Origin: Nitrobacter sp. 62-23
Lineage (GTDB): Bacteria; Pseudomonadota; Alphaproteobacteria; Rhizobiales; Xanthobacteraceae
Direction of reading: 5' to 3'
Length of the DNA: 44,773 nucleotides
NCBI RefSeq assembly: GCF_001897285.1
Contig: NZ_MKSM01000114.1
Span: 1-44,773 of the forward strand
Positions 1-44,773 of the stretch are shown here, one piece after another; the stretch's first letter is position 1; each line of letters begins with the position of its first letter. Below the pieces are notes generated by a model, which was given only the letters and a program-made list of their open reading frames with translations, made no database searches and was not told where the DNA came from. The position numbers and the translations under genes are program-made.

Positions 1-1153
<1,153 letters not shown>

Positions 1154-1541
1154 CGATTTTCCTTCGAGGCCGCGCGGATCGCAGCCGGGTGTCCCTGTAT
1201 CGACTCAATAGATAGGGGGTGCCGATACGGATACAATCTAGGCGCGGAGGGTGCCGCTGCCAAGGGAACCGCGCGGGTCTTAATAAATAAACGTCGTCAA
1301 CTGGAACAAGTTGACACAAGGCCGCAAGGCCGCGCCGAATGGTGCCGGACCCGGCCGGCTTCTGTTCTATCACCTCTTTGATCCGCTTCACCTTTCAATA
1401 GCCAGAAAGGCGGGCCATTACTCCCTCGCTCCAGCGCATTTCAGCGCACGGGCGGGCCCAGGCGCCGGGACGGAGCCGTTCCGGCTCATCATGGCGCGGT
1501 ATTTTTCGGACAACGGTTAACGGGTTAACGCCCGCGATGCG
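1154..1541. other. Intergenic region between tilS and ftsH
   Basis: This 388-bp stretch has no convincing gene. It holds the ftsH leader, a promoter-like sequence near 1209-1236, and an inverted repeat GTCAACT / AGTTGAC (1296-1302 and 1309-1315). A GC-rich hairpin GCCCGC / GCGGGC (1530-1535 and 1545-1550) spans the tilS stop codon but has no T-run after it, so it is a poor terminator candidate. Confidence 0.5.
1209..1236 (-). promoter_or_regulatory. Possible ftsH promoter
   Basis: On the minus strand TTGTAT (1236-1231) and TATCTA (1214-1209) are separated by 16 nt and lie about 55 nt before the ftsH start. The sequence just before the -10 is C-rich (CACCCCC), which resembles a heat-shock (RpoH) -10 region; ftsH is heat-shock controlled in many proteobacteria. 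The match is by eye and moderate only. Confidence 0.3.
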
Positions 1542-2576
1542 TCAGCGGGCTCGCCGCGGCGGCGCGCGCTCGACGCTGATCCGCTCGGCGGTGAGCGTCA
1601 CCAGCGCTCCAGCCAAGGTTCTTCTCAGCAAAATACGGCGACCGTGAACGCCGCCGCCCGCGGCCGCGCGGTCGAGCGCCAGCAGCAGGGTCTCGACCTT
1701 GCCCAATTCGGCGGGTCCCTCGCAGCCGACGCGATCGATCGCCCGCAACAGCAATCGGACCTTGATCTCCGGAGCGAGAGACGCGAAGGCCCTTGCCTGA
1801 AAGCCCGGACGTCGCGCTGTGCGATCCTGCAGCGCCAGATAGCGCTCGGCCCCGTCGACCAGAAGTTCCAGCGCGGCATTGGCCCGCGCCAGGCGCGATG
1901 CCAGCCGCGCCAGATTTCGAGCGTCGCATCCTTCCTTCGCCAGCGCCGGCATCAGAGCGCGCAGCCGCGGGCGCGTGAAGCCGACATCGCGATTGGTCGG
2001 ATCCTCCGCATAGCCGATCCCGGCCTTGTCCAGCGTCGCGATCAGCCGCGATTTCGGAACATGCAGGAACGGGCGGGCCAGGATGAACCCCTCGCGCATC
2101 GTTTCACGCGTCATAGCAGACAGACCGGCGATGCCGCTGCCACGTGACATCCGCATCAAGACCGTCTCGGCCTGATCGTCCAGGGTGTGCGCGGTCAGGA
2201 CGTGGCTCGCGCCATGGGAGCGCGCCGCCTTGAACAGCAGCGCGTATCGCGCCTCGCGGGCGGCCGCGGGCAGCCCGGTCACCGGCTTCTCGCCGGTCCA
2301 GCGCAAGGTGCGATGGGTCATACCGAGAGAACTGGCGAGTTGCTTCACGTTACGCGCCTCGCGTGCCGCTTCGCGCCGTAGTCCATGATCGACGGTGACG
2401 GCGATCAGATCGGGACCACGCGTCATGGCCCGCCGCCAGCGCGCCGCGAGCCACATCAGCGCCATGGAATCAGGACCGCCGGACACCGCTAAAACCAGCG
2501 CGCGGGCGGCCTTCCAGTTCGCGAAGAACGGTTTGGCTTCCGTTGCCGAGATCGGCGAGGCGTCGTCCTCGATCAT
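1542..2576 (-). CDS. tilS: tRNA(Ile)-lysidine synthase TilS
   Basis: ATP-dependent enzyme that attaches lysine to the wobble C of tRNA-Ile(CAU), changing both its decoding and its charging; essential in most bacteria and cytosolic. The 344-residue protein has the N-type ATP pyrophosphatase P-loop SGGPDS (32-37), then the family features VDHGLR and LTAHTLDDQAETVLMR, the latter with the HxxDDQAET pattern typical of TilS. The C-terminal region is short, as in other alphaproteobacterial forms. The ATG at 2576 fits the family N-terminus. It follows cpoB by 149 nt on the same strand and precedes ftsH, which is the conserved order. No anomaly seen. Confidence 0.95.
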   Translation of the reverse strand: MIEDDASPISATEAKPFFANWKAARALVLAVSGGPDSMALMWLAARWRRAMTRGPDLIAVTVDHGLRREAAREARNVKQLASSLGMTHRTLRWTGEKPVTGLPAAAREARYALLFKAARSHGASHVLTAHTLDDQAETVLMRMSRGSGIAGLSAMTRETMREGFILARPFLHVPKSRLIATLDKAGIGYAEDPTNRDVGFTRPRLRALMPALAKEGCDARNLARLASRLARANAALELLVDGAERYLALQDRTARRPGFQARAFASLAPEIKVRLLLRAIDRVGCEGPAELGKVETLLLALDRAAAGGGVHGRRILLRRTLAGALVTLTAERISVERAPPRRAR

Positions 2577-2725
2577 GCCGCCATATTTAGAGCCTTTGCG
2601 CTGCTGATTCCATCAGAAGCGAAAAGACTCCCGATGCGCCGGCAAAGCCTGCGCCATCCGGACGCATGGGTGCCGGACGCATGGATGGAAGTGGTCCGGT
2701 GAAAGTGGTCCCCGACGCTAGCTCC

Positions 2726-3682
2726 TCAGCACTTCACCCGCTTCTGCTCGCGGTCCACCGCCTGCTTCACGCCCGCCGAGGAGCGGGGATATTTGCGCGT
2801 GACCTCGCCGAGCGCGGCGCAGGCGGCCTCCTTCTCCTTCAGCGCAGCCAAGGACTGTCCGAGCCGCAGCAAGGCGTCGGCCGCTTTCGCCGAGGTGTCG
2901 TATTTCGTGGTGACGCCGAGGAAAGCCTCGGCCGCCTCGCGATATTTCTGGCGCTGAAACAGACTTTCGCCCAACCAGTACTGCGCATCGCCCGTCAGCG
3001 TATCGGACGGGTATTTCTGGGTGAAATTGCGCATGGTTTCCTCGGCCAGCGCATAATCCTTGCGCTGCATGTAGCCGATGCCGAGATCGAATTCGTCGCG
3101 CGGCGTCGCCGACGGCGGCAGCGTGGTCAGGCCGCCGGTATGGGGCGGCGTTGCGTCGGGCGCCGGGTAGCCTCCCGGACGGCGCGGACTGGTGTTGGCG
3201 AGGTCGAGCGGCGCGCCGGCTTCCCGGCTGCCGGGCGACCCCACGGCTTGTTCCGGCATCGGCATGCGCCCGCCACCGAGCGCGCGCGGCGCACCCGGCG
3301 CGTTGGGATTTCGGCTGGGATCGAAAGCATCACCGCGACGGCCTTGCGCCGGCACGCTGACCGGTTGCTCCTGGACGACGGGCGCCTGCCCTCCCCCCGG
3401 ATCATAGGCCGGCTGACGGTAGGTCGGGGCCGATTGCGCCGGCGGAGCGGCGGCAACGGCGGGCGGCGCGCCTGCCGGCTGCAGCTGCTGCAACTGTTGC
3501 TCGAGCATCCGATTCCGATGTTGCAGTTCCTCGTTCTGCCCGGTCAGCGTCCTCAACTGGTCTTCCAGTTGCTGAATGCGGATTTCAGGATCGACGTCGT
3601 ATTGCGCGAACGCGGGTGACGAAAGCGCAAGCACCGCGGCAACGGCCGCTGCGCGCACAAGCCTCGGGGCTATGGATGACAT
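2726..3682 (-). CDS. cpoB: Tol-Pal system protein CpoB (YbgF)
   Basis: Periplasmic partner of the Tol-Pal complex; in Escherichia coli CpoB links outer-membrane constriction to peptidoglycan synthesis. The 318-residue protein has a signal peptide (1-27, ending SPAFAQ), a Gln-rich coiled coil (about 30-70, heptad-like QQLEDQL), a Pro/Ala/Gly-rich linker (about 70-195) and a C-terminal TPR domain (about 200-318; motifs GIGYMQRKDYALAEE, YWLGESLFQRQKYREAAEAF, ALLRLGQSLAALKE). The reading frame stays open to 3775, but the ATG at 3682 directly starts a signal peptide and is preferred. Its usual upstream neighbour pal is not adjacent here: it lies at 40370-40867, on the same strand. Confidence 0.93.
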   Translation of the reverse strand: MSSIAPRLVRAAAVAAVLALSSPAFAQYDVDPEIRIQQLEDQLRTLTGQNEELQHRNRMLEQQLQQLQPAGAPPAVAAAPPAQSAPTYRQPAYDPGGGQAPVVQEQPVSVPAQGRRGDAFDPSRNPNAPGAPRALGGGRMPMPEQAVGSPGSREAGAPLDLANTSPRRPGGYPAPDATPPHTGGLTTLPPSATPRDEFDLGIGYMQRKDYALAEETMRNFTQKYPSDTLTGDAQYWLGESLFQRQKYREAAEAFLGVTTKYDTSAKAADALLRLGQSLAALKEKEAACAALGEVTRKYPRSSAGVKQAVDREQKRVKC

Positions 3683-3850
3683 TTTGGCCTGACGATTGAA
3701 ATGAACGTCGCATCGAAAGCGCACCCATTGAAAACCCGACTGCGCCGAAAATGTGACTTGGTCCAACACCGGCAATCACTTTACAACGATCTTCTCCGCC
3801 CGTCTCCTGTCTATATTTTGTCTTGGTCGGCGCTCACTGCCCTGCGCCTG

Positions 3851-3930
3851 GAGCATTTTCGCTTCTGATTATTGTTTCGATGCGTTTTCTTCACGCGAAC
3901 CGGTATCCATCCTCGGGTCAAGCCCGAGAC
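3851..3930. repeat. Dispersed intergenic repeat (copy 1; related copy at 20303-20410)
   Basis: It shares the pattern TTCTGA... TGCGTTTTCTTCA-GCGAACC... ATCCATCCTCGGG-CAAGCCCGAG with 20303-20410. The 3' part forms a small hairpin CTCGGG / CCCGAG. Such elements are common between genes in Bradyrhizobium-like genomes (family statement from general knowledge). Confidence 0.6.
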
Positions 3931-4213
3931 TATGCTTCGCTCGAAACGCTGTGGCGTTTACCGCTCGAACCATCACGGCGGATGACGAGCGCCGCATTGA
4001 CCGGAGCAGGAAGGTGGCGCAGCGAAGCGCGCACGCTCGACGAAAACCAGCGGTCCGCCCCTATTCTCCCGGCGCCGCGGGTGACTGCCTCGCATCGAGG
4101 TATCCATGGTGTGCGGCCCGAGTTGCACAATAAGCGGCGACACTCTGTGACGCAGTAAGATCTGTGACGCAGTCAGAAAAGGGGCAGGTCGATGGGCGAA
4201 TGAATGCCGGCCG

Positions 4214-4261
4214 GAGCAATTCCGGACGCAAAATCGCTGCGCATTCTTGCTGGAAATGCTC
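4214..4261. repeat. GAGCA-type imperfect palindrome
   Basis: A 48-bp imperfect palindrome that begins GAGCAATTCCGG and ends GGAAATGCTC. The core TCCGGACGCAAAATCGCTGCGCA is shared in part with the longer repeats at 6981-7109, 24689-24790 and 31256-31352. It ends 34 nt before the nickel permease start. Confidence 0.6.
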
Positions 4262-4295
4262 TAGTGTCGTCCCATTCAATTGGAGCCATTTTGAG

Positions 4296-4997
4296 ATGCT
4301 GGCATTTCTGGGTTTTGGCTTCGTGCTGGGGATGCAACACGCACTGGAAGCCGATCACATCGCCGCGGTGTCGAGCATTGCTGCGCGGCGAAGCCAGATC
4401 GGCGATATCGTCAAGCACGGGCTGACCTGGGGAATGGGGCACACCATCACGCTATTCCTGTTCGCCGGCGTGGCGCTGGTGCTCGGCCAGGCGATCCCCG
4501 CACATTTCGAGCAACGGCTGGAGACGGCGGTGGGCATCATGCTGGTCGGGCTCGGCGTTCACGTATTGTGGCGGCTGTGGCGCGATCGCGTTCACTTCCA
4601 TCAGCATACCCATGGTGACGGCAGGCGGCACATTCATGTCCACGGTCACGCCGGCGAGGAAGTGCCGCATGCCTTGAGTGCGCACGAGCACAGCCATGGC
4701 TTTCGCTGGCGCTCGCTATTGGTCGGGCTGATGCATGGCATGGCCGGATCGGCCGCGCTGCTCGTGCTAACCGTATCGCAGACCAAGGATCCCATGCAGG
4801 GATTGTTTTACGTGCTGCTTTTCGGCGTCGGCTCGATGATTGGAATGGGCGCCTTATCCACGGTGATCGCCTTGCCGATCGCGGCATCGGCGAAATTCCT
4901 GACCTGGGTCAATCGGGGCCTGCAGGTCGTGGTCGGTGTTGTCACCATATCGATCGGGTTGAATACGATCGTCCAGACGGTACTGATAACGCTATAG
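4296..4997 (+). CDS. UreH/NiCoT-like nickel permease
   Basis: Inner-membrane protein of the UreH / nickel-cobalt transporter superfamily, expected to import Ni2+ for urease. The 233-residue protein shows the NiCoT-like first signature GMQHALEADHIAAV (about 10-23), then GMGHTITLF, a His-rich loop (HFHQHTHGDGRRHIHVHGH, about 107-125) and a third motif region GLMHGMAGSAALLV, with about six membrane segments. The frame is open from 4164, but the extra residues are translated from a palindromic repeat, so the ATG at 4296 is preferred; GGAG lies about 10 nt before it. It converges on the next gene with a 21-nt gap. The urease cluster about 4 kb away supports nickel rather than cobalt as cargo; that is inference. 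Confidence 0.85.
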   Translation: MLAFLGFGFVLGMQHALEADHIAAVSSIAARRSQIGDIVKHGLTWGMGHTITLFLFAGVALVLGQAIPAHFEQRLETAVGIMLVGLGVHVLWRLWRDRVHFHQHTHGDGRRHIHVHGHAGEEVPHALSAHEHSHGFRWRSLLVGLMHGMAGSAALLVLTVSQTKDPMQGLFYVLLFGVGSMIGMGALSTVIALPIAASAKFLTWVNRGLQVVVGVVTISIGLNTIVQTVLITL

Positions 4998-5018
4998 CCG
5001 CCATCGCAGGCTGGATGC

Positions 5019-6713
5019 TCATCCGCCACGGTCCGAGTAGGGATTGTCGGCCGCTGTGTCGACTTCGCGCCTTGCCCTGTTCGCGAGATACGTCTTGAGC
5101 TTTGCGATCGCTTCGGGAGACCAGTTGCGCACGTCCGTTACGGCGATCCATGCATCCACGTAATGTTCCGGCGCATAGACATGGCCATACCCCATGGGCG
5201 TGCTGTTCGCGGCGGGCATGTCGACGGCGAGCTGAAGCATGGTGACGATCGGATACCACCGCAATTCCGGAGAAACGTCCGGGCCGCGGGGCTCCTGCAT
5301 CCAGGCCGGGCGTTGATACGCATATCGATATGCGAACAGCACGATCGCATCGCTTGCATATTGCAGATAGACGACGCGCATCGGACCCCAGGGCGCGTCG
5401 GCGGGGACCGTCGATCCGTCCTGGTTCATGAATCGCACAAAGCGGCCATCGCGGAATTGCGGCAGCCAGGCAGGAGACCCCTCGTTGCGATTTGCCGTGA
5501 TCGAGCGCCAGATTCGGCTCTCGAAGGGAGGCCCGCTCCAAAGGGCGCCAGCGATGGGATCGCCGATCGTCTCGAACAACTCCGACGATCTCTCCGAGTT
5601 CAAGGCACCGAGGCTGAGGCCGTGCAGATACAGTTTAGGACGCGCATTTCTCGGCAGCGTGGTCCAATATCCGTAGATTTCGGCGAACAGTGCGCGCGCC
5701 GCCTCCTTGCCATATTCGGGTTGAAACATCAGCGAAAGCGGGCTGTTCAGATAAGAGTATTGCATCGCGACGCTGGCGATGTCGCCGTCGTGAAGATATT
5801 CGACCGAATCCATCGCCGACGGATCGATCCAGCCTGTACCGGTCGGCGTAACGATGATGAGGGTGGAACGCTGAAAGCCGCCCTGGCGCTTCAACTCGGC
5901 CAGCGCGAGTCTGGCGCGCTCGCGCGCTGTAGCGGCATTGCGCAGGCCGACATAAACGCGGATGGGCTCCAGGGCAGGCCGTCCCGTCAATGCGCGGATC
6001 TGGTCAGCGCTGGGCCCCGACGCCACGAACCGGCGGCCGGTTCGACCGAGTTCATTCCATGTCAGCAGGGACGCCGCGCTTCCCGTTTTTCCAGGAGAAG
6101 TCGGCTGCTGCCGTTCGGGTTCGAACAGGGCGTCGAGTTCGCGAAACGACGTATCAACCGCTCGAAACGCGGTACGAATAAGGAAGTTCGTGGTAATCGA
6201 CCAGAACAATAGCGCCGCCAGAAGCAGGCCGATAGCATTGGCTATTTTTCTTGGAATGAAACGGCGAATCTGGGTGGAGAGAAAGCCGGTCACGGTCTTG
6301 AAAAGCCGTGCCACCACCAGGATCGCCAGGAACGTGATCGCTGCGATTGCGCATACCTTGAAAGGACGGGAGCTTTCGACCGCTTCCATGCCCATGACGG
6401 CGCGAATCGAGTTCTGCCAGCCTGTTGCCTTCCAGAGAAAGGTGACCATGACTGCAAGACACAGAACCGAGACACCAACGTTGGTGACGGAGCGAATTCG
6501 GTCGGAAGGTTGGGGAAGTTCGAGATAGCGCCACAACCAGCGCCACAACACGCCGGCGCCGTAACCGATCGCAAAACAACCTCCCGCAAGGGCGCCCTGT
6601 GTCAGATAGTGCCGCGGAATCAGCGACGGCGTGAGCGCAGCCGCAAAGAACACGGCCCCCAGCAGAAGCCCGACACCGGACAACGATTGTATCTGCCGCC
6701 GGACGATCTCCAT
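5019..6713 (-). CDS. Membrane alpha/beta-hydrolase of the COG4425 family
   Basis: Family of predicted membrane hydrolases with an N-terminal multi-helix domain (Abhydrolase_9_N type) and a C-terminal alpha/beta-hydrolase domain (Abhydrolase_9 type). The 564-residue protein has four to five membrane helices in its first 180 residues and a nucleophile elbow GLSLG (Ser about 367) in the sequence YLHGLSLGALNSE. Substrate and role are unknown. The reading frame continues upstream to a TTG at 6788, but the ATG at 6713 begins a typical cytoplasmic N-terminus (MEIVRRQ) and is preferred. It lies between nickel and urease genes but has no known link to them. Confidence 0.85.
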   Translation of the reverse strand: MEIVRRQIQSLSGVGLLLGAVFFAAALTPSLIPRHYLTQGALAGGCFAIGYGAGVLWRWLWRYLELPQPSDRIRSVTNVGVSVLCLAVMVTFLWKATGWQNSIRAVMGMEAVESSRPFKVCAIAAITFLAILVVARLFKTVTGFLSTQIRRFIPRKIANAIGLLLAALLFWSITTNFLIRTAFRAVDTSFRELDALFEPERQQPTSPGKTGSAASLLTWNELGRTGRRFVASGPSADQIRALTGRPALEPIRVYVGLRNAATARERARLALAELKRQGGFQRSTLIIVTPTGTGWIDPSAMDSVEYLHDGDIASVAMQYSYLNSPLSLMFQPEYGKEAARALFAEIYGYWTTLPRNARPKLYLHGLSLGALNSERSSELFETIGDPIAGALWSGPPFESRIWRSITANRNEGSPAWLPQFRDGRFVRFMNQDGSTVPADAPWGPMRVVYLQYASDAIVLFAYRYAYQRPAWMQEPRGPDVSPELRWYPIVTMLQLAVDMPAANSTPMGYGHVYAPEHYVDAWIAVTDVRNWSPEAIAKLKTYLANRARREVDTAADNPYSDRGG

Positions 6714-7508
6714 GGAATATCTCAAAATGGCCAATGGACGATTTTCCTCAACAACGTAACCTGATTGAAACGGAGAATCGTACCACAATGTGGTGCGATA
6801 AATCTGGGGCGTTTTTGATTGTTGCGAAGGAGCACGTTACCGGCAACCGGATTCATCAGGCCCTAAGATGCTGACGTTTAACGTTCGTAACGATGATATT
6901 GTCTTGATCTATCGTTTTTTCTCTGCTGTGATGTCTGACCGAAGGTTGTTGTCAATCAAGGACATTCGGCAATGTATTTGAGCCGGCGCCATTCCAGCAA
7001 ACGTGCGTAGCGGCTTCGGAAATTGCGTAAAACTCGTTAGAGAAAAGGGACGGACAATTTAAAGATATGGAGTATCGGGGCGATTCTATAGTTTCGCCGG
7101 AAGTGCTCCAACTCAGGCGCAAGCAAGCTCAATAATTAAGGACGGTGCCTGTGCGTCGACTTCTGCATTCGTGTTTTTGCATTCTTGTTTTGTCATGGGT
7201 GCTTCCGTTTGTCCTGTCGGCTTCATGACATCATCATCGCTCGGGCAGAGATATCTGTAGTGATTTCGGACTTCAATGCGCAACGCGCGCAAGGACAAAA
7301 GTCGTCCCCGCCCGCCGGATCCGCAGCGGTCGTCGCGGCGACCAGCCAGTGCGGCGCAGGATTTATGACTGCCGCGGCCGTCCTTCCGGACAGAACCGCC
7401 CGCACGGCACCTCTGCCCGTACTATACCAACCGGGTCCGGGCTTTCCGGGATTTCTGCCCCTGAGGGCGTGAAACGAGCGCAATGGCAGGAATTGAAAGG
7501 ATCCCGGC
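6714..7508. other. Intergenic region between divergent genes
   Basis: This stretch of about 795 bp has no gene I can support. It should hold the promoters of both flanking genes and contains one dispersed repeat (6981-7109). Several short frames here code for nothing recognisable. Confidence 0.5.
6981..7109. repeat. Dispersed GAGC...GCTC repeat (long form, degenerate)
   Basis: It shares the order of blocks with 24689-24790 and 31256-31352: TTCC-GCAAA-GTGCG-AGCGG, then CGGAATT-CGTAAAACT, GAGATAGAG-like spacing, GGCGATTCT and TTTCGCCG-AA-TGCTC. This copy is longer and more diverged, with an inserted stretch around 7045-7065. No coding content. Confidence 0.55.
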
Positions 7509-7994
7509 ATGTTGAGAACAAGTCTGATCGGTGTCGTGGGCGCCATCACATGGATGTGCATTGTCACATCGCCCGCGCGCGCCGATCTCCTTCGCGTCGG
7601 CAGATTGATATGTTCGGCAGACGTACGGGTTGGATTGGTGCTGGGATCCACGCAGTCGCTTCGTTGCGTGTTCCACAAGGTTCGTCCGGCGCGCCGCTAT
7701 ATCTATGAAGGGCGCATCAACCGGGTGGGTCTCGATCTGGGCATTACTCAGGGTGGCATCTTGTCCTGGGCAGTTCTCGCTAAAAATTCCCGCATCGGTC
7801 CCGGCACCATGAGGGGCACCTATGTCGGCGCCAGCGGCAATGTTGCCTTCGGACCTGGTCTGGGCGCGAACGTTCTGATCGGCGGGTCGCGGAGATCGGT
7901 CGTGTTGCAGCCGCTGTCCGTCGAACTGAATGTCGGCATCAATCTCGCGGTGGGAGTAACGCGTCTTACGTTGGGACCGAGGGGGCCGCGCTAA
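7509..7994 (+). CDS. DUF992 family exported protein (paralogue 1)
   Basis: Small exported protein of unknown function, from a family I know mainly in Hyphomicrobiales. The 161-residue product has a signal peptide (1-25, ending SPARA), the DUF992 core with VGRLICSADVRVGLVLGST, a cysteine pair expected to form a disulfide, and glycine-rich C-terminal motifs (GLGANVLIGGSRRSVVLQPLSVE). The ATG at 7509 has AGGA about 8 nt upstream. A second copy lies at 31513-31983; the two share CVF, RVGLD-GIT-GG, GLGAN and LQPLSVE. It is probably co-transcribed with the DUF1269 gene 45 nt downstream. Function is not known. Confidence 0.85.
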   Translation: MLRTSLIGVVGAITWMCIVTSPARADLLRVGRLICSADVRVGLVLGSTQSLRCVFHKVRPARRYIYEGRINRVGLDLGITQGGILSWAVLAKNSRIGPGTMRGTYVGASGNVAFGPGLGANVLIGGSRRSVVLQPLSVELNVGINLAVGVTRLTLGPRGPR

Positions 7995-8039
7995 AGCATA
8001 ACACCATCGAGACCAACTCTTGCTCTGGAGAATTTCAGA

Positions 8040-8597
8040 ATGTCTGATCTGGTAATTGTAGGCTTTGAAAATCAGAATGATGCAGATCGGGTTCTAACTG
8101 ACCTCACCCGATTGCAGAAGGAATATCTCATAGACCTTGAAGATGCCGTTGTTGCCATCCGCGATAGTGACGGCAGCGTTCGCATTAAGCAGTCCGTCAA
8201 TCTCGTTCGCATCGGGGCAACCACCGGCGGATTGAATGGGGCGATCCTGGGAAGCTTGGTGGGCCTGCTGTTTCTCAATCCACTTGCTGGTTTCGCGGTA
8301 GGCGGATTGGTTGGAGCCGGCTCAGGGGCTCTGTCCGGCAGCTTGATGGATTTCGGAATCAACGATGACTTCATCAAGTCGATCGGCGAAACGCTCAAGC
8401 CGGATACATCCGCCCTGTTTCTTTTGATTCGGAAGGCACAGCCGGAAAAGGTTCTCAAGGAGCTTGCCGGATACAAAGGGCATCTCATTCGCTCGTCTCT
8501 GTCCTCCGAACAGGAGGCCAAGCTCACGGCAGCGCTCGCGCAGGCGCACGCACCGAGCCCGAGTGACGGCGTGGAGGGGGCCAAGGCCGCACGTTAG
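8040..8597 (+). CDS. DUF1269 family membrane-associated protein
   Basis: The 185-residue protein begins MSDLVIVGFENQNDAD and has a central hydrophobic, glycine-rich segment (about 57-102; GGLNGAILGSLVGLLF, GGLVGAGSGALSGSL) that looks like a glycine-zipper membrane hairpin. The C-terminal part contains KPDTSALFLLIR, typical of DUF1269 proteins. The molecular function is unknown; members are often linked with stress. GGAG lies about 12 nt before the start. It follows the DUF992 gene by 45 nt on the same strand, so the two probably form one transcript. Confidence 0.85.
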   Translation: MSDLVIVGFENQNDADRVLTDLTRLQKEYLIDLEDAVVAIRDSDGSVRIKQSVNLVRIGATTGGLNGAILGSLVGLLFLNPLAGFAVGGLVGAGSGALSGSLMDFGINDDFIKSIGETLKPDTSALFLLIRKAQPEKVLKELAGYKGHLIRSSLSSEQEAKLTAALAQAHAPSPSDGVEGAKAAR

Positions 8598-8895
8598 GGT
8601 GATTGAGGCGGGCAGCGGAGAACAGGCTCGATGCTCGCTTAAGGGCCTGTTCGGAAAGTCACCGGGCATCTGCCGGCTATTCCCCGGACGCAGCGCAGCG
8701 TGAAACGGTGCGCTGCTGAGCCGGGGTCTTTGCGAGGCTTTCTGCAACGATCCCGGGTCTGCAACGATTCCGGGTCTGCGCGGCGTCACTTCGTGCCGCA
8801 GCGCACCCGGGACACCCGGACAGCAAACGTTTCAAACAGGCTCTTGACCACCGGATCGCGCGACAGCTTCTGTCGCGCGCATCGAGTCGTATGCA
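8598..8895. repeat. Repeat-rich gap between DUF1269 gene and ureG
   Basis: No gene here. It contains a GC-rich palindrome (8682-8726, CCCCGG... GCAGCG / CGCTGC ...CCGGGG), a perfect-length tandem duplication of 17 bp (8744-8760 and 8761-8777, GCAACGATCCCGGGTCT with one change), and a further hairpin between CCCGGGTCTGC-like and GCGCACCCGGG sequences ending near 8812. Such CCCGG-rich palindromes are frequent between genes in Bradyrhizobium-type genomes. Confidence 0.6.
8857..8879 (-). terminator. Hairpin downstream of ureG
   Basis: A perfect 10-bp stem CGCGCGACAG / CTGTCGCGCG with a 3-nt loop lies 17 nt past the ureG stop. No T-run follows on the minus strand, so it may be a 3'-end stabiliser or a weak terminator rather than a full intrinsic terminator. 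Confidence 0.45.
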
Positions 8896-9528
8896 TCAGG
8901 CTGTCCGATCAGCCATATCCAATCCGCCGCTCTCCATGAGAAAATCGATAACGATCTGAACGCCGTCGCCGCGCATGAGATCGGTAAAACCGAACGGACG
9001 GTCGCCGCGCATTCGCTTGGCGTCCGCGCGCATGACATCGAGGTCGACCTTCACGTAAGGCGCAAGATCGCTTTTGTTGATCACAAGGAAATCCGAGCGC
9101 GTGATGCCGGGACCGCCCTTGCGCGGAATATCCTCGCCCTGACAAACGGAAATTACATAGAGCGTGAGATCGGCCAGGTCAGGAGAGAACGTTGCGGCAA
9201 GATTGTCGCCTCCCGACTCGATAAAGATCACGTCGAGATCCGGAAACTTGCGGTTCATCTCGGCGATCGCCTGGAGATTGATGGATGCATCTTCCCGAAT
9301 GGCGGTGTGCGGACAGCCCCCGGTCTCGACTCCCAATATCCGGTCCTCCGGAAGCGCCTGGTGCCGCGCAAGGATCAGCGCATCTTCCTTGGTGTAGATA
9401 TCATTCGTAATGACGGCGATCGAGAATTTCCGGCGCAGTGTCTGACACAGCTTCTCCGTCAACGTTGTTTTGCCCGAGCCGACAGGTCCGCCGATGCCCA
9501 CGCGGAGGGGACCGTTACGCGATGCCAT
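8896..9528 (-). CDS. ureG: Urease accessory GTPase UreG
   Basis: SIMIBI-class GTPase that, with UreD, UreF and UreE, delivers nickel to apo-urease in the cytosol. The 210-residue protein has the P-loop GPVGSGKT (14-21), the nickel-binding CPH motif (72-74) in [11 protein letters not shown], the motif [13 protein letters not shown], and the guanine-specificity motif NKSD. The frame is open to a TTG at 9543; the ATG at 9528 is preferred because GAGG stands about 10 nt upstream and the family begins this way. It follows ureE by 34 nt in a two-gene unit that diverges from ureD. Identification is secure. Confidence 0.96.
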
Positions 9529-9562
9529 GACCACCGTCCTCAATTCCGTTCAAGAGTTCGCT

Positions 9563-10114
9563 TCAATCATGATGATGGTGGTGATGGCCATGATCATGGT
9601 CATGTGAATGATCATGGTCATGGTCGTGCGCATGGTCGTGCTTATGATCGTGACCATGCTGATGTCCGTGCCCTGAATAGGCGCCGCGCAACGGGTTAAA
9701 GGGAGCCGTGATTTCACGCACTGTGGCGCCAAGTCCAATCAGCATCGCCTTGATGACATGATCGCGCAAAATCAGAATCCTGTCAGCCGCGATCGCAGCC
9801 GGCAGATGGCGGTTGCCAATGTGCCAGGCGAGTTGAGCGATATCGGCGCTATTACGCGCCGTGATTTCGTAGAGCGGTTCGTCGGCGGCGACGATGGCAA
9901 CGACAGCGCCATTGTCGAGAAGAAGCGCGTCCCCCGCGGCCAGGACAACAGGCTCGGGCAAATCGACCAGGACCTTGCTGCCATCCGTCAGCTTGATCGC
10001 CTTGCGGCGCAGATGACGTTCATCGTGCTGCAACACCGCCGTGCCAAAAGGGGACGGTGCATGTGTGTCAACACCCGCCTTCGAGGCGGCTTGAATAGCG
10101 ATCGCCCGCAACAT
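9563..10114 (-). CDS. ureE: Urease accessory nickel chaperone UreE with His-rich tail
   Basis: Nickel-binding chaperone that hands Ni2+ to UreG for insertion into urease. The 183-residue protein has the N-terminal peptide-binding-like domain (about 1-75, with [10 protein letters not shown] and [14 protein letters not shown]) and the ferredoxin-like metal-binding domain (about 76-145) with [11 protein letters not shown], whose HIGNRH corresponds to the conserved metal site. The last 36 residues contain 20 histidines alternating with Asp and Gly. Such tails occur in some UreE proteins, for example that of Klebsiella, and bind several extra nickel ions. It is the first gene of the ureE-ureG unit and starts 404 bp from divergent ureD. 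Confidence 0.95.
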
Positions 10115-10518
10115 GCTGCGTTCTCTCTGTCAGTTCAGTTGTAAAGGTTTTGCAGAATCTCGGGGCGAAAGCCAGTCCCGCCGATTTGAAAATTCATGCA
10201 CCCCATGCAGCGCGTTCATCTTCAGATCTTTCAAATTCAGGTCTTTCAAATCGAAAGCGGTACTGGAAGCATAAAGCTGCTCGCACTCTTTGCTTTCCCA
10301 AGTTCGTCAAGAGCAAATGTCATAACCTTACATGAACTTCGGAAAGCGGTTACAGGTGTGCCGCAGTTCGCATGCCGCCTCAAGCCACGTACCGACTTGC
10401 ATAGGCTCCCTGTGTCATTCCGCTGTCCGGATTACTTCTTCCGTCGGCATCTTGTGGGCTGCATCCTTTCGCGTTATGCTCGCATGGCGATCATGGCGCC
10501 GCAGCACGGGGGTTTTCC
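10115..10518. promoter_or_regulatory. Divergent ureE / ureD control region
   Basis: This 404-bp gap must contain the start signals of both urease units. It holds a 15-bp imperfect tandem repeat, CAGATCTTTCAAATT then CAGGTCTTTCAAATC (10223-10237 and 10238-10252, two differences), a possible protein-binding site. I looked for a sigma-54 -24/-12 pattern (TGGCAC-N5-TTGC), expected for NtrC control, and did not find a convincing one. Confidence 0.4.
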
Positions 10519-11349
10519 TTGGACGAAGATTGCTGGCGTGCAGAGCTTGAACTTTGGCTCGAACACCATGATGGCAAAACACGATTGATGCGCCGCCGTC
10601 ATGTCGGACCGCTTGTGGTACAGCGTCCCTTCCATCCTGAGTCAGATGGCACAGCCCATATCTACCTGTTGCACCCGCCCGGCGGAATTGCCGGTGGCGA
10701 CAGGCTTGAGATCACCTGTCATCTTGAGCCAGGAACGCGCGCCGTCCTGACGACGCCTGGCGCGACAAAGTTTTACCGCAGCGTAAACGGCCTGAGCAAA
10801 CAGACAACCTCGATCAATGTCGGCGCCGGCGCCGTCTGCGAGTATCTTCCCCAGGAGACCATTATTTTTGATGGCGCTGACGCTCACGTCGGAACGCGCG
10901 TGACGCTCGCGGCCGCGGATGCGACCTATGTCGGCTGGGATTTCCTGAGTTTGGGACGACCTGCCGCGGGCGAGCGTTTTGCGAGAGGTTCGGTGCAGCA
11001 GCGGATCGAGGTGTCGCTGGGTGGTCGTCCTGTCTGGTTCGAGCGGCTTTTTCTTCAAGGCGACGCGCCCTTGAACCGTGCGGCGTTCGCACTCGGCGGA
11101 CGACCGATCGTCGGCACCATGATTTATGTCGGCCCCATCGCGGACAACGCGGCGGAGCGTGTTCGCGACTGTCTCGGGGAGAAGGCGCGCAATGTCTTCT
11201 CGGTGAGCCAGCGCGATCAGGGAATTGTCTGCCGTTATCTCGGTGAGATGATGTCCGAGGGCAAATCGCTCTTCACCCGCGTGTGGGATGTGCTGCGTGA
11301 GGCCGGACAGGGCAAGCGAGCCGCGACGCCGCGCATATGGGCGACATGA
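10519..11349 (+). CDS. ureD: Urease accessory protein UreD
   Basis: Scaffold of the urease activation complex: UreD binds apo-urease and, with UreF and UreG, channels nickel to the active site. The 276-residue protein has the family features GPLVVQRPFHPE, LHPPGGIAGGDRLEI, LTTPGATKFYRS, EYLPQETIIFDGA and GWDFLSLGRPAAGERF. The start is a TTG at 10519: no ATG precedes it in frame, GGGGG lies 6 nt upstream, and the residues after it (CWRAELELWLE) match the usual UreD N-terminus, which an ATG at 10588 would remove. It is the first gene of ureD-ureA-ureB-ureC; ureA follows after 27 nt. Confidence 0.94.
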   Translation: MDEDCWRAELELWLEHHDGKTRLMRRRHVGPLVVQRPFHPESDGTAHIYLLHPPGGIAGGDRLEITCHLEPGTRAVLTTPGATKFYRSVNGLSKQTTSINVGAGAVCEYLPQETIIFDGADAHVGTRVTLAAADATYVGWDFLSLGRPAAGERFARGSVQQRIEVSLGGRPVWFERLFLQGDAPLNRAAFALGGRPIVGTMIYVGPIADNAAERVRDCLGEKARNVFSVSQRDQGIVCRYLGEMMSEGKSLFTRVWDVLREAGQGKRAATPRIWAT

Positions 11350-11376
11350 GACGAAATGTAGGTGGGAGGTCAGGCA

Positions 11377-11679
11377 ATGGAACTGTTGCCGCGTGAGAAA
11401 GATAAACTTATGCTTTTCACCGCCGGATTGTTGGCGGAACGCCGAAAGGCGCGGGGCGTCAAGCTCAATTACCCCGAGGTGATCGCCTATATCTCCGCAG
11501 CCATTCTCGAGGCCGCCCGCGACGGCAAGACGGTCGCGGAGCTGATGTCATACGGCGCCACGCTACTCACCCGAGCGGATGTATTGGAAGGGGTGCCGGA
11601 GATGATCCACGACATCCAGGTCGAAGCCACCTTCCCCGACGGGACAAAGCTCGTCACCGTTCACAACCCGATTCCATAA
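11377..11679 (+). CDS. ureA: Urease gamma subunit UreA
   Basis: Small structural subunit of the three-chain urease. The 100-residue product has the expected length and motifs: [23 protein letters not shown] at the N-terminus, [10 protein letters not shown], and the C-terminal [18 protein letters not shown]. The frame is open from a GTG at 11362, but the ATG at 11377 has GGAGG 8 nt upstream and gives the normal N-terminus. It is followed by ureB after 10 nt. Confidence 0.97.
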
Positions 11680-11689
11680 CGAGGCCACC

Positions 11690-11995
11690 ATGATTCCCGG
11701 TGAGTATTTTATCGAGGATGGCTCCATCGAACTGAATGCAGGGCGCGAGGTTCGCAAGCTGGACGTCGCGAACAGCGGAGACCGTCCCATTCAAGTCGGC
11801 TCTCACTATCATTTCTATGAAACGAATGCCGCGCTCGTGTTCGATCGCGAGAAGGCAAAAGGATTCCGCCTCGCCATTCCGGCAGGCACGGCCGTCCGTT
11901 TCGAGCCAGGCCAGAACCGCTCGGTGGAGCTGGTGGCGCTGGGGGGCGACCGCAAGGTCTATGGTTTCAACGCCAAGATCATGGGCAAATTGTAG
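11690..11995 (+). CDS. ureB: Urease beta subunit UreB
   Basis: Second small structural subunit of urease. The 101-residue protein begins [16 protein letters not shown] and carries the conserved [33 protein letters not shown] and [16 protein letters not shown]. Its length and all motifs fit the separate beta subunit of a three-subunit bacterial urease. GAGG precedes the start. ureC begins 9 nt after its stop, so the two are surely co-transcribed. Confidence 0.97.
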
Positions 11996-12004
11996 GAGAC
12001 GCAG

Positions 12005-13708
12005 ATGGCTACGATCACGCGCCAGGCGTATTCGGACCTTTACGGCCCGACGACCGGTGACCGGCTGCGTCTTGCCGACACCGAGCTGATCATCGAGGTC
12101 GAAAAGGACCACACCATTTACGGTGAGGAAGTCAGCTTCGGCGGCGGCAAGGTCATTCGCGATGGCATGGGACAGAGCCAGCGGCTGGCCGGCGATGTCG
12201 CCGATCTCGTCATCACCAACGTCATCATCCTCGACCATTGGGGCATCGTCAAAGCCGACGTCGGCATCAAGAACGGCCGTATTTCAGGCATCGGAAAGGC
12301 CGGCAATCCGGATATTCAGCCGGGCGTGACCATTGTCATCGGGCCGGGCACCGACGTGATCGCGGGCGAAGGCCGGATCCTGACGGCGGGCGCCATCGAT
12401 ACCCACATCCATTTCATCGCGCCCCAGCAGGCCGAGGAAGCTCTCTCCAGCGGCACCACAACGCTCGTGGGAGGCGGCACGGGACCGACCGTCGGCACGC
12501 TGGCAACCACTGTGACGCCGGGTCCCTGGGCGATCCACCGGATGCTGGAGGCGGTCGAGGCGCTGCCGATCAATGTCGGATTGCTGGGCAAGGGCAATGC
12601 CAGCCTGCCGGAGCCGCTGCGGGAACAGATTCGCGCGGGTGTAGTCGGCCTCAAGCTCCACGAAGACTGGGGTACGACGCCTGCCGCGATCGACAACTGC
12701 CTGACCGTCGCGGATGAAATGGACATCCAGGTCGCGCTGCACACCGACACGCTGAATGAAAGCGGGTTCGTGCGCGACAGCTTTGCCGCGATGAAAGGCC
12801 GGGCGATCCACAGTTTCCACACCGAGGGCGCGGGCGGCGGCCACGCGCCCGACATCATCACGGCGGCGGGTGAAGCGAACATCCTGCCGTCATCCACCAA
12901 CCCGACGCGTCCCTACACGATCAACACCATCGACGAGCATCTCGACATGCTGATGGTGTGCCATCACCTCAGCCCGCAGATTCCGGAGGACGTCGCCTTC
13001 GCCGAATCGCGGATCCGCAAGGAGACCATCGCCGCGGAAGACATCCTGCATGATCTCGGCGTGTTTTCGATGATGTCGTCGGACTCGCAAGCGATGGGCC
13101 GCATCGGCGAGACCACGCTACGTTGCTGGCAGACGGCTCACAAGATGAAGGTGCAGCGCGGGCCGTTGCCGGAGGACAGCGCGCGCAACGATAATTTCCG
13201 CGCGAAACGCTATGTCGCCAAATACACCATCAATCCGGCGCTCACGCATGGCTTCGCGCACGAGATCGGCTCCATCGAGGTCGGCAAACGCGCCGACCTC
13301 GTCCTGTGGAAGCCGGCTTTCTTTGGTGTGAAGCCGGCCCTTGTCATGATTGGCGGCATGATTGCCAGCGCCCCGATGGGCGATCCCAACGCCTCGATCT
13401 CGACACCGCAGCCCGTGCACTACCGGCCGATGTATGGGGTGCTTGGCCGCGCCCTCGGCTCGACCGGCGTCACCTTCGTTTCCAAGGCGGCGCTTGATGA
13501 CGATATCGGCGGCAAGCTTAAGCTCAGCAAGCAACTCGTGGCCGTGCGCGGGACGCGGACCATTCGCAAGAAAGACATGATCCACAACGGACTCACGCCG
13601 AAGCTGGAGGTCGATCCGCAGAATTATCAGGTCCGCGTCGATGGCCAGATCATCACCTGCGAGCCGGCGCGCGAATTACCCATGACGCAGCGATACTTTC
13701 TGTTCTGA
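12005..13708 (+). CDS. ureC: Urease alpha subunit UreC
   Basis: Catalytic subunit that hydrolyses urea to ammonia and carbamate at a dinuclear nickel centre. The 567-residue protein keeps every metal ligand at the positions known from Klebsiella urease: His134 and His136 (DTHIH), the carbamylated Lys217 with His219 (GLKLHEDWG), His246 (ALHTDTL), His272 ([11 protein letters not shown]) and Asp360 (SSDSQAMGR). The active-site flap Cys319-His320 (VCHHLS) is also intact. GGAG lies upstream of the ATG. Nothing suggests loss of function. It is followed after 56 nt by the urea transporter. Confidence 0.98.
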
Positions 13709-13764
13709 TCTGAGACCGCGCCCGGAAACGCAGGGTTGATCTTGTCGAGAATCGGAGGGCTTCC

Positions 13765-14808
13765 ATGCGTGTTGACCGGTTTCAGAACCATGCCGTCTTG
13801 GGCTTCGTCGATTGGACGCTCCGCGGCGTCGGCCAGGTCGTGTTTCAGAATAATCCGTTGGCCGGCTTGGTCATCCTTGCCGGCCTTCTCGTCAATTCGT
13901 GGATATATGCCGCAATCTGCGTCGTCGGAGTGGTCGCGAGCACATTGACCGCCATCGTTCTGAAGGCCGACAAGGCGCTTATTCGTGATGGCTTGTTCGG
14001 CTTCAACGGTGCGCTGGTCGCACTCGCGCTCGTTGCGTTTACGAGCGAGGATTTCCGCGCCGGCGCGATACCGTCCGTCGCCATGCTGGCCTATCTGATC
14101 TGCGCCGCGGCGCTCACCACGATGGCCTTTGCAAGCATTGCGGCATTGCTCGGCCCCCACAAGGTCGCGCCGCTGACGATGCCTTTCGTGTTCGTGGGCT
14201 GGCTGTTTCTGTTCGCCGTCCTGAAATTCGACGCCATCGATGCCGGACCGATGGCGAAGCCGGTCTCGCCAGATCAATTTCCCTATGACGCGCCCTATGA
14301 TCTTCGAACATGGTATGAGGGAATAGGCACGTCGATCGGCCAGATCTTTTTCCAGGACAACTGGATCACGGGTTACATCATCATTGTCGGCATGGCGATC
14401 AATTCGCGGATCAGCGCCACGATGGCGTTTCTCGGCGCGGTGATCGGCACGGTTGTCGCCGTGATGTTCGGAGGGCCGGAGGGCGCCATTCGCGACGGCC
14501 TGTTCGGCTATAATGCGGCGCTTACGGCGATCGCTCTGGGCGGTTTCTTTCTGGTGCTGACCTGGAGCAGCTTCCTTTACGCCGTATTCGGCGCCATCGT
14601 TTCAGCATGGCTCTGGGCGTCGATCGCCATCTTTCTCAAGCCCATCGGCATGCCCGTGCTGACTTCCACCTTCGTCATCGTCACCTGGACCATGCTGATC
14701 GGCCAGTATGCGTTCAAAGCGCTCGTACCCGTTCCTCCCGCCGAGGCGACAACTCCGGAAGACAACCGGCGGCGCTATCTTGAAGAAAGCGAGCGTTCGC
14801 AGACCTGA
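13765..14808 (+). CDS. Urea transporter (UT family)
   Basis: Channel-like transporter that lets urea move down its gradient through the inner membrane. The 347-residue protein has the two-fold internal repeat of the UT family: GVGQVVFQNNPLAGLVILAG (about 22-41) matches IGQIFFQDNWITGYIIIVG in the second half, and RDGLFGFNGALVALAL matches RDGLFGYNAALTAIAL. About ten membrane helices are expected. GGAGGG lies just before the ATG. It stands directly after ureC, so urea entry and hydrolysis are likely co-expressed. It converges with ureF, with only 6 nt between the two stop codons. Confidence 0.92.
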   Translation: MRVDRFQNHAVLGFVDWTLRGVGQVVFQNNPLAGLVILAGLLVNSWIYAAICVVGVVASTLTAIVLKADKALIRDGLFGFNGALVALALVAFTSEDFRAGAIPSVAMLAYLICAAALTTMAFASIAALLGPHKVAPLTMPFVFVGWLFLFAVLKFDAIDAGPMAKPVSPDQFPYDAPYDLRTWYEGIGTSIGQIFFQDNWITGYIIIVGMAINSRISATMAFLGAVIGTVVAVMFGGPEGAIRDGLFGYNAALTAIALGGFFLVLTWSSFLYAVFGAIVSAWLWASIAIFLKPIGMPVLTSTFVIVTWTMLIGQYAFKALVPVPPAEATTPEDNRRRYLEESERSQT

Positions 14809-14814
14809 GTTCGT

Positions 14815-15471
14815 TCAGGAGCGGAACAAGCGACTGTACTGTGTCTCATGCCAAGCGCTGGCCATGGCCAGTGCCGGCGCGACGTTGCCGATTTCATCAT
14901 CCGGAAGCGAAGCGGCATTCGCGGACGCGCGTTCGATCACCTGCACCGCCGCGATCAGAATGCGCTGGCCGGCGGTATGACCGAGCGGAACAAGACGGAT
15001 CGCAGCCGCCACCTGTGCTTCGACCACGCTCCACATCAAACCTTTGAGCGCATCGGCCGATGCGATCCGCCAATGATGGGCAGCGATCGCGAACATCGCC
15101 GGATAAGTGACAGCGCGCCCGGGAGCGCGCCGGGCGAGCGGCACCTCCAGATCGAGCAGAAGCTGCAGCAGTGCTTCGCCCATCCGTGTGTCTTCGAGCG
15201 CGAGTTCGCGGCTCTCGCGGCCCGCCGCGAGCCAGGCATCCAAAGCCAGGAATCGCTCGCTGTCGTCATGCTTCAATGCGCAGGTCATGCGCCAGAACAG
15301 CGCGCCATCGAGCACGGCGTAGGTGTGTTCGAGCGTTCCCAGTATCCATTCGCACGCGCTGGCCTCGTCGACGACAATGCGCGCGGCGACGGCCGCTTCC
15401 AGACCGCGGGAATAGGAGAACGCTCCCACGGGCAGGCTCAGGCTAGCCAGACGCAGCAGGTGAAGCGGCAT
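14815..15471 (-). CDS. ureF: Urease accessory protein UreF
   Basis: Part of the UreD-UreF-UreG complex, needed for correct nickel insertion into urease. The 218-residue product has LLRLASLSLPVGAFSYSRGLE at its N-terminus, the UreF hallmark, and a helical body with GRESRELALEDTRMGEALL and the C-terminal IGNVAPALAMASAWHETQYSRLF. The frame is open to 15585, but the ATG at 15471 lies close before the conserved start of the family and is preferred; GGAG is very close to it, so the exact start is uncertain. The gene stands alone on the minus strand, convergent with the urea transporter. Confidence 0.92.
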   Translation of the reverse strand: MPLHLLRLASLSLPVGAFSYSRGLEAAVAARIVVDEASACEWILGTLEHTYAVLDGALFWRMTCALKHDDSERFLALDAWLAAGRESRELALEDTRMGEALLQLLLDLEVPLARRAPGRAVTYPAMFAIAAHHWRIASADALKGLMWSVVEAQVAAAIRLVPLGHTAGQRILIAAVQVIERASANAASLPDDEIGNVAPALAMASAWHETQYSRLFRS

Positions 15472-15658
15472 TACTCCGGGGCCGTCGTGATAAACCACAT
15501 GCCTTCTCTGATTTGAGGCTGCCGGGTCTCCGCATGTCCCGGCACGCCTTTCCGCTGGAGCGTGATCTGATCGAGTTGAATCCAATCATGCTCCAGGGAT
15601 TATTGCCTAATCCCACTTTATGCTGGCAACCGATTCACCTCGCTGAAAAATTCTTCAG
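15472..15658. other. Gap upstream of ureF
   Basis: It should carry the ureF promoter, which is not recognised by eye. No gene. It borders the 170-bp repeat element on the right. Confidence 0.4.
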
Positions 15659-15828
15659 CTAGTGGTCCGATTCTAACATTTGCATCCCGTTGCGGCAGGG
15701 CGTTCCTGCAAATGTTAGAATCAAAGGACCACTAGCAGCTATCAGGTTTCTAGTGGAGTTTTGAATTTGACATTCGCCTGACGGGTTTGCTGCAAAGTGG
15801 GTAGCGAATGTCAAATTCACTCCACTAG
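15659..15828. repeat. 170-bp double-palindrome element, copy 1
   Basis: Two related hairpins joined by a 14-bp linker. Hairpin A (15659-15735) runs from CTAGTGGTCC to GGACCACTAG with inner arms ATTCTAACATTTGCA / TGCAAATGTTAGAAT. Hairpin B (15750-15828) runs from CTAGTGGAGT to CTCCACTAG with inner arms GAATTTGACATTCGC / GCGAATGTCAAATTC. The arms of A and B resemble each other, so the unit looks like a diverged pair. An inverted copy of the same length lies at 44580-44749; by hand alignment about 10 of 170 positions differ. The right end supplies the TAG stop of the GntP-type permease gene. Confidence 0.9.
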
Positions 15829-17264
15829 AACGATCCGAACATCGAGCCCAGGACAAGAACGACCACGAGCGAAATAATCACGCTGACGATCACGGTCATG
15901 ACCATGTCGAAATAGCTGTCGGCATGGGTTTGCTTGCTGATTTGAAGTAGCAGGAGAACCGTGCCGTTGTGCGGCAAGGCATCAAGCGTCCCTGCGCTGA
16001 TCACCGTCAGACGATGCATCAGCGCCGGATCGATGCCATGTTCAAGCGCGAGACGCATGTACTCGCTGCCCAGCGCGTTCAGCGCGATGGCCATTCCGCC
16101 GGACGCTGTCCCCGTGAGCCCGGCCAGGACGTTCATGGCCACCACGAGCGATGCCAGCGGTCCTCCCGGAATCTGCAACACCGCGTCGCGAACGATGGTG
16201 AATGCCGGCATCGCTGCCACCACGGCGCCAAAACCGACGAGGCTGGCAACCGTCAGAATCGGCAGGACTGACGAATTCGCACCGGCATCCAGGCTTTCGC
16301 GCAGCGCAGTGAGCCGCTGAAAGTTGACGGCTATGAGGGTCAGAATGGCGGCTGCGAGTGCGATCAGGACAGACCACACCCCGATGAGCCCTCCGACATC
16401 CAGATTCCACGGGGCCACGGTGAGGAAGGAGAAGTCGATGCGCGGGAGAATGACCAGCGCCATCATGAAATTCACGACGATGACGACAATAAGCGGCAGC
16501 AAGGCGAAGATGAAAGGCGGGTAGCGGTCAGCGCGATGGCCGTGGGACAGTTCGGCCGGATCGAAATCGCCCGACAAGGTCGCTTGTTCGCGAACCTTCT
16601 CGTCGATGGCGGGCATTTCGGAGTCCTCGACATAAACCTCGCCGGCCTTGCGCGCGGCGGCCTCCGCCCGCGCCAGCCACCACATGCCGAAGACAAAGGT
16701 GACAATGGATGCGATGATGCCCAGGCCCGGAGCCGCGAACGTTGTCGTTCCGAAATAGGGCATCGGAATCGCGTTGTTGGTCGACGGGGTTCCGGGAAGC
16801 GCCGACATGGTAAATGTGAAGGCGCCAAGCCCGATCGCCGCTGGCATCAGCCGGGCGGGGATGTTCGCGGCTTTGAACATCTCACGGGTCATCGGGACCA
16901 GAACGAAGAACGCGACAAATACGCTGACGCCGCCATAGGTCACCACTGCGGACGCAAGCACGACTGAAAGCATCGTCCGGCGCACGCCCAGACGTTCCGT
17001 CAGAAAGCGCGCGATCGACGTGATCGAGCCGCTATCGTCCATCAGTTTGCCGAAGATGCCGCCGAGCAGAAACAGCGGGAACCATCGCGCGACGAACCCG
17101 GCCGTACCGCTCATGAAAGTCTGCGTCCAATGAGCAAGAAGGGGCTCGCCCGAGATCAAGGCGGCAAGGAGCGCCGCGGCCGGGGAAAGGAGGAGAACGC
17201 TCCACCCTCGATAGGCGAACCACATCAGAAGTGCGAGTCCGACCAATATTCCGAGAAGCCCCAT
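15825..17264 (-). CDS. GntP-family permease (gluconate/hydroxyacid:H+ symporter type)
   Basis: Inner-membrane symporter of the GntP superfamily, whose members import gluconate or related hydroxy acids. The 479-residue protein has about 12 hydrophobic segments, the family-like sequences GGVSVFVAFFVLVPM, MSALPGTPSTNNAIPMPYFGT and ASGGMAIALNALGSEY, and a central hydrophilic loop (about 205-245). Its substrate cannot be told from sequence. AAGGGA stands about 8 nt before the ATG at 17264. Its stop codon TAG is the CTAG end of the 170-bp repeat, so the element sits exactly at the 3' end of the gene. No partner genes are adjacent. Confidence 0.8.
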   Translation of the reverse strand: MGLLGILVGLALLMWFAYRGWSVLLLSPAAALLAALISGEPLLAHWTQTFMSGTAGFVARWFPLFLLGGIFGKLMDDSGSITSIARFLTERLGVRRTMLSVVLASAVVTYGGVSVFVAFFVLVPMTREMFKAANIPARLMPAAIGLGAFTFTMSALPGTPSTNNAIPMPYFGTTTFAAPGLGIIASIVTFVFGMWWLARAEAAARKAGEVYVEDSEMPAIDEKVREQATLSGDFDPAELSHGHRADRYPPFIFALLPLIVVIVVNFMMALVILPRIDFSFLTVAPWNLDVGGLIGVWSVLIALAAAILTLIAVNFQRLTALRESLDAGANSSVLPILTVASLVGFGAVVAAMPAFTIVRDAVLQIPGGPLASLVVAMNVLAGLTGTASGGMAIALNALGSEYMRLALEHGIDPALMHRLTVISAGTLDALPHNGTVLLLLQISKQTHADSYFDMVMTVIVSVIISLVVVLVLGSMFGSF

Positions 17265-17867
17265 ATCTAAATCCCTTGAATTCAGGATGACAGCAACGAC
17301 GTCGTTGCCCGCCCCCCGTGAGGCAGGATGTCAACGCTCGCAAAATTACTCGACGCGCGAGCCAGTTCGTCGGAACGTAGCACGTCGGAAGCGCGGTTCT
17401 GATAGTATTCCATTGAATGAATTTAATTTACAGACGAGCGCACTGCAAAGATCGCTGTCGGTCCGGGGACGGACGCCAGTGCGGGACTTCAATGTGGTGG
17501 ATACGGCGCCAATAGATGGGAGATGCATGCGTTGGATCGAGCTAGGCAAACCTCATAAAAAGCCAGGAGGAAGAGCAAGCCGAGAGAAAGAGAAAAAGAG
17601 AAAAAGACGACAACGGATTCGTTGCCTGCTGAAGATGCTGTTCATCTCCCGCGAGGCAGGTTGTGCAAAGTATGACGCCCGCAAACTCTTGATGCAAACG
17701 AAATATCTGCCCATAATGAAGCGAGCGCTCAATGGATCCCGTGAATTTCGCCGCTCGCCAAGCACCACATTTTGGCATGACTTCATTACCGATGACATTC
17801 ATTGACATCGTCTCTTCGTGGCCGGCTTGCCGGAGGCAGGTGGCAAGATTTTCGACGGGGATAAGCT
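17265..17867. other. Intergenic region with a purine mirror repeat
   Basis: About 600 bp between the divergent permease and TonB-receptor genes. It should hold both promoters. A purine-only tract at 17582-17607 includes a 17-nt mirror repeat AGAAAAAGAGAAAAAGA. I see no known riboswitch or metal-regulator operator. An open frame at 17287-17805 codes for a basic low-complexity product and is not accepted. Confidence 0.5.
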
Positions 17868-20201
17868 ATGAACTCAAGGACGCGACCGCGAGCGTCCCCG
17901 CGAATAGCCGTTTTGATGTACATGACAAGCGCTGCCTGGGTACAGTCGGCTCAGGCCCAGAACGCGGTGCCATCTACGTCATCGCAGCGGAACGCGTTGC
18001 CGACCATCGAAGTCGTGTCGGACGGGCGGACTCGGCATACACAGGTCAGGGGCGCCACCGCTAGCCGCTCTCACCACGCCACGGCGCGACCGGCCGCGCC
18101 CGCCGCCACGGTCCCATCGCCTGCTCCCGCAACGTCCGGTTCGGGGTCATCTCCGGGATCGCCCCGGCCCGAGTTGTCAGCGGCGAGTGAAATGGTCGTC
18201 AGCGGCACCGAGGTCAACACCCGGCCCTTCTCGCGTCCGGCCGAGGCACTCGAGGTCGTGCCCGGCTTGATCGTCACCCAGCACAGCGGCGACGGCAAGG
18301 CCAACCAATACTTTCTGCGCGGCTTCAATCTCGATCACGGCACCGATTTCGCAATCACGGTCGACCGCATGCCGGTGAACATGCGGACCCACGGCCACGG
18401 GCAAGGCTACGCTGACCTGAACTTTCTGATCCCGGAGCTGATCGGCTCCATCGACATCCGCAAGGGGCCGTATTTCGCCGACGAAGGTGATTTCTCATCC
18501 GTGGGCGCCGCGCATATCAATCTCATCAATGGCATGCCCGGCTCGATGGCCTCACTGACCATGGGCAGTTTCGGCTACTGGCGCGGGCTCGGTATCACCT
18601 CGAACAAGGTGGGCGACGGCACGCTGCTGGCGGCAGGCGAAGTCAACGCATATAACGGCCCGTGGGATAATCCCGACGATCTGCGCAAGCTCAACGGCGT
18701 CGTACGCTACAGCCACGGCACGCCCGACGACGGGTTCTCGCTGACCGCGATGGCCTATTCCAACCGCTGGAATTCGACCGACCAGATCCCGCTGCGCGCC
18801 ATTGAATCCGGCGAGATCGGACGCTATGGCGCGCTCGATCCGACAGATGGCGGCAGGTCCGACCGCTTTTCGCTGTCGGGCCAATGGGCGCAGTCCGGCG
18901 AGGCGGGCGTCTCGCGGGCCAATGTCTACGTCATCAAGAGTTCGCTCGATCTGTGGAACAACTTCACCTTCTTCCTCGACGATCCCGTCAACGGCGACCA
19001 ATTCCATCAGCATGACGATCGCCTGGTAGGCGGCGTCGACGCCTCGCATACGTTTAGCGTGAGCCTCGCCGGCCTGCCGACGGAGACCGAGATCGGCCTG
19101 CAAAGCCGCTATGACGACATCGATGTCGCGCTGACCAACACCGTGCAGCGGCAGTTCCTGTCCGATGTGCGCAGCGACAAGGTGCAGGAGGGCAGCATCG
19201 GCCTTTACATCAGCAACACCGTGCGATGGACCGACTGGCTCCGCACCACGCTCGGCTATCGCGGCGATTTCTATGCCACCAATGTCGATTCGATTTTCAA
19301 CGCAGCGAATTCCGGCAGGGCACAGGCCGCAATCGGAAGTCCGAAGGCCGGCGTCGTGTTCGGGCCGTTCCACAACACCGAGTTTTTCATCAATGCGGGC
19401 GAAGGCTTTCACAGCAACGATGCGCGAGGCGTGACCATCACGCAATCGCCAACCGATGGCTCTCCGGTCGACTCCTCGCCGTTTCTGGTCAGAACGCGCG
19501 GCGCCGAAATCGGCATCCGTTCCCGCGCCATCGCCGGCCTCGATAGCGCGGTCAGCGTGTTCATTCTGGATTCGGCCTCTGAAATCCTGTTCGTGGGTGA
19601 TGCCGGCGACACCGAAGCCAGCCGCCCCAGCCGACGCTATGGCATCGAATGGACCAATCGTTATCAACCGGCATCATGGTTGAGATTTGATGGCGATATC
19701 GCGCTCACCCACGCGCGCTTTCGCGGAGACCAGCCCGATCAGGCCGCGGCCTATGCCGAACTCGCCGGCTATCCGGAAAGCCAGATCGGCAACGCGCCCG
19801 GCAACTACATTCCCGGCGCGCCGAACATGATCGCGTCGGCGGGCATGCGGATTGGCGAAGCGATCGGCTGGTTCGGCGCATTGCGCTATCGTTATTTCGG
19901 ACCGCGCCCGCTGACCGAGGACAACGCGTTCACCTCGCCCGCGACCGGGTTGTTGAACGGACAGATCGGTTATCGATTCGAGAACGGCTGGCGGGTTCAA
20001 CTCGATGCGTTCAACCTGACCAACAGCCGGACCGACCAGATCACCTACGCTTACGGATCGCTGCTGAAGTCGGATGCGCTATTTGCGCAGTGCCTTGCCA
20101 ATATTCCGCCGGCGGCTGTCTGTTCGACCGGGGTCATGGACCGGGTGCTGCATCCGGTCGAGCCGTTCGCCGTCCGGCTCACCGTTACAGGACGGTTTTA
20201 G
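17868..20201 (+). CDS. TonB-dependent outer-membrane receptor, probable metal type
   Basis: Ligand-gated outer-membrane channel powered by TonB-ExbBD. The 777-residue protein has a signal peptide (1-30, ending QAQA), a TonB-box-like PTIEVVSDG (about 45-53), a long Pro/Ser/Ala linker (about 54-105), a plug domain (about 106-220; NQYFLRGFNLDHGTDF, IDIRKGPYFADEGDFS) and a C-terminal beta-barrel ending in Phe. His-rich pieces THGHGQGY (174-181) and QFHQHDDR hint at a metal ligand. The substrate is not determined. The urease and nickel-permease genes nearby make nickel an attractive guess, but this is inference. GGGG lies 8 nt before the ATG. A palindrome begins at its stop codon. Confidence 0.88.
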   Translation: MNSRTRPRASPRIAVLMYMTSAAWVQSAQAQNAVPSTSSQRNALPTIEVVSDGRTRHTQVRGATASRSHHATARPAAPAATVPSPAPATSGSGSSPGSPRPELSAASEMVVSGTEVNTRPFSRPAEALEVVPGLIVTQHSGDGKANQYFLRGFNLDHGTDFAITVDRMPVNMRTHGHGQGYADLNFLIPELIGSIDIRKGPYFADEGDFSSVGAAHINLINGMPGSMASLTMGSFGYWRGLGITSNKVGDGTLLAAGEVNAYNGPWDNPDDLRKLNGVVRYSHGTPDDGFSLTAMAYSNRWNSTDQIPLRAIESGEIGRYGALDPTDGGRSDRFSLSGQWAQSGEAGVSRANVYVIKSSLDLWNNFTFFLDDPVNGDQFHQHDDRLVGGVDASHTFSVSLAGLPTETEIGLQSRYDDIDVALTNTVQRQFLSDVRSDKVQEGSIGLYISNTVRWTDWLRTTLGYRGDFYATNVDSIFNAANSGRAQAAIGSPKAGVVFGPFHNTEFFINAGEGFHSNDARGVTITQSPTDGSPVDSSPFLVRTRGAEIGIRSRAIAGLDSAVSVFILDSASEILFVGDAGDTEASRPSRRYGIEWTNRYQPASWLRFDGDIALTHARFRGDQPDQAAAYAELAGYPESQIGNAPGNYIPGAPNMIASAGMRIGEAIGWFGALRYRYFGPRPLTEDNAFTSPATGLLNGQIGYRFENGWRVQLDAFNLTNSRTDQITYAYGSLLKSDALFAQCLANIPPAAVCSTGVMDRVLHPVEPFAVRLTVTGRF

Positions 20202-20249
20202 AGCCTGATCCCGAAACGTGGAAACCGGTTTTCGGACACGATCATGCTC
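20201..20249 (+). terminator. Palindrome at the 3' end of the TonB-receptor gene
   Basis: A 49-bp imperfect palindrome, GAGCCTGATCCCGAAA ... TTTTCGGACACGATCATGCTC, starting in the stop codon. It belongs to the GAGCATGATCCCGAAAA repeat type common in Bradyrhizobium-like genomes and may also end or protect the transcript. Confidence 0.5.
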
Positions 20250-20302
20250 AAACAAAGAAGACGGGCGACGAGCCTGATTCAACGCCGTTGAAGCAGACTT
20301 CT

Positions 20303-20410
20303 AGAGCCTTTTGCTTTCTGACGGGATCAGAAGCGCGGCGCTATGATTTTGATCCCGTGCGTTTTCTTCATGCGAACCTGTCATCCATCCTCGGGGGCAA
20401 GCCCGAGGAT
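20303..20410. repeat. Dispersed intergenic repeat (copy 2; related copy at 3851-3930)
   Basis: It shares TGCGTTTTCTTCA-GCGAACC and ATCCATCCTCGGG-CAAGCCCGAG with 3851-3930. It also contains an internal hairpin GGGATCAGAA... TTTTGATCCC. It fills much of the roughly 300-bp gap between the convergent TonB-receptor and RND genes; no gene is present there. Confidence 0.6.
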
Positions 20411-20495
20411 GGGCTTGGCGCGAAAACACCGTGCAACCTTCGCCGTCCAATGGCGCCACGTCCTTCTTCCGCCGACCGCATCGCCGCCCTCCATC

Positions 20496-23400
20496 TCAAT
20501 CAACGAGTGCCGGACTTGGCTGGCTCTCCACTTCCTTAGCGCGGAAGAAAATCACATAGAGCGCCGGCAGGACGAGGAGTGTCAGCACCGTGGCCACGAA
20601 CAGGCCGCCCATGATGGCGAAGGCCATCGGCCCCCAGAACACCGTCGGCGCGATCGGAATGAAGCCGAGCACGGTCGAGATCGCGGTCAGCATGATCGGC
20701 CGGAATCGGGACACCGCGCCTTCAACGATGGCGTTCCACAGGTCGCGGCCCTGTTTGCGCTCGGCCTCGATCTGCTCGATGAGAATGACCGCATTGCGCG
20801 CGATCATGCCCATCAAAGCGAGAATGCCGAGGATGGCGACGAAGCCCAGCGGCCGGCCGGACAACAGCAGCGCCAGAACGATGCCGATTAACCCCATGGG
20901 CACGAGCAGGAGCACCATGGCGAGGCGGCTGAAACTGTGCAACTGCGCCATCAGGAACAACAGCATCAGGAACAGCATGGCCGGCGCCACCGCATAGACC
21001 GAAGCCTGAGACGCGGCGCTTTCCTCGACCGTGCCGCCGACCGCGATATGATAGCCGCGCGGCAGGTCCGCCCGTAGTTTGGCGATCGCCGGCGCGAGCG
21101 CCGCGACCGCGCCTTCCGGCGTCGCGCCGGGCGCGACATCGGCCTGAACCGTGAGCGTCGGCACGCGGTCGCGCCGCCAGACCAGCGGATATTCCTGGTC
21201 GTACTCAAAGCGCGCGATCTGGCTCAGGGGAACCGTTTGGCCGCTTGGCAGGGGCACCTGCAAGGATTGCAATGTGTCGAGCGAGACGCGCTGCTCCCCT
21301 TTCGCGCGGGCGATGATGTCGACGAGATAGATGTCGTCGCGCACCTGCGTGACCGGCGCGCCGGTCATGACCGTATTGAGGAAGGACGACAGGGCCTGAG
21401 AGCTCAGGCCGAGCAGCCGCGCCTGATCCTGGTCGATCTCGACCCGCACCTGGCGCGCCGGCTCCATCCAGTCAAAATTTACGCGGCGTAACGCGCCTTC
21501 ATTGCCGAGGATCGCCCCGAGCTGCAAGGAGATCGCGCGCACCTGCCCGAGATCGGGACCGCTGACGCGATATTGCACCGGCCAGCCGACCGGCGGCCCC
21601 AGTTCCAGCGGCGAGACGCGCGAGACGACGCTGGGGAAATTTTCGGCGAGCGTCTTTTCCAGCTTGGCATGCAGCCGCTCGCGCGCGGCAACGTCCTTGG
21701 CGATAACCACCGCCTGGGCGAAGAAGTCATTGGCAAGCTGCACATTGAGCGGCAGGTAGAAGCGGATCGCGCCGCGGCCGACATAGGTGCTCCAGCTGGC
21801 GACGTCCGGATCCTCCTTGAGAACGGCGTCGAGCCTCTCGGCGACCTTGTCGCTGGCGAAGATCGAGGCGTTCTGCGGCAAGGTAAGATCGACCACCAGC
21901 TCCGGCCGGTCCGAGGCCGGGAAGAACTGACGCGGCACCAGGGGCATGGCGAGAAGCGACAGGACGAAACAGCCGACTGTGATGCCGATCGTGATCCAGC
22001 GATAGCGCATGGCGACGAGCAGGACCGAGCGGAAAACATTCATCACCCGGCTCGGCTTTTCCTCCTTTTTCGCCTCCGGCTTGAGCAGCCAGACGCCGAG
22101 CAGCGGCGCGAAGATCACTGCGACGAACCAGGAGACGATCAGCGCGATGGTGACGACCGCGAAGATCGAAAACGTATATTCGCCGGCCGAGGACCGGGCG
22201 AAGCCGATCGGGACGAAGCCGGCCGCCGTGACGAAGGAGCCGGTCAGCATCGGCGCGGCCACGCTGTCATAGGAGAACGCCGCCGCCTTTTCCTTGCTGT
22301 CGCCGAGGCCGAGGCGCACGATCATCACGTCGATGGTCGTCATGGCGCTGTCGACCAGCAGGCTGAGCGCGATGATCAGGGCGCCGAGCGAGATGCGCTG
22401 AAGATCGATGTGCAGCGCCTCCATGATCGGAAAGACGATGGCGAGCGTCAGCGGGATGGTCAGCGCCACCACCGTTCCCGGCCGCAGGCCGAGGCTGATG
22501 ATGCTCACCGCCATGATGATGGCGATGGCCTGCCACAGGGATTCCATGAATTCGCCGATCGCCGTCTTGACCACGACCGGCTGGTCGGAGACGAGCGCGA
22601 CATTGACGCCGAGCGGCAGTTCCTGAACTTCGTCCGCGACCGCTTTCTTCACATTCGCGCCGAGGCCGAGAATATCGCCGCCGTCGCGCATGGCGATGGC
22701 GAGGCCGATGGCAGGCTTGCCGTTAACGCGGAACATCGGCTGCGGCGGGTCCGAAAGCGTGCGGCGTACCTCGGCTATGTCGCGCAGGCGGATCAGCTGG
22801 CCGTTGGACAGGAAATTGAGGTCGAGCAGGTCGTTTTCGGATTTGAAGGCGCCGCTGACGCGGATCGACAATTTCTCGTCGCCGGTCTGGATCGACCCGG
22901 CCGGAATGACCGCGTTCTGCGCCCGGATCGCCGCGATCAGCGCGGCGCGGTCGATGCCGAGCCCGGCGAGCTGGCGGGTCGAGAATTCGACATAGATCTG
23001 CTCGTTCTGCGCGCCGAGAATCTCGATCTTGGAGACGTCGGGAACTTGCAGCAGCTTCGAGCGCATCTCCTCGACATAGTCGCGCAATTCGCGGTGGCTG
23101 AAGCCGTTGTCGGCCGTAAAGCCATAGATCAGGCCATAGGTGTCGCCGAAATCGTCATTGAAGCCGGGGCCGACCACGCCCTGGGGCAGCGAGCCGCGAA
23201 TATCGCCGATGTTCTTGCGCACCTGATACCAGATGTCCGGCACCTCCTTGGGCGAGGTCGAGCCCTTGAGATTGACGAAGATCGTCGTCAGGCCGGGGGT
23301 CGTATAGGACCGCAGGTAGTCGAGGCCCGTGGTCTCCTGCAATTTGCGCTCGATCCGCTCGGTAACCTGCGTCAGCGTGTCTTCCATGGTCGCGCCGGGC

Positions 23401-23561
23401 CAGGCGGCCTGCACGATCATGGTGCGGAAGGTGAAGGCCGGGTCCTCGTTGCGGCCGAGACGGTAATAGGACGACAGGCCGATGACCGTGATCGCGAGCA
23501 TCATGAAGACGACGAATGAGCGATGCTTCAGCGCCCATTCGGAAAGATTGGGGCCGATCAT
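20496..23561 (-). CDS. RND efflux pump, inner-membrane permease
   Basis: Proton-driven permease of the resistance-nodulation-division family, exporting substrates through an adaptor and an outer-membrane channel. The 1021-residue protein has the family plan: one helix, a large periplasmic loop, six helices, and the same again. In helix 4 the usual Asp-Asp pair reads LLVDSAMTT, that is Asp404-Ser405, and in helix 10 the AcrB lysine region reads ARNAVILIE with Arg. The first and last portions look intact and full length. Its start overlaps the adaptor stop by 4 nt. No outer-membrane factor or regulator is adjacent. Drug versus metal cargo cannot be decided from sequence. Confidence 0.92.
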   Translation of the reverse strand: MIGPNLSEWALKHRSFVVFMMLAITVIGLSSYYRLGRNEDPAFTFRTMIVQAAWPGATMEDTLTQVTERIERKLQETTGLDYLRSYTTPGLTTIFVNLKGSTSPKEVPDIWYQVRKNIGDIRGSLPQGVVGPGFNDDFGDTYGLIYGFTADNGFSHRELRDYVEEMRSKLLQVPDVSKIEILGAQNEQIYVEFSTRQLAGLGIDRAALIAAIRAQNAVIPAGSIQTGDEKLSIRVSGAFKSENDLLDLNFLSNGQLIRLRDIAEVRRTLSDPPQPMFRVNGKPAIGLAIAMRDGGDILGLGANVKKAVADEVQELPLGVNVALVSDQPVVVKTAIGEFMESLWQAIAIIMAVSIISLGLRPGTVVALTIPLTLAIVFPIMEALHIDLQRISLGALIIALSLLVDSAMTTIDVMIVRLGLGDSKEKAAAFSYDSVAAPMLTGSFVTAAGFVPIGFARSSAGEYTFSIFAVVTIALIVSWFVAVIFAPLLGVWLLKPEAKKEEKPSRVMNVFRSVLLVAMRYRWITIGITVGCFVLSLLAMPLVPRQFFPASDRPELVVDLTLPQNASIFASDKVAERLDAVLKEDPDVASWSTYVGRGAIRFYLPLNVQLANDFFAQAVVIAKDVAARERLHAKLEKTLAENFPSVVSRVSPLELGPPVGWPVQYRVSGPDLGQVRAISLQLGAILGNEGALRRVNFDWMEPARQVRVEIDQDQARLLGLSSQALSSFLNTVMTGAPVTQVRDDIYLVDIIARAKGEQRVSLDTLQSLQVPLPSGQTVPLSQIARFEYDQEYPLVWRRDRVPTLTVQADVAPGATPEGAVAALAPAIAKLRADLPRGYHIAVGGTVEESAASQASVYAVAPAMLFLMLLFLMAQLHSFSRLAMVLLLVPMGLIGIVLALLLSGRPLGFVAILGILALMGMIARNAVILIEQIEAERKQGRDLWNAIVEGAVSRFRPIMLTAISTVLGFIPIAPTVFWGPMAFAIMGGLFVATVLTLLVLPALYVIFFRAKEVESQPSPALVD

Positions 23562-24673
23562 GACCGCGCGCCCTCAAGGCGGACCTTCTGGCCCGGAACC
23601 AGCGCCTGAACGCCGGCGGTGACGACGATCTCGCCGCCGTCGAGTCCCCCCGAAAGCACCACTGTCCCGGGATCAAAGCGCGCAACCTCGACAGGCTTGA
23701 GACTGACGGTCAGGCTGTTCGGATCGACCACCCAAACCGCCGGCCTTTTGTCCGTGGCCGTCAAGGCGCTCGCAGGCAGTGAAATTCCGTGGCCATGGTC
23801 GACGTCCACCCGGCCCGTCACGGTTGCGCCGAGCCGCATGGCCGGCGGCGGATCATTGACCGCCACGCGGACCTTGAACGTGCGCGTGACCGGGTCGGCC
23901 TGCGGATCGATCTGCCGCACCCGACCCTTGGCGGTCACGCTTGGATCGTCGGTCAGAGCAATGGTCACATCGGCGTCGCCCGGCGCCGTACGCAACACCT
24001 GAGCCGAAACGTCGAACACAGCGTCCCAGCCGGCATCGCGCGCAACCGTGAAGATCGTCTGCCCGGCCTGCACTACCTCGCCCGATTCCGCCGCGCGGCG
24101 AGTGATCGTGCCGGTCACGCCCGCCCTGAGTTCAGTGTAGCTGACGCGGTCCTCGGCGATTTCAGCCTGGGCCTTGGCATTATCCACTGCCGCCTGCGCG
24201 GTGCGCAGGGCTTGCTGGGCCTGATCGAAATTGGCGCGGGTGGTCCAGCCCTGCCGCAGCAATGTCTCCTGCCGGTCGAAATGATTGGAATCCTGCTCCA
24301 GCCGGGCGTTGGCGGCCGCGAGCGCGGCGCGCGCGGAGCGAAGCGAGTTCAATTCGTTCTGCGGATCGAGCTTGGCCACCAACTGATCCGGCGTGACGCG
24401 ATCGCCCGTATCCACCAGGCGCTCGATGATCCGGCCGCCGATACGAAAGGCGAGCGCGACTTCCTTTTCCGCCTGAAGCTGTCCGGTCAAGACGATGGAT
24501 TCGCCTAGACCACCCTTTTCGGCGACCACGGTGCGGACGTGACGCGGCGGCGGCGCTTCCTTGGCGACCTCGCGCTCGCAGCCGGACAGCATGACTACGA
24601 GCAGCGGAGCAACCGCAAGCAACAGGCAGGATCGGCTTCGGGCAACCATGCCGGGGTGAACTGACGAGGACAT
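23558..24673 (-). CDS. RND efflux periplasmic adaptor lipoprotein (MFP)
   Basis: Membrane-fusion protein that joins the RND permease to an outer-membrane channel. The 371-residue protein has a lipoprotein signal with lipobox LSGC (Cys32), a biotinyl-lipoyl-like domain (LTGQLQAEKEVALAFRIGGRI, and later LRAGVTGTITRRAAESGEVVQAGQTIFTV), an alpha-helical hairpin (about 105-175) and beta-barrel and membrane-proximal domains to the end. The ATG at 24673 begins the signal peptide. Its stop overlaps the permease start (ATGA), so the two are translationally coupled. A dispersed repeat lies directly upstream. Confidence 0.93.
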   Translation of the reverse strand: MSSSVHPGMVARSRSCLLLAVAPLLVVMLSGCEREVAKEAPPPRHVRTVVAEKGGLGESIVLTGQLQAEKEVALAFRIGGRIIERLVDTGDRVTPDQLVAKLDPQNELNSLRSARAALAAANARLEQDSNHFDRQETLLRQGWTTRANFDQAQQALRTAQAAVDNAKAQAEIAEDRVSYTELRAGVTGTITRRAAESGEVVQAGQTIFTVARDAGWDAVFDVSAQVLRTAPGDADVTIALTDDPSVTAKGRVRQIDPQADPVTRTFKVRVAVNDPPPAMRLGATVTGRVDVDHGHGISLPASALTATDKRPAVWVVDPNSLTVSLKPVEVARFDPGTVVLSGGLDGGEIVVTAGVQALVPGQKVRLEGARS

Positions 24674-24688
24674 TCGAACCTCACATTA

Positions 24689-24790
24689 GAGCCGTTCCGG
24701 CAAACATGCGCAGCGGTTCTGCGTCCGGAATTCGTGAAAACTAAAGAGATAGAACATCGGAGGCGATTCTGGTCTCGCCGAAAATGCTCT
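24689..24790. repeat. Dispersed GAGC...GCTC repeat
   Basis: It runs from GAGCCGTTCCGGCAAACATGCG to CTCGCCGAAAATGCTC and shares its blocks with 31256-31352 and 6981-7109 (TGCG, GCGGTT, GTCCGGAATT, AGAGATAGA, CGATTCTG). The roughly 260-bp gap around it contains no gene. Confidence 0.65.
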
Positions 24791-24936
24791 GGCCGGTGGC
24801 GTGGCGACAATATCGTTTAGCATGATCTTATATAGATTCCGCCTCGAAGATAAACCCTGAGCCCACCGACCCCGATCTCATCCGCAAGGTCTCATCCGCA
24901 CGGCGATCTGGCTGACGTTCATCCGCCTGTCCCGTT

Positions 24937-27665
24937 CTAACGAGCCGTCGCGGCCTTTCTCAGCGCGGGACTTGATCTGACGATGAACTTCTCGATCTCC
25001 ACCACGAGGAAAAAGACGACTCCCCCGGCAACCAGCCAAAGCCAGGCGGATCGCGGCATCGCCTCGGTGTCGAAGATTGCCTGGAGCGGCGGCGCATAGG
25101 TGAACAGAAGCTGCAACACCACGACCGCGCCAATTCCGTACCAAAGATAGGGATTGCCCATGTGGGCGCGCACCGACAGGGAGGAATCGAGCAAATAGCG
25201 GCTGTTGAGGAGATAGAAGATCTGCCCCATCGTGATGGCGTTGACGGCGACAGTGCGCGCCAACGGGTCAGAGGCGCCGTGCGCCTTCATCCAGAAGAAG
25301 GCCGCGAGCGTATAGAGCACGAGCGCCGCGCCGACGAAGAGAATGCGCCATATCCCGAAGCCGGTGACGATCGGCCGATCCATTGCGCGCGGCGGCCGCA
25401 ACATCACGTCCGCCTCATGCGGCTCGAAGGAAATGGCGAGGCCGAGAGCCACGGACGTGACCATGTTCACCCACAGCACCTGCGGGCGGTGATCGGGAGA
25501 GTAAATGCAAACAGAATCGCGACCGCGATCACCGCCCCCTGGGCGATATTGGTCGGCAGCAGGAAAAGCATCGCCTTCTCGATATTGTTGTAGACGGTGC
25601 GACCCTCCTTCACCGCCGCAGAGATCGAGGCGAAATTGTCGTCGGCGAGAATCATCCCGGCCGCTTCCTTCGTGACCTCGGTGCCCTTGATGCCCATCGC
25701 CACGCCAATATCCGCTTTCTTGAGCGCCGGCGCGTCGTTCACGCCGTCGCCGGTCATGGCGACGATCTGCCGGTTGGCCTGAATCGCCTTCACAAGCCGC
25801 AGCTTGTGCTCCGGGCTTGCGCGGGCGAAGACGTCCACGTCGCGCACGCAATCCTGCAAGGCCGCATCGTTCATGGCCTCGATCTCGGTGCCGGCAACGG
25901 CGGTCTTGCCGTCGCCGATGCCGAGCATTTTCGCGATGGCCGCCGCGGTGATCTTATGGTCGCCGGTGATCATCGTCACCCGGATGCCGCCGCCGTGACA
26001 TTCCCGGACGGCGTCGATCGCCTCCTTGCGCGGCGGATCCATCAGTCCCACGAGGCCCAGCAGGATCAGGTTCTTCGGAAGGTCCTCGGCCTTGAGGCCG
26101 CCTGCCGCTAGACTCGGCGCGGGCAGCCACGCGAGCCCCAGCACGCGCTCGCCCTGCGCGGCGAGCCGATCGCCCTCCCGCATGAAGCGGTCGCGGTCGA
26201 GGGGCGCCGGAGCGGACGCCGTCTGCTGGCGGTCGCAATGATCGAGGATCACCTCGGGCGCGCCCTTCACCAGCAGCATCTCGCCGCTAGCCCCGCGGTT
26301 GAAGGTCGCCATGAACTTGTGTTCGGATTCGAAAGGAATTCCGTCGATCCGAGGCGCGGCGGCGGCTTCCGCCGCACGGTCCATGCCGAGCTTGGCGGCG
26401 AAGGGATAGAGCGCGCCCTCGGTCGGATCACCCTCGACCTTCCACTTGCCGTCGTCCCGAAAAATTTCGGCATCGTTACACAGCAACGATACGCGGCCCA
26501 TCAGCACCAGCGTTTCGGGCAGGTTGCCGACCGGCTGACCGTTCGCCTTCACCTCGCCCTCGGGCGCGTAGCCGTCTCCCGTGACCTCATAGGCTTCGCC
26601 TGCCGTGACGACGGAGGTCACCATCATCTCCATCAGCGTCAGCGTACCCGTCTTGTCCGAGCAGATGCGTGAGACCGATCCGAGGGTTTCGACCGCCGGA
26701 AGACGGCGGATGATGGCGTTGCGCTGGGCCATGCGCTGGACGCCGATGGCGAGCGTGATGGTGATCAACGCCGGAAGCCCCTCCGGGATCATCGAAACGG
26801 CAATGCCGACGACGGCCTGGAACAACTCGACGAAGCTCATGTGGCCGAGCCAATGGCCCCAGGCGAAAAGCAGAACGCCGATGACGGCGATGGCTGCGGT
26901 GATGACGTAGCCGAATTTCTTGATCTGACGCAGCAGCGGCGTTTCGAGCATCTGCACGTCTGCGAGCATCTGGTTGATGCGGCCAAGCTCCGTCTCGCCA
27001 CCCGTCGCCACGACGATGCCGGTGCCCCGGCCCGACACGACCATGGTGCCGGAGAACGCCATGTTCTCGCGATCCCCGACGGTCGCCTTGACGGGGACCG
27101 GCAGGGTGAGCTTTTCGGCAGGCACGGACTCGCCCGTCAGCGCCGCTTCCTCGGTGCGTAGATTCTTCACGTCGAGAAGGCGCATGTCCGCGGGAATCCT
27201 GTCGCCCGATTCCAGAAGCACGACATCACCCGGTACGAGATCCTCCGCCGGGATCATGCGGGTTTCCCCGCCGCGCACCACGCGAGCCTCCGCGGAGAGC
27301 ATGTTGCGGATGGAATCGAGCGCCTTCTCGGCCCGTCCCTCCTGCAGGAAACCCAGGAGCCCATTGAGAATAACGACCGCGAAGATAATGGAAGCGTCGA
27401 GCCACAGGCTCAGCATGAGCTTCACGAAGCCCGCCGCGAGCAAGACATAGATGAGAATATTGTTGAACTGGGCGAGAAGCCGCATCAGCGGTCCCTGCTT
27501 CTTGCCCTGAGGCAGGCGGTTCGGCCCATGGCTCTTCAGCCGCACGGCCGTCTCGGCCGCATCGAGGCCGCGCGCGCGCTCGACACGCAGTTGCTTCTCG
27601 ATGTCCTCGGCCGGCATCGCGTGCCACGGCGTCGATGCTATCCCTGGAGCCGCGACCTCGTTCAT
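24937..27665 (-). pseudogene. P2-type cation-transporting ATPase, split by a frameshift
   Basis: P-type ATPase of the Ca2+/Mg2+-ATPase (COG0474) group. The first frame (27665 to 25467) gives 732 residues: actuator TGES (177-180), helix-4 PEGLP (294-298), phosphorylation site DKTGT (Asp337), nucleotide-binding KGAPE (467-471) and hinge TGDGVND (638-644). After FTLPIT (residue 726) this frame ends within seven codons, while the second frame continues the family sequence as PQVLWVNMVTSVALGL and runs to 24937 through helices 6-10. Only five bases stand between ACC (Thr) and CAG (Gln) where six are needed, so one base is missing near 25485-25490. Restored length would be about 909 residues. It follows the Na/Pi gene by 41 nt. 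Substrate unknown; helix 6 has Ser where Ca2+ pumps have Asp. Confidence 0.88.
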
Positions 27666-27706
27666 GCTGGTTTCTCCGGTTGCGGTGGATGTGGAGCCCG
27701 CGCGGC

Positions 27707-29359
27707 TCAGGCGGTTGCGCCCGCTCGGGGGCTGGCGCGGCCGAGAAGATGCGCCGCCGAGCGCCAGGCGTGATGCACGATCCGGTCGATCCGGCGCGCG
27801 GCATCGATCTGGGCGAAAGCTTCGGTTGCGGTCAGTTCGCCCGGCGCCACGGCGGCAAGGGTGGCGGCGCGGTGATCGCGCTGCATGGCGTCGAGCGCGG
27901 TCGAGGCCTTTTCAGCCTCGGCAAGAGCCGCGGCGACCTCGGCCGACGCCGCCCATCCGATCGGCTCCGCCTGCACGGTGAGGGCGGACTCGGCTGTGAT
28001 GGACGCGCTGATCGTCTGCGTGGCCCGCATGGCCTGCTCGCAAAGCGCGGCCGCGCGCGGATCATGCGAGGCGGCGGGTCCCGTCCTTGCGGACTCGCCC
28101 TCCCCGAGAATCTCGATAAGCCGCGAGGCATGCTCGAGCGCGTGCAAGGTGCTCGTCATGCGGTGCCGCTCGGCTTCGGTCTCGGGCGGAGCGTTCATGT
28201 CCGAAAGGAAATCCCGAACCTGCTCGAGCGTAGCGGCCGCCGCCGCGATACCCGGCGGGACTCCGCCGGAGGCGGCCGAGGCGGCCGTCGTCCCGAGGAT
28301 ATCCGCCACGACGCGCCGGGCGGTCTCGACTGCGATCACCGGGTTGGAGAGCGCGCTCGGATCCAGCGCGCGCTCCAGCGCAGTTTCCTTCGACGGCAGG
28401 ATCCGTTCCACGACGCGCGTAAACCACTGCGTCGCGGGGAGCAGCACCGCAACGCCGACGACGTTGTAGGCGGTGTGGTAGGCGGCAAGCAGCGTCGTCC
28501 CGTCGGCCGACGCGGTGAGGCGCGCCATCAGCGTCACGGTCAGTGGGAAGGCGAGGATTGCGATCACGGCCGCGATCAGCTTGAACAGCACATAAGCGAG
28601 CGCGAGACGTTTGGCCGTCACGCTCGCGCCGATGGCCGCCATGGCCGAACTCGTCGCTGTTCCGATGTTCTGCCCGATGATCAGGGCGGTGCCCTGTTCC
28701 AGGCTCACCGCCCCGGCGTAGAAGGCCGCGATGGTGACGGCGATGGCCGCCGTGGAGGACTGCATCACCGCCGTCATGGCGAGGCCGACGATGATCAGGA
28801 TGAAAAGGCCTCCCCAACCGGCCGCCCAACCGATCCCCGGCATGCCGATCACCGCGGGGAGGTCGGACGGGTTCAGGCTCTCCGCAAGGCCGCCCATGCC
28901 CTGCTGGAGCGTGGTCAGCCCATAAAGCACCAGCGCGAAGCCCGCGAGCGCGCTGCCCGCCGACGCGATCCGCCCGCCGGCCAGCAGCTTGGTCAGGGCG
29001 CCGATGAAGATCAGCGGCAACGCGTAGGCCGAAAGCGAGACGCGCACGCCGATCAACGCCACCAGCCAGCCCGTTCCGGTCGTGCCGACATTGGCGCCGA
29101 ACACCAAGCCGAGCCCTTGCGGAAAGGTCAGCAGCCCGGCGTTGACGAGACCAATCGTCGTCATGGTCACCGCGCTCGACGACTGCACCAGCAGGGTTAT
29201 GATTCCGCCCCAGAAGGCGCCCGAGAGCGGCGTGGCCGCCGCCTTGCCAAGCACGGTGCGCAAGGAAGATCCTGCCAGCGCTTTCAATCCGTCGGTCATG
29301 ACGGTCATGCCGAGCAGGAACAGCCCGACGCCTCCAAGAATCGCAATCGCGGTCGACAT
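27707..29359 (-). CDS. Na/Pi cotransporter family protein with PhoU-like C-terminus
   Basis: Inner-membrane protein of the NptA/YjbB type, moving phosphate coupled to Na+ (in E. coli YjbB, outward). The 550-residue protein carries the repeated signature: LLVQSSSAVT (QSSSA 59-63) and AVMQSSTAAI (QSSTA 200-204), in two inverted-repeat halves within about 320 residues. A helical C-terminal region (about 350-550) resembles the PhoU-like domain often fused to this family. The frame is open upstream to 29509, into ppk2, but the ATG at 29359 starts the first membrane helix and gives a 14-nt gap to ppk2. Co-transcription with ppk2 points to phosphate or polyphosphate balance. Confidence 0.88.
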   Translation of the reverse strand: MSTAIAILGGVGLFLLGMTVMTDGLKALAGSSLRTVLGKAAATPLSGAFWGGIITLLVQSSSAVTMTTIGLVNAGLLTFPQGLGLVFGANVGTTGTGWLVALIGVRVSLSAYALPLIFIGALTKLLAGGRIASAGSALAGFALVLYGLTTLQQGMGGLAESLNPSDLPAVIGMPGIGWAAGWGGLFILIIVGLAMTAVMQSSTAAIAVTIAAFYAGAVSLEQGTALIIGQNIGTATSSAMAAIGASVTAKRLALAYVLFKLIAAVIAILAFPLTVTLMARLTASADGTTLLAAYHTAYNVVGVAVLLPATQWFTRVVERILPSKETALERALDPSALSNPVIAVETARRVVADILGTTAASAASGGVPPGIAAAAATLEQVRDFLSDMNAPPETEAERHRMTSTLHALEHASRLIEILGEGESARTGPAASHDPRAAALCEQAMRATQTISASITAESALTVQAEPIGWAASAEVAAALAEAEKASTALDAMQRDHRAATLAAVAPGELTATEAFAQIDAARRIDRIVHHAWRSAAHLLGRASPRAGATA

Positions 29360-29373
29360 GGACGGTCCGGCGC

Positions 29374-30291
29374 CTATTTTTGTTGCTTGAGTTCCGCTCG
29401 CGCCGCGGCGAGATCTTTCATCTGCTCCGGCGAGACCTTGGGGTATTCGAGGTTGAGCTTCTCCATGGCTTCGACGATGGCGGCGGCAACGACAAGGCGC
29501 GTGAACCATTTGTTGTCGGCGGGCACCACGAACCAGGGCGCGGCCTTCGAGGCGGTCGCGCGGATCGCCTCTTCATAAGCCTTCATGTAGTCGTCCCAGT
29601 GGCGGCGCTCGCGAACGTCGCTTGCCGAGAATTTCCAATTCTTCTCGGGCCTGTCGAGGCGCTGCATGAAGCGCTTCTTTTGCTCCTCATATGACAGGTT
29701 GAGATAGAACTTCAGAATGACGGTGCCCTGCCGCGTCAGATAGTCCTCGAAGCGGGCAATATCGGCGAGGCGCTCATCCCATATGTTTCGCCCGACCAGT
29801 TCGGCAGGAATCTTCTGCGCCTTGAGCAGTTGCTGATGCACCCGCACCACAAGCGTCTCCTCGTAGTAGGAGCGGTTGAAGATGCCGATGCGGCCACGCC
29901 GGGGCGCCATCTGGGCATAGCGCCAAAGGAAATCGTGCGACAGCTCCTTGCTCGACGGTTGCTTGAACGAAAACACGTCGCAGCCCTGCGGATTGACGCG
30001 CGACATGACGTGCTTGATCGTGCCGTCCTTTCCCGCCGCGTCCATGGCCTGGAACACCAGCAGCACCGACCAGGAGTCCTGCGCATAAAGCATGTCCTGC
30101 TCCATCGCGAGCCATTCCGAGCCGCGCTGGAGAAGCCGTGACGCCTCCTGCTTGTTCATCTTGAGCCCGAGCGTGTCGCCCGGATCGAAGTCCTTCAGGC
30201 GGAATCCCCTCCCCTTCTGTACTCGAAATGGGTCGGTGTATTTCTTGACCGCGTCGACTATTTCACTTCGAGTCATTACACTTCGAGCCAT
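29374..30291 (-). CDS. ppk2: Polyphosphate kinase 2, class III-like
   Basis: PPK2 enzymes transfer phosphate between polyphosphate and nucleotides; class III members act on AMP and ADP. The 305-residue protein has the Walker A loop AMDAAGKDGT (82-91), followed by IKHVMSRVNPQG and VFSFKQPS, the Walker B/lid region GIFNRSYYEE (about 136-145), KFYLNLS and the lid RFMQRLDRPEKNWKFS. The DAAGKDG form rather than DAAGKGG points to class III (established family pattern, recalled, not searched). The ATG at 30291 is used; a second ATG five codons on is possible. It is the first gene of ppk2 - Na/Pi transporter - cation ATPase. Confidence 0.9.
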   Translation of the reverse strand: MARSVMTRSEIVDAVKKYTDPFRVQKGRGFRLKDFDPGDTLGLKMNKQEASRLLQRGSEWLAMEQDMLYAQDSWSVLLVFQAMDAAGKDGTIKHVMSRVNPQGCDVFSFKQPSSKELSHDFLWRYAQMAPRRGRIGIFNRSYYEETLVVRVHQQLLKAQKIPAELVGRNIWDERLADIARFEDYLTRQGTVILKFYLNLSYEEQKKRFMQRLDRPEKNWKFSASDVRERRHWDDYMKAYEEAIRATASKAAPWFVVPADNKWFTRLVVAAAIVEAMEKLNLEYPKVSPEQMKDLAAARAELKQQK

Positions 30292-31512
30292 TGGGAGTTG
30301 TCCTCAGAAGGCTGTCCTCAAAGTACGAGGGCACCCTCAAATACGAGACTTCGAGGCGGCCTGATCCTGCTTTTCTCTCCCTTCTCCCTGATTATCGCTG
30401 CGCGGCGGCGGCAGCCGTCGATGGCGGGGGAACGACACGTCCCGCGCCTCGCGGTCACGAACAAACCACGCCGTCATATTTTTCCGGAAATGGATCAGAA
30501 AAAGAAAACCGGAAATGAGTCGGGATAAGACAAAATAGTCGCGCTTGCCTCCGCAGCCGCAAAACCAGGAATTCACATCCGGAATTAACGCCAGAAAAAC
30601 TTGTCCAACTGCTGTACATGCGGAATCTGCAACGCGAGCAATCATTTTGTCAAATTAACACTGTCAGCCAACACGCTTCAAAAATAGACAAAGTGATGAT
30701 CGGTCGCGGAGATTGCATTCGCCCCGGACATTGCAATCGTGCTCCGATCTAGAAAATGTGCCAAATCTAATATGCTCCAATCCACTGATCCAACTCAGCA
30801 AAGTCGGATCGTTCGACCAGGATCGTCCAACATGAGAAAAGCGCCGTGTGTTCAAGCGCAATTCCTCTCGCGGTCCAGAGACAGATCGGCGTGATCTGCG
30901 AGAGCGTTACGAGAAGCACAAACGCATGGCCGCCCACGCCGCAAGCGTGATGAGTTGGTTCAAGCAGTCTGCACCAAGGTATCCGCGCGTCGGCGCTCAT
31001 GCCGCCAAGATTAGAGAGCCGCGCATTTCCGACCTTCACAAGAGACCGACGTCGGTATTTCGAGCCACTTGTCTCATCTGTCATCATATGCGATGCAGTA
31101 AAACAAGATACGACGCAGCCGTTTATAGATCTCCTATAGATCTCCGCCAGATATTCAGATCGGCTCCTCCCGATGCAAAGTCATACTACTTCGGCAGATT
31201 TACTGACGCTGCAGTTCTGCAGGGATTCATTCGTCTACGATACCGGCATCGCTTGGAGCAGTTCAGGCAAAAGTGCGGGCGGTTGCGTGTCCGGAATTGC
31301 GTAAGCTCAAGAGACAGAGCATTGGCGACGATCCTGTTTTCACCAAATGCTCTCGTTGACGGCCGAAGAACGAGATCGACGGTGACATAGCATGTTGCCG
31401 GCGAGCTTAACTGAGGTGGAAGTTTGTTTAGACTTTCTTTTGCGCCTCGCTTGTGCGAGGCGAAAATGCCCGATGGCGAAACGTCACAAGAAAAACCTGG
31501 TTGGAGAGACAA
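30292..31512. other. Long gene-free region
   Basis: About 1.2 kb with no gene I can support; its base composition looks more AT-rich than the flanking genes. It contains a perfect 11-bp tandem repeat TATAGATCTCC (31124-31134 and 31135-31145) and a dispersed repeat (31256-31352). An open frame at 30848-31390 runs through that repeat and has no recognisable motifs. The ppk2 promoter and the promoter of the second DUF992 gene must lie here. Confidence 0.5.
31256..31352. repeat. Dispersed GAGC...GCTC repeat
   Basis: It runs from GAGCAGTTCAGGCAAAAGTGCG to TTTTCACCAAATGCTC, with the inner GTGTCCGGAATTGCGTAA and GAGACAGAGCATTGGCGACGATCCTG shared in order with 24689-24790. Confidence 0.65.
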
Positions 31513-31983
31513 ATGTGGAAACTCTGCTTCGCGACCATTCTCTGTGCGACCACGGTCGCCTTGACGGCACCGGCTTCCGCACGAGCGCAGCAAGCTCGTG
31601 TCGGCGGATTGACGTGTCACGCTGCGCCGCGAGTCGGATTAATCGTCGGCTCGGTGCAGCATCTGCAATGTGTCTTTACCCCGAATGCCAACGCCCGACG
31701 CTGTAACTATAACGGAACCATCGGCCGCGTCGGACTCGATGTCGGCATCACCGGCGGCGGAAGGCTGTTGTGGGCGGTCTTCGCGCCGACCTCACATGTG
31801 GCGTGCGGTTCGCTGCGAGGCAGCTATGCCGGGGTAAGCGGCAGCGCGTCGATCGGTGTCGGGCTGGGTGCCAATGTTCTCGTCGGCGGATCCCACCGCA
31901 CGATTTCCCTCCAGCCGCTATCGGTCGAGGGTCAGATCGGAGTGAATCTGGCGCTCGGCGTATCGAAGTTGACGCTGCGATAA
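31513..31983 (+). CDS. DUF992 family exported protein (paralogue 2)
   Basis: The 156-residue product has a signal peptide (1-25, MWKLCFATILC... PASARAQ) and the DUF992 core: VGGLTCHAAPRVGLIVGSVQ, CVFTPNANARRCNYNGTIGRVGLDVGITGGG, GVGLGANVLVGGSHRTISLQPLSVE. It is plainly related to the protein at 7509-7994 but has additional cysteines (RRCNY, VACGS). The reading frame is open from 31453; the ATG at 31513 is chosen because GGAGAG stands 4-9 nt upstream and a signal peptide begins there. A strong hairpin follows at 32074-32106. Function unknown. Confidence 0.86.
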   Translation: MWKLCFATILCATTVALTAPASARAQQARVGGLTCHAAPRVGLIVGSVQHLQCVFTPNANARRCNYNGTIGRVGLDVGITGGGRLLWAVFAPTSHVACGSLRGSYAGVSGSASIGVGLGANVLVGGSHRTISLQPLSVEGQIGVNLALGVSKLTLR

Positions 31984-32073
31984 GCACGCACAACGTTTTC
32001 GAACAAAGCATGTCCTTGGACTCAATGCGGGGATTGGATGCCGTGTAACGAAAACGCGTCAAACTAAACCATA

Positions 32074-32106
32074 GAAGCCCCGCTTCTCCATCAGAAGCGG
32101 GGCTTC
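32074..32106. terminator. Hairpin between convergent genes, probably bidirectional terminator
   Basis: A perfect 14-bp stem, GAAGCCCCGCTTCT / AGAAGCGGGGCTTC, with a 5-nt loop. It lies between the DUF992 stop (31983) and the convergent DUF900 stop (32188). On the plus strand it is followed by ATGCGTTTTAC, a short T-run; on the minus strand by TATGGTTTAGTTT. Confidence 0.75.
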
Positions 32107-32187
32107 ATGCGTTTTACAGCCTTTATAGAGAAGCATGTTTTCGGGCTTGACCCACGGCGGCTTGCCCGCCTTTGAAATTCCTGGAAT

Positions 32188-33279
32188 TTATCGGCCTGCG
32201 ACTTCTGTTCCGGGACCAGTGTCCGTCATCTGCTGACCTTCGGCGAACCGTCGCTCGATCATGCCCATGACCGATGTGACCTCGCGAAACGCGCGCGAGT
32301 GCGCAAGTCCGCGCATGCCCGTCAAATCAAACACCAAGATGCCTTCGCGTCGAAACTCGCTCCTGTAAGGCTCCTGATCGGGATTGACCTTGCCGAGCCG
32401 TGTGGCTCCGCCCCGGATCGATCCGGACAATCTGAGGGCGAGGTCGTCCTGTGACACGAACAATGCGAAACGCGGCCTCTTCTTTCCCATTTCCAGCATC
32501 CGCGCACGAAACAGATCGACGTCGACATCGGGCGCAACCAGCATCACATTCTTGATCTTGTTCGCGATCCTGCCAGTCCGCTGCGCGCTTGCGTGGAGCG
32601 CCTCCACCGTGGGCCAACAACCCATCGAATGACACAGGACCGTCACCTCTTGCACGTCGGGGTTTTTCACGATCGTGTCGAGCAACTGCGCGATGGCTCC
32701 GCTGGATGTCTCTGCGATATTGAGGTCGTCCTCGTAGGCGCGCAGACTGGCAAAGCCGCGCGACGGCCAGGAAAACAGGACAGGTACAGCAGAAACCCCC
32801 GAGTCATGCGCGATCTGGGCGAAACGATAGACGGCCTGATCGAACCGGTTGTTGAACCCGTGAATGAAGACCAGCACCTTGCCGCGCCCGTTGCGCTTGG
32901 CGGCGGCCGAAAGGTCCGAGACGAAGGTTGGCTTTTCCAGATAGTTCGCCGAAACAGTTACGAAATTTTGCCGGGGATCACCCGGCGCAGAGGTGGGCCA
33001 CTGCACCTCGCCGGTCCTTCGCAGGATATCAGGAGGGATCGACACAGTGACTGACGCGTACGACATGGCGCCCGCCGGGCTGCCGTTGAACATTTCACCG
33101 GCATCGGCTGCCGAGCGGCTTCGCGTCGTGGCGATGAGCACTGGCACATGCGAGATTCCGTTCACATTGACCGGCTCGACCGGCACCAATGCGCCCTGCG
33201 CCAGTTGTCCTGCGCATCCCCCGCAAAAAATCGTGGACGCCAGGGCCGCTACTGTCAGCAAGCGAATCCTGCAGGTCAA
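32188..33279 (-). CDS. DUF900 alpha/beta-hydrolase lipoprotein
   Basis: Predicted exported lipoprotein esterase of the DUF900 family; substrate unknown. The 363-residue product has a lipoprotein signal (lipobox FCGGC, Cys22) and an alpha/beta-hydrolase core with VLVFIHGFNN (oxyanion region), LFSWPSRG and the nucleophile motif VLCHSMGCWPT, where the usual first Gly of GHSMG is Cys, then VMLVAPDVDVDLF. The frame is open far upstream (to 34308, across the carbonic anhydrase gene on the other strand). The TTG at 33279 is chosen because AGGGAG lies about 7 nt upstream and the signal sequence starts there. It diverges from the carbonic anhydrase gene. Confidence 0.82.
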   Translation of the reverse strand: MTCRIRLLTVAALASTIFCGGCAGQLAQGALVPVEPVNVNGISHVPVLIATTRSRSAADAGEMFNGSPAGAMSYASVTVSIPPDILRRTGEVQWPTSAPGDPRQNFVTVSANYLEKPTFVSDLSAAAKRNGRGKVLVFIHGFNNRFDQAVYRFAQIAHDSGVSAVPVLFSWPSRGFASLRAYEDDLNIAETSSGAIAQLLDTIVKNPDVQEVTVLCHSMGCWPTVEALHASAQRTGRIANKIKNVMLVAPDVDVDLFRARMLEMGKKRPRFALFVSQDDLALRLSGSIRGGATRLGKVNPDQEPYRSEFRREGILVFDLTGMRGLAHSRAFREVTSVMGMIERRFAEGQQMTDTGPGTEVAGR

Positions 33280-33811
33280 AAGATCACTCCCTGAATCGGC
33301 GCCGGCTTCTCCGGTGCGCCCGTGACCGGCCTGAAAACCATCGCGACTGCACCCCTGTTCGACGCACACCGTCGATCGGATAGTACGGTAACGCCCGACG
33401 GCGAAGGTGCTTTCGAAGGGGCAGGTGGTCCGGAAGTATTTCCGGTGCTCGGCCAAGGCAAAGTCATGAATGAATGCAGTACATGGCTTATGTCGTTCAC
33501 GTCTAGCCGGTTTCCCGTTATCAGACAAGATCGCCATCCAAGGGCCCGGTTTCGATTCCCGCTCGCGATAAATTGGAGACCGTTCGACCGATTGAAGCTG
33601 ACATCCTGCTGAGATCCGGACACACCCGATCGCCATCTTCCGAAAGCAATTGCTCACCACCAAGGCGCCGCTGAAACTACTCAGGCGCGCCACTCCGGCT
33701 CCCTTGTCCCGCAGCAAAAGCCCGCCTAAGCTCGATGCCGTGCAAAGTACCGCTCTCAAGACTCTGACAGACAGAGAGCGGGACATCCCCGGTCCCGGAA
33801 GGAGCTTTCCA
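33280..33811. promoter_or_regulatory. Divergent region between DUF900 and carbonic anhydrase genes
   Basis: About 530 bp that must hold both promoters. No recognisable operator or gene was found; short frames here lack any family features. Confidence 0.35.
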
Positions 33812-34522
33812 ATGCTGAATCGCCGTTTGTTCTGTGGGTGCGTTTCGTTTGCTCTGTTTGCAGGCGCTACCGCCGGGAGCGCGCGCGCCGAGCCTGCGGA
33901 ATGTGCGGTGTTCACGCCAGACCGGCAGAAGCACACCAGTCCCGACGAGGCGATCGCACGCCTCAAGGCCGGCAATGATCGTTTCGTCGCCGGCGCAACC
34001 GTCAATTGCGATCTGATGGCGCAAGTTCGCGAGACCGCGAAGGCGCAGGCACCGTTCGCGGCCATCGTCGGCTGCATCGATTCGCGGGTCCCGCCTGAAC
34101 TGGTGTTCGACCAGCGCATCGGCGACGTATTCTGCGCCCGTATTGCCGGCAACTTCGTCAACGACGACATCATCGGCAGTCTGGAGTTCGCTACCCAGGT
34201 CGCCGGCGCGCGCGCCATCGTGGTGCTCGGACATTCCAGTTGCGGCGCGGTCATGGGCGCAATCGATGGCGTCAAGCTCGGCCATCTGACCGGAGCGCTC
34301 GCCCACATTCAGCCGGCGGTTTCGGCCACCAAGGCCGAGGGCAAGCCTTCATCGAAAAACGACGCCTTCGTCCAGGCGGTGGCCGAGACCAACGCCCGCA
34401 TGGCCGCGGCGGATTTGACAAAGCGGAGCACGATCCTGAAGGCGCTGGCAGAGAAAGGTGAACTGCGCACCGTTGCCGCCATGCACGATCTCGCCACCGG
34501 ACGGGTGAAGTGGTTGAGTTAA
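33812..34522 (+). CDS. Periplasmic beta-carbonic anhydrase
   Basis: Zinc enzyme that interconverts CO2 and bicarbonate. The 236-residue protein has a signal peptide (1-26, ending GSARA), so it should act in the periplasm. Zinc ligands and the Asp-Arg dyad of the beta class are present: Cys88-Ile-Asp90-Ser-Arg92, then His141 and Cys144 in GHSSCGAV. Other family sequences are EAIARLKAGNDRFVAG and RIAGNFVNDDIIGSLEFA. The frame is open from 33650; the ATG at 33812 has GGAAGGAGC upstream and starts the signal peptide. It converges with the Mrp-like operon, whose last gene ends 59 nt away. Confidence 0.93.
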   Translation: MLNRRLFCGCVSFALFAGATAGSARAEPAECAVFTPDRQKHTSPDEAIARLKAGNDRFVAGATVNCDLMAQVRETAKAQAPFAAIVGCIDSRVPPELVFDQRIGDVFCARIAGNFVNDDIIGSLEFATQVAGARAIVVLGHSSCGAVMGAIDGVKLGHLTGALAHIQPAVSATKAEGKPSSKNDAFVQAVAETNARMAAADLTKRSTILKALAEKGELRTVAAMHDLATGRVKWLS

Positions 34523-34581
34523 GGAAAGCGAAGCGACGACAGCCGACGGCTTCGATCGTTTACAACGCTCTCGAAAACGTC

Positions 34582-36192
34582 CTAAAGACTCGCCGCCAGC
34601 AGAGCGAGAGTGATCAGAAGCAATGAGACGCACGCCGCCGACCATTGGCAGAGACGGGCGTCAAGCGCTTTGAAGGATGAGCCGATACCCAGAAGGCGGC
34701 CGAACGCGGCCTCCTCAAGGACAATGCTGTCGCCGACCGGAACGCGGGGCAAGAACCGGTCGATCCGCCGCAGTATCAGAGCAAGGCCAACACCGAGCGC
34801 CACCGGCCAGAGCCCATCGACAAGGGTGCCCCATTCAAACGCATATGAGATATCGCCGACTGCCGGATAAAAGGCCCACGGCAGCAGGATCGCGCCAAGC
34901 GCAATGCCGGGCCAGAGAGGGACGAAGCCGGCCGGGCATTCCTGTGCGGCGCCGGACGGCGAGGTTGCAAGACAGATCAGGAAATGTGTCATCAACATCG
35001 CGGTGCCGATTGAAGACAGGGTGGCGAGAACCGCCTCCGCGCCGCCGGCGAATTGCGCCTTCGTTGCAATCTTGGCCAGGGCGCCGCCTGTCAACGGCAA
35101 GCCGGCAAGGCTCAGGGCAAGCAGGGCAGCAAGAATATACGTCGCGCGGGAAAGCCTTCCGCCTCGTATCGCCAGCACGCCGATAGTCAGAAACAAGGCA
35201 GCTTTGACCAGCAGGTGGTTTGCGGCATAAAAGCCGACCTCCAGAGCAGCGCCGGCTTGTCCTTTCACGAGCGCCACGCCAAAGGCAGCCATAATGACGC
35301 CCATCTGGCTGATGCTGGAATATGCCAGCACGACCTTGGTGTTTTGCTGGACCAGGCCAAAAGCGACACCGTAAAAGGCGCAAAGAAAGCCCATGACCAC
35401 CAGGGCATCGCCCCACCCTTCCAGCGGAAGACCAAGCGGCAGGAAGCGCAGCAACCCGATCACGCCGGCCTTGACGCCCGCGCCGCTCAGCACCGCGGCG
35501 GCAGGAATAGGCGCCGCGCTATAGGTCAGCGGCATCCAGCCATTGAAAGGGATCATGCCCATCTTCATTCCGAAGCCGGCAATGATCAGCCCCAGAATGG
35601 CATCTCGCCAGGGTGAGGTCGGCAAGGCGGCCATGACATCGGCGATGTTCGCGCTGCCGTGCGGCTCGCCTGCGATGAGCATTGCGAAGGCAAGCAGCAG
35701 AAGCGCCTCACCGAGAATGGTGAAAGCCATATAGATCGCGCCGGCACGTTTGCGCTCGCCGTCGTCGGAAAACGCGAACAGGCCGTAGGCAGGAATGCTG
35801 GCGAGCGCATACAAAAGATAGAATGAGACAAGGTCGCCCGCGATAAAGACCCCCAGATTGCCTGTCATGGTGAGAAGCCAGGAAAGGCCCCAGCGGTTAT
35901 CCGGCTGGCGGTCGCGCCAAATCGCGGCGCTGATGATGATCCAAAGCAGCGCCGCGCCGGCGAGAAGCAGCGCGCTTGGCGGATCGAGGCGCAGGGTGAA
36001 GCCCGAGACAGGCAGGTCGTAGGTGAGCGGCGCACGGGTCAGGCCGGCCAGACCGGTCGCGAGAGCGGGCGTTGGGGCGAGCCATTGCAGGGCAAGGACC
36101 TGACGCCGCCAGCCTTTGACAAAGCAGGCGGCAAGGAAGGCCAGGGGCGTGCCCAGGCTCGCAACCAGCAAGATGGGGAAAAGATCAGTCAT
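34582..36192 (-). CDS. Mrp-like antiporter subunit, second ND2/ND4/ND5-type protein
   Basis: Proton-conducting membrane protein of the complex-I antiporter-like superfamily. The 536-residue protein has about 14 helices, with the helix-7 lysine region GFGMKMGMIPFNGWMPLTY and the helix-8 region VLSGAGVKAGVIGLLR. In helix 5, where these proteins usually carry a Glu needed for ion transport (pattern WEL or FEL), it reads FYLLYALASIPAY with Ala129; the codon is GCG. It lacks the C-terminal DUF4040/MnhB extension of a classical MrpA; that domain is encoded separately at 38023-38976. Its start overlaps the stop of the preceding gene by 4 nt. Last gene of the operon. Confidence 0.87.
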   Translation of the reverse strand: MTDLFPILLVASLGTPLAFLAACFVKGWRRQVLALQWLAPTPALATGLAGLTRAPLTYDLPVSGFTLRLDPPSALLLAGAALLWIIISAAIWRDRQPDNRWGLSWLLTMTGNLGVFIAGDLVSFYLLYALASIPAYGLFAFSDDGERKRAGAIYMAFTILGEALLLLAFAMLIAGEPHGSANIADVMAALPTSPWRDAILGLIIAGFGMKMGMIPFNGWMPLTYSAAPIPAAAVLSGAGVKAGVIGLLRFLPLGLPLEGWGDALVVMGFLCAFYGVAFGLVQQNTKVVLAYSSISQMGVIMAAFGVALVKGQAGAALEVGFYAANHLLVKAALFLTIGVLAIRGGRLSRATYILAALLALSLAGLPLTGGALAKIATKAQFAGGAEAVLATLSSIGTAMLMTHFLICLATSPSGAAQECPAGFVPLWPGIALGAILLPWAFYPAVGDISYAFEWGTLVDGLWPVALGVGLALILRRIDRFLPRVPVGDSIVLEEAAFGRLLGIGSSFKALDARLCQWSAACVSLLLITLALLAASL

Positions 36193-37691
36193 GGCAGCGC
36201 CGCCGCTATTGGACGGCCTATTTCAAGAATGTCAGAGAAAGTCTGCGGCATGAAGCCGAGTGCGATGGCGATCATCGCAAGACCAAGCGCAAGAACCTCC
36301 TGGCTGCGCTTCGGCGACGATTTCAACGAGATCCGGTCATCGGACAATGCGGGCGCGAGAATGCGGTAGACATAGCCGGCGGCAAGCAGCCCGCCGGCTA
36401 GAATGGGAAGCGTCCAGAACCACTGGCCTGATATGATGGAAGCTTGCAGCATCAGCCATTTGGCGCTGAAGCCGCCGCTCGGCGGCAATCCCATCAGGGA
36501 CAATCCGCTGAGAGCGATGGTCAGGAAGGTCAAAGGCAGCACGCGCGCCGCGCCGCCAAGCCTTGCGATCTGGTCATGGCCAAGCGCTTCGGCGAGCAGG
36601 CCAGCGGAGAAAAACATCGCGGCTTTCGCGAATGCATGGGCGAGAATCTGCATGAAGCAGGCACTCCAGCTCATCGCGCTCCAGCTCTGCGCGCCTGTAG
36701 CGAGCGGAAACACCAGAAAGAGGTAACCGATCTGGGCCACCGTCGAATAGGCGATCAACAATTTCAGCCGCGCTTGACGCAATGCCATGACGCTGCCCGC
36801 GATAATCGCCGCCGAACCGAGACAGCCGATAACCATCGCTGCCTGATCCGCGGAAAGGCCGGGAAGGACATAGAACCACAGCCGCAGCGTGAGAAAGAAC
36901 GAGCCTTTGACAACCAGGCTGGACAGCACCGCGCTTGCCGCCGCCGGCGCGTTGGCGTGAGCGGGCGGCAGCCAGAGATGCAAAGGGAAAAGAGCCGTCT
37001 TGGCGAGCAGACCGCCGGTCATAAGAGCGGCTGCCGTCCAAACAACGGGCGTGGACTGAACCCTTTGGGCGAGAAGCGGAATGTCCAGCGTTCCGTGCGC
37101 CCCGTAGAGCAGGGCGACGCCAAGCAGATAGCAAATCGATCCGAACAGGGCGAAGAGGAGATAGCGCAATGCGGCGACGAGCGTCTCCGGGCGGCCATCG
37201 ATACAAACGAGAGGCACCGCAGCGAAGGTAAGCAGTTCCAGCGCGACGTAAAGGTTGAAGAGGTCGCCGCTGACGAAAATGATGATCAGCGCGGCCCAGA
37301 TCGACTGAAGCATGATCCAGAAAATCAGGGAGCTTCGGCTTTCCCGGATGCCGTCAGGCGTGGCGAATTTCGCGCGGGCGTATAATGCGGCGGCCGTTAC
37401 AATAACCGCGGTGGTGATCAGCATGATCGCCGATATGCCGTCGGCGCGCAAAGCGATACCGAGCGGCGGCTCCAGCGCGCCGATCACGTAGACGATGGGC
37501 TTGCCCGCTCGACCGACATGGAGCGCGATCGCACAGGCCAGCGCCAGTCCGAATGGCGTCGAGCCGAGAGCGACGCGCTCGGCGCTGCGGCCCCCAAGCG
37601 TGAAGGACAGAATGATTCCTGCAAGCGGCAGCAGAATCGCAAGAACGATGAGGTAGCCGCCAGGCGTGGTCGTCCACAGCTCGGTCATCAC
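36189..37691 (-). CDS. mrpD: Mrp-like antiporter subunit D (MnhD/MrpD type)
   Basis: Proton-pumping antiporter-like subunit of an Mrp complex. About 500 residues and 14 helices, with the helix-5 glutamate present (LYVALELLTFAAVPLV, Glu152), the helix-7 lysine region LLAKTALFPLHLWLPPAHANAPAAASAVLS and the next lysine VVKGSFFLTLR. The start is either the GTG at 37691 (GTGA overlap with the stop before it) or the ATG at 37688 (TGATG overlap). Its stop overlaps the next start by 4 nt. With its neighbours it should form a Na+(or K+)/H+ antiporter. Confidence 0.9.
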   Translation of the reverse strand: MMTELWTTTPGGYLIVLAILLPLAGIILSFTLGGRSAERVALGSTPFGLALACAIALHVGRAGKPIVYVIGALEPPLGIALRADGISAIMLITTAVIVTAAALYARAKFATPDGIRESRSSLIFWIMLQSIWAALIIIFVSGDLFNLYVALELLTFAAVPLVCIDGRPETLVAALRYLLFALFGSICYLLGVALLYGAHGTLDIPLLAQRVQSTPVVWTAAALMTGGLLAKTALFPLHLWLPPAHANAPAAASAVLSSLVVKGSFFLTLRLWFYVLPGLSADQAAMVIGCLGSAAIIAGSVMALRQARLKLLIAYSTVAQIGYLFLVFPLATGAQSWSAMSWSACFMQILAHAFAKAAMFFSAGLLAEALGHDQIARLGGAARVLPLTFLTIALSGLSLMGLPPSGGFSAKWLMLQASIISGQWFWTLPILAGGLLAAGYVYRILAPALSDDRISLKSSPKRSQEVLALGLAMIAIALGFMPQTFSDILEIGRPIAAALP

Positions 37692-38026
37692 TTCGCGTCC
37701 CCGCCGTCCGGCCGGGTCGGGACCTCGGGGTCCAACGTGACGCGCCTGCCCACCGCGGACAGGCGCAGGATGAGCGCCACCGCAACCGCGCTGGCGGCGA
37801 AGGCGACGACGATTCCGGTGATGATCATGGCTTGCGGGACCGGGTCGAAGCGCAAGCCGGCAGCCGCGCCGCGCCGCGCCACGATGCCGAAAACGAGGAA
37901 AACACCGCTGCCGATCAGATTGAAGGCGAGTAATTTGCGCAACGGATGTGGATGGAGAATGAGACCATAGAGTCCGAGACCAACCAGAGCCGCGCCGAGC
38001 AATCCTGCTATAACCGATGGCGTCAT
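37688..38026 (-). CDS. mrpC: Mrp-like antiporter subunit C (MnhC/NuoK-like)
   Basis: Small three-helix subunit homologous to NuoK. The 112-residue protein has GLLGAALVGLGLYGLILHPHPLRKLLAFNLIGSGVFLVFG and a second half with DPVPQAMIITGIVVAFAASAVAVALILRL, the conserved MnhC pattern (DP-PQALVLTAIVI). It overlaps its upstream neighbour by 4 nt (ATGA) and its downstream neighbour too. Confidence 0.92.
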   Translation of the reverse strand: MTPSVIAGLLGAALVGLGLYGLILHPHPLRKLLAFNLIGSGVFLVFGIVARRGAAAGLRFDPVPQAMIITGIVVAFAASAVAVALILRLSAVGRRVTLDPEVPTRPDGGDAK

Positions 38027-38976
38027 CGATCAGGTCTCTCGCCCGGTGAACCGGCGACGAGCATCGGCAACGCCGCCGCTATGGACAACACCATGAACGC
38101 TTCGATGAACAGAATGATCGGCTTGGCGAGGGCGGGCGGATAAGCAAAGAAGCTTCCTGCCACAACACCGCCCGCGAGGCCGATGACGAGGAATACCGCA
38201 GGTCCGGCGACCAGCGCCACGCGGAGCCACCTTGCGTCGACGCGGGGCGGCTGCGCCACTCCCGCCATCATCGTCACCATCCACATGGCCGCAAGCAGGG
38301 CGCCGCCCTGAAAGGCGCCGCCGGGCTCGTCGGCGCCGACCCAAAATATATGAATGCCAATGAGCACGCCGACTGGCGCCAGCATCTGGGCGAGGAAAAC
38401 CATGGGAGCGTCGGGTTTGGATACGCGAAACGGCGCCGGCGCTCCGCCCCAGGCGTTGTCGGCGCCCACCGACCAGACCCCGACTACAGCCAGGATCAGA
38501 ACCATCTTCTCAAGCATGGTGTCGAAGGAGCGATAGGACATCAACACCGCCGTGATGGGGTTGCCAAGGCCGGCGCCGGCGCCGTGGATGGCGGCAACGG
38601 CTTCCGGTGCGAGCGACGGCGGCGGATCAGGCAGCATCAGGATGACAGCGCACAAGGCGCCGGCGACAGCCGCGGCGAGCACGCCGGCGACGAGGCTGAG
38701 GCCGAATCCCGGTCGCTCGCCCTGCCCGACATTCCTGAGCCCTCCGAGTCTTTTGCCGGCGGTAATAAGCAGGACGCCGGTGACCCCTCCGCCAACGGCC
38801 GCCTCGGTCAAGGCAACATCCGGCGCATAGAGGCGGATCCAGACGAAAGCGAGCAACAACCCGTAGGCGACATAGCCGACCACCGAAGCGAACAGGTCTC
38901 GCGCCGCGATGGTCCAGAAGGCGACGGCGACGACTAAAAGGGCGAGACAGATGTCGAGATAGGGGAGAAGACTCAT
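38023..38976 (-). CDS. mrpB: Mrp-like antiporter subunit: DUF4040 (MbhD-like) region fused to MnhB domain
   Basis: The 317-residue protein starts with a DUF4040/MbhD-like part (about 1-80; ARDLFASVVGYVAYGLLLAFVWIRLYAPDVALTEAAVGGGV), continues with a middle segment, and ends with an MnhB domain (about 165-310; IGIHIFWVGADEPGGAFQGGALLAAM, a form of the conserved G-PGGGFQGG sequence). In classical Mrp operons the DUF4040 and first MnhB-like regions are the C-terminus of MrpA; here they are a separate chain without the ND5-like N-terminus. Overlaps by 4 nt on both sides show tight coupling. About nine to ten membrane helices. Confidence 0.88.
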   Translation of the reverse strand: MSLLPYLDICLALLVVAVAFWTIAARDLFASVVGYVAYGLLLAFVWIRLYAPDVALTEAAVGGGVTGVLLITAGKRLGGLRNVGQGERPGFGLSLVAGVLAAAVAGALCAVILMLPDPPPSLAPEAVAAIHGAGAGLGNPITAVLMSYRSFDTMLEKMVLILAVVGVWSVGADNAWGGAPAPFRVSKPDAPMVFLAQMLAPVGVLIGIHIFWVGADEPGGAFQGGALLAAMWMVTMMAGVAQPPRVDARWLRVALVAGPAVFLVIGLAGGVVAGSFFAYPPALAKPIILFIEAFMVLSIAAALPMLVAGSPGERPDR

Positions 38977-39260
38977 TTGCGGCCTCGCCTCAGCGCGCGA
39001 CCAATCAATTGCGCAGTCGAGGCGCCGGAGAGCAGAACCAAGGCCCAGATGACAACCAGCTTAAGCGCTGAAAGCGCGCTTTCGGCACGCGGGAGCAGGC
39101 CAAGCACGATCAGGCCAAGGCCGAGATTGTCGACCTTGGTCAGAGCATGCAGACGGCTGAGCGAATCCGGAAAACGCAGAAGGCCAACTGTTCCGGCGAA
39201 AAAGAAAAACGTGCCGGCAGCGATGGCGGCGATACTCAAGAGGTCGAGAAACGCGATCAC
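38973..39260 (-). CDS. mrpG: Mrp-like antiporter subunit G (MnhG/PhaG)
   Basis: Small three-helix subunit of the Mrp complex. The 95-residue protein has the MnhG signature FFFFAGTVGLLRFPDSLSRLHALTKVDNLGLGLIVLG. The start is a GTG at 39260 overlapping the stop of mrpF (GTGA). Its own stop overlaps the next start by 4 nt. Confidence 0.92.
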   Translation of the reverse strand: MIAFLDLLSIAAIAAGTFFFFAGTVGLLRFPDSLSRLHALTKVDNLGLGLIVLGLLPRAESALSALKLVVIWALVLLSGASTAQLIGRALRRGRK

Positions 39261-39526
39261 GCTTCCCCGTCTCCTTGTTCAGCATCGAGCAGATTGACCA
39301 GAGCAATGGTGGCAAACGCGGCGAGCAAGGCAAGACCCAGCGCAACATCCTCCACGCCGGGAACGCTCGTCGCATACGCAATCAGTAATAATGCTGCGAT
39401 GCCGCCGGTACCGAGCAGTTGGACCGCCATCAATCCTTCCACGTCCGAGCCGCGCGAAATGCGCGCAAGTCCAACCGCAACCATGAGTATGATCAGGCCC
39501 GCCGCGGCGAGAAGCAGTTCATTCAT
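39257..39526 (-). CDS. mrpF: Mrp-like antiporter subunit F (MnhF/PhaF)
   Basis: Small three-helix subunit; 89 residues beginning MNELLLAAAGLIILMVAVGLARISRG and containing GSDVEGLMAVQLLGTGGIAALLL, close to the MnhF pattern (GP-DRV-ALD-LG). The frame is open to 39628 inside mrpE; the ATG at 39526 gives an 8-nt overlap with mrpE and a normal length, so it is preferred. Confidence 0.88.
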   Translation of the reverse strand: MNELLLAAAGLIILMVAVGLARISRGSDVEGLMAVQLLGTGGIAALLLIAYATSVPGVEDVALGLALLAAFATIALVNLLDAEQGDGEA

Positions 39527-40007
39527 GACAGATCGCCGCTTTGAACAGGGTCTCGTCCGCCTTGATGGCTTCCGCTGTCGGCTGCGAAATGTCGAGGCAA
39601 TGCACCTGAAGCATGTCGCCTTCCACACCTATCGGCGAGGTACCCGGCTGAAGGCTCTGATAGACGAGAAAGACATTGCGAGCTCCGCCGGGCGGCAGGG
39701 TAACGGGAACGTCGGCAAATCCAGGACGTAGATCAACGCGCGGCAGAAGCGCGCGGCGGGCGACATCCACGCCAGCGATGATCGAGCAACTCAGAAAACG
39801 AAAGCTAAGTCTGGCAAGCTGGACAAGACGCAGGCGGACCGCGCTGGGCGGCAAGAGCGACAGACTGATCCACAGAGCAAGCGCGGACGCCACCAAACCG
39901 ACGGCAAGATTCTCTTCGCTCCAACCCGCAATCACAAGCCATATGCCAAGAAAGAAGACGAGACGAGCAACGGCAGCCCTCATCATCAAAGGCGTATGAC
40001 CGGACAT
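39519..40007 (-). CDS. mrpE: Mrp-like antiporter subunit E (MnhE/PhaE)
   Basis: First gene of the Mrp-like operon. The 162-residue protein has an N-terminal pair of helices (LVFFLGIWLVIAGWSEENLAVGLVASALALWISL) and the C-terminal MnhE region with VEGDMLQVHCLD, corresponding to the conserved V-GD-LLVHVLD pattern. AGAGGTGAG lies upstream of the ATG at 40007. The operon order is E-F-G-(DUF4040+B)-C-D-D2, with no MrpA-type fusion. Confidence 0.88.
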   Translation of the reverse strand: MSGHTPLMMRAAVARLVFFLGIWLVIAGWSEENLAVGLVASALALWISLSLLPPSAVRLRLVQLARLSFRFLSCSIIAGVDVARRALLPRVDLRPGFADVPVTLPPGGARNVFLVYQSLQPGTSPIGVEGDMLQVHCLDISQPTAEAIKADETLFKAAICHE

Positions 40008-40311
40008 CGAAATAGCTCACCTCTTCGATTTGAGCATTCAGGCTAACATCCTCGCGCATGGTCAGCAACGTTTTCATGGCTGTCCTGCCGGACAGTGATC
40101 GCTCCCGAGACTCCGGCAGGCTGGTCCTTACCCGGATCGACACGCTGTCTCGCGTAGCTCGAGCCGCGATGCACGCGACCACCACGGCCTGCATTTCGCT
40201 CATCACCGTTTGCGCGTCCTCCCTAGCACTCAAACTGATTCCGGGCGTCGAGCCGGATCACAGCGGCGATCGCTAAAAAACGCGCCAGTTCGAAATTCTC
40301 GGACACCGCTT
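40008..40311. other. Gap between pal terminator and mrpE
   Basis: It should hold the promoter of the Mrp-like operon. Short frames exist on both strands (for example 40058-40276 plus) but show no family features or convincing ribosome sites. Nothing else recognised. Confidence 0.4.
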
Positions 40312-40345
40312 CAAAACAAAACCGGCGCCCGAAGGGACGCCGGTC
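40312..40345 (-). terminator. Intrinsic terminator of pal
   Basis: On the minus strand ACCGGCGTCCC-TTCG-GGCGCCGGT forms a stable hairpin (one bulge) followed directly by TTTTGTTTTG. It lies 25 nt past the pal stop, so pal transcription should end here and not continue toward the Mrp-like operon or cpoB. Confidence 0.85.
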
Positions 40346-40369
40346 GGAAACTAGAGATGCGCGACGTTT

Positions 40370-40867
40370 TCAGGAGCTGGCGTTCAACACCGTGACGGCA
40401 CGGCGATTCTGGGACCAGCAGGAGATGTCGTTGCAGACGGCGACCGGTCGCTCCTTGCCGTAGGAGATCGTACGCATCCGGCCCGCGTCGATGCCGCGCG
40501 ATGCGAGGAAGGCCCGAACCGTTTGCGCACGACGTGCGCCAAGCGCGATGTTGTACTCGCGGGTGCCGCGTTCGTCGGCATGGCCTTCGATCGTGAAAGA
40601 ATAGCGAGGATAGGTCTGCAGCCAGCGCGCCTGCTTCTCCAGCGTCGTAATTGCCTGCGGCGACAGGTTGGTCTGGTCGCTTTCGAAGAAGACGCGGTCG
40701 CCGACGTTGACCACGAAATCCTGCTGACTGCCCGGCGTAGCGGCGCCGGCCATGGCGCCATCCGCGCCGCCCATGCCGTTCTTGTTGGCGCAGGCCCCCA
40801 TCGACAGCGCCGCCGCGAGCACGGCGACCAGCTTCAATCCCCGGAGGATTCGCTTCTGATGTAACAT
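40370..40867 (-). CDS. pal: Peptidoglycan-associated lipoprotein Pal
   Basis: Outer-membrane lipoprotein that binds peptidoglycan and works with TolQRAB during division. The 165-residue protein has a lipobox LSMGAC (Cys26), a short Gly/Ala linker, and an OmpA-type peptidoglycan-binding domain (about 50-165): VGDRVFFESDQTNLS, the binding motif TIEGHADERGTREYN, LGARRAQTVRAFLASRGI, and ISYGKERPVAVCNDISCWSQNRRAVTVL, strongly typical of alphaproteobacterial Pal. The frame is open to 41020; the ATG at 40867 has GGAGG 7 nt upstream and gives the usual length. The expected neighbours tolB and cpoB are not adjacent: cpoB is at 2726-3682 and no tolB is seen. It could be a second Pal copy. Confidence 0.9.
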   Translation of the reverse strand: MLHQKRILRGLKLVAVLAAALSMGACANKNGMGGADGAMAGAATPGSQQDFVVNVGDRVFFESDQTNLSPQAITTLEKQARWLQTYPRYSFTIEGHADERGTREYNIALGARRAQTVRAFLASRGIDAGRMRTISYGKERPVAVCNDISCWSQNRRAVTVLNASS

Positions 40868-41184
40868 TCCGGAGCCTCCACGCTCACGTTTTTCCACTGT
40901 CATCCGCTCTACAGGGCGATGGTTAAGCGAACGTTCCGTCAACCTTGATGAGACGTTGCCCGACTGCATCAAATGCCAAGTTTTGCGAAAAGAAGCGCTG
41001 CAATAGTTAATGAGTTGCAAATGTGGCGTGACGGTGAAGTGCCACCGGTTTTCACGGCGCGATTCACATTCAATATCGTTTTCGGGCCACAGCGTTTGGA
41101 GTCAGGCATCATACCGGAGGGGCGGTCGGCCTATCGAGGATGGTCCATCGAGCCTGACAGGACGGAGAGACGACCGGTTCCGGA
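40868..41184. other. Gap between the FeeM-like gene and pal
   Basis: About 317 bp upstream of pal with no gene. In the usual locus tolB would end here. A pal promoter is expected but no clear -35/-10 pair was picked out by eye. Confidence 0.4.
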
Positions 41185-41928
41185 TCAAAACTTCGGGGCG
41201 GTCGAGACTCGCGCGAACGGAAGCGTAGAACCGGTCAGCACAGACGCCGCGGCTCCGCTCCTTCGCTCGAACAACATCCGCCGTTCGAAATAGCTCGAGC
41301 GCAGGTAAGGATAGCGGGCGAAGACCTTTTCGCGCGAGGCCGGAAAATCGACCGCCATCAGGCAAATCGGCTTGATCAGCCCCGGATAGAGGCGCGGCGG
41401 GCTCAGCGGCTGATGGTTGAACAGGCGGGTGTAGAATGTTCGGTGCTCGGCGCGGACGGTGGCCAGACCAAGATCGGCGTGAAAAAAGCTGCAGGCGACG
41501 AAGCACAGCCGAAGCGTGAGGTATGGCAATTCCGGAAATCGTCCCGCGATTTCGGGATCGGCGACAAAGCGGGTCGGGTCAACCATGACCTTGCCCTGAT
41601 CGACCTCCGGCTGAAGATAATCCTGGAACACCTCCACCGACGGACAAAGCGGAGATTCCGGCGAGGAAATGCTGAGGCGGATGGAACTGGCGAGCACGCC
41701 ATCCAGATAAACGCCGAAAACCCAGGAGTTCGGCATATCGTCGAACCGATCGGTGATTTTATGATCGGGATTGGGCTCGATCGCCCCTTCCTTCAAATAG
41801 GCCCGATATCGCAGGCGATAGATGAGATCCCTCTCCGCCCGCGTGTCCATCAGGCGATAGTCGATGCGATCGAGAAGCTCGATGCCGCGATCTGCTGGCT
41901 TGGTAATCGTCTGTTGAGCTGAACTCAT
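41185..41928 (-). CDS. FeeM-like N-acyltransferase (GNAT fold)
   Basis: The 247-residue protein resembles FeeM-type N-acyl amino acid synthases, which join a fatty acyl chain from acyl-ACP to an amino acid and are structurally related to acyl-homoserine lactone synthases. Seen: IDYRLMDTRAERDLIYRLRYRAYLKEGAI, where the R-RY-AY pattern is typical, FDDMPNSWVFGVYLDGVLASSIRLSI, and VMVDPTRFVADPEIAGRFPELPYLTLRLC. A LuxI-like role is possible, but no LuxR-type partner is present. GGGGGTG lies before the ATG at 41928, and an 8-bp inverted repeat lies 46 nt further upstream. Product and substrate are unknown. Confidence 0.7.
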   Translation of the reverse strand: MSSAQQTITKPADRGIELLDRIDYRLMDTRAERDLIYRLRYRAYLKEGAIEPNPDHKITDRFDDMPNSWVFGVYLDGVLASSIRLSISSPESPLCPSVEVFQDYLQPEVDQGKVMVDPTRFVADPEIAGRFPELPYLTLRLCFVACSFFHADLGLATVRAEHRTFYTRLFNHQPLSPPRLYPGLIKPICLMAVDFPASREKVFARYPYLRSSYFERRMLFERRSGAAASVLTGSTLPFARVSTAPKF

Positions 41929-41973
41929 TGGAACACCCCCGATCCACCTTGAATCCCAGCCGACAACCGAAGG

Positions 41974-42021
41974 TTAACGCTTTGCTAACACATTGCAAAG
42001 ACAACAAAGCATTAGCGTTAA
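41974..42021. promoter_or_regulatory. Inverted repeat upstream of the FeeM-like gene
   Basis: TTAACGCT (41974-41981) and AGCGTTAA (42014-42021) form a perfect 8-bp inverted repeat with 32 nt between, and TTTGC / GCAAAG sequences in the interval. It is the only notable signal in the 195-bp gap and could bind a regulator or overlap the promoter. No regulator is identified. Confidence 0.35.
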
Positions 42022-42123
42022 TCCGTATCCTCTTATCATAACAATAGTGTTAAATCGCATCGGTTGCACTCCTCATCGAATGAGAAGATTTCAATTTCAG
42101 GTCGGGAGAATCGTGGAAAAAAT

Positions 42124-44451
42124 TCAGGCAATCGACCGTGACGGGAGGATTTTTACATTGTCGCCGCGCTGACGCCGTCCATGGGAGGCATCCAGCAGTT
42201 GACGGATACGGGCCGCGGACACCGGCCGGCTGAACAGATAGCCCTGCGCTTCCGTTACCGTGCCATCGGCGCTGATCAGTTCGAGCTGCTCGTTGGTTTC
42301 GATGCCTTCGACGACAACGGACATGCCGAGATCGGCGCTCAGCCGCGCCACGCCGCGCAATAGCGTCAGCGGGCGGTCCGTATCGATCCCTTCGAGGAAC
42401 GAGCGGTCGATCTTGACCTTCTGAAGCGGGAAGTTGTGCAGATAGCTGAGGCTCGAATAGCCGGTGCCGAAATCGTCGAGGGAAATCTTCACGCCCGCCG
42501 AGCGCAACTGAGTCAGGGCATCAAGCGTCCACTGGGTATTGCGCAGCAAGGACGATTCCGTGATCTCGATCTCCAGGCGGTGCGCCGGAAGACCTGAGAC
42601 CTCCAGCGCATAGCGGACTTCGCTCAGGATCTCGCGCTGGTGGAACTGCTGCGACGAGAAATTGACGGCGACGCTGACGGCCTCCGGCCACGTCATGCAT
42701 TCCATGCAGGCCTTGCGCAAAATCCAGCGGCCGAGATCGATGATGAGGCCCATCTCCTCCGCCACCGGAATGATGTCTATCGGCGACACCGTTCCGCGCG
42801 TCGGATGATTCCAGCGCAGCAGCGCCTCGCAAGCCATGATCCGTCCCGACCTCAGATTGACCAGCGGCTGATAGAACAGCTCGAACTCTTCGTTGGCCAG
42901 CGCCTTGCGCAGATCGAGTTCGAGGGTGCGGCGCGCTTCGACGGTTTCCGCCATCTCGCTGCGGAAGAAGCAGAATGCGCCGCGACCACCCGCCTTGGCC
43001 CGGTAGAGCGCCATATCGGCGTTCTTGAGAAGGGTGTCGGCGGTGGCGCCTGGCGACGTCAGCGCGATGCCGATGCTCGCGCCGATCTCGACAAGGTGGC
43101 GATCGACTTCGTATCGCTCGGTGAGTCGTTCGACGATGCGACGGGCCAGCGCGGCCGCCTCCTCCGGCGACTGGATGTTCTGCTGGAACACGACGAATTC
43201 GTCGCCGCCGAATCGCGCCACGAAATCCTCCGGGCGCAGCATTCCCCGGAGCCGGTCGGCGACGATGCACAACAGGCGGTCGCCGCAGGGATGGCCAAGC
43301 GTATCGTTGATCTGCTTGAATTGATCGAGATCGATGAACAGCAGCGCCGAGAGCCGCAACTCGCCGCCCGGCAATGCCAGCAGACGTTCGATTTCGTCGC
43401 GGAAGCTGAGCCTGTTGGGCAACTCCGTCAGCGAATCGAAACGGGCGAGGTGGCTGATCCGCGCCTCCGCCTTGCGCCGCTCGGTGATGTCCTCGACCAG
43501 AACGACGGTTCCTCCGCAAGCCATCGGCTGGAACGTCCAGGATAGCGCCCGGCCGTGTTCGGCGTCCGCATCGGCGGTCACGATCGCGCCAGCCTGCGAA
43601 TTCTCGAGTTCCGAAATGATCGTCCGCCCGTTTTCGGACGACATCTTTCCGGCCGCCACGCATGCCGCGATGACGTCCGCCGCGCCGACATTGCGACGCA
43701 CGAATCCTTCGGCGAGATGCATCATTTCACTGAAGCGATAGTTCATCACGCCGAGGCGGCCGTTGGCGCCGAACATGCACAGGCCATGCGGCATGTTGTT
43801 CAGCGCAGTGTCGAACTGGGCGGCGAGTGCGGCTTCGCGTTCACGCGCGATCAGGGCACGGACGAAAATCGCCTGCAATCGCGTGGTGATCCTCTCAAGG
43901 CCGAGGAAGTACAGCACGGTGAGAAGCGCCATTCCCACGTAGTAGGGGTCCAGACGCAGCGCCATCGCCGTGGCCATCGGTCCGCAGGTCAGCAGAATCT
44001 GGAGGTGGAAGATCCAGGGGCGCCCGTAGGCGCGGCCGGCGCCGGCCGCCACGTATCCCGTGGTGACCGCGATACAGATCATATGCGCAACCGCATCGTC
44101 GGTCATCAAAAGCGAGATGGCGCACCACGCGCCGAGCGCAATTGCGTAGAGCACCGCGCCGACCTGGTACCGTATCTCCCAACTGGCTGCCTCCGCCACG
44201 GTCAGGTCCGAACGGCGGCGCTTGTACTTCACCATGTCGTAACTGCGGAGCGCACCGACCAGAACGAGCGATACCGCGCAGGGCCACAACAGATGGTTGC
44301 CGGTCTTCAACGCGGTCATGGTGGCGGCAATCGCCGCACAAACCGCGCCGGCGAACATCGGCGCCGGATTCTGAAACAGCGACCCCACGAGCGCGGCGTA
44401 TATCGCCGGCGACATCGTATCAGTATCGCGATGGTGATCGGCCAATTGCAT
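42124..44451 (-). CDS. Membrane PAS-GGDEF-EAL protein (cyclic di-GMP turnover)
   Basis: Probable dual-domain enzyme that makes and/or degrades cyclic di-GMP. The 775-residue protein has five or six membrane helices (about 17-190), a PAS-like domain (about 205-325; FDTALNNMPHGLCMFGANGRLGVMN), a GGDEF domain with intact active site GGDEF (415-419) and inhibitory site RPED (406-409), and an EAL domain with EALLRW (542-547), NFSSQQF and DDFGTGYSSLSYL (659-671). Both catalytic motifs look intact, so the net activity cannot be told. The ATG at 44451 has AAGGA about 14-18 nt upstream; an ATG at 44415 is possible. No obvious operon partner. Confidence 0.93.
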   Translation of the reverse strand: MQLADHHRDTDTMSPAIYAALVGSLFQNPAPMFAGAVCAAIAATMTALKTGNHLLWPCAVSLVLVGALRSYDMVKYKRRRSDLTVAEAASWEIRYQVGAVLYAIALGAWCAISLLMTDDAVAHMICIAVTTGYVAAGAGRAYGRPWIFHLQILLTCGPMATAMALRLDPYYVGMALLTVLYFLGLERITTRLQAIFVRALIAREREAALAAQFDTALNNMPHGLCMFGANGRLGVMNYRFSEMMHLAEGFVRRNVGAADVIAACVAAGKMSSENGRTIISELENSQAGAIVTADADAEHGRALSWTFQPMACGGTVVLVEDITERRKAEARISHLARFDSLTELPNRLSFRDEIERLLALPGGELRLSALLFIDLDQFKQINDTLGHPCGDRLLCIVADRLRGMLRPEDFVARFGGDEFVVFQQNIQSPEEAAALARRIVERLTERYEVDRHLVEIGASIGIALTSPGATADTLLKNADMALYRAKAGGRGAFCFFRSEMAETVEARRTLELDLRKALANEEFELFYQPLVNLRSGRIMACEALLRWNHPTRGTVSPIDIIPVAEEMGLIIDLGRWILRKACMECMTWPEAVSVAVNFSSQQFHQREILSEVRYALEVSGLPAHRLEIEITESSLLRNTQWTLDALTQLRSAGVKISLDDFGTGYSSLSYLHNFPLQKVKIDRSFLEGIDTDRPLTLLRGVARLSADLGMSVVVEGIETNEQLELISADGTVTEAQGYLFSRPVSAARIRQLLDASHGRRQRGDNVKILPSRSIA

Positions 44452-44773
44452 CGGGCGCGCGCATCCTTATTCGAGATGCACAGTGTTACCGAACGCTGGT
44501 GAAGCCTTTCTGAGCGAACATCGTTAGCGAGACATTGAGCCGATCGCAGAAAAACGGATTTGCCTCCTGAATCAGGCAGCTAGTGGAGCGAATTTAACAT
44601 TCGCTACCCACTTTGCAGCGAACTTGTCAGGCGAATGTCAAATTCAAAACTCCACTAGAAACCTGATAGCTGCTAGTGGCCCTTTGATTCTAACATTTGC
44701 AAGAACTCCCTGCGGCAACGGGATGCAAATGTTAGAATTGGACCACTAGGGTCCGTACTCAATAAGGATTCCC
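44452..44773. other. Region upstream of the GGDEF-EAL gene
   Basis: No gene. It holds the second 170-bp double-palindrome element (44580-44749), and the promoter of the GGDEF-EAL gene must lie in or before it. The last 24 bases contain nothing recognisable. Confidence 0.5.
44580..44749. repeat. 170-bp double-palindrome element, copy 2 (inverted relative to copy 1)
   Basis: The reverse complement of the element at 15659-15828, same length: hairpin B' (44580-44658), linker AAACCTGATAGCTG and hairpin A' (44673-44749). By hand alignment about five positions differ in each hairpin and none in the linker. Both hairpins again start and end with CTAG. Confidence 0.9.

Follow-up and report, generated by a model that had tools for sequence, protein, structure and literature searches.

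In the window analysed here, a 44,773-nt stretch of Nitrobacter sp. 62-23 DNA taken as a whole, the cell-envelope genes pal and cpoB lie on the same strand 36.7 kb apart, and our analysis supported the insertion of a 36-kb block between them, inside the tol-pal locus. Decayed and permuted pieces of the repABC-plasmid replication gene repC occupied both borders of this block, and no recognisable repA or repB was present in the window. These borders suggested that the block was probably once a circular plasmid of the repABC type, complete or reduced, which opened within repC and was sealed into the pal-cpoB spacer.

The separated genes and the rest of the tol-pal system

The earlier note had placed pal and cpoB in their expected order on one strand with 36.7 kb between them, and this reading was borne out when the coordinates were rechecked (Table 1). 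The pal protein matched the TIGR02802 equivalog at 137.1 bits (cut-off 125.35), the cpoB protein matched TIGR02795 at 127.1 bits (cut-off 90.1), and tilS came after cpoB. The distance between pal and cpoB was 187-425 bp in all eight other Nitrobacter genomes compared. The family sample comprised 119 genomes, and 109 with both genes on the same contig entered the gap count; in the other ten, pal was missed (6), cpoB was missed with pal present (1) or the two were on separate contigs (3). Gaps were at most 502 bp in 93 genomes and 1.3-8.1 kb in 15, and the only one above 10 kb was that of Nitrobacter sp. 62-23, the single genome in which the 36-kb block was found. Sturgis reportedly studied tol-pal gene order in 2001. 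The literature that we searched, mostly without subscription papers, held no account of pal and cpoB split by an island, nor of repABC capture in Nitrobacter.

All of tolQ, tolR, tolA, tolB, pal and cpoB were found in the genome, with tolA scoring slightly below its cut-off (54.8 against 59.45 bits). The lack of a tolB upstream of pal, on which the earlier note had remarked, turned out to be an effect of the contig end: tolB sits on contig C50, which rules out its loss, and the genome-wide search proposed in that note recovered the complete tolQRAB set intact on that contig, which synteny with the near relative Nitrobacter sp. 62-13 (L060) places just beyond the right end of the window. The usual order in the clade is tolB-EAL-FeeM-pal. 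A second pal copy, the main alternative raised at that time, was ruled out as well; among seven Pal-family matches in the genome only the window copy passed the cut-off, and the next-best match to its protein was 32% identical.

The empty site and the borders of the block

Comparison of the locus across close relatives, as the earlier note had advised, upheld its proposal of an insertion within the tol-pal locus. Besides the adjacency of pal and cpoB in the eight other Nitrobacter genomes, an empty site was identified in the closest relative, L060, where window positions 3950 and 40302 correspond to L060:10566 and L060:10562 and are thus 3 bases apart. The flanks were approximately 7-14% diverged from this relative without the insert. 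The left border abuts a dispersed REP-like repeat, a copy of which occupies the same place in the L060 empty site, and the sequence at the right junction occurs once in the genome, so REP-to-REP recombination at both borders was ruled out for the right one. The landing place is the sole unconserved part of the pal-cpoB spacer.

Table 1. Features of the Nitrobacter sp. 62-23 window, with the supporting match or observation.
Feature	Position	Strand	Evidence or remark
tilS, flank at cpoB side	1542..2576	-	TIGR02432, 166.3 bits (cut-off 93.6)
cpoB (ybgF)	2726..3682	-	TIGR02795; best segment 95% identical in L060
Conserved cpoB leader, ~120 nt before start codon	3683..3800	-	majority 0.81-0.97
Dispersed REP-like repeat, left insert border	3867..3950		~40 other genome matches, most ending at 3946-3950
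Inserted block	~3951..40301		36,351 bp (36.35 kb); pairing with L060
repC relic, left border, codons ~99-124	3952..4023	-	protein profile, DNA profile, tblastn
NicO/DsbD-like membrane protein, divergent from cpoB	4164..4997	+	PF03824, 28.8 bits (cut-off 27.7)
Alpha/beta-hydrolase family protein	5019..6788	-	PF10081, PF15420
DUF1269 protein	8040..8597	+	PF06897
ureG	8896..9543	-	TIGR00101, 315 bits (cut-off 204.2)
ureE	9563..10114	-	PF05194, PF02814
ureD	10519..11349	+	PF01774
ureA, ureB, ureC	11362..13708	+	PF00547, PF00699, PF00449
Urea transporter	13765..14808	+	PF03253
ureF	14815..15585	-	PF01730, 124 bits (cut-off 23.3)
Amplified bipartite palindromic element of the genome, one copy	15657..15830		at least 41 copies at 94-100%, including this one
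TonB-dependent receptor	17868..20201	+	PF00593, PF07715
RND efflux permease and membrane-fusion protein	20496..24673	-	PF00873, PF16576
P-type cation ATPase, split by a frame change	24937..27665	-	PF00122, PF00689; compared with homologue in genome G019
Na/Pi symporter	27707..29509	-	PF02690; NF037997 over cut-off
Polyphosphate kinase 2	29374..30291	-	PF03976
Mrp/Mnh-type antiporter cluster (D, D, C, B, G, F, E)	34582..40007	-	PF00361, PF00420, PF04039, PF03334, PF04066, PF01899
repC relic, right border, codons ~320-366	40159..40298	-	DNA profile, E 4.6e-15
pal terminator-like hairpin	40320..40345	-	hairpin and T-run after pal
pal	40370..40867	-	TIGR02802 over cut-off
FeeM-like N-acyl amino acid synthase, pal neighbour clade-wide	41185..41928	-	PF21926
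PAS-GGDEF-EAL protein, clade-wide neighbour	42124..44451	-	PF12860, PF00990, PF00563

repC relics at both borders

The two repC pieces lie on the same strand and are permuted, with the C-terminal part at the pal side and the more N-terminal part at the cpoB side, as a circular molecule cut within repC would leave them. Their matches stop 1-3 bp inside the empty-site borders, and both are decayed and contain stop codons. When the window and 320 kb of the same genome were scanned in six frames with a protein profile, the border fragments ranked first and second of 10,111 fragments, with E values of 0.0009 (left) and 0.0013 and a next fragment at 6.2. The right relic was also the only DNA-profile match in the window and the 320 kb of host DNA, and its DNA was 72-74% identical to repC of five Nitrobacter repABC regions. 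The left relic is short (~25 codons): a tblastn search of the full window with RepC gave E 0.003, the DNA profile picked it up only when aimed at a 501-bp stretch (19.4 bits), and the default DNA-profile search of window and host (E<=10) missed it. As controls, neither the tol-pal loci of the eight other Nitrobacter genomes nor the 15 expanded spacers of other genera gave a DNA-profile match to repC at E<=1. Set against known repC, the right relic has diverged by 26-28%, compared with about 7-14% for the flanks against the relative without the insert, so its source must have been an unsampled repC type, a fast-decaying copy, or both.

The best tblastn matches to repA and repB in the window had E values of 4.5 and 4.6, and the ORFs that were scanned showed no transfer genes; with no recognisable repA or repB, the block was classed as a relic and not as a replicon. 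The repABC replicons of Nitrobacter and Bradyrhizobium, the apparent source family of the border pieces, carry intact repA, repB and repC, unlike the block. In all seven repC genes examined (11 retrieved), the 90-bp segment richest in A+T (codon 241) fell within the missing codons ~125-319. According to the accessible part of one study, the Rhizobium etli p42d origin lies in an A+T-rich stretch at repC nt 450-850, while the position of the A+T-rich region within repC is not conserved among plasmids (PMC3155836).

Probable capture of a plasmid and competing readings

Because the ends of the island are repC relics, we argue that the 36 kb came as one captured plasmid and not gene by gene. On this probable account, a full or cut-down plasmid carrying a urease locus, a urea channel and ion transporters would have been cut open inside repC and its two ends sealed into the pal-cpoB spacer beside the REP-like repeat. 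Most of repC with the origin region, together with repA and repB, would have been lost, and the cargo would thereafter have been inherited along with the chromosome. We infer that joining took place without any site-specific recombinase and that the event became fixed through the loss or breakage of the origin. Points that speak against this account are the short left relic, the failure to find repA, repB, transfer genes among the ORFs scanned or a free plasmid with the block, the mostly host-like composition, the presence in a single genome with a draft assembly, the variable place of the A+T-rich region in repC, and the greater divergence of the right relic than of the flanks. A more specific version, in which the break fell at the plasmid's own origin, within repC, before the chromosome took up the broken circle, is possible but rather doubtful; a break there would remove the origin, leaving captured DNA that would not compete with replication of the chromosome. 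Were this route a general one, its signature in Alphaproteobacteria would be islands with permuted repC pieces at their ends.

The block might instead have grown stepwise, with modules added singly in a permissive, repeat-marked spacer and the repC pieces arriving as passengers of one step. This would suit the different nearest relatives of the modules, as the P-type ATPase and Na/Pi symporter were 92% and the RND pair 70% identical in G019, whereas urease was ~72% identical in G121 and 78% on a Shinella plasmid; repeats also lie between modules (15657-15830, 20200-20427). The earlier note had suggested such growth, and part of it stood: an older clade-wide insertion (EAL, FeeM) separates tolB from pal, and unrelated inserts of 1.3-8.1 kb occupy the same pal-cpoB spacer in other genera of the family, where foreign genes likewise intervene and an RND pair recurs in 11 of 15. 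Unlike the Nitrobacter block, those spacers hold no repC match, and their RND pair is only ~23% identical to that of the island. Moreover, plasmids too grow by modules, so mosaic content cannot tell the two readings apart, and no intermediate with a partial block was found between pal and cpoB in the eight other Nitrobacter genomes. Permuted repC pieces exactly at both outer borders are hard to obtain stepwise and favour a single capture, which makes accretion unlikely.

Erroneous joining of a plasmid or another contig into the locus is still less probable. The source assembly is a draft of 142 contigs with 3% estimated contamination, and the left border falls at the dispersed repeat; against this, two false joins would need to meet at most 3 bases apart, the right junction is single-copy, and the terminal repC pieces are too decayed to belong to a live plasmid contig. 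In addition, one copy of the 170-bp element that is amplified in this genome lies within the block and matches copies at other places in the genome at 99% identity, hence the block is not foreign contamination. Finally, a genomic island placed at an attachment site by a tyrosine recombinase that was later lost would fit the sporadic presence and island-typical cargo, but is very improbable, as the window has no tRNA, no recombinase was found among the ORFs scanned (part of those in the window), the longest direct repeat of the border regions is 9 bp, with no inverted repeat >=9 bp, so that attachment-site repeats were rejected, and the mostly host-like composition, with only the 5-kb window 35001-40000 outside all 64 host windows, led us to reject alien composition as an island marker.

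The captured-plasmid reading has a partial parallel in the 280-kb plasmid integrated in Sulfitobacter pontiacus CB2047, where, as far as the accessible text goes, plasmid cargo is likewise sealed into the chromosome of one strain (PMC13386836). That element keeps its partitioning system and sits at an rrn locus; in contrast, the Nitrobacter block has repC scraps at its borders only, lacks the origin stretch and lies in the pal-cpoB spacer. Other tol-pal loci in which distance breaks the order are described in the available portion of PMC12204202, where the splits separate tolQRAB from pal-cpoB or tolQRA from tolB-pal-cpoB, while here pal is separated from cpoB. The block provides sequence evidence of how an accessory block could enter a conserved cell-envelope locus, namely by a plasmid opened in repC, and its permuted repC ends form a signature by which other such cases could be sought.

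Expression signals of pal and cpoB

The insertion site has the clade-wide terminator of pal on one side and the conserved cpoB leader of ~120 nt on the other, which probably leaves both genes with their expression signals. The earlier note had credited pal with its own terminator. A hairpin with a T-run is indeed present, and a terminator-like hairpin occurred within 150 nt of the pal stop in 88 of 89 entries against 11.6 expected from mononucleotide shuffles (87 of 88 distinct loci, as one Nitrobacter genome was entered twice), yet the scan of this downstream region alone was not above chance (one found, 1.6 expected). The per-20-column majority of the cpoB leader was 0.81-0.97 over nine Nitrobacter genomes and fell to 0.33-0.56 farther upstream. 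The gene now upstream of cpoB is divergent, hence transcription of cpoB must start in the 480 bp that separate the two. In other Alphaproteobacteria, pal-cpoB is a single transcription unit, according to the part of PMC9275681 that is accessible. The terminator after pal and the divergent neighbour argue against co-transcription here, and the split locus may serve as a natural experiment on whether the two genes have to be transcribed together.

Cargo of the block

Relatives of single modules were observed on plasmids, including the Shinella plasmid with urease and urea channel (78%) and Methylocella plasmids with the RND pair (77%). The whole block was not found on a free plasmid, as no PLSDB record covered 80% of either half. 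Several modules have relatives on contig C88 of G019; over its whole length this contig gave no match to RepA, RepB or RepC and is therefore not shown to be a repABC plasmid. An ORF at 14848-15516 (+) was rejected as a gene, the urease accessory gene ureF being on the opposite strand there. The cargo supplies Nitrobacter sp. 62-23 with a full urease gene set, which six of nine Nitrobacter genomes seem to lack, judged by the apparent absence of ureG.

Insertion between pal and cpoB

The window is an entire contig of a 142-contig genome (3.79 Mb; completeness 99.75%, estimated contamination 3.02%), to which Nitrobacter sp. 62-13 is the nearest among named relatives. The identities of Pal, CpoB and TilS were backed by curated models. 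The arrangement described in the earlier note, with pal upstream of cpoB on the minus strand and 36.7 kb between them, was borne out. In all of 80 named loci retrieved by their similarity to Pal, cpoB lay at most 1.33 kb from pal. Among 119 genomes of the family, pal was detected in 113 and cpoB in 114; both were on one contig in 109, on the same strand in all 109, and the gap was at most 502 bp in 93, 1.3-8.1 kb in 15 and 36.7 kb in the window alone. Spacers measured 187-425 bp in the eight other Nitrobacter genomes compared. Of the 15 expanded spacers, from other genera, 11 (L183-L191, L193, L194) contained genes for an RND permease and its adaptor, which share about 23% identity with the RND of the island.

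Positions 1537-3950 aligned with the tol-pal locus of Nitrobacter sp. 62-13 (L060) up to L060:10566, and 40302-41053 resumed from L060:10562; since the flanks meet there, the insert spans about 3951-40301. The left border falls at the end of a REP-like repeat that matches about 40 further places in the genome and also has a copy in the L060 empty site; the right border region is single-copy. Two false assembly joins meeting within 3 bases are unlikely, and insertion of the block is very likely.

The alternative of a second pal found no support, as the genome has a single Pal above the family cut-off. The apparent lack of tolB upstream of pal reflects the contig end: tolB, tolA (slightly below its cut-off), tolR and tolQ stand in order on contig C50, with tolB at 302-1699, and judged by L060 about 135 bp separate the window's end from the beginning of C50. 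No overlap was found between these two contig ends. The window ends in a 170-bp element, and this repeat probably broke the assembly there.

repC relics at the borders

The right border region gave matches of 72-74% at five places in other Nitrobacter genomes. In both of two matching regions checked with Pfam, RepA/ParA, RepB and RepC were present, and the gene matching the border was repC. Comparison of RepC with the whole window revealed a second matching place, the left border. When 10,111 six-frame fragments (the window plus 320 kb of the same genome) were searched with a protein profile built from 11 RepC, the border fragments took the top two ranks (E 0.0009 and 0.0013; next 6.2). With a repC DNA profile the right relic was the sole match (E 4.6e-15); the left was missed at default settings and reached 19.4 bits in a targeted search alone. 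This profile gave no match in reversed sequence, in the tol-pal loci of the other Nitrobacter or in the 15 expanded spacers. The repC matches stop 1-3 bp inside the insert borders, and their codons are permuted, about 320-366 at the pal side and about 99-124 at the cpoB side.

Ordinary insertion into a resident repC predicts the reverse of this order. The best-supported mechanism, which we consider probable, is that a repABC plasmid was captured between pal and cpoB: a circle opened in repC between codons 124 and 320 would leave permuted relics at the borders, end joining and a role of the origin being presumed steps. Confidence is limited because the left relic is short, no recognisable repA or repB was found in the window, and one genome alone carries the block. 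The missing codons include an A+T-rich stretch, peaking at codon 241 in all of the seven repC genes listed, out of 11; according to excerpts of PMC3155836, the R. etli p42d origin is located in such a region, whose place in repC differs among plasmids. Plasmid integration as such is already known; repC ends in permuted order, spanning the origin and lying within tol-pal, were not met with in the literature searched.

Cargo and neighbouring genes

Features of the window
Feature	Position	Strand	Remark
cpoB	2726-3682	minus	
repC relic	3952-4023	minus	cpoB side
NicO/DsbD-like membrane protein	4164-4997		divergent from cpoB
ureG, ureE		minus	
ureD-A-B-C, urea transporter		plus	
ureF		minus	
TonB-dependent receptor; RND pair			in block
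P-type ATPase			in block; frame change at 25485-25497
Na/Pi symporter; PPK2			in block
Mrp/Mnh-type antiporter cluster			in block
DUF992, DUF1269, alpha/beta-hydrolase proteins			in block
170-bp element	15657-15830; 44580-44749		first copy in block
repC relic	40159-40298	minus	pal side
pal	40370-40867	minus	
PAS-GGDEF-EAL and FeeM-like genes	41185-44451		

Little of the block is closely matched within the genus, the ATPase and symporter being exceptions (92% in G019, another Nitrobacter), and ureG is present in three of nine Nitrobacter genomes. The ATPase frame change, relative to an uninterrupted 928-residue G019 homologue, may be due to either sequencing error or decay. Because relatives of the ATPase, symporter, RND pair and Mrp cluster are clustered in G019 (L198; C88:105-120 kb), this set may travel as a group.

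Of 88 distinct loci, 87 have a terminator-like hairpin behind pal (88 of 89 rows). A leader of about 120 nt upstream of cpoB shows conservation across nine Nitrobacter, the window included, and the insert sits within the unconserved stretch between hairpin and leader. The new upstream neighbour of cpoB is divergent, so there is no read-through from it into cpoB. Excerpts of PMC9275681 report that Rhodobacter sphaeroides, Caulobacter and other Alphaproteobacteria transcribe tolQRAB as one unit and pal-cpoB as another; in the window, by contrast, pal and cpoB are also parted.

Among the named loci (L060-L139), tolB was located in 77, and 76 of these had an EAL and a FeeM gene between it and pal. 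In the family sample, 101 genomes carry tolB and pal on a single contig in the same orientation; the gap was below 1 kb in 65 of them, while 25 had one of 3.7-4.1 kb and seven one of 5.1-7.8 kb. Together these patterns indicate that the tolB side opened earlier, in this clade. A functional link of the PAS-GGDEF-EAL and FeeM-like genes to envelope control is possible.

The 170-bp element, with two palindromes and CTAGTGG-type ends, is represented in this genome by at least 41 copies that are 94-100% identical, the query among them, and by 121 matches in total, versus 10-53 in each of eight other Nitrobacter, where full-length matches reach at most 94%; its amplification looks recent.
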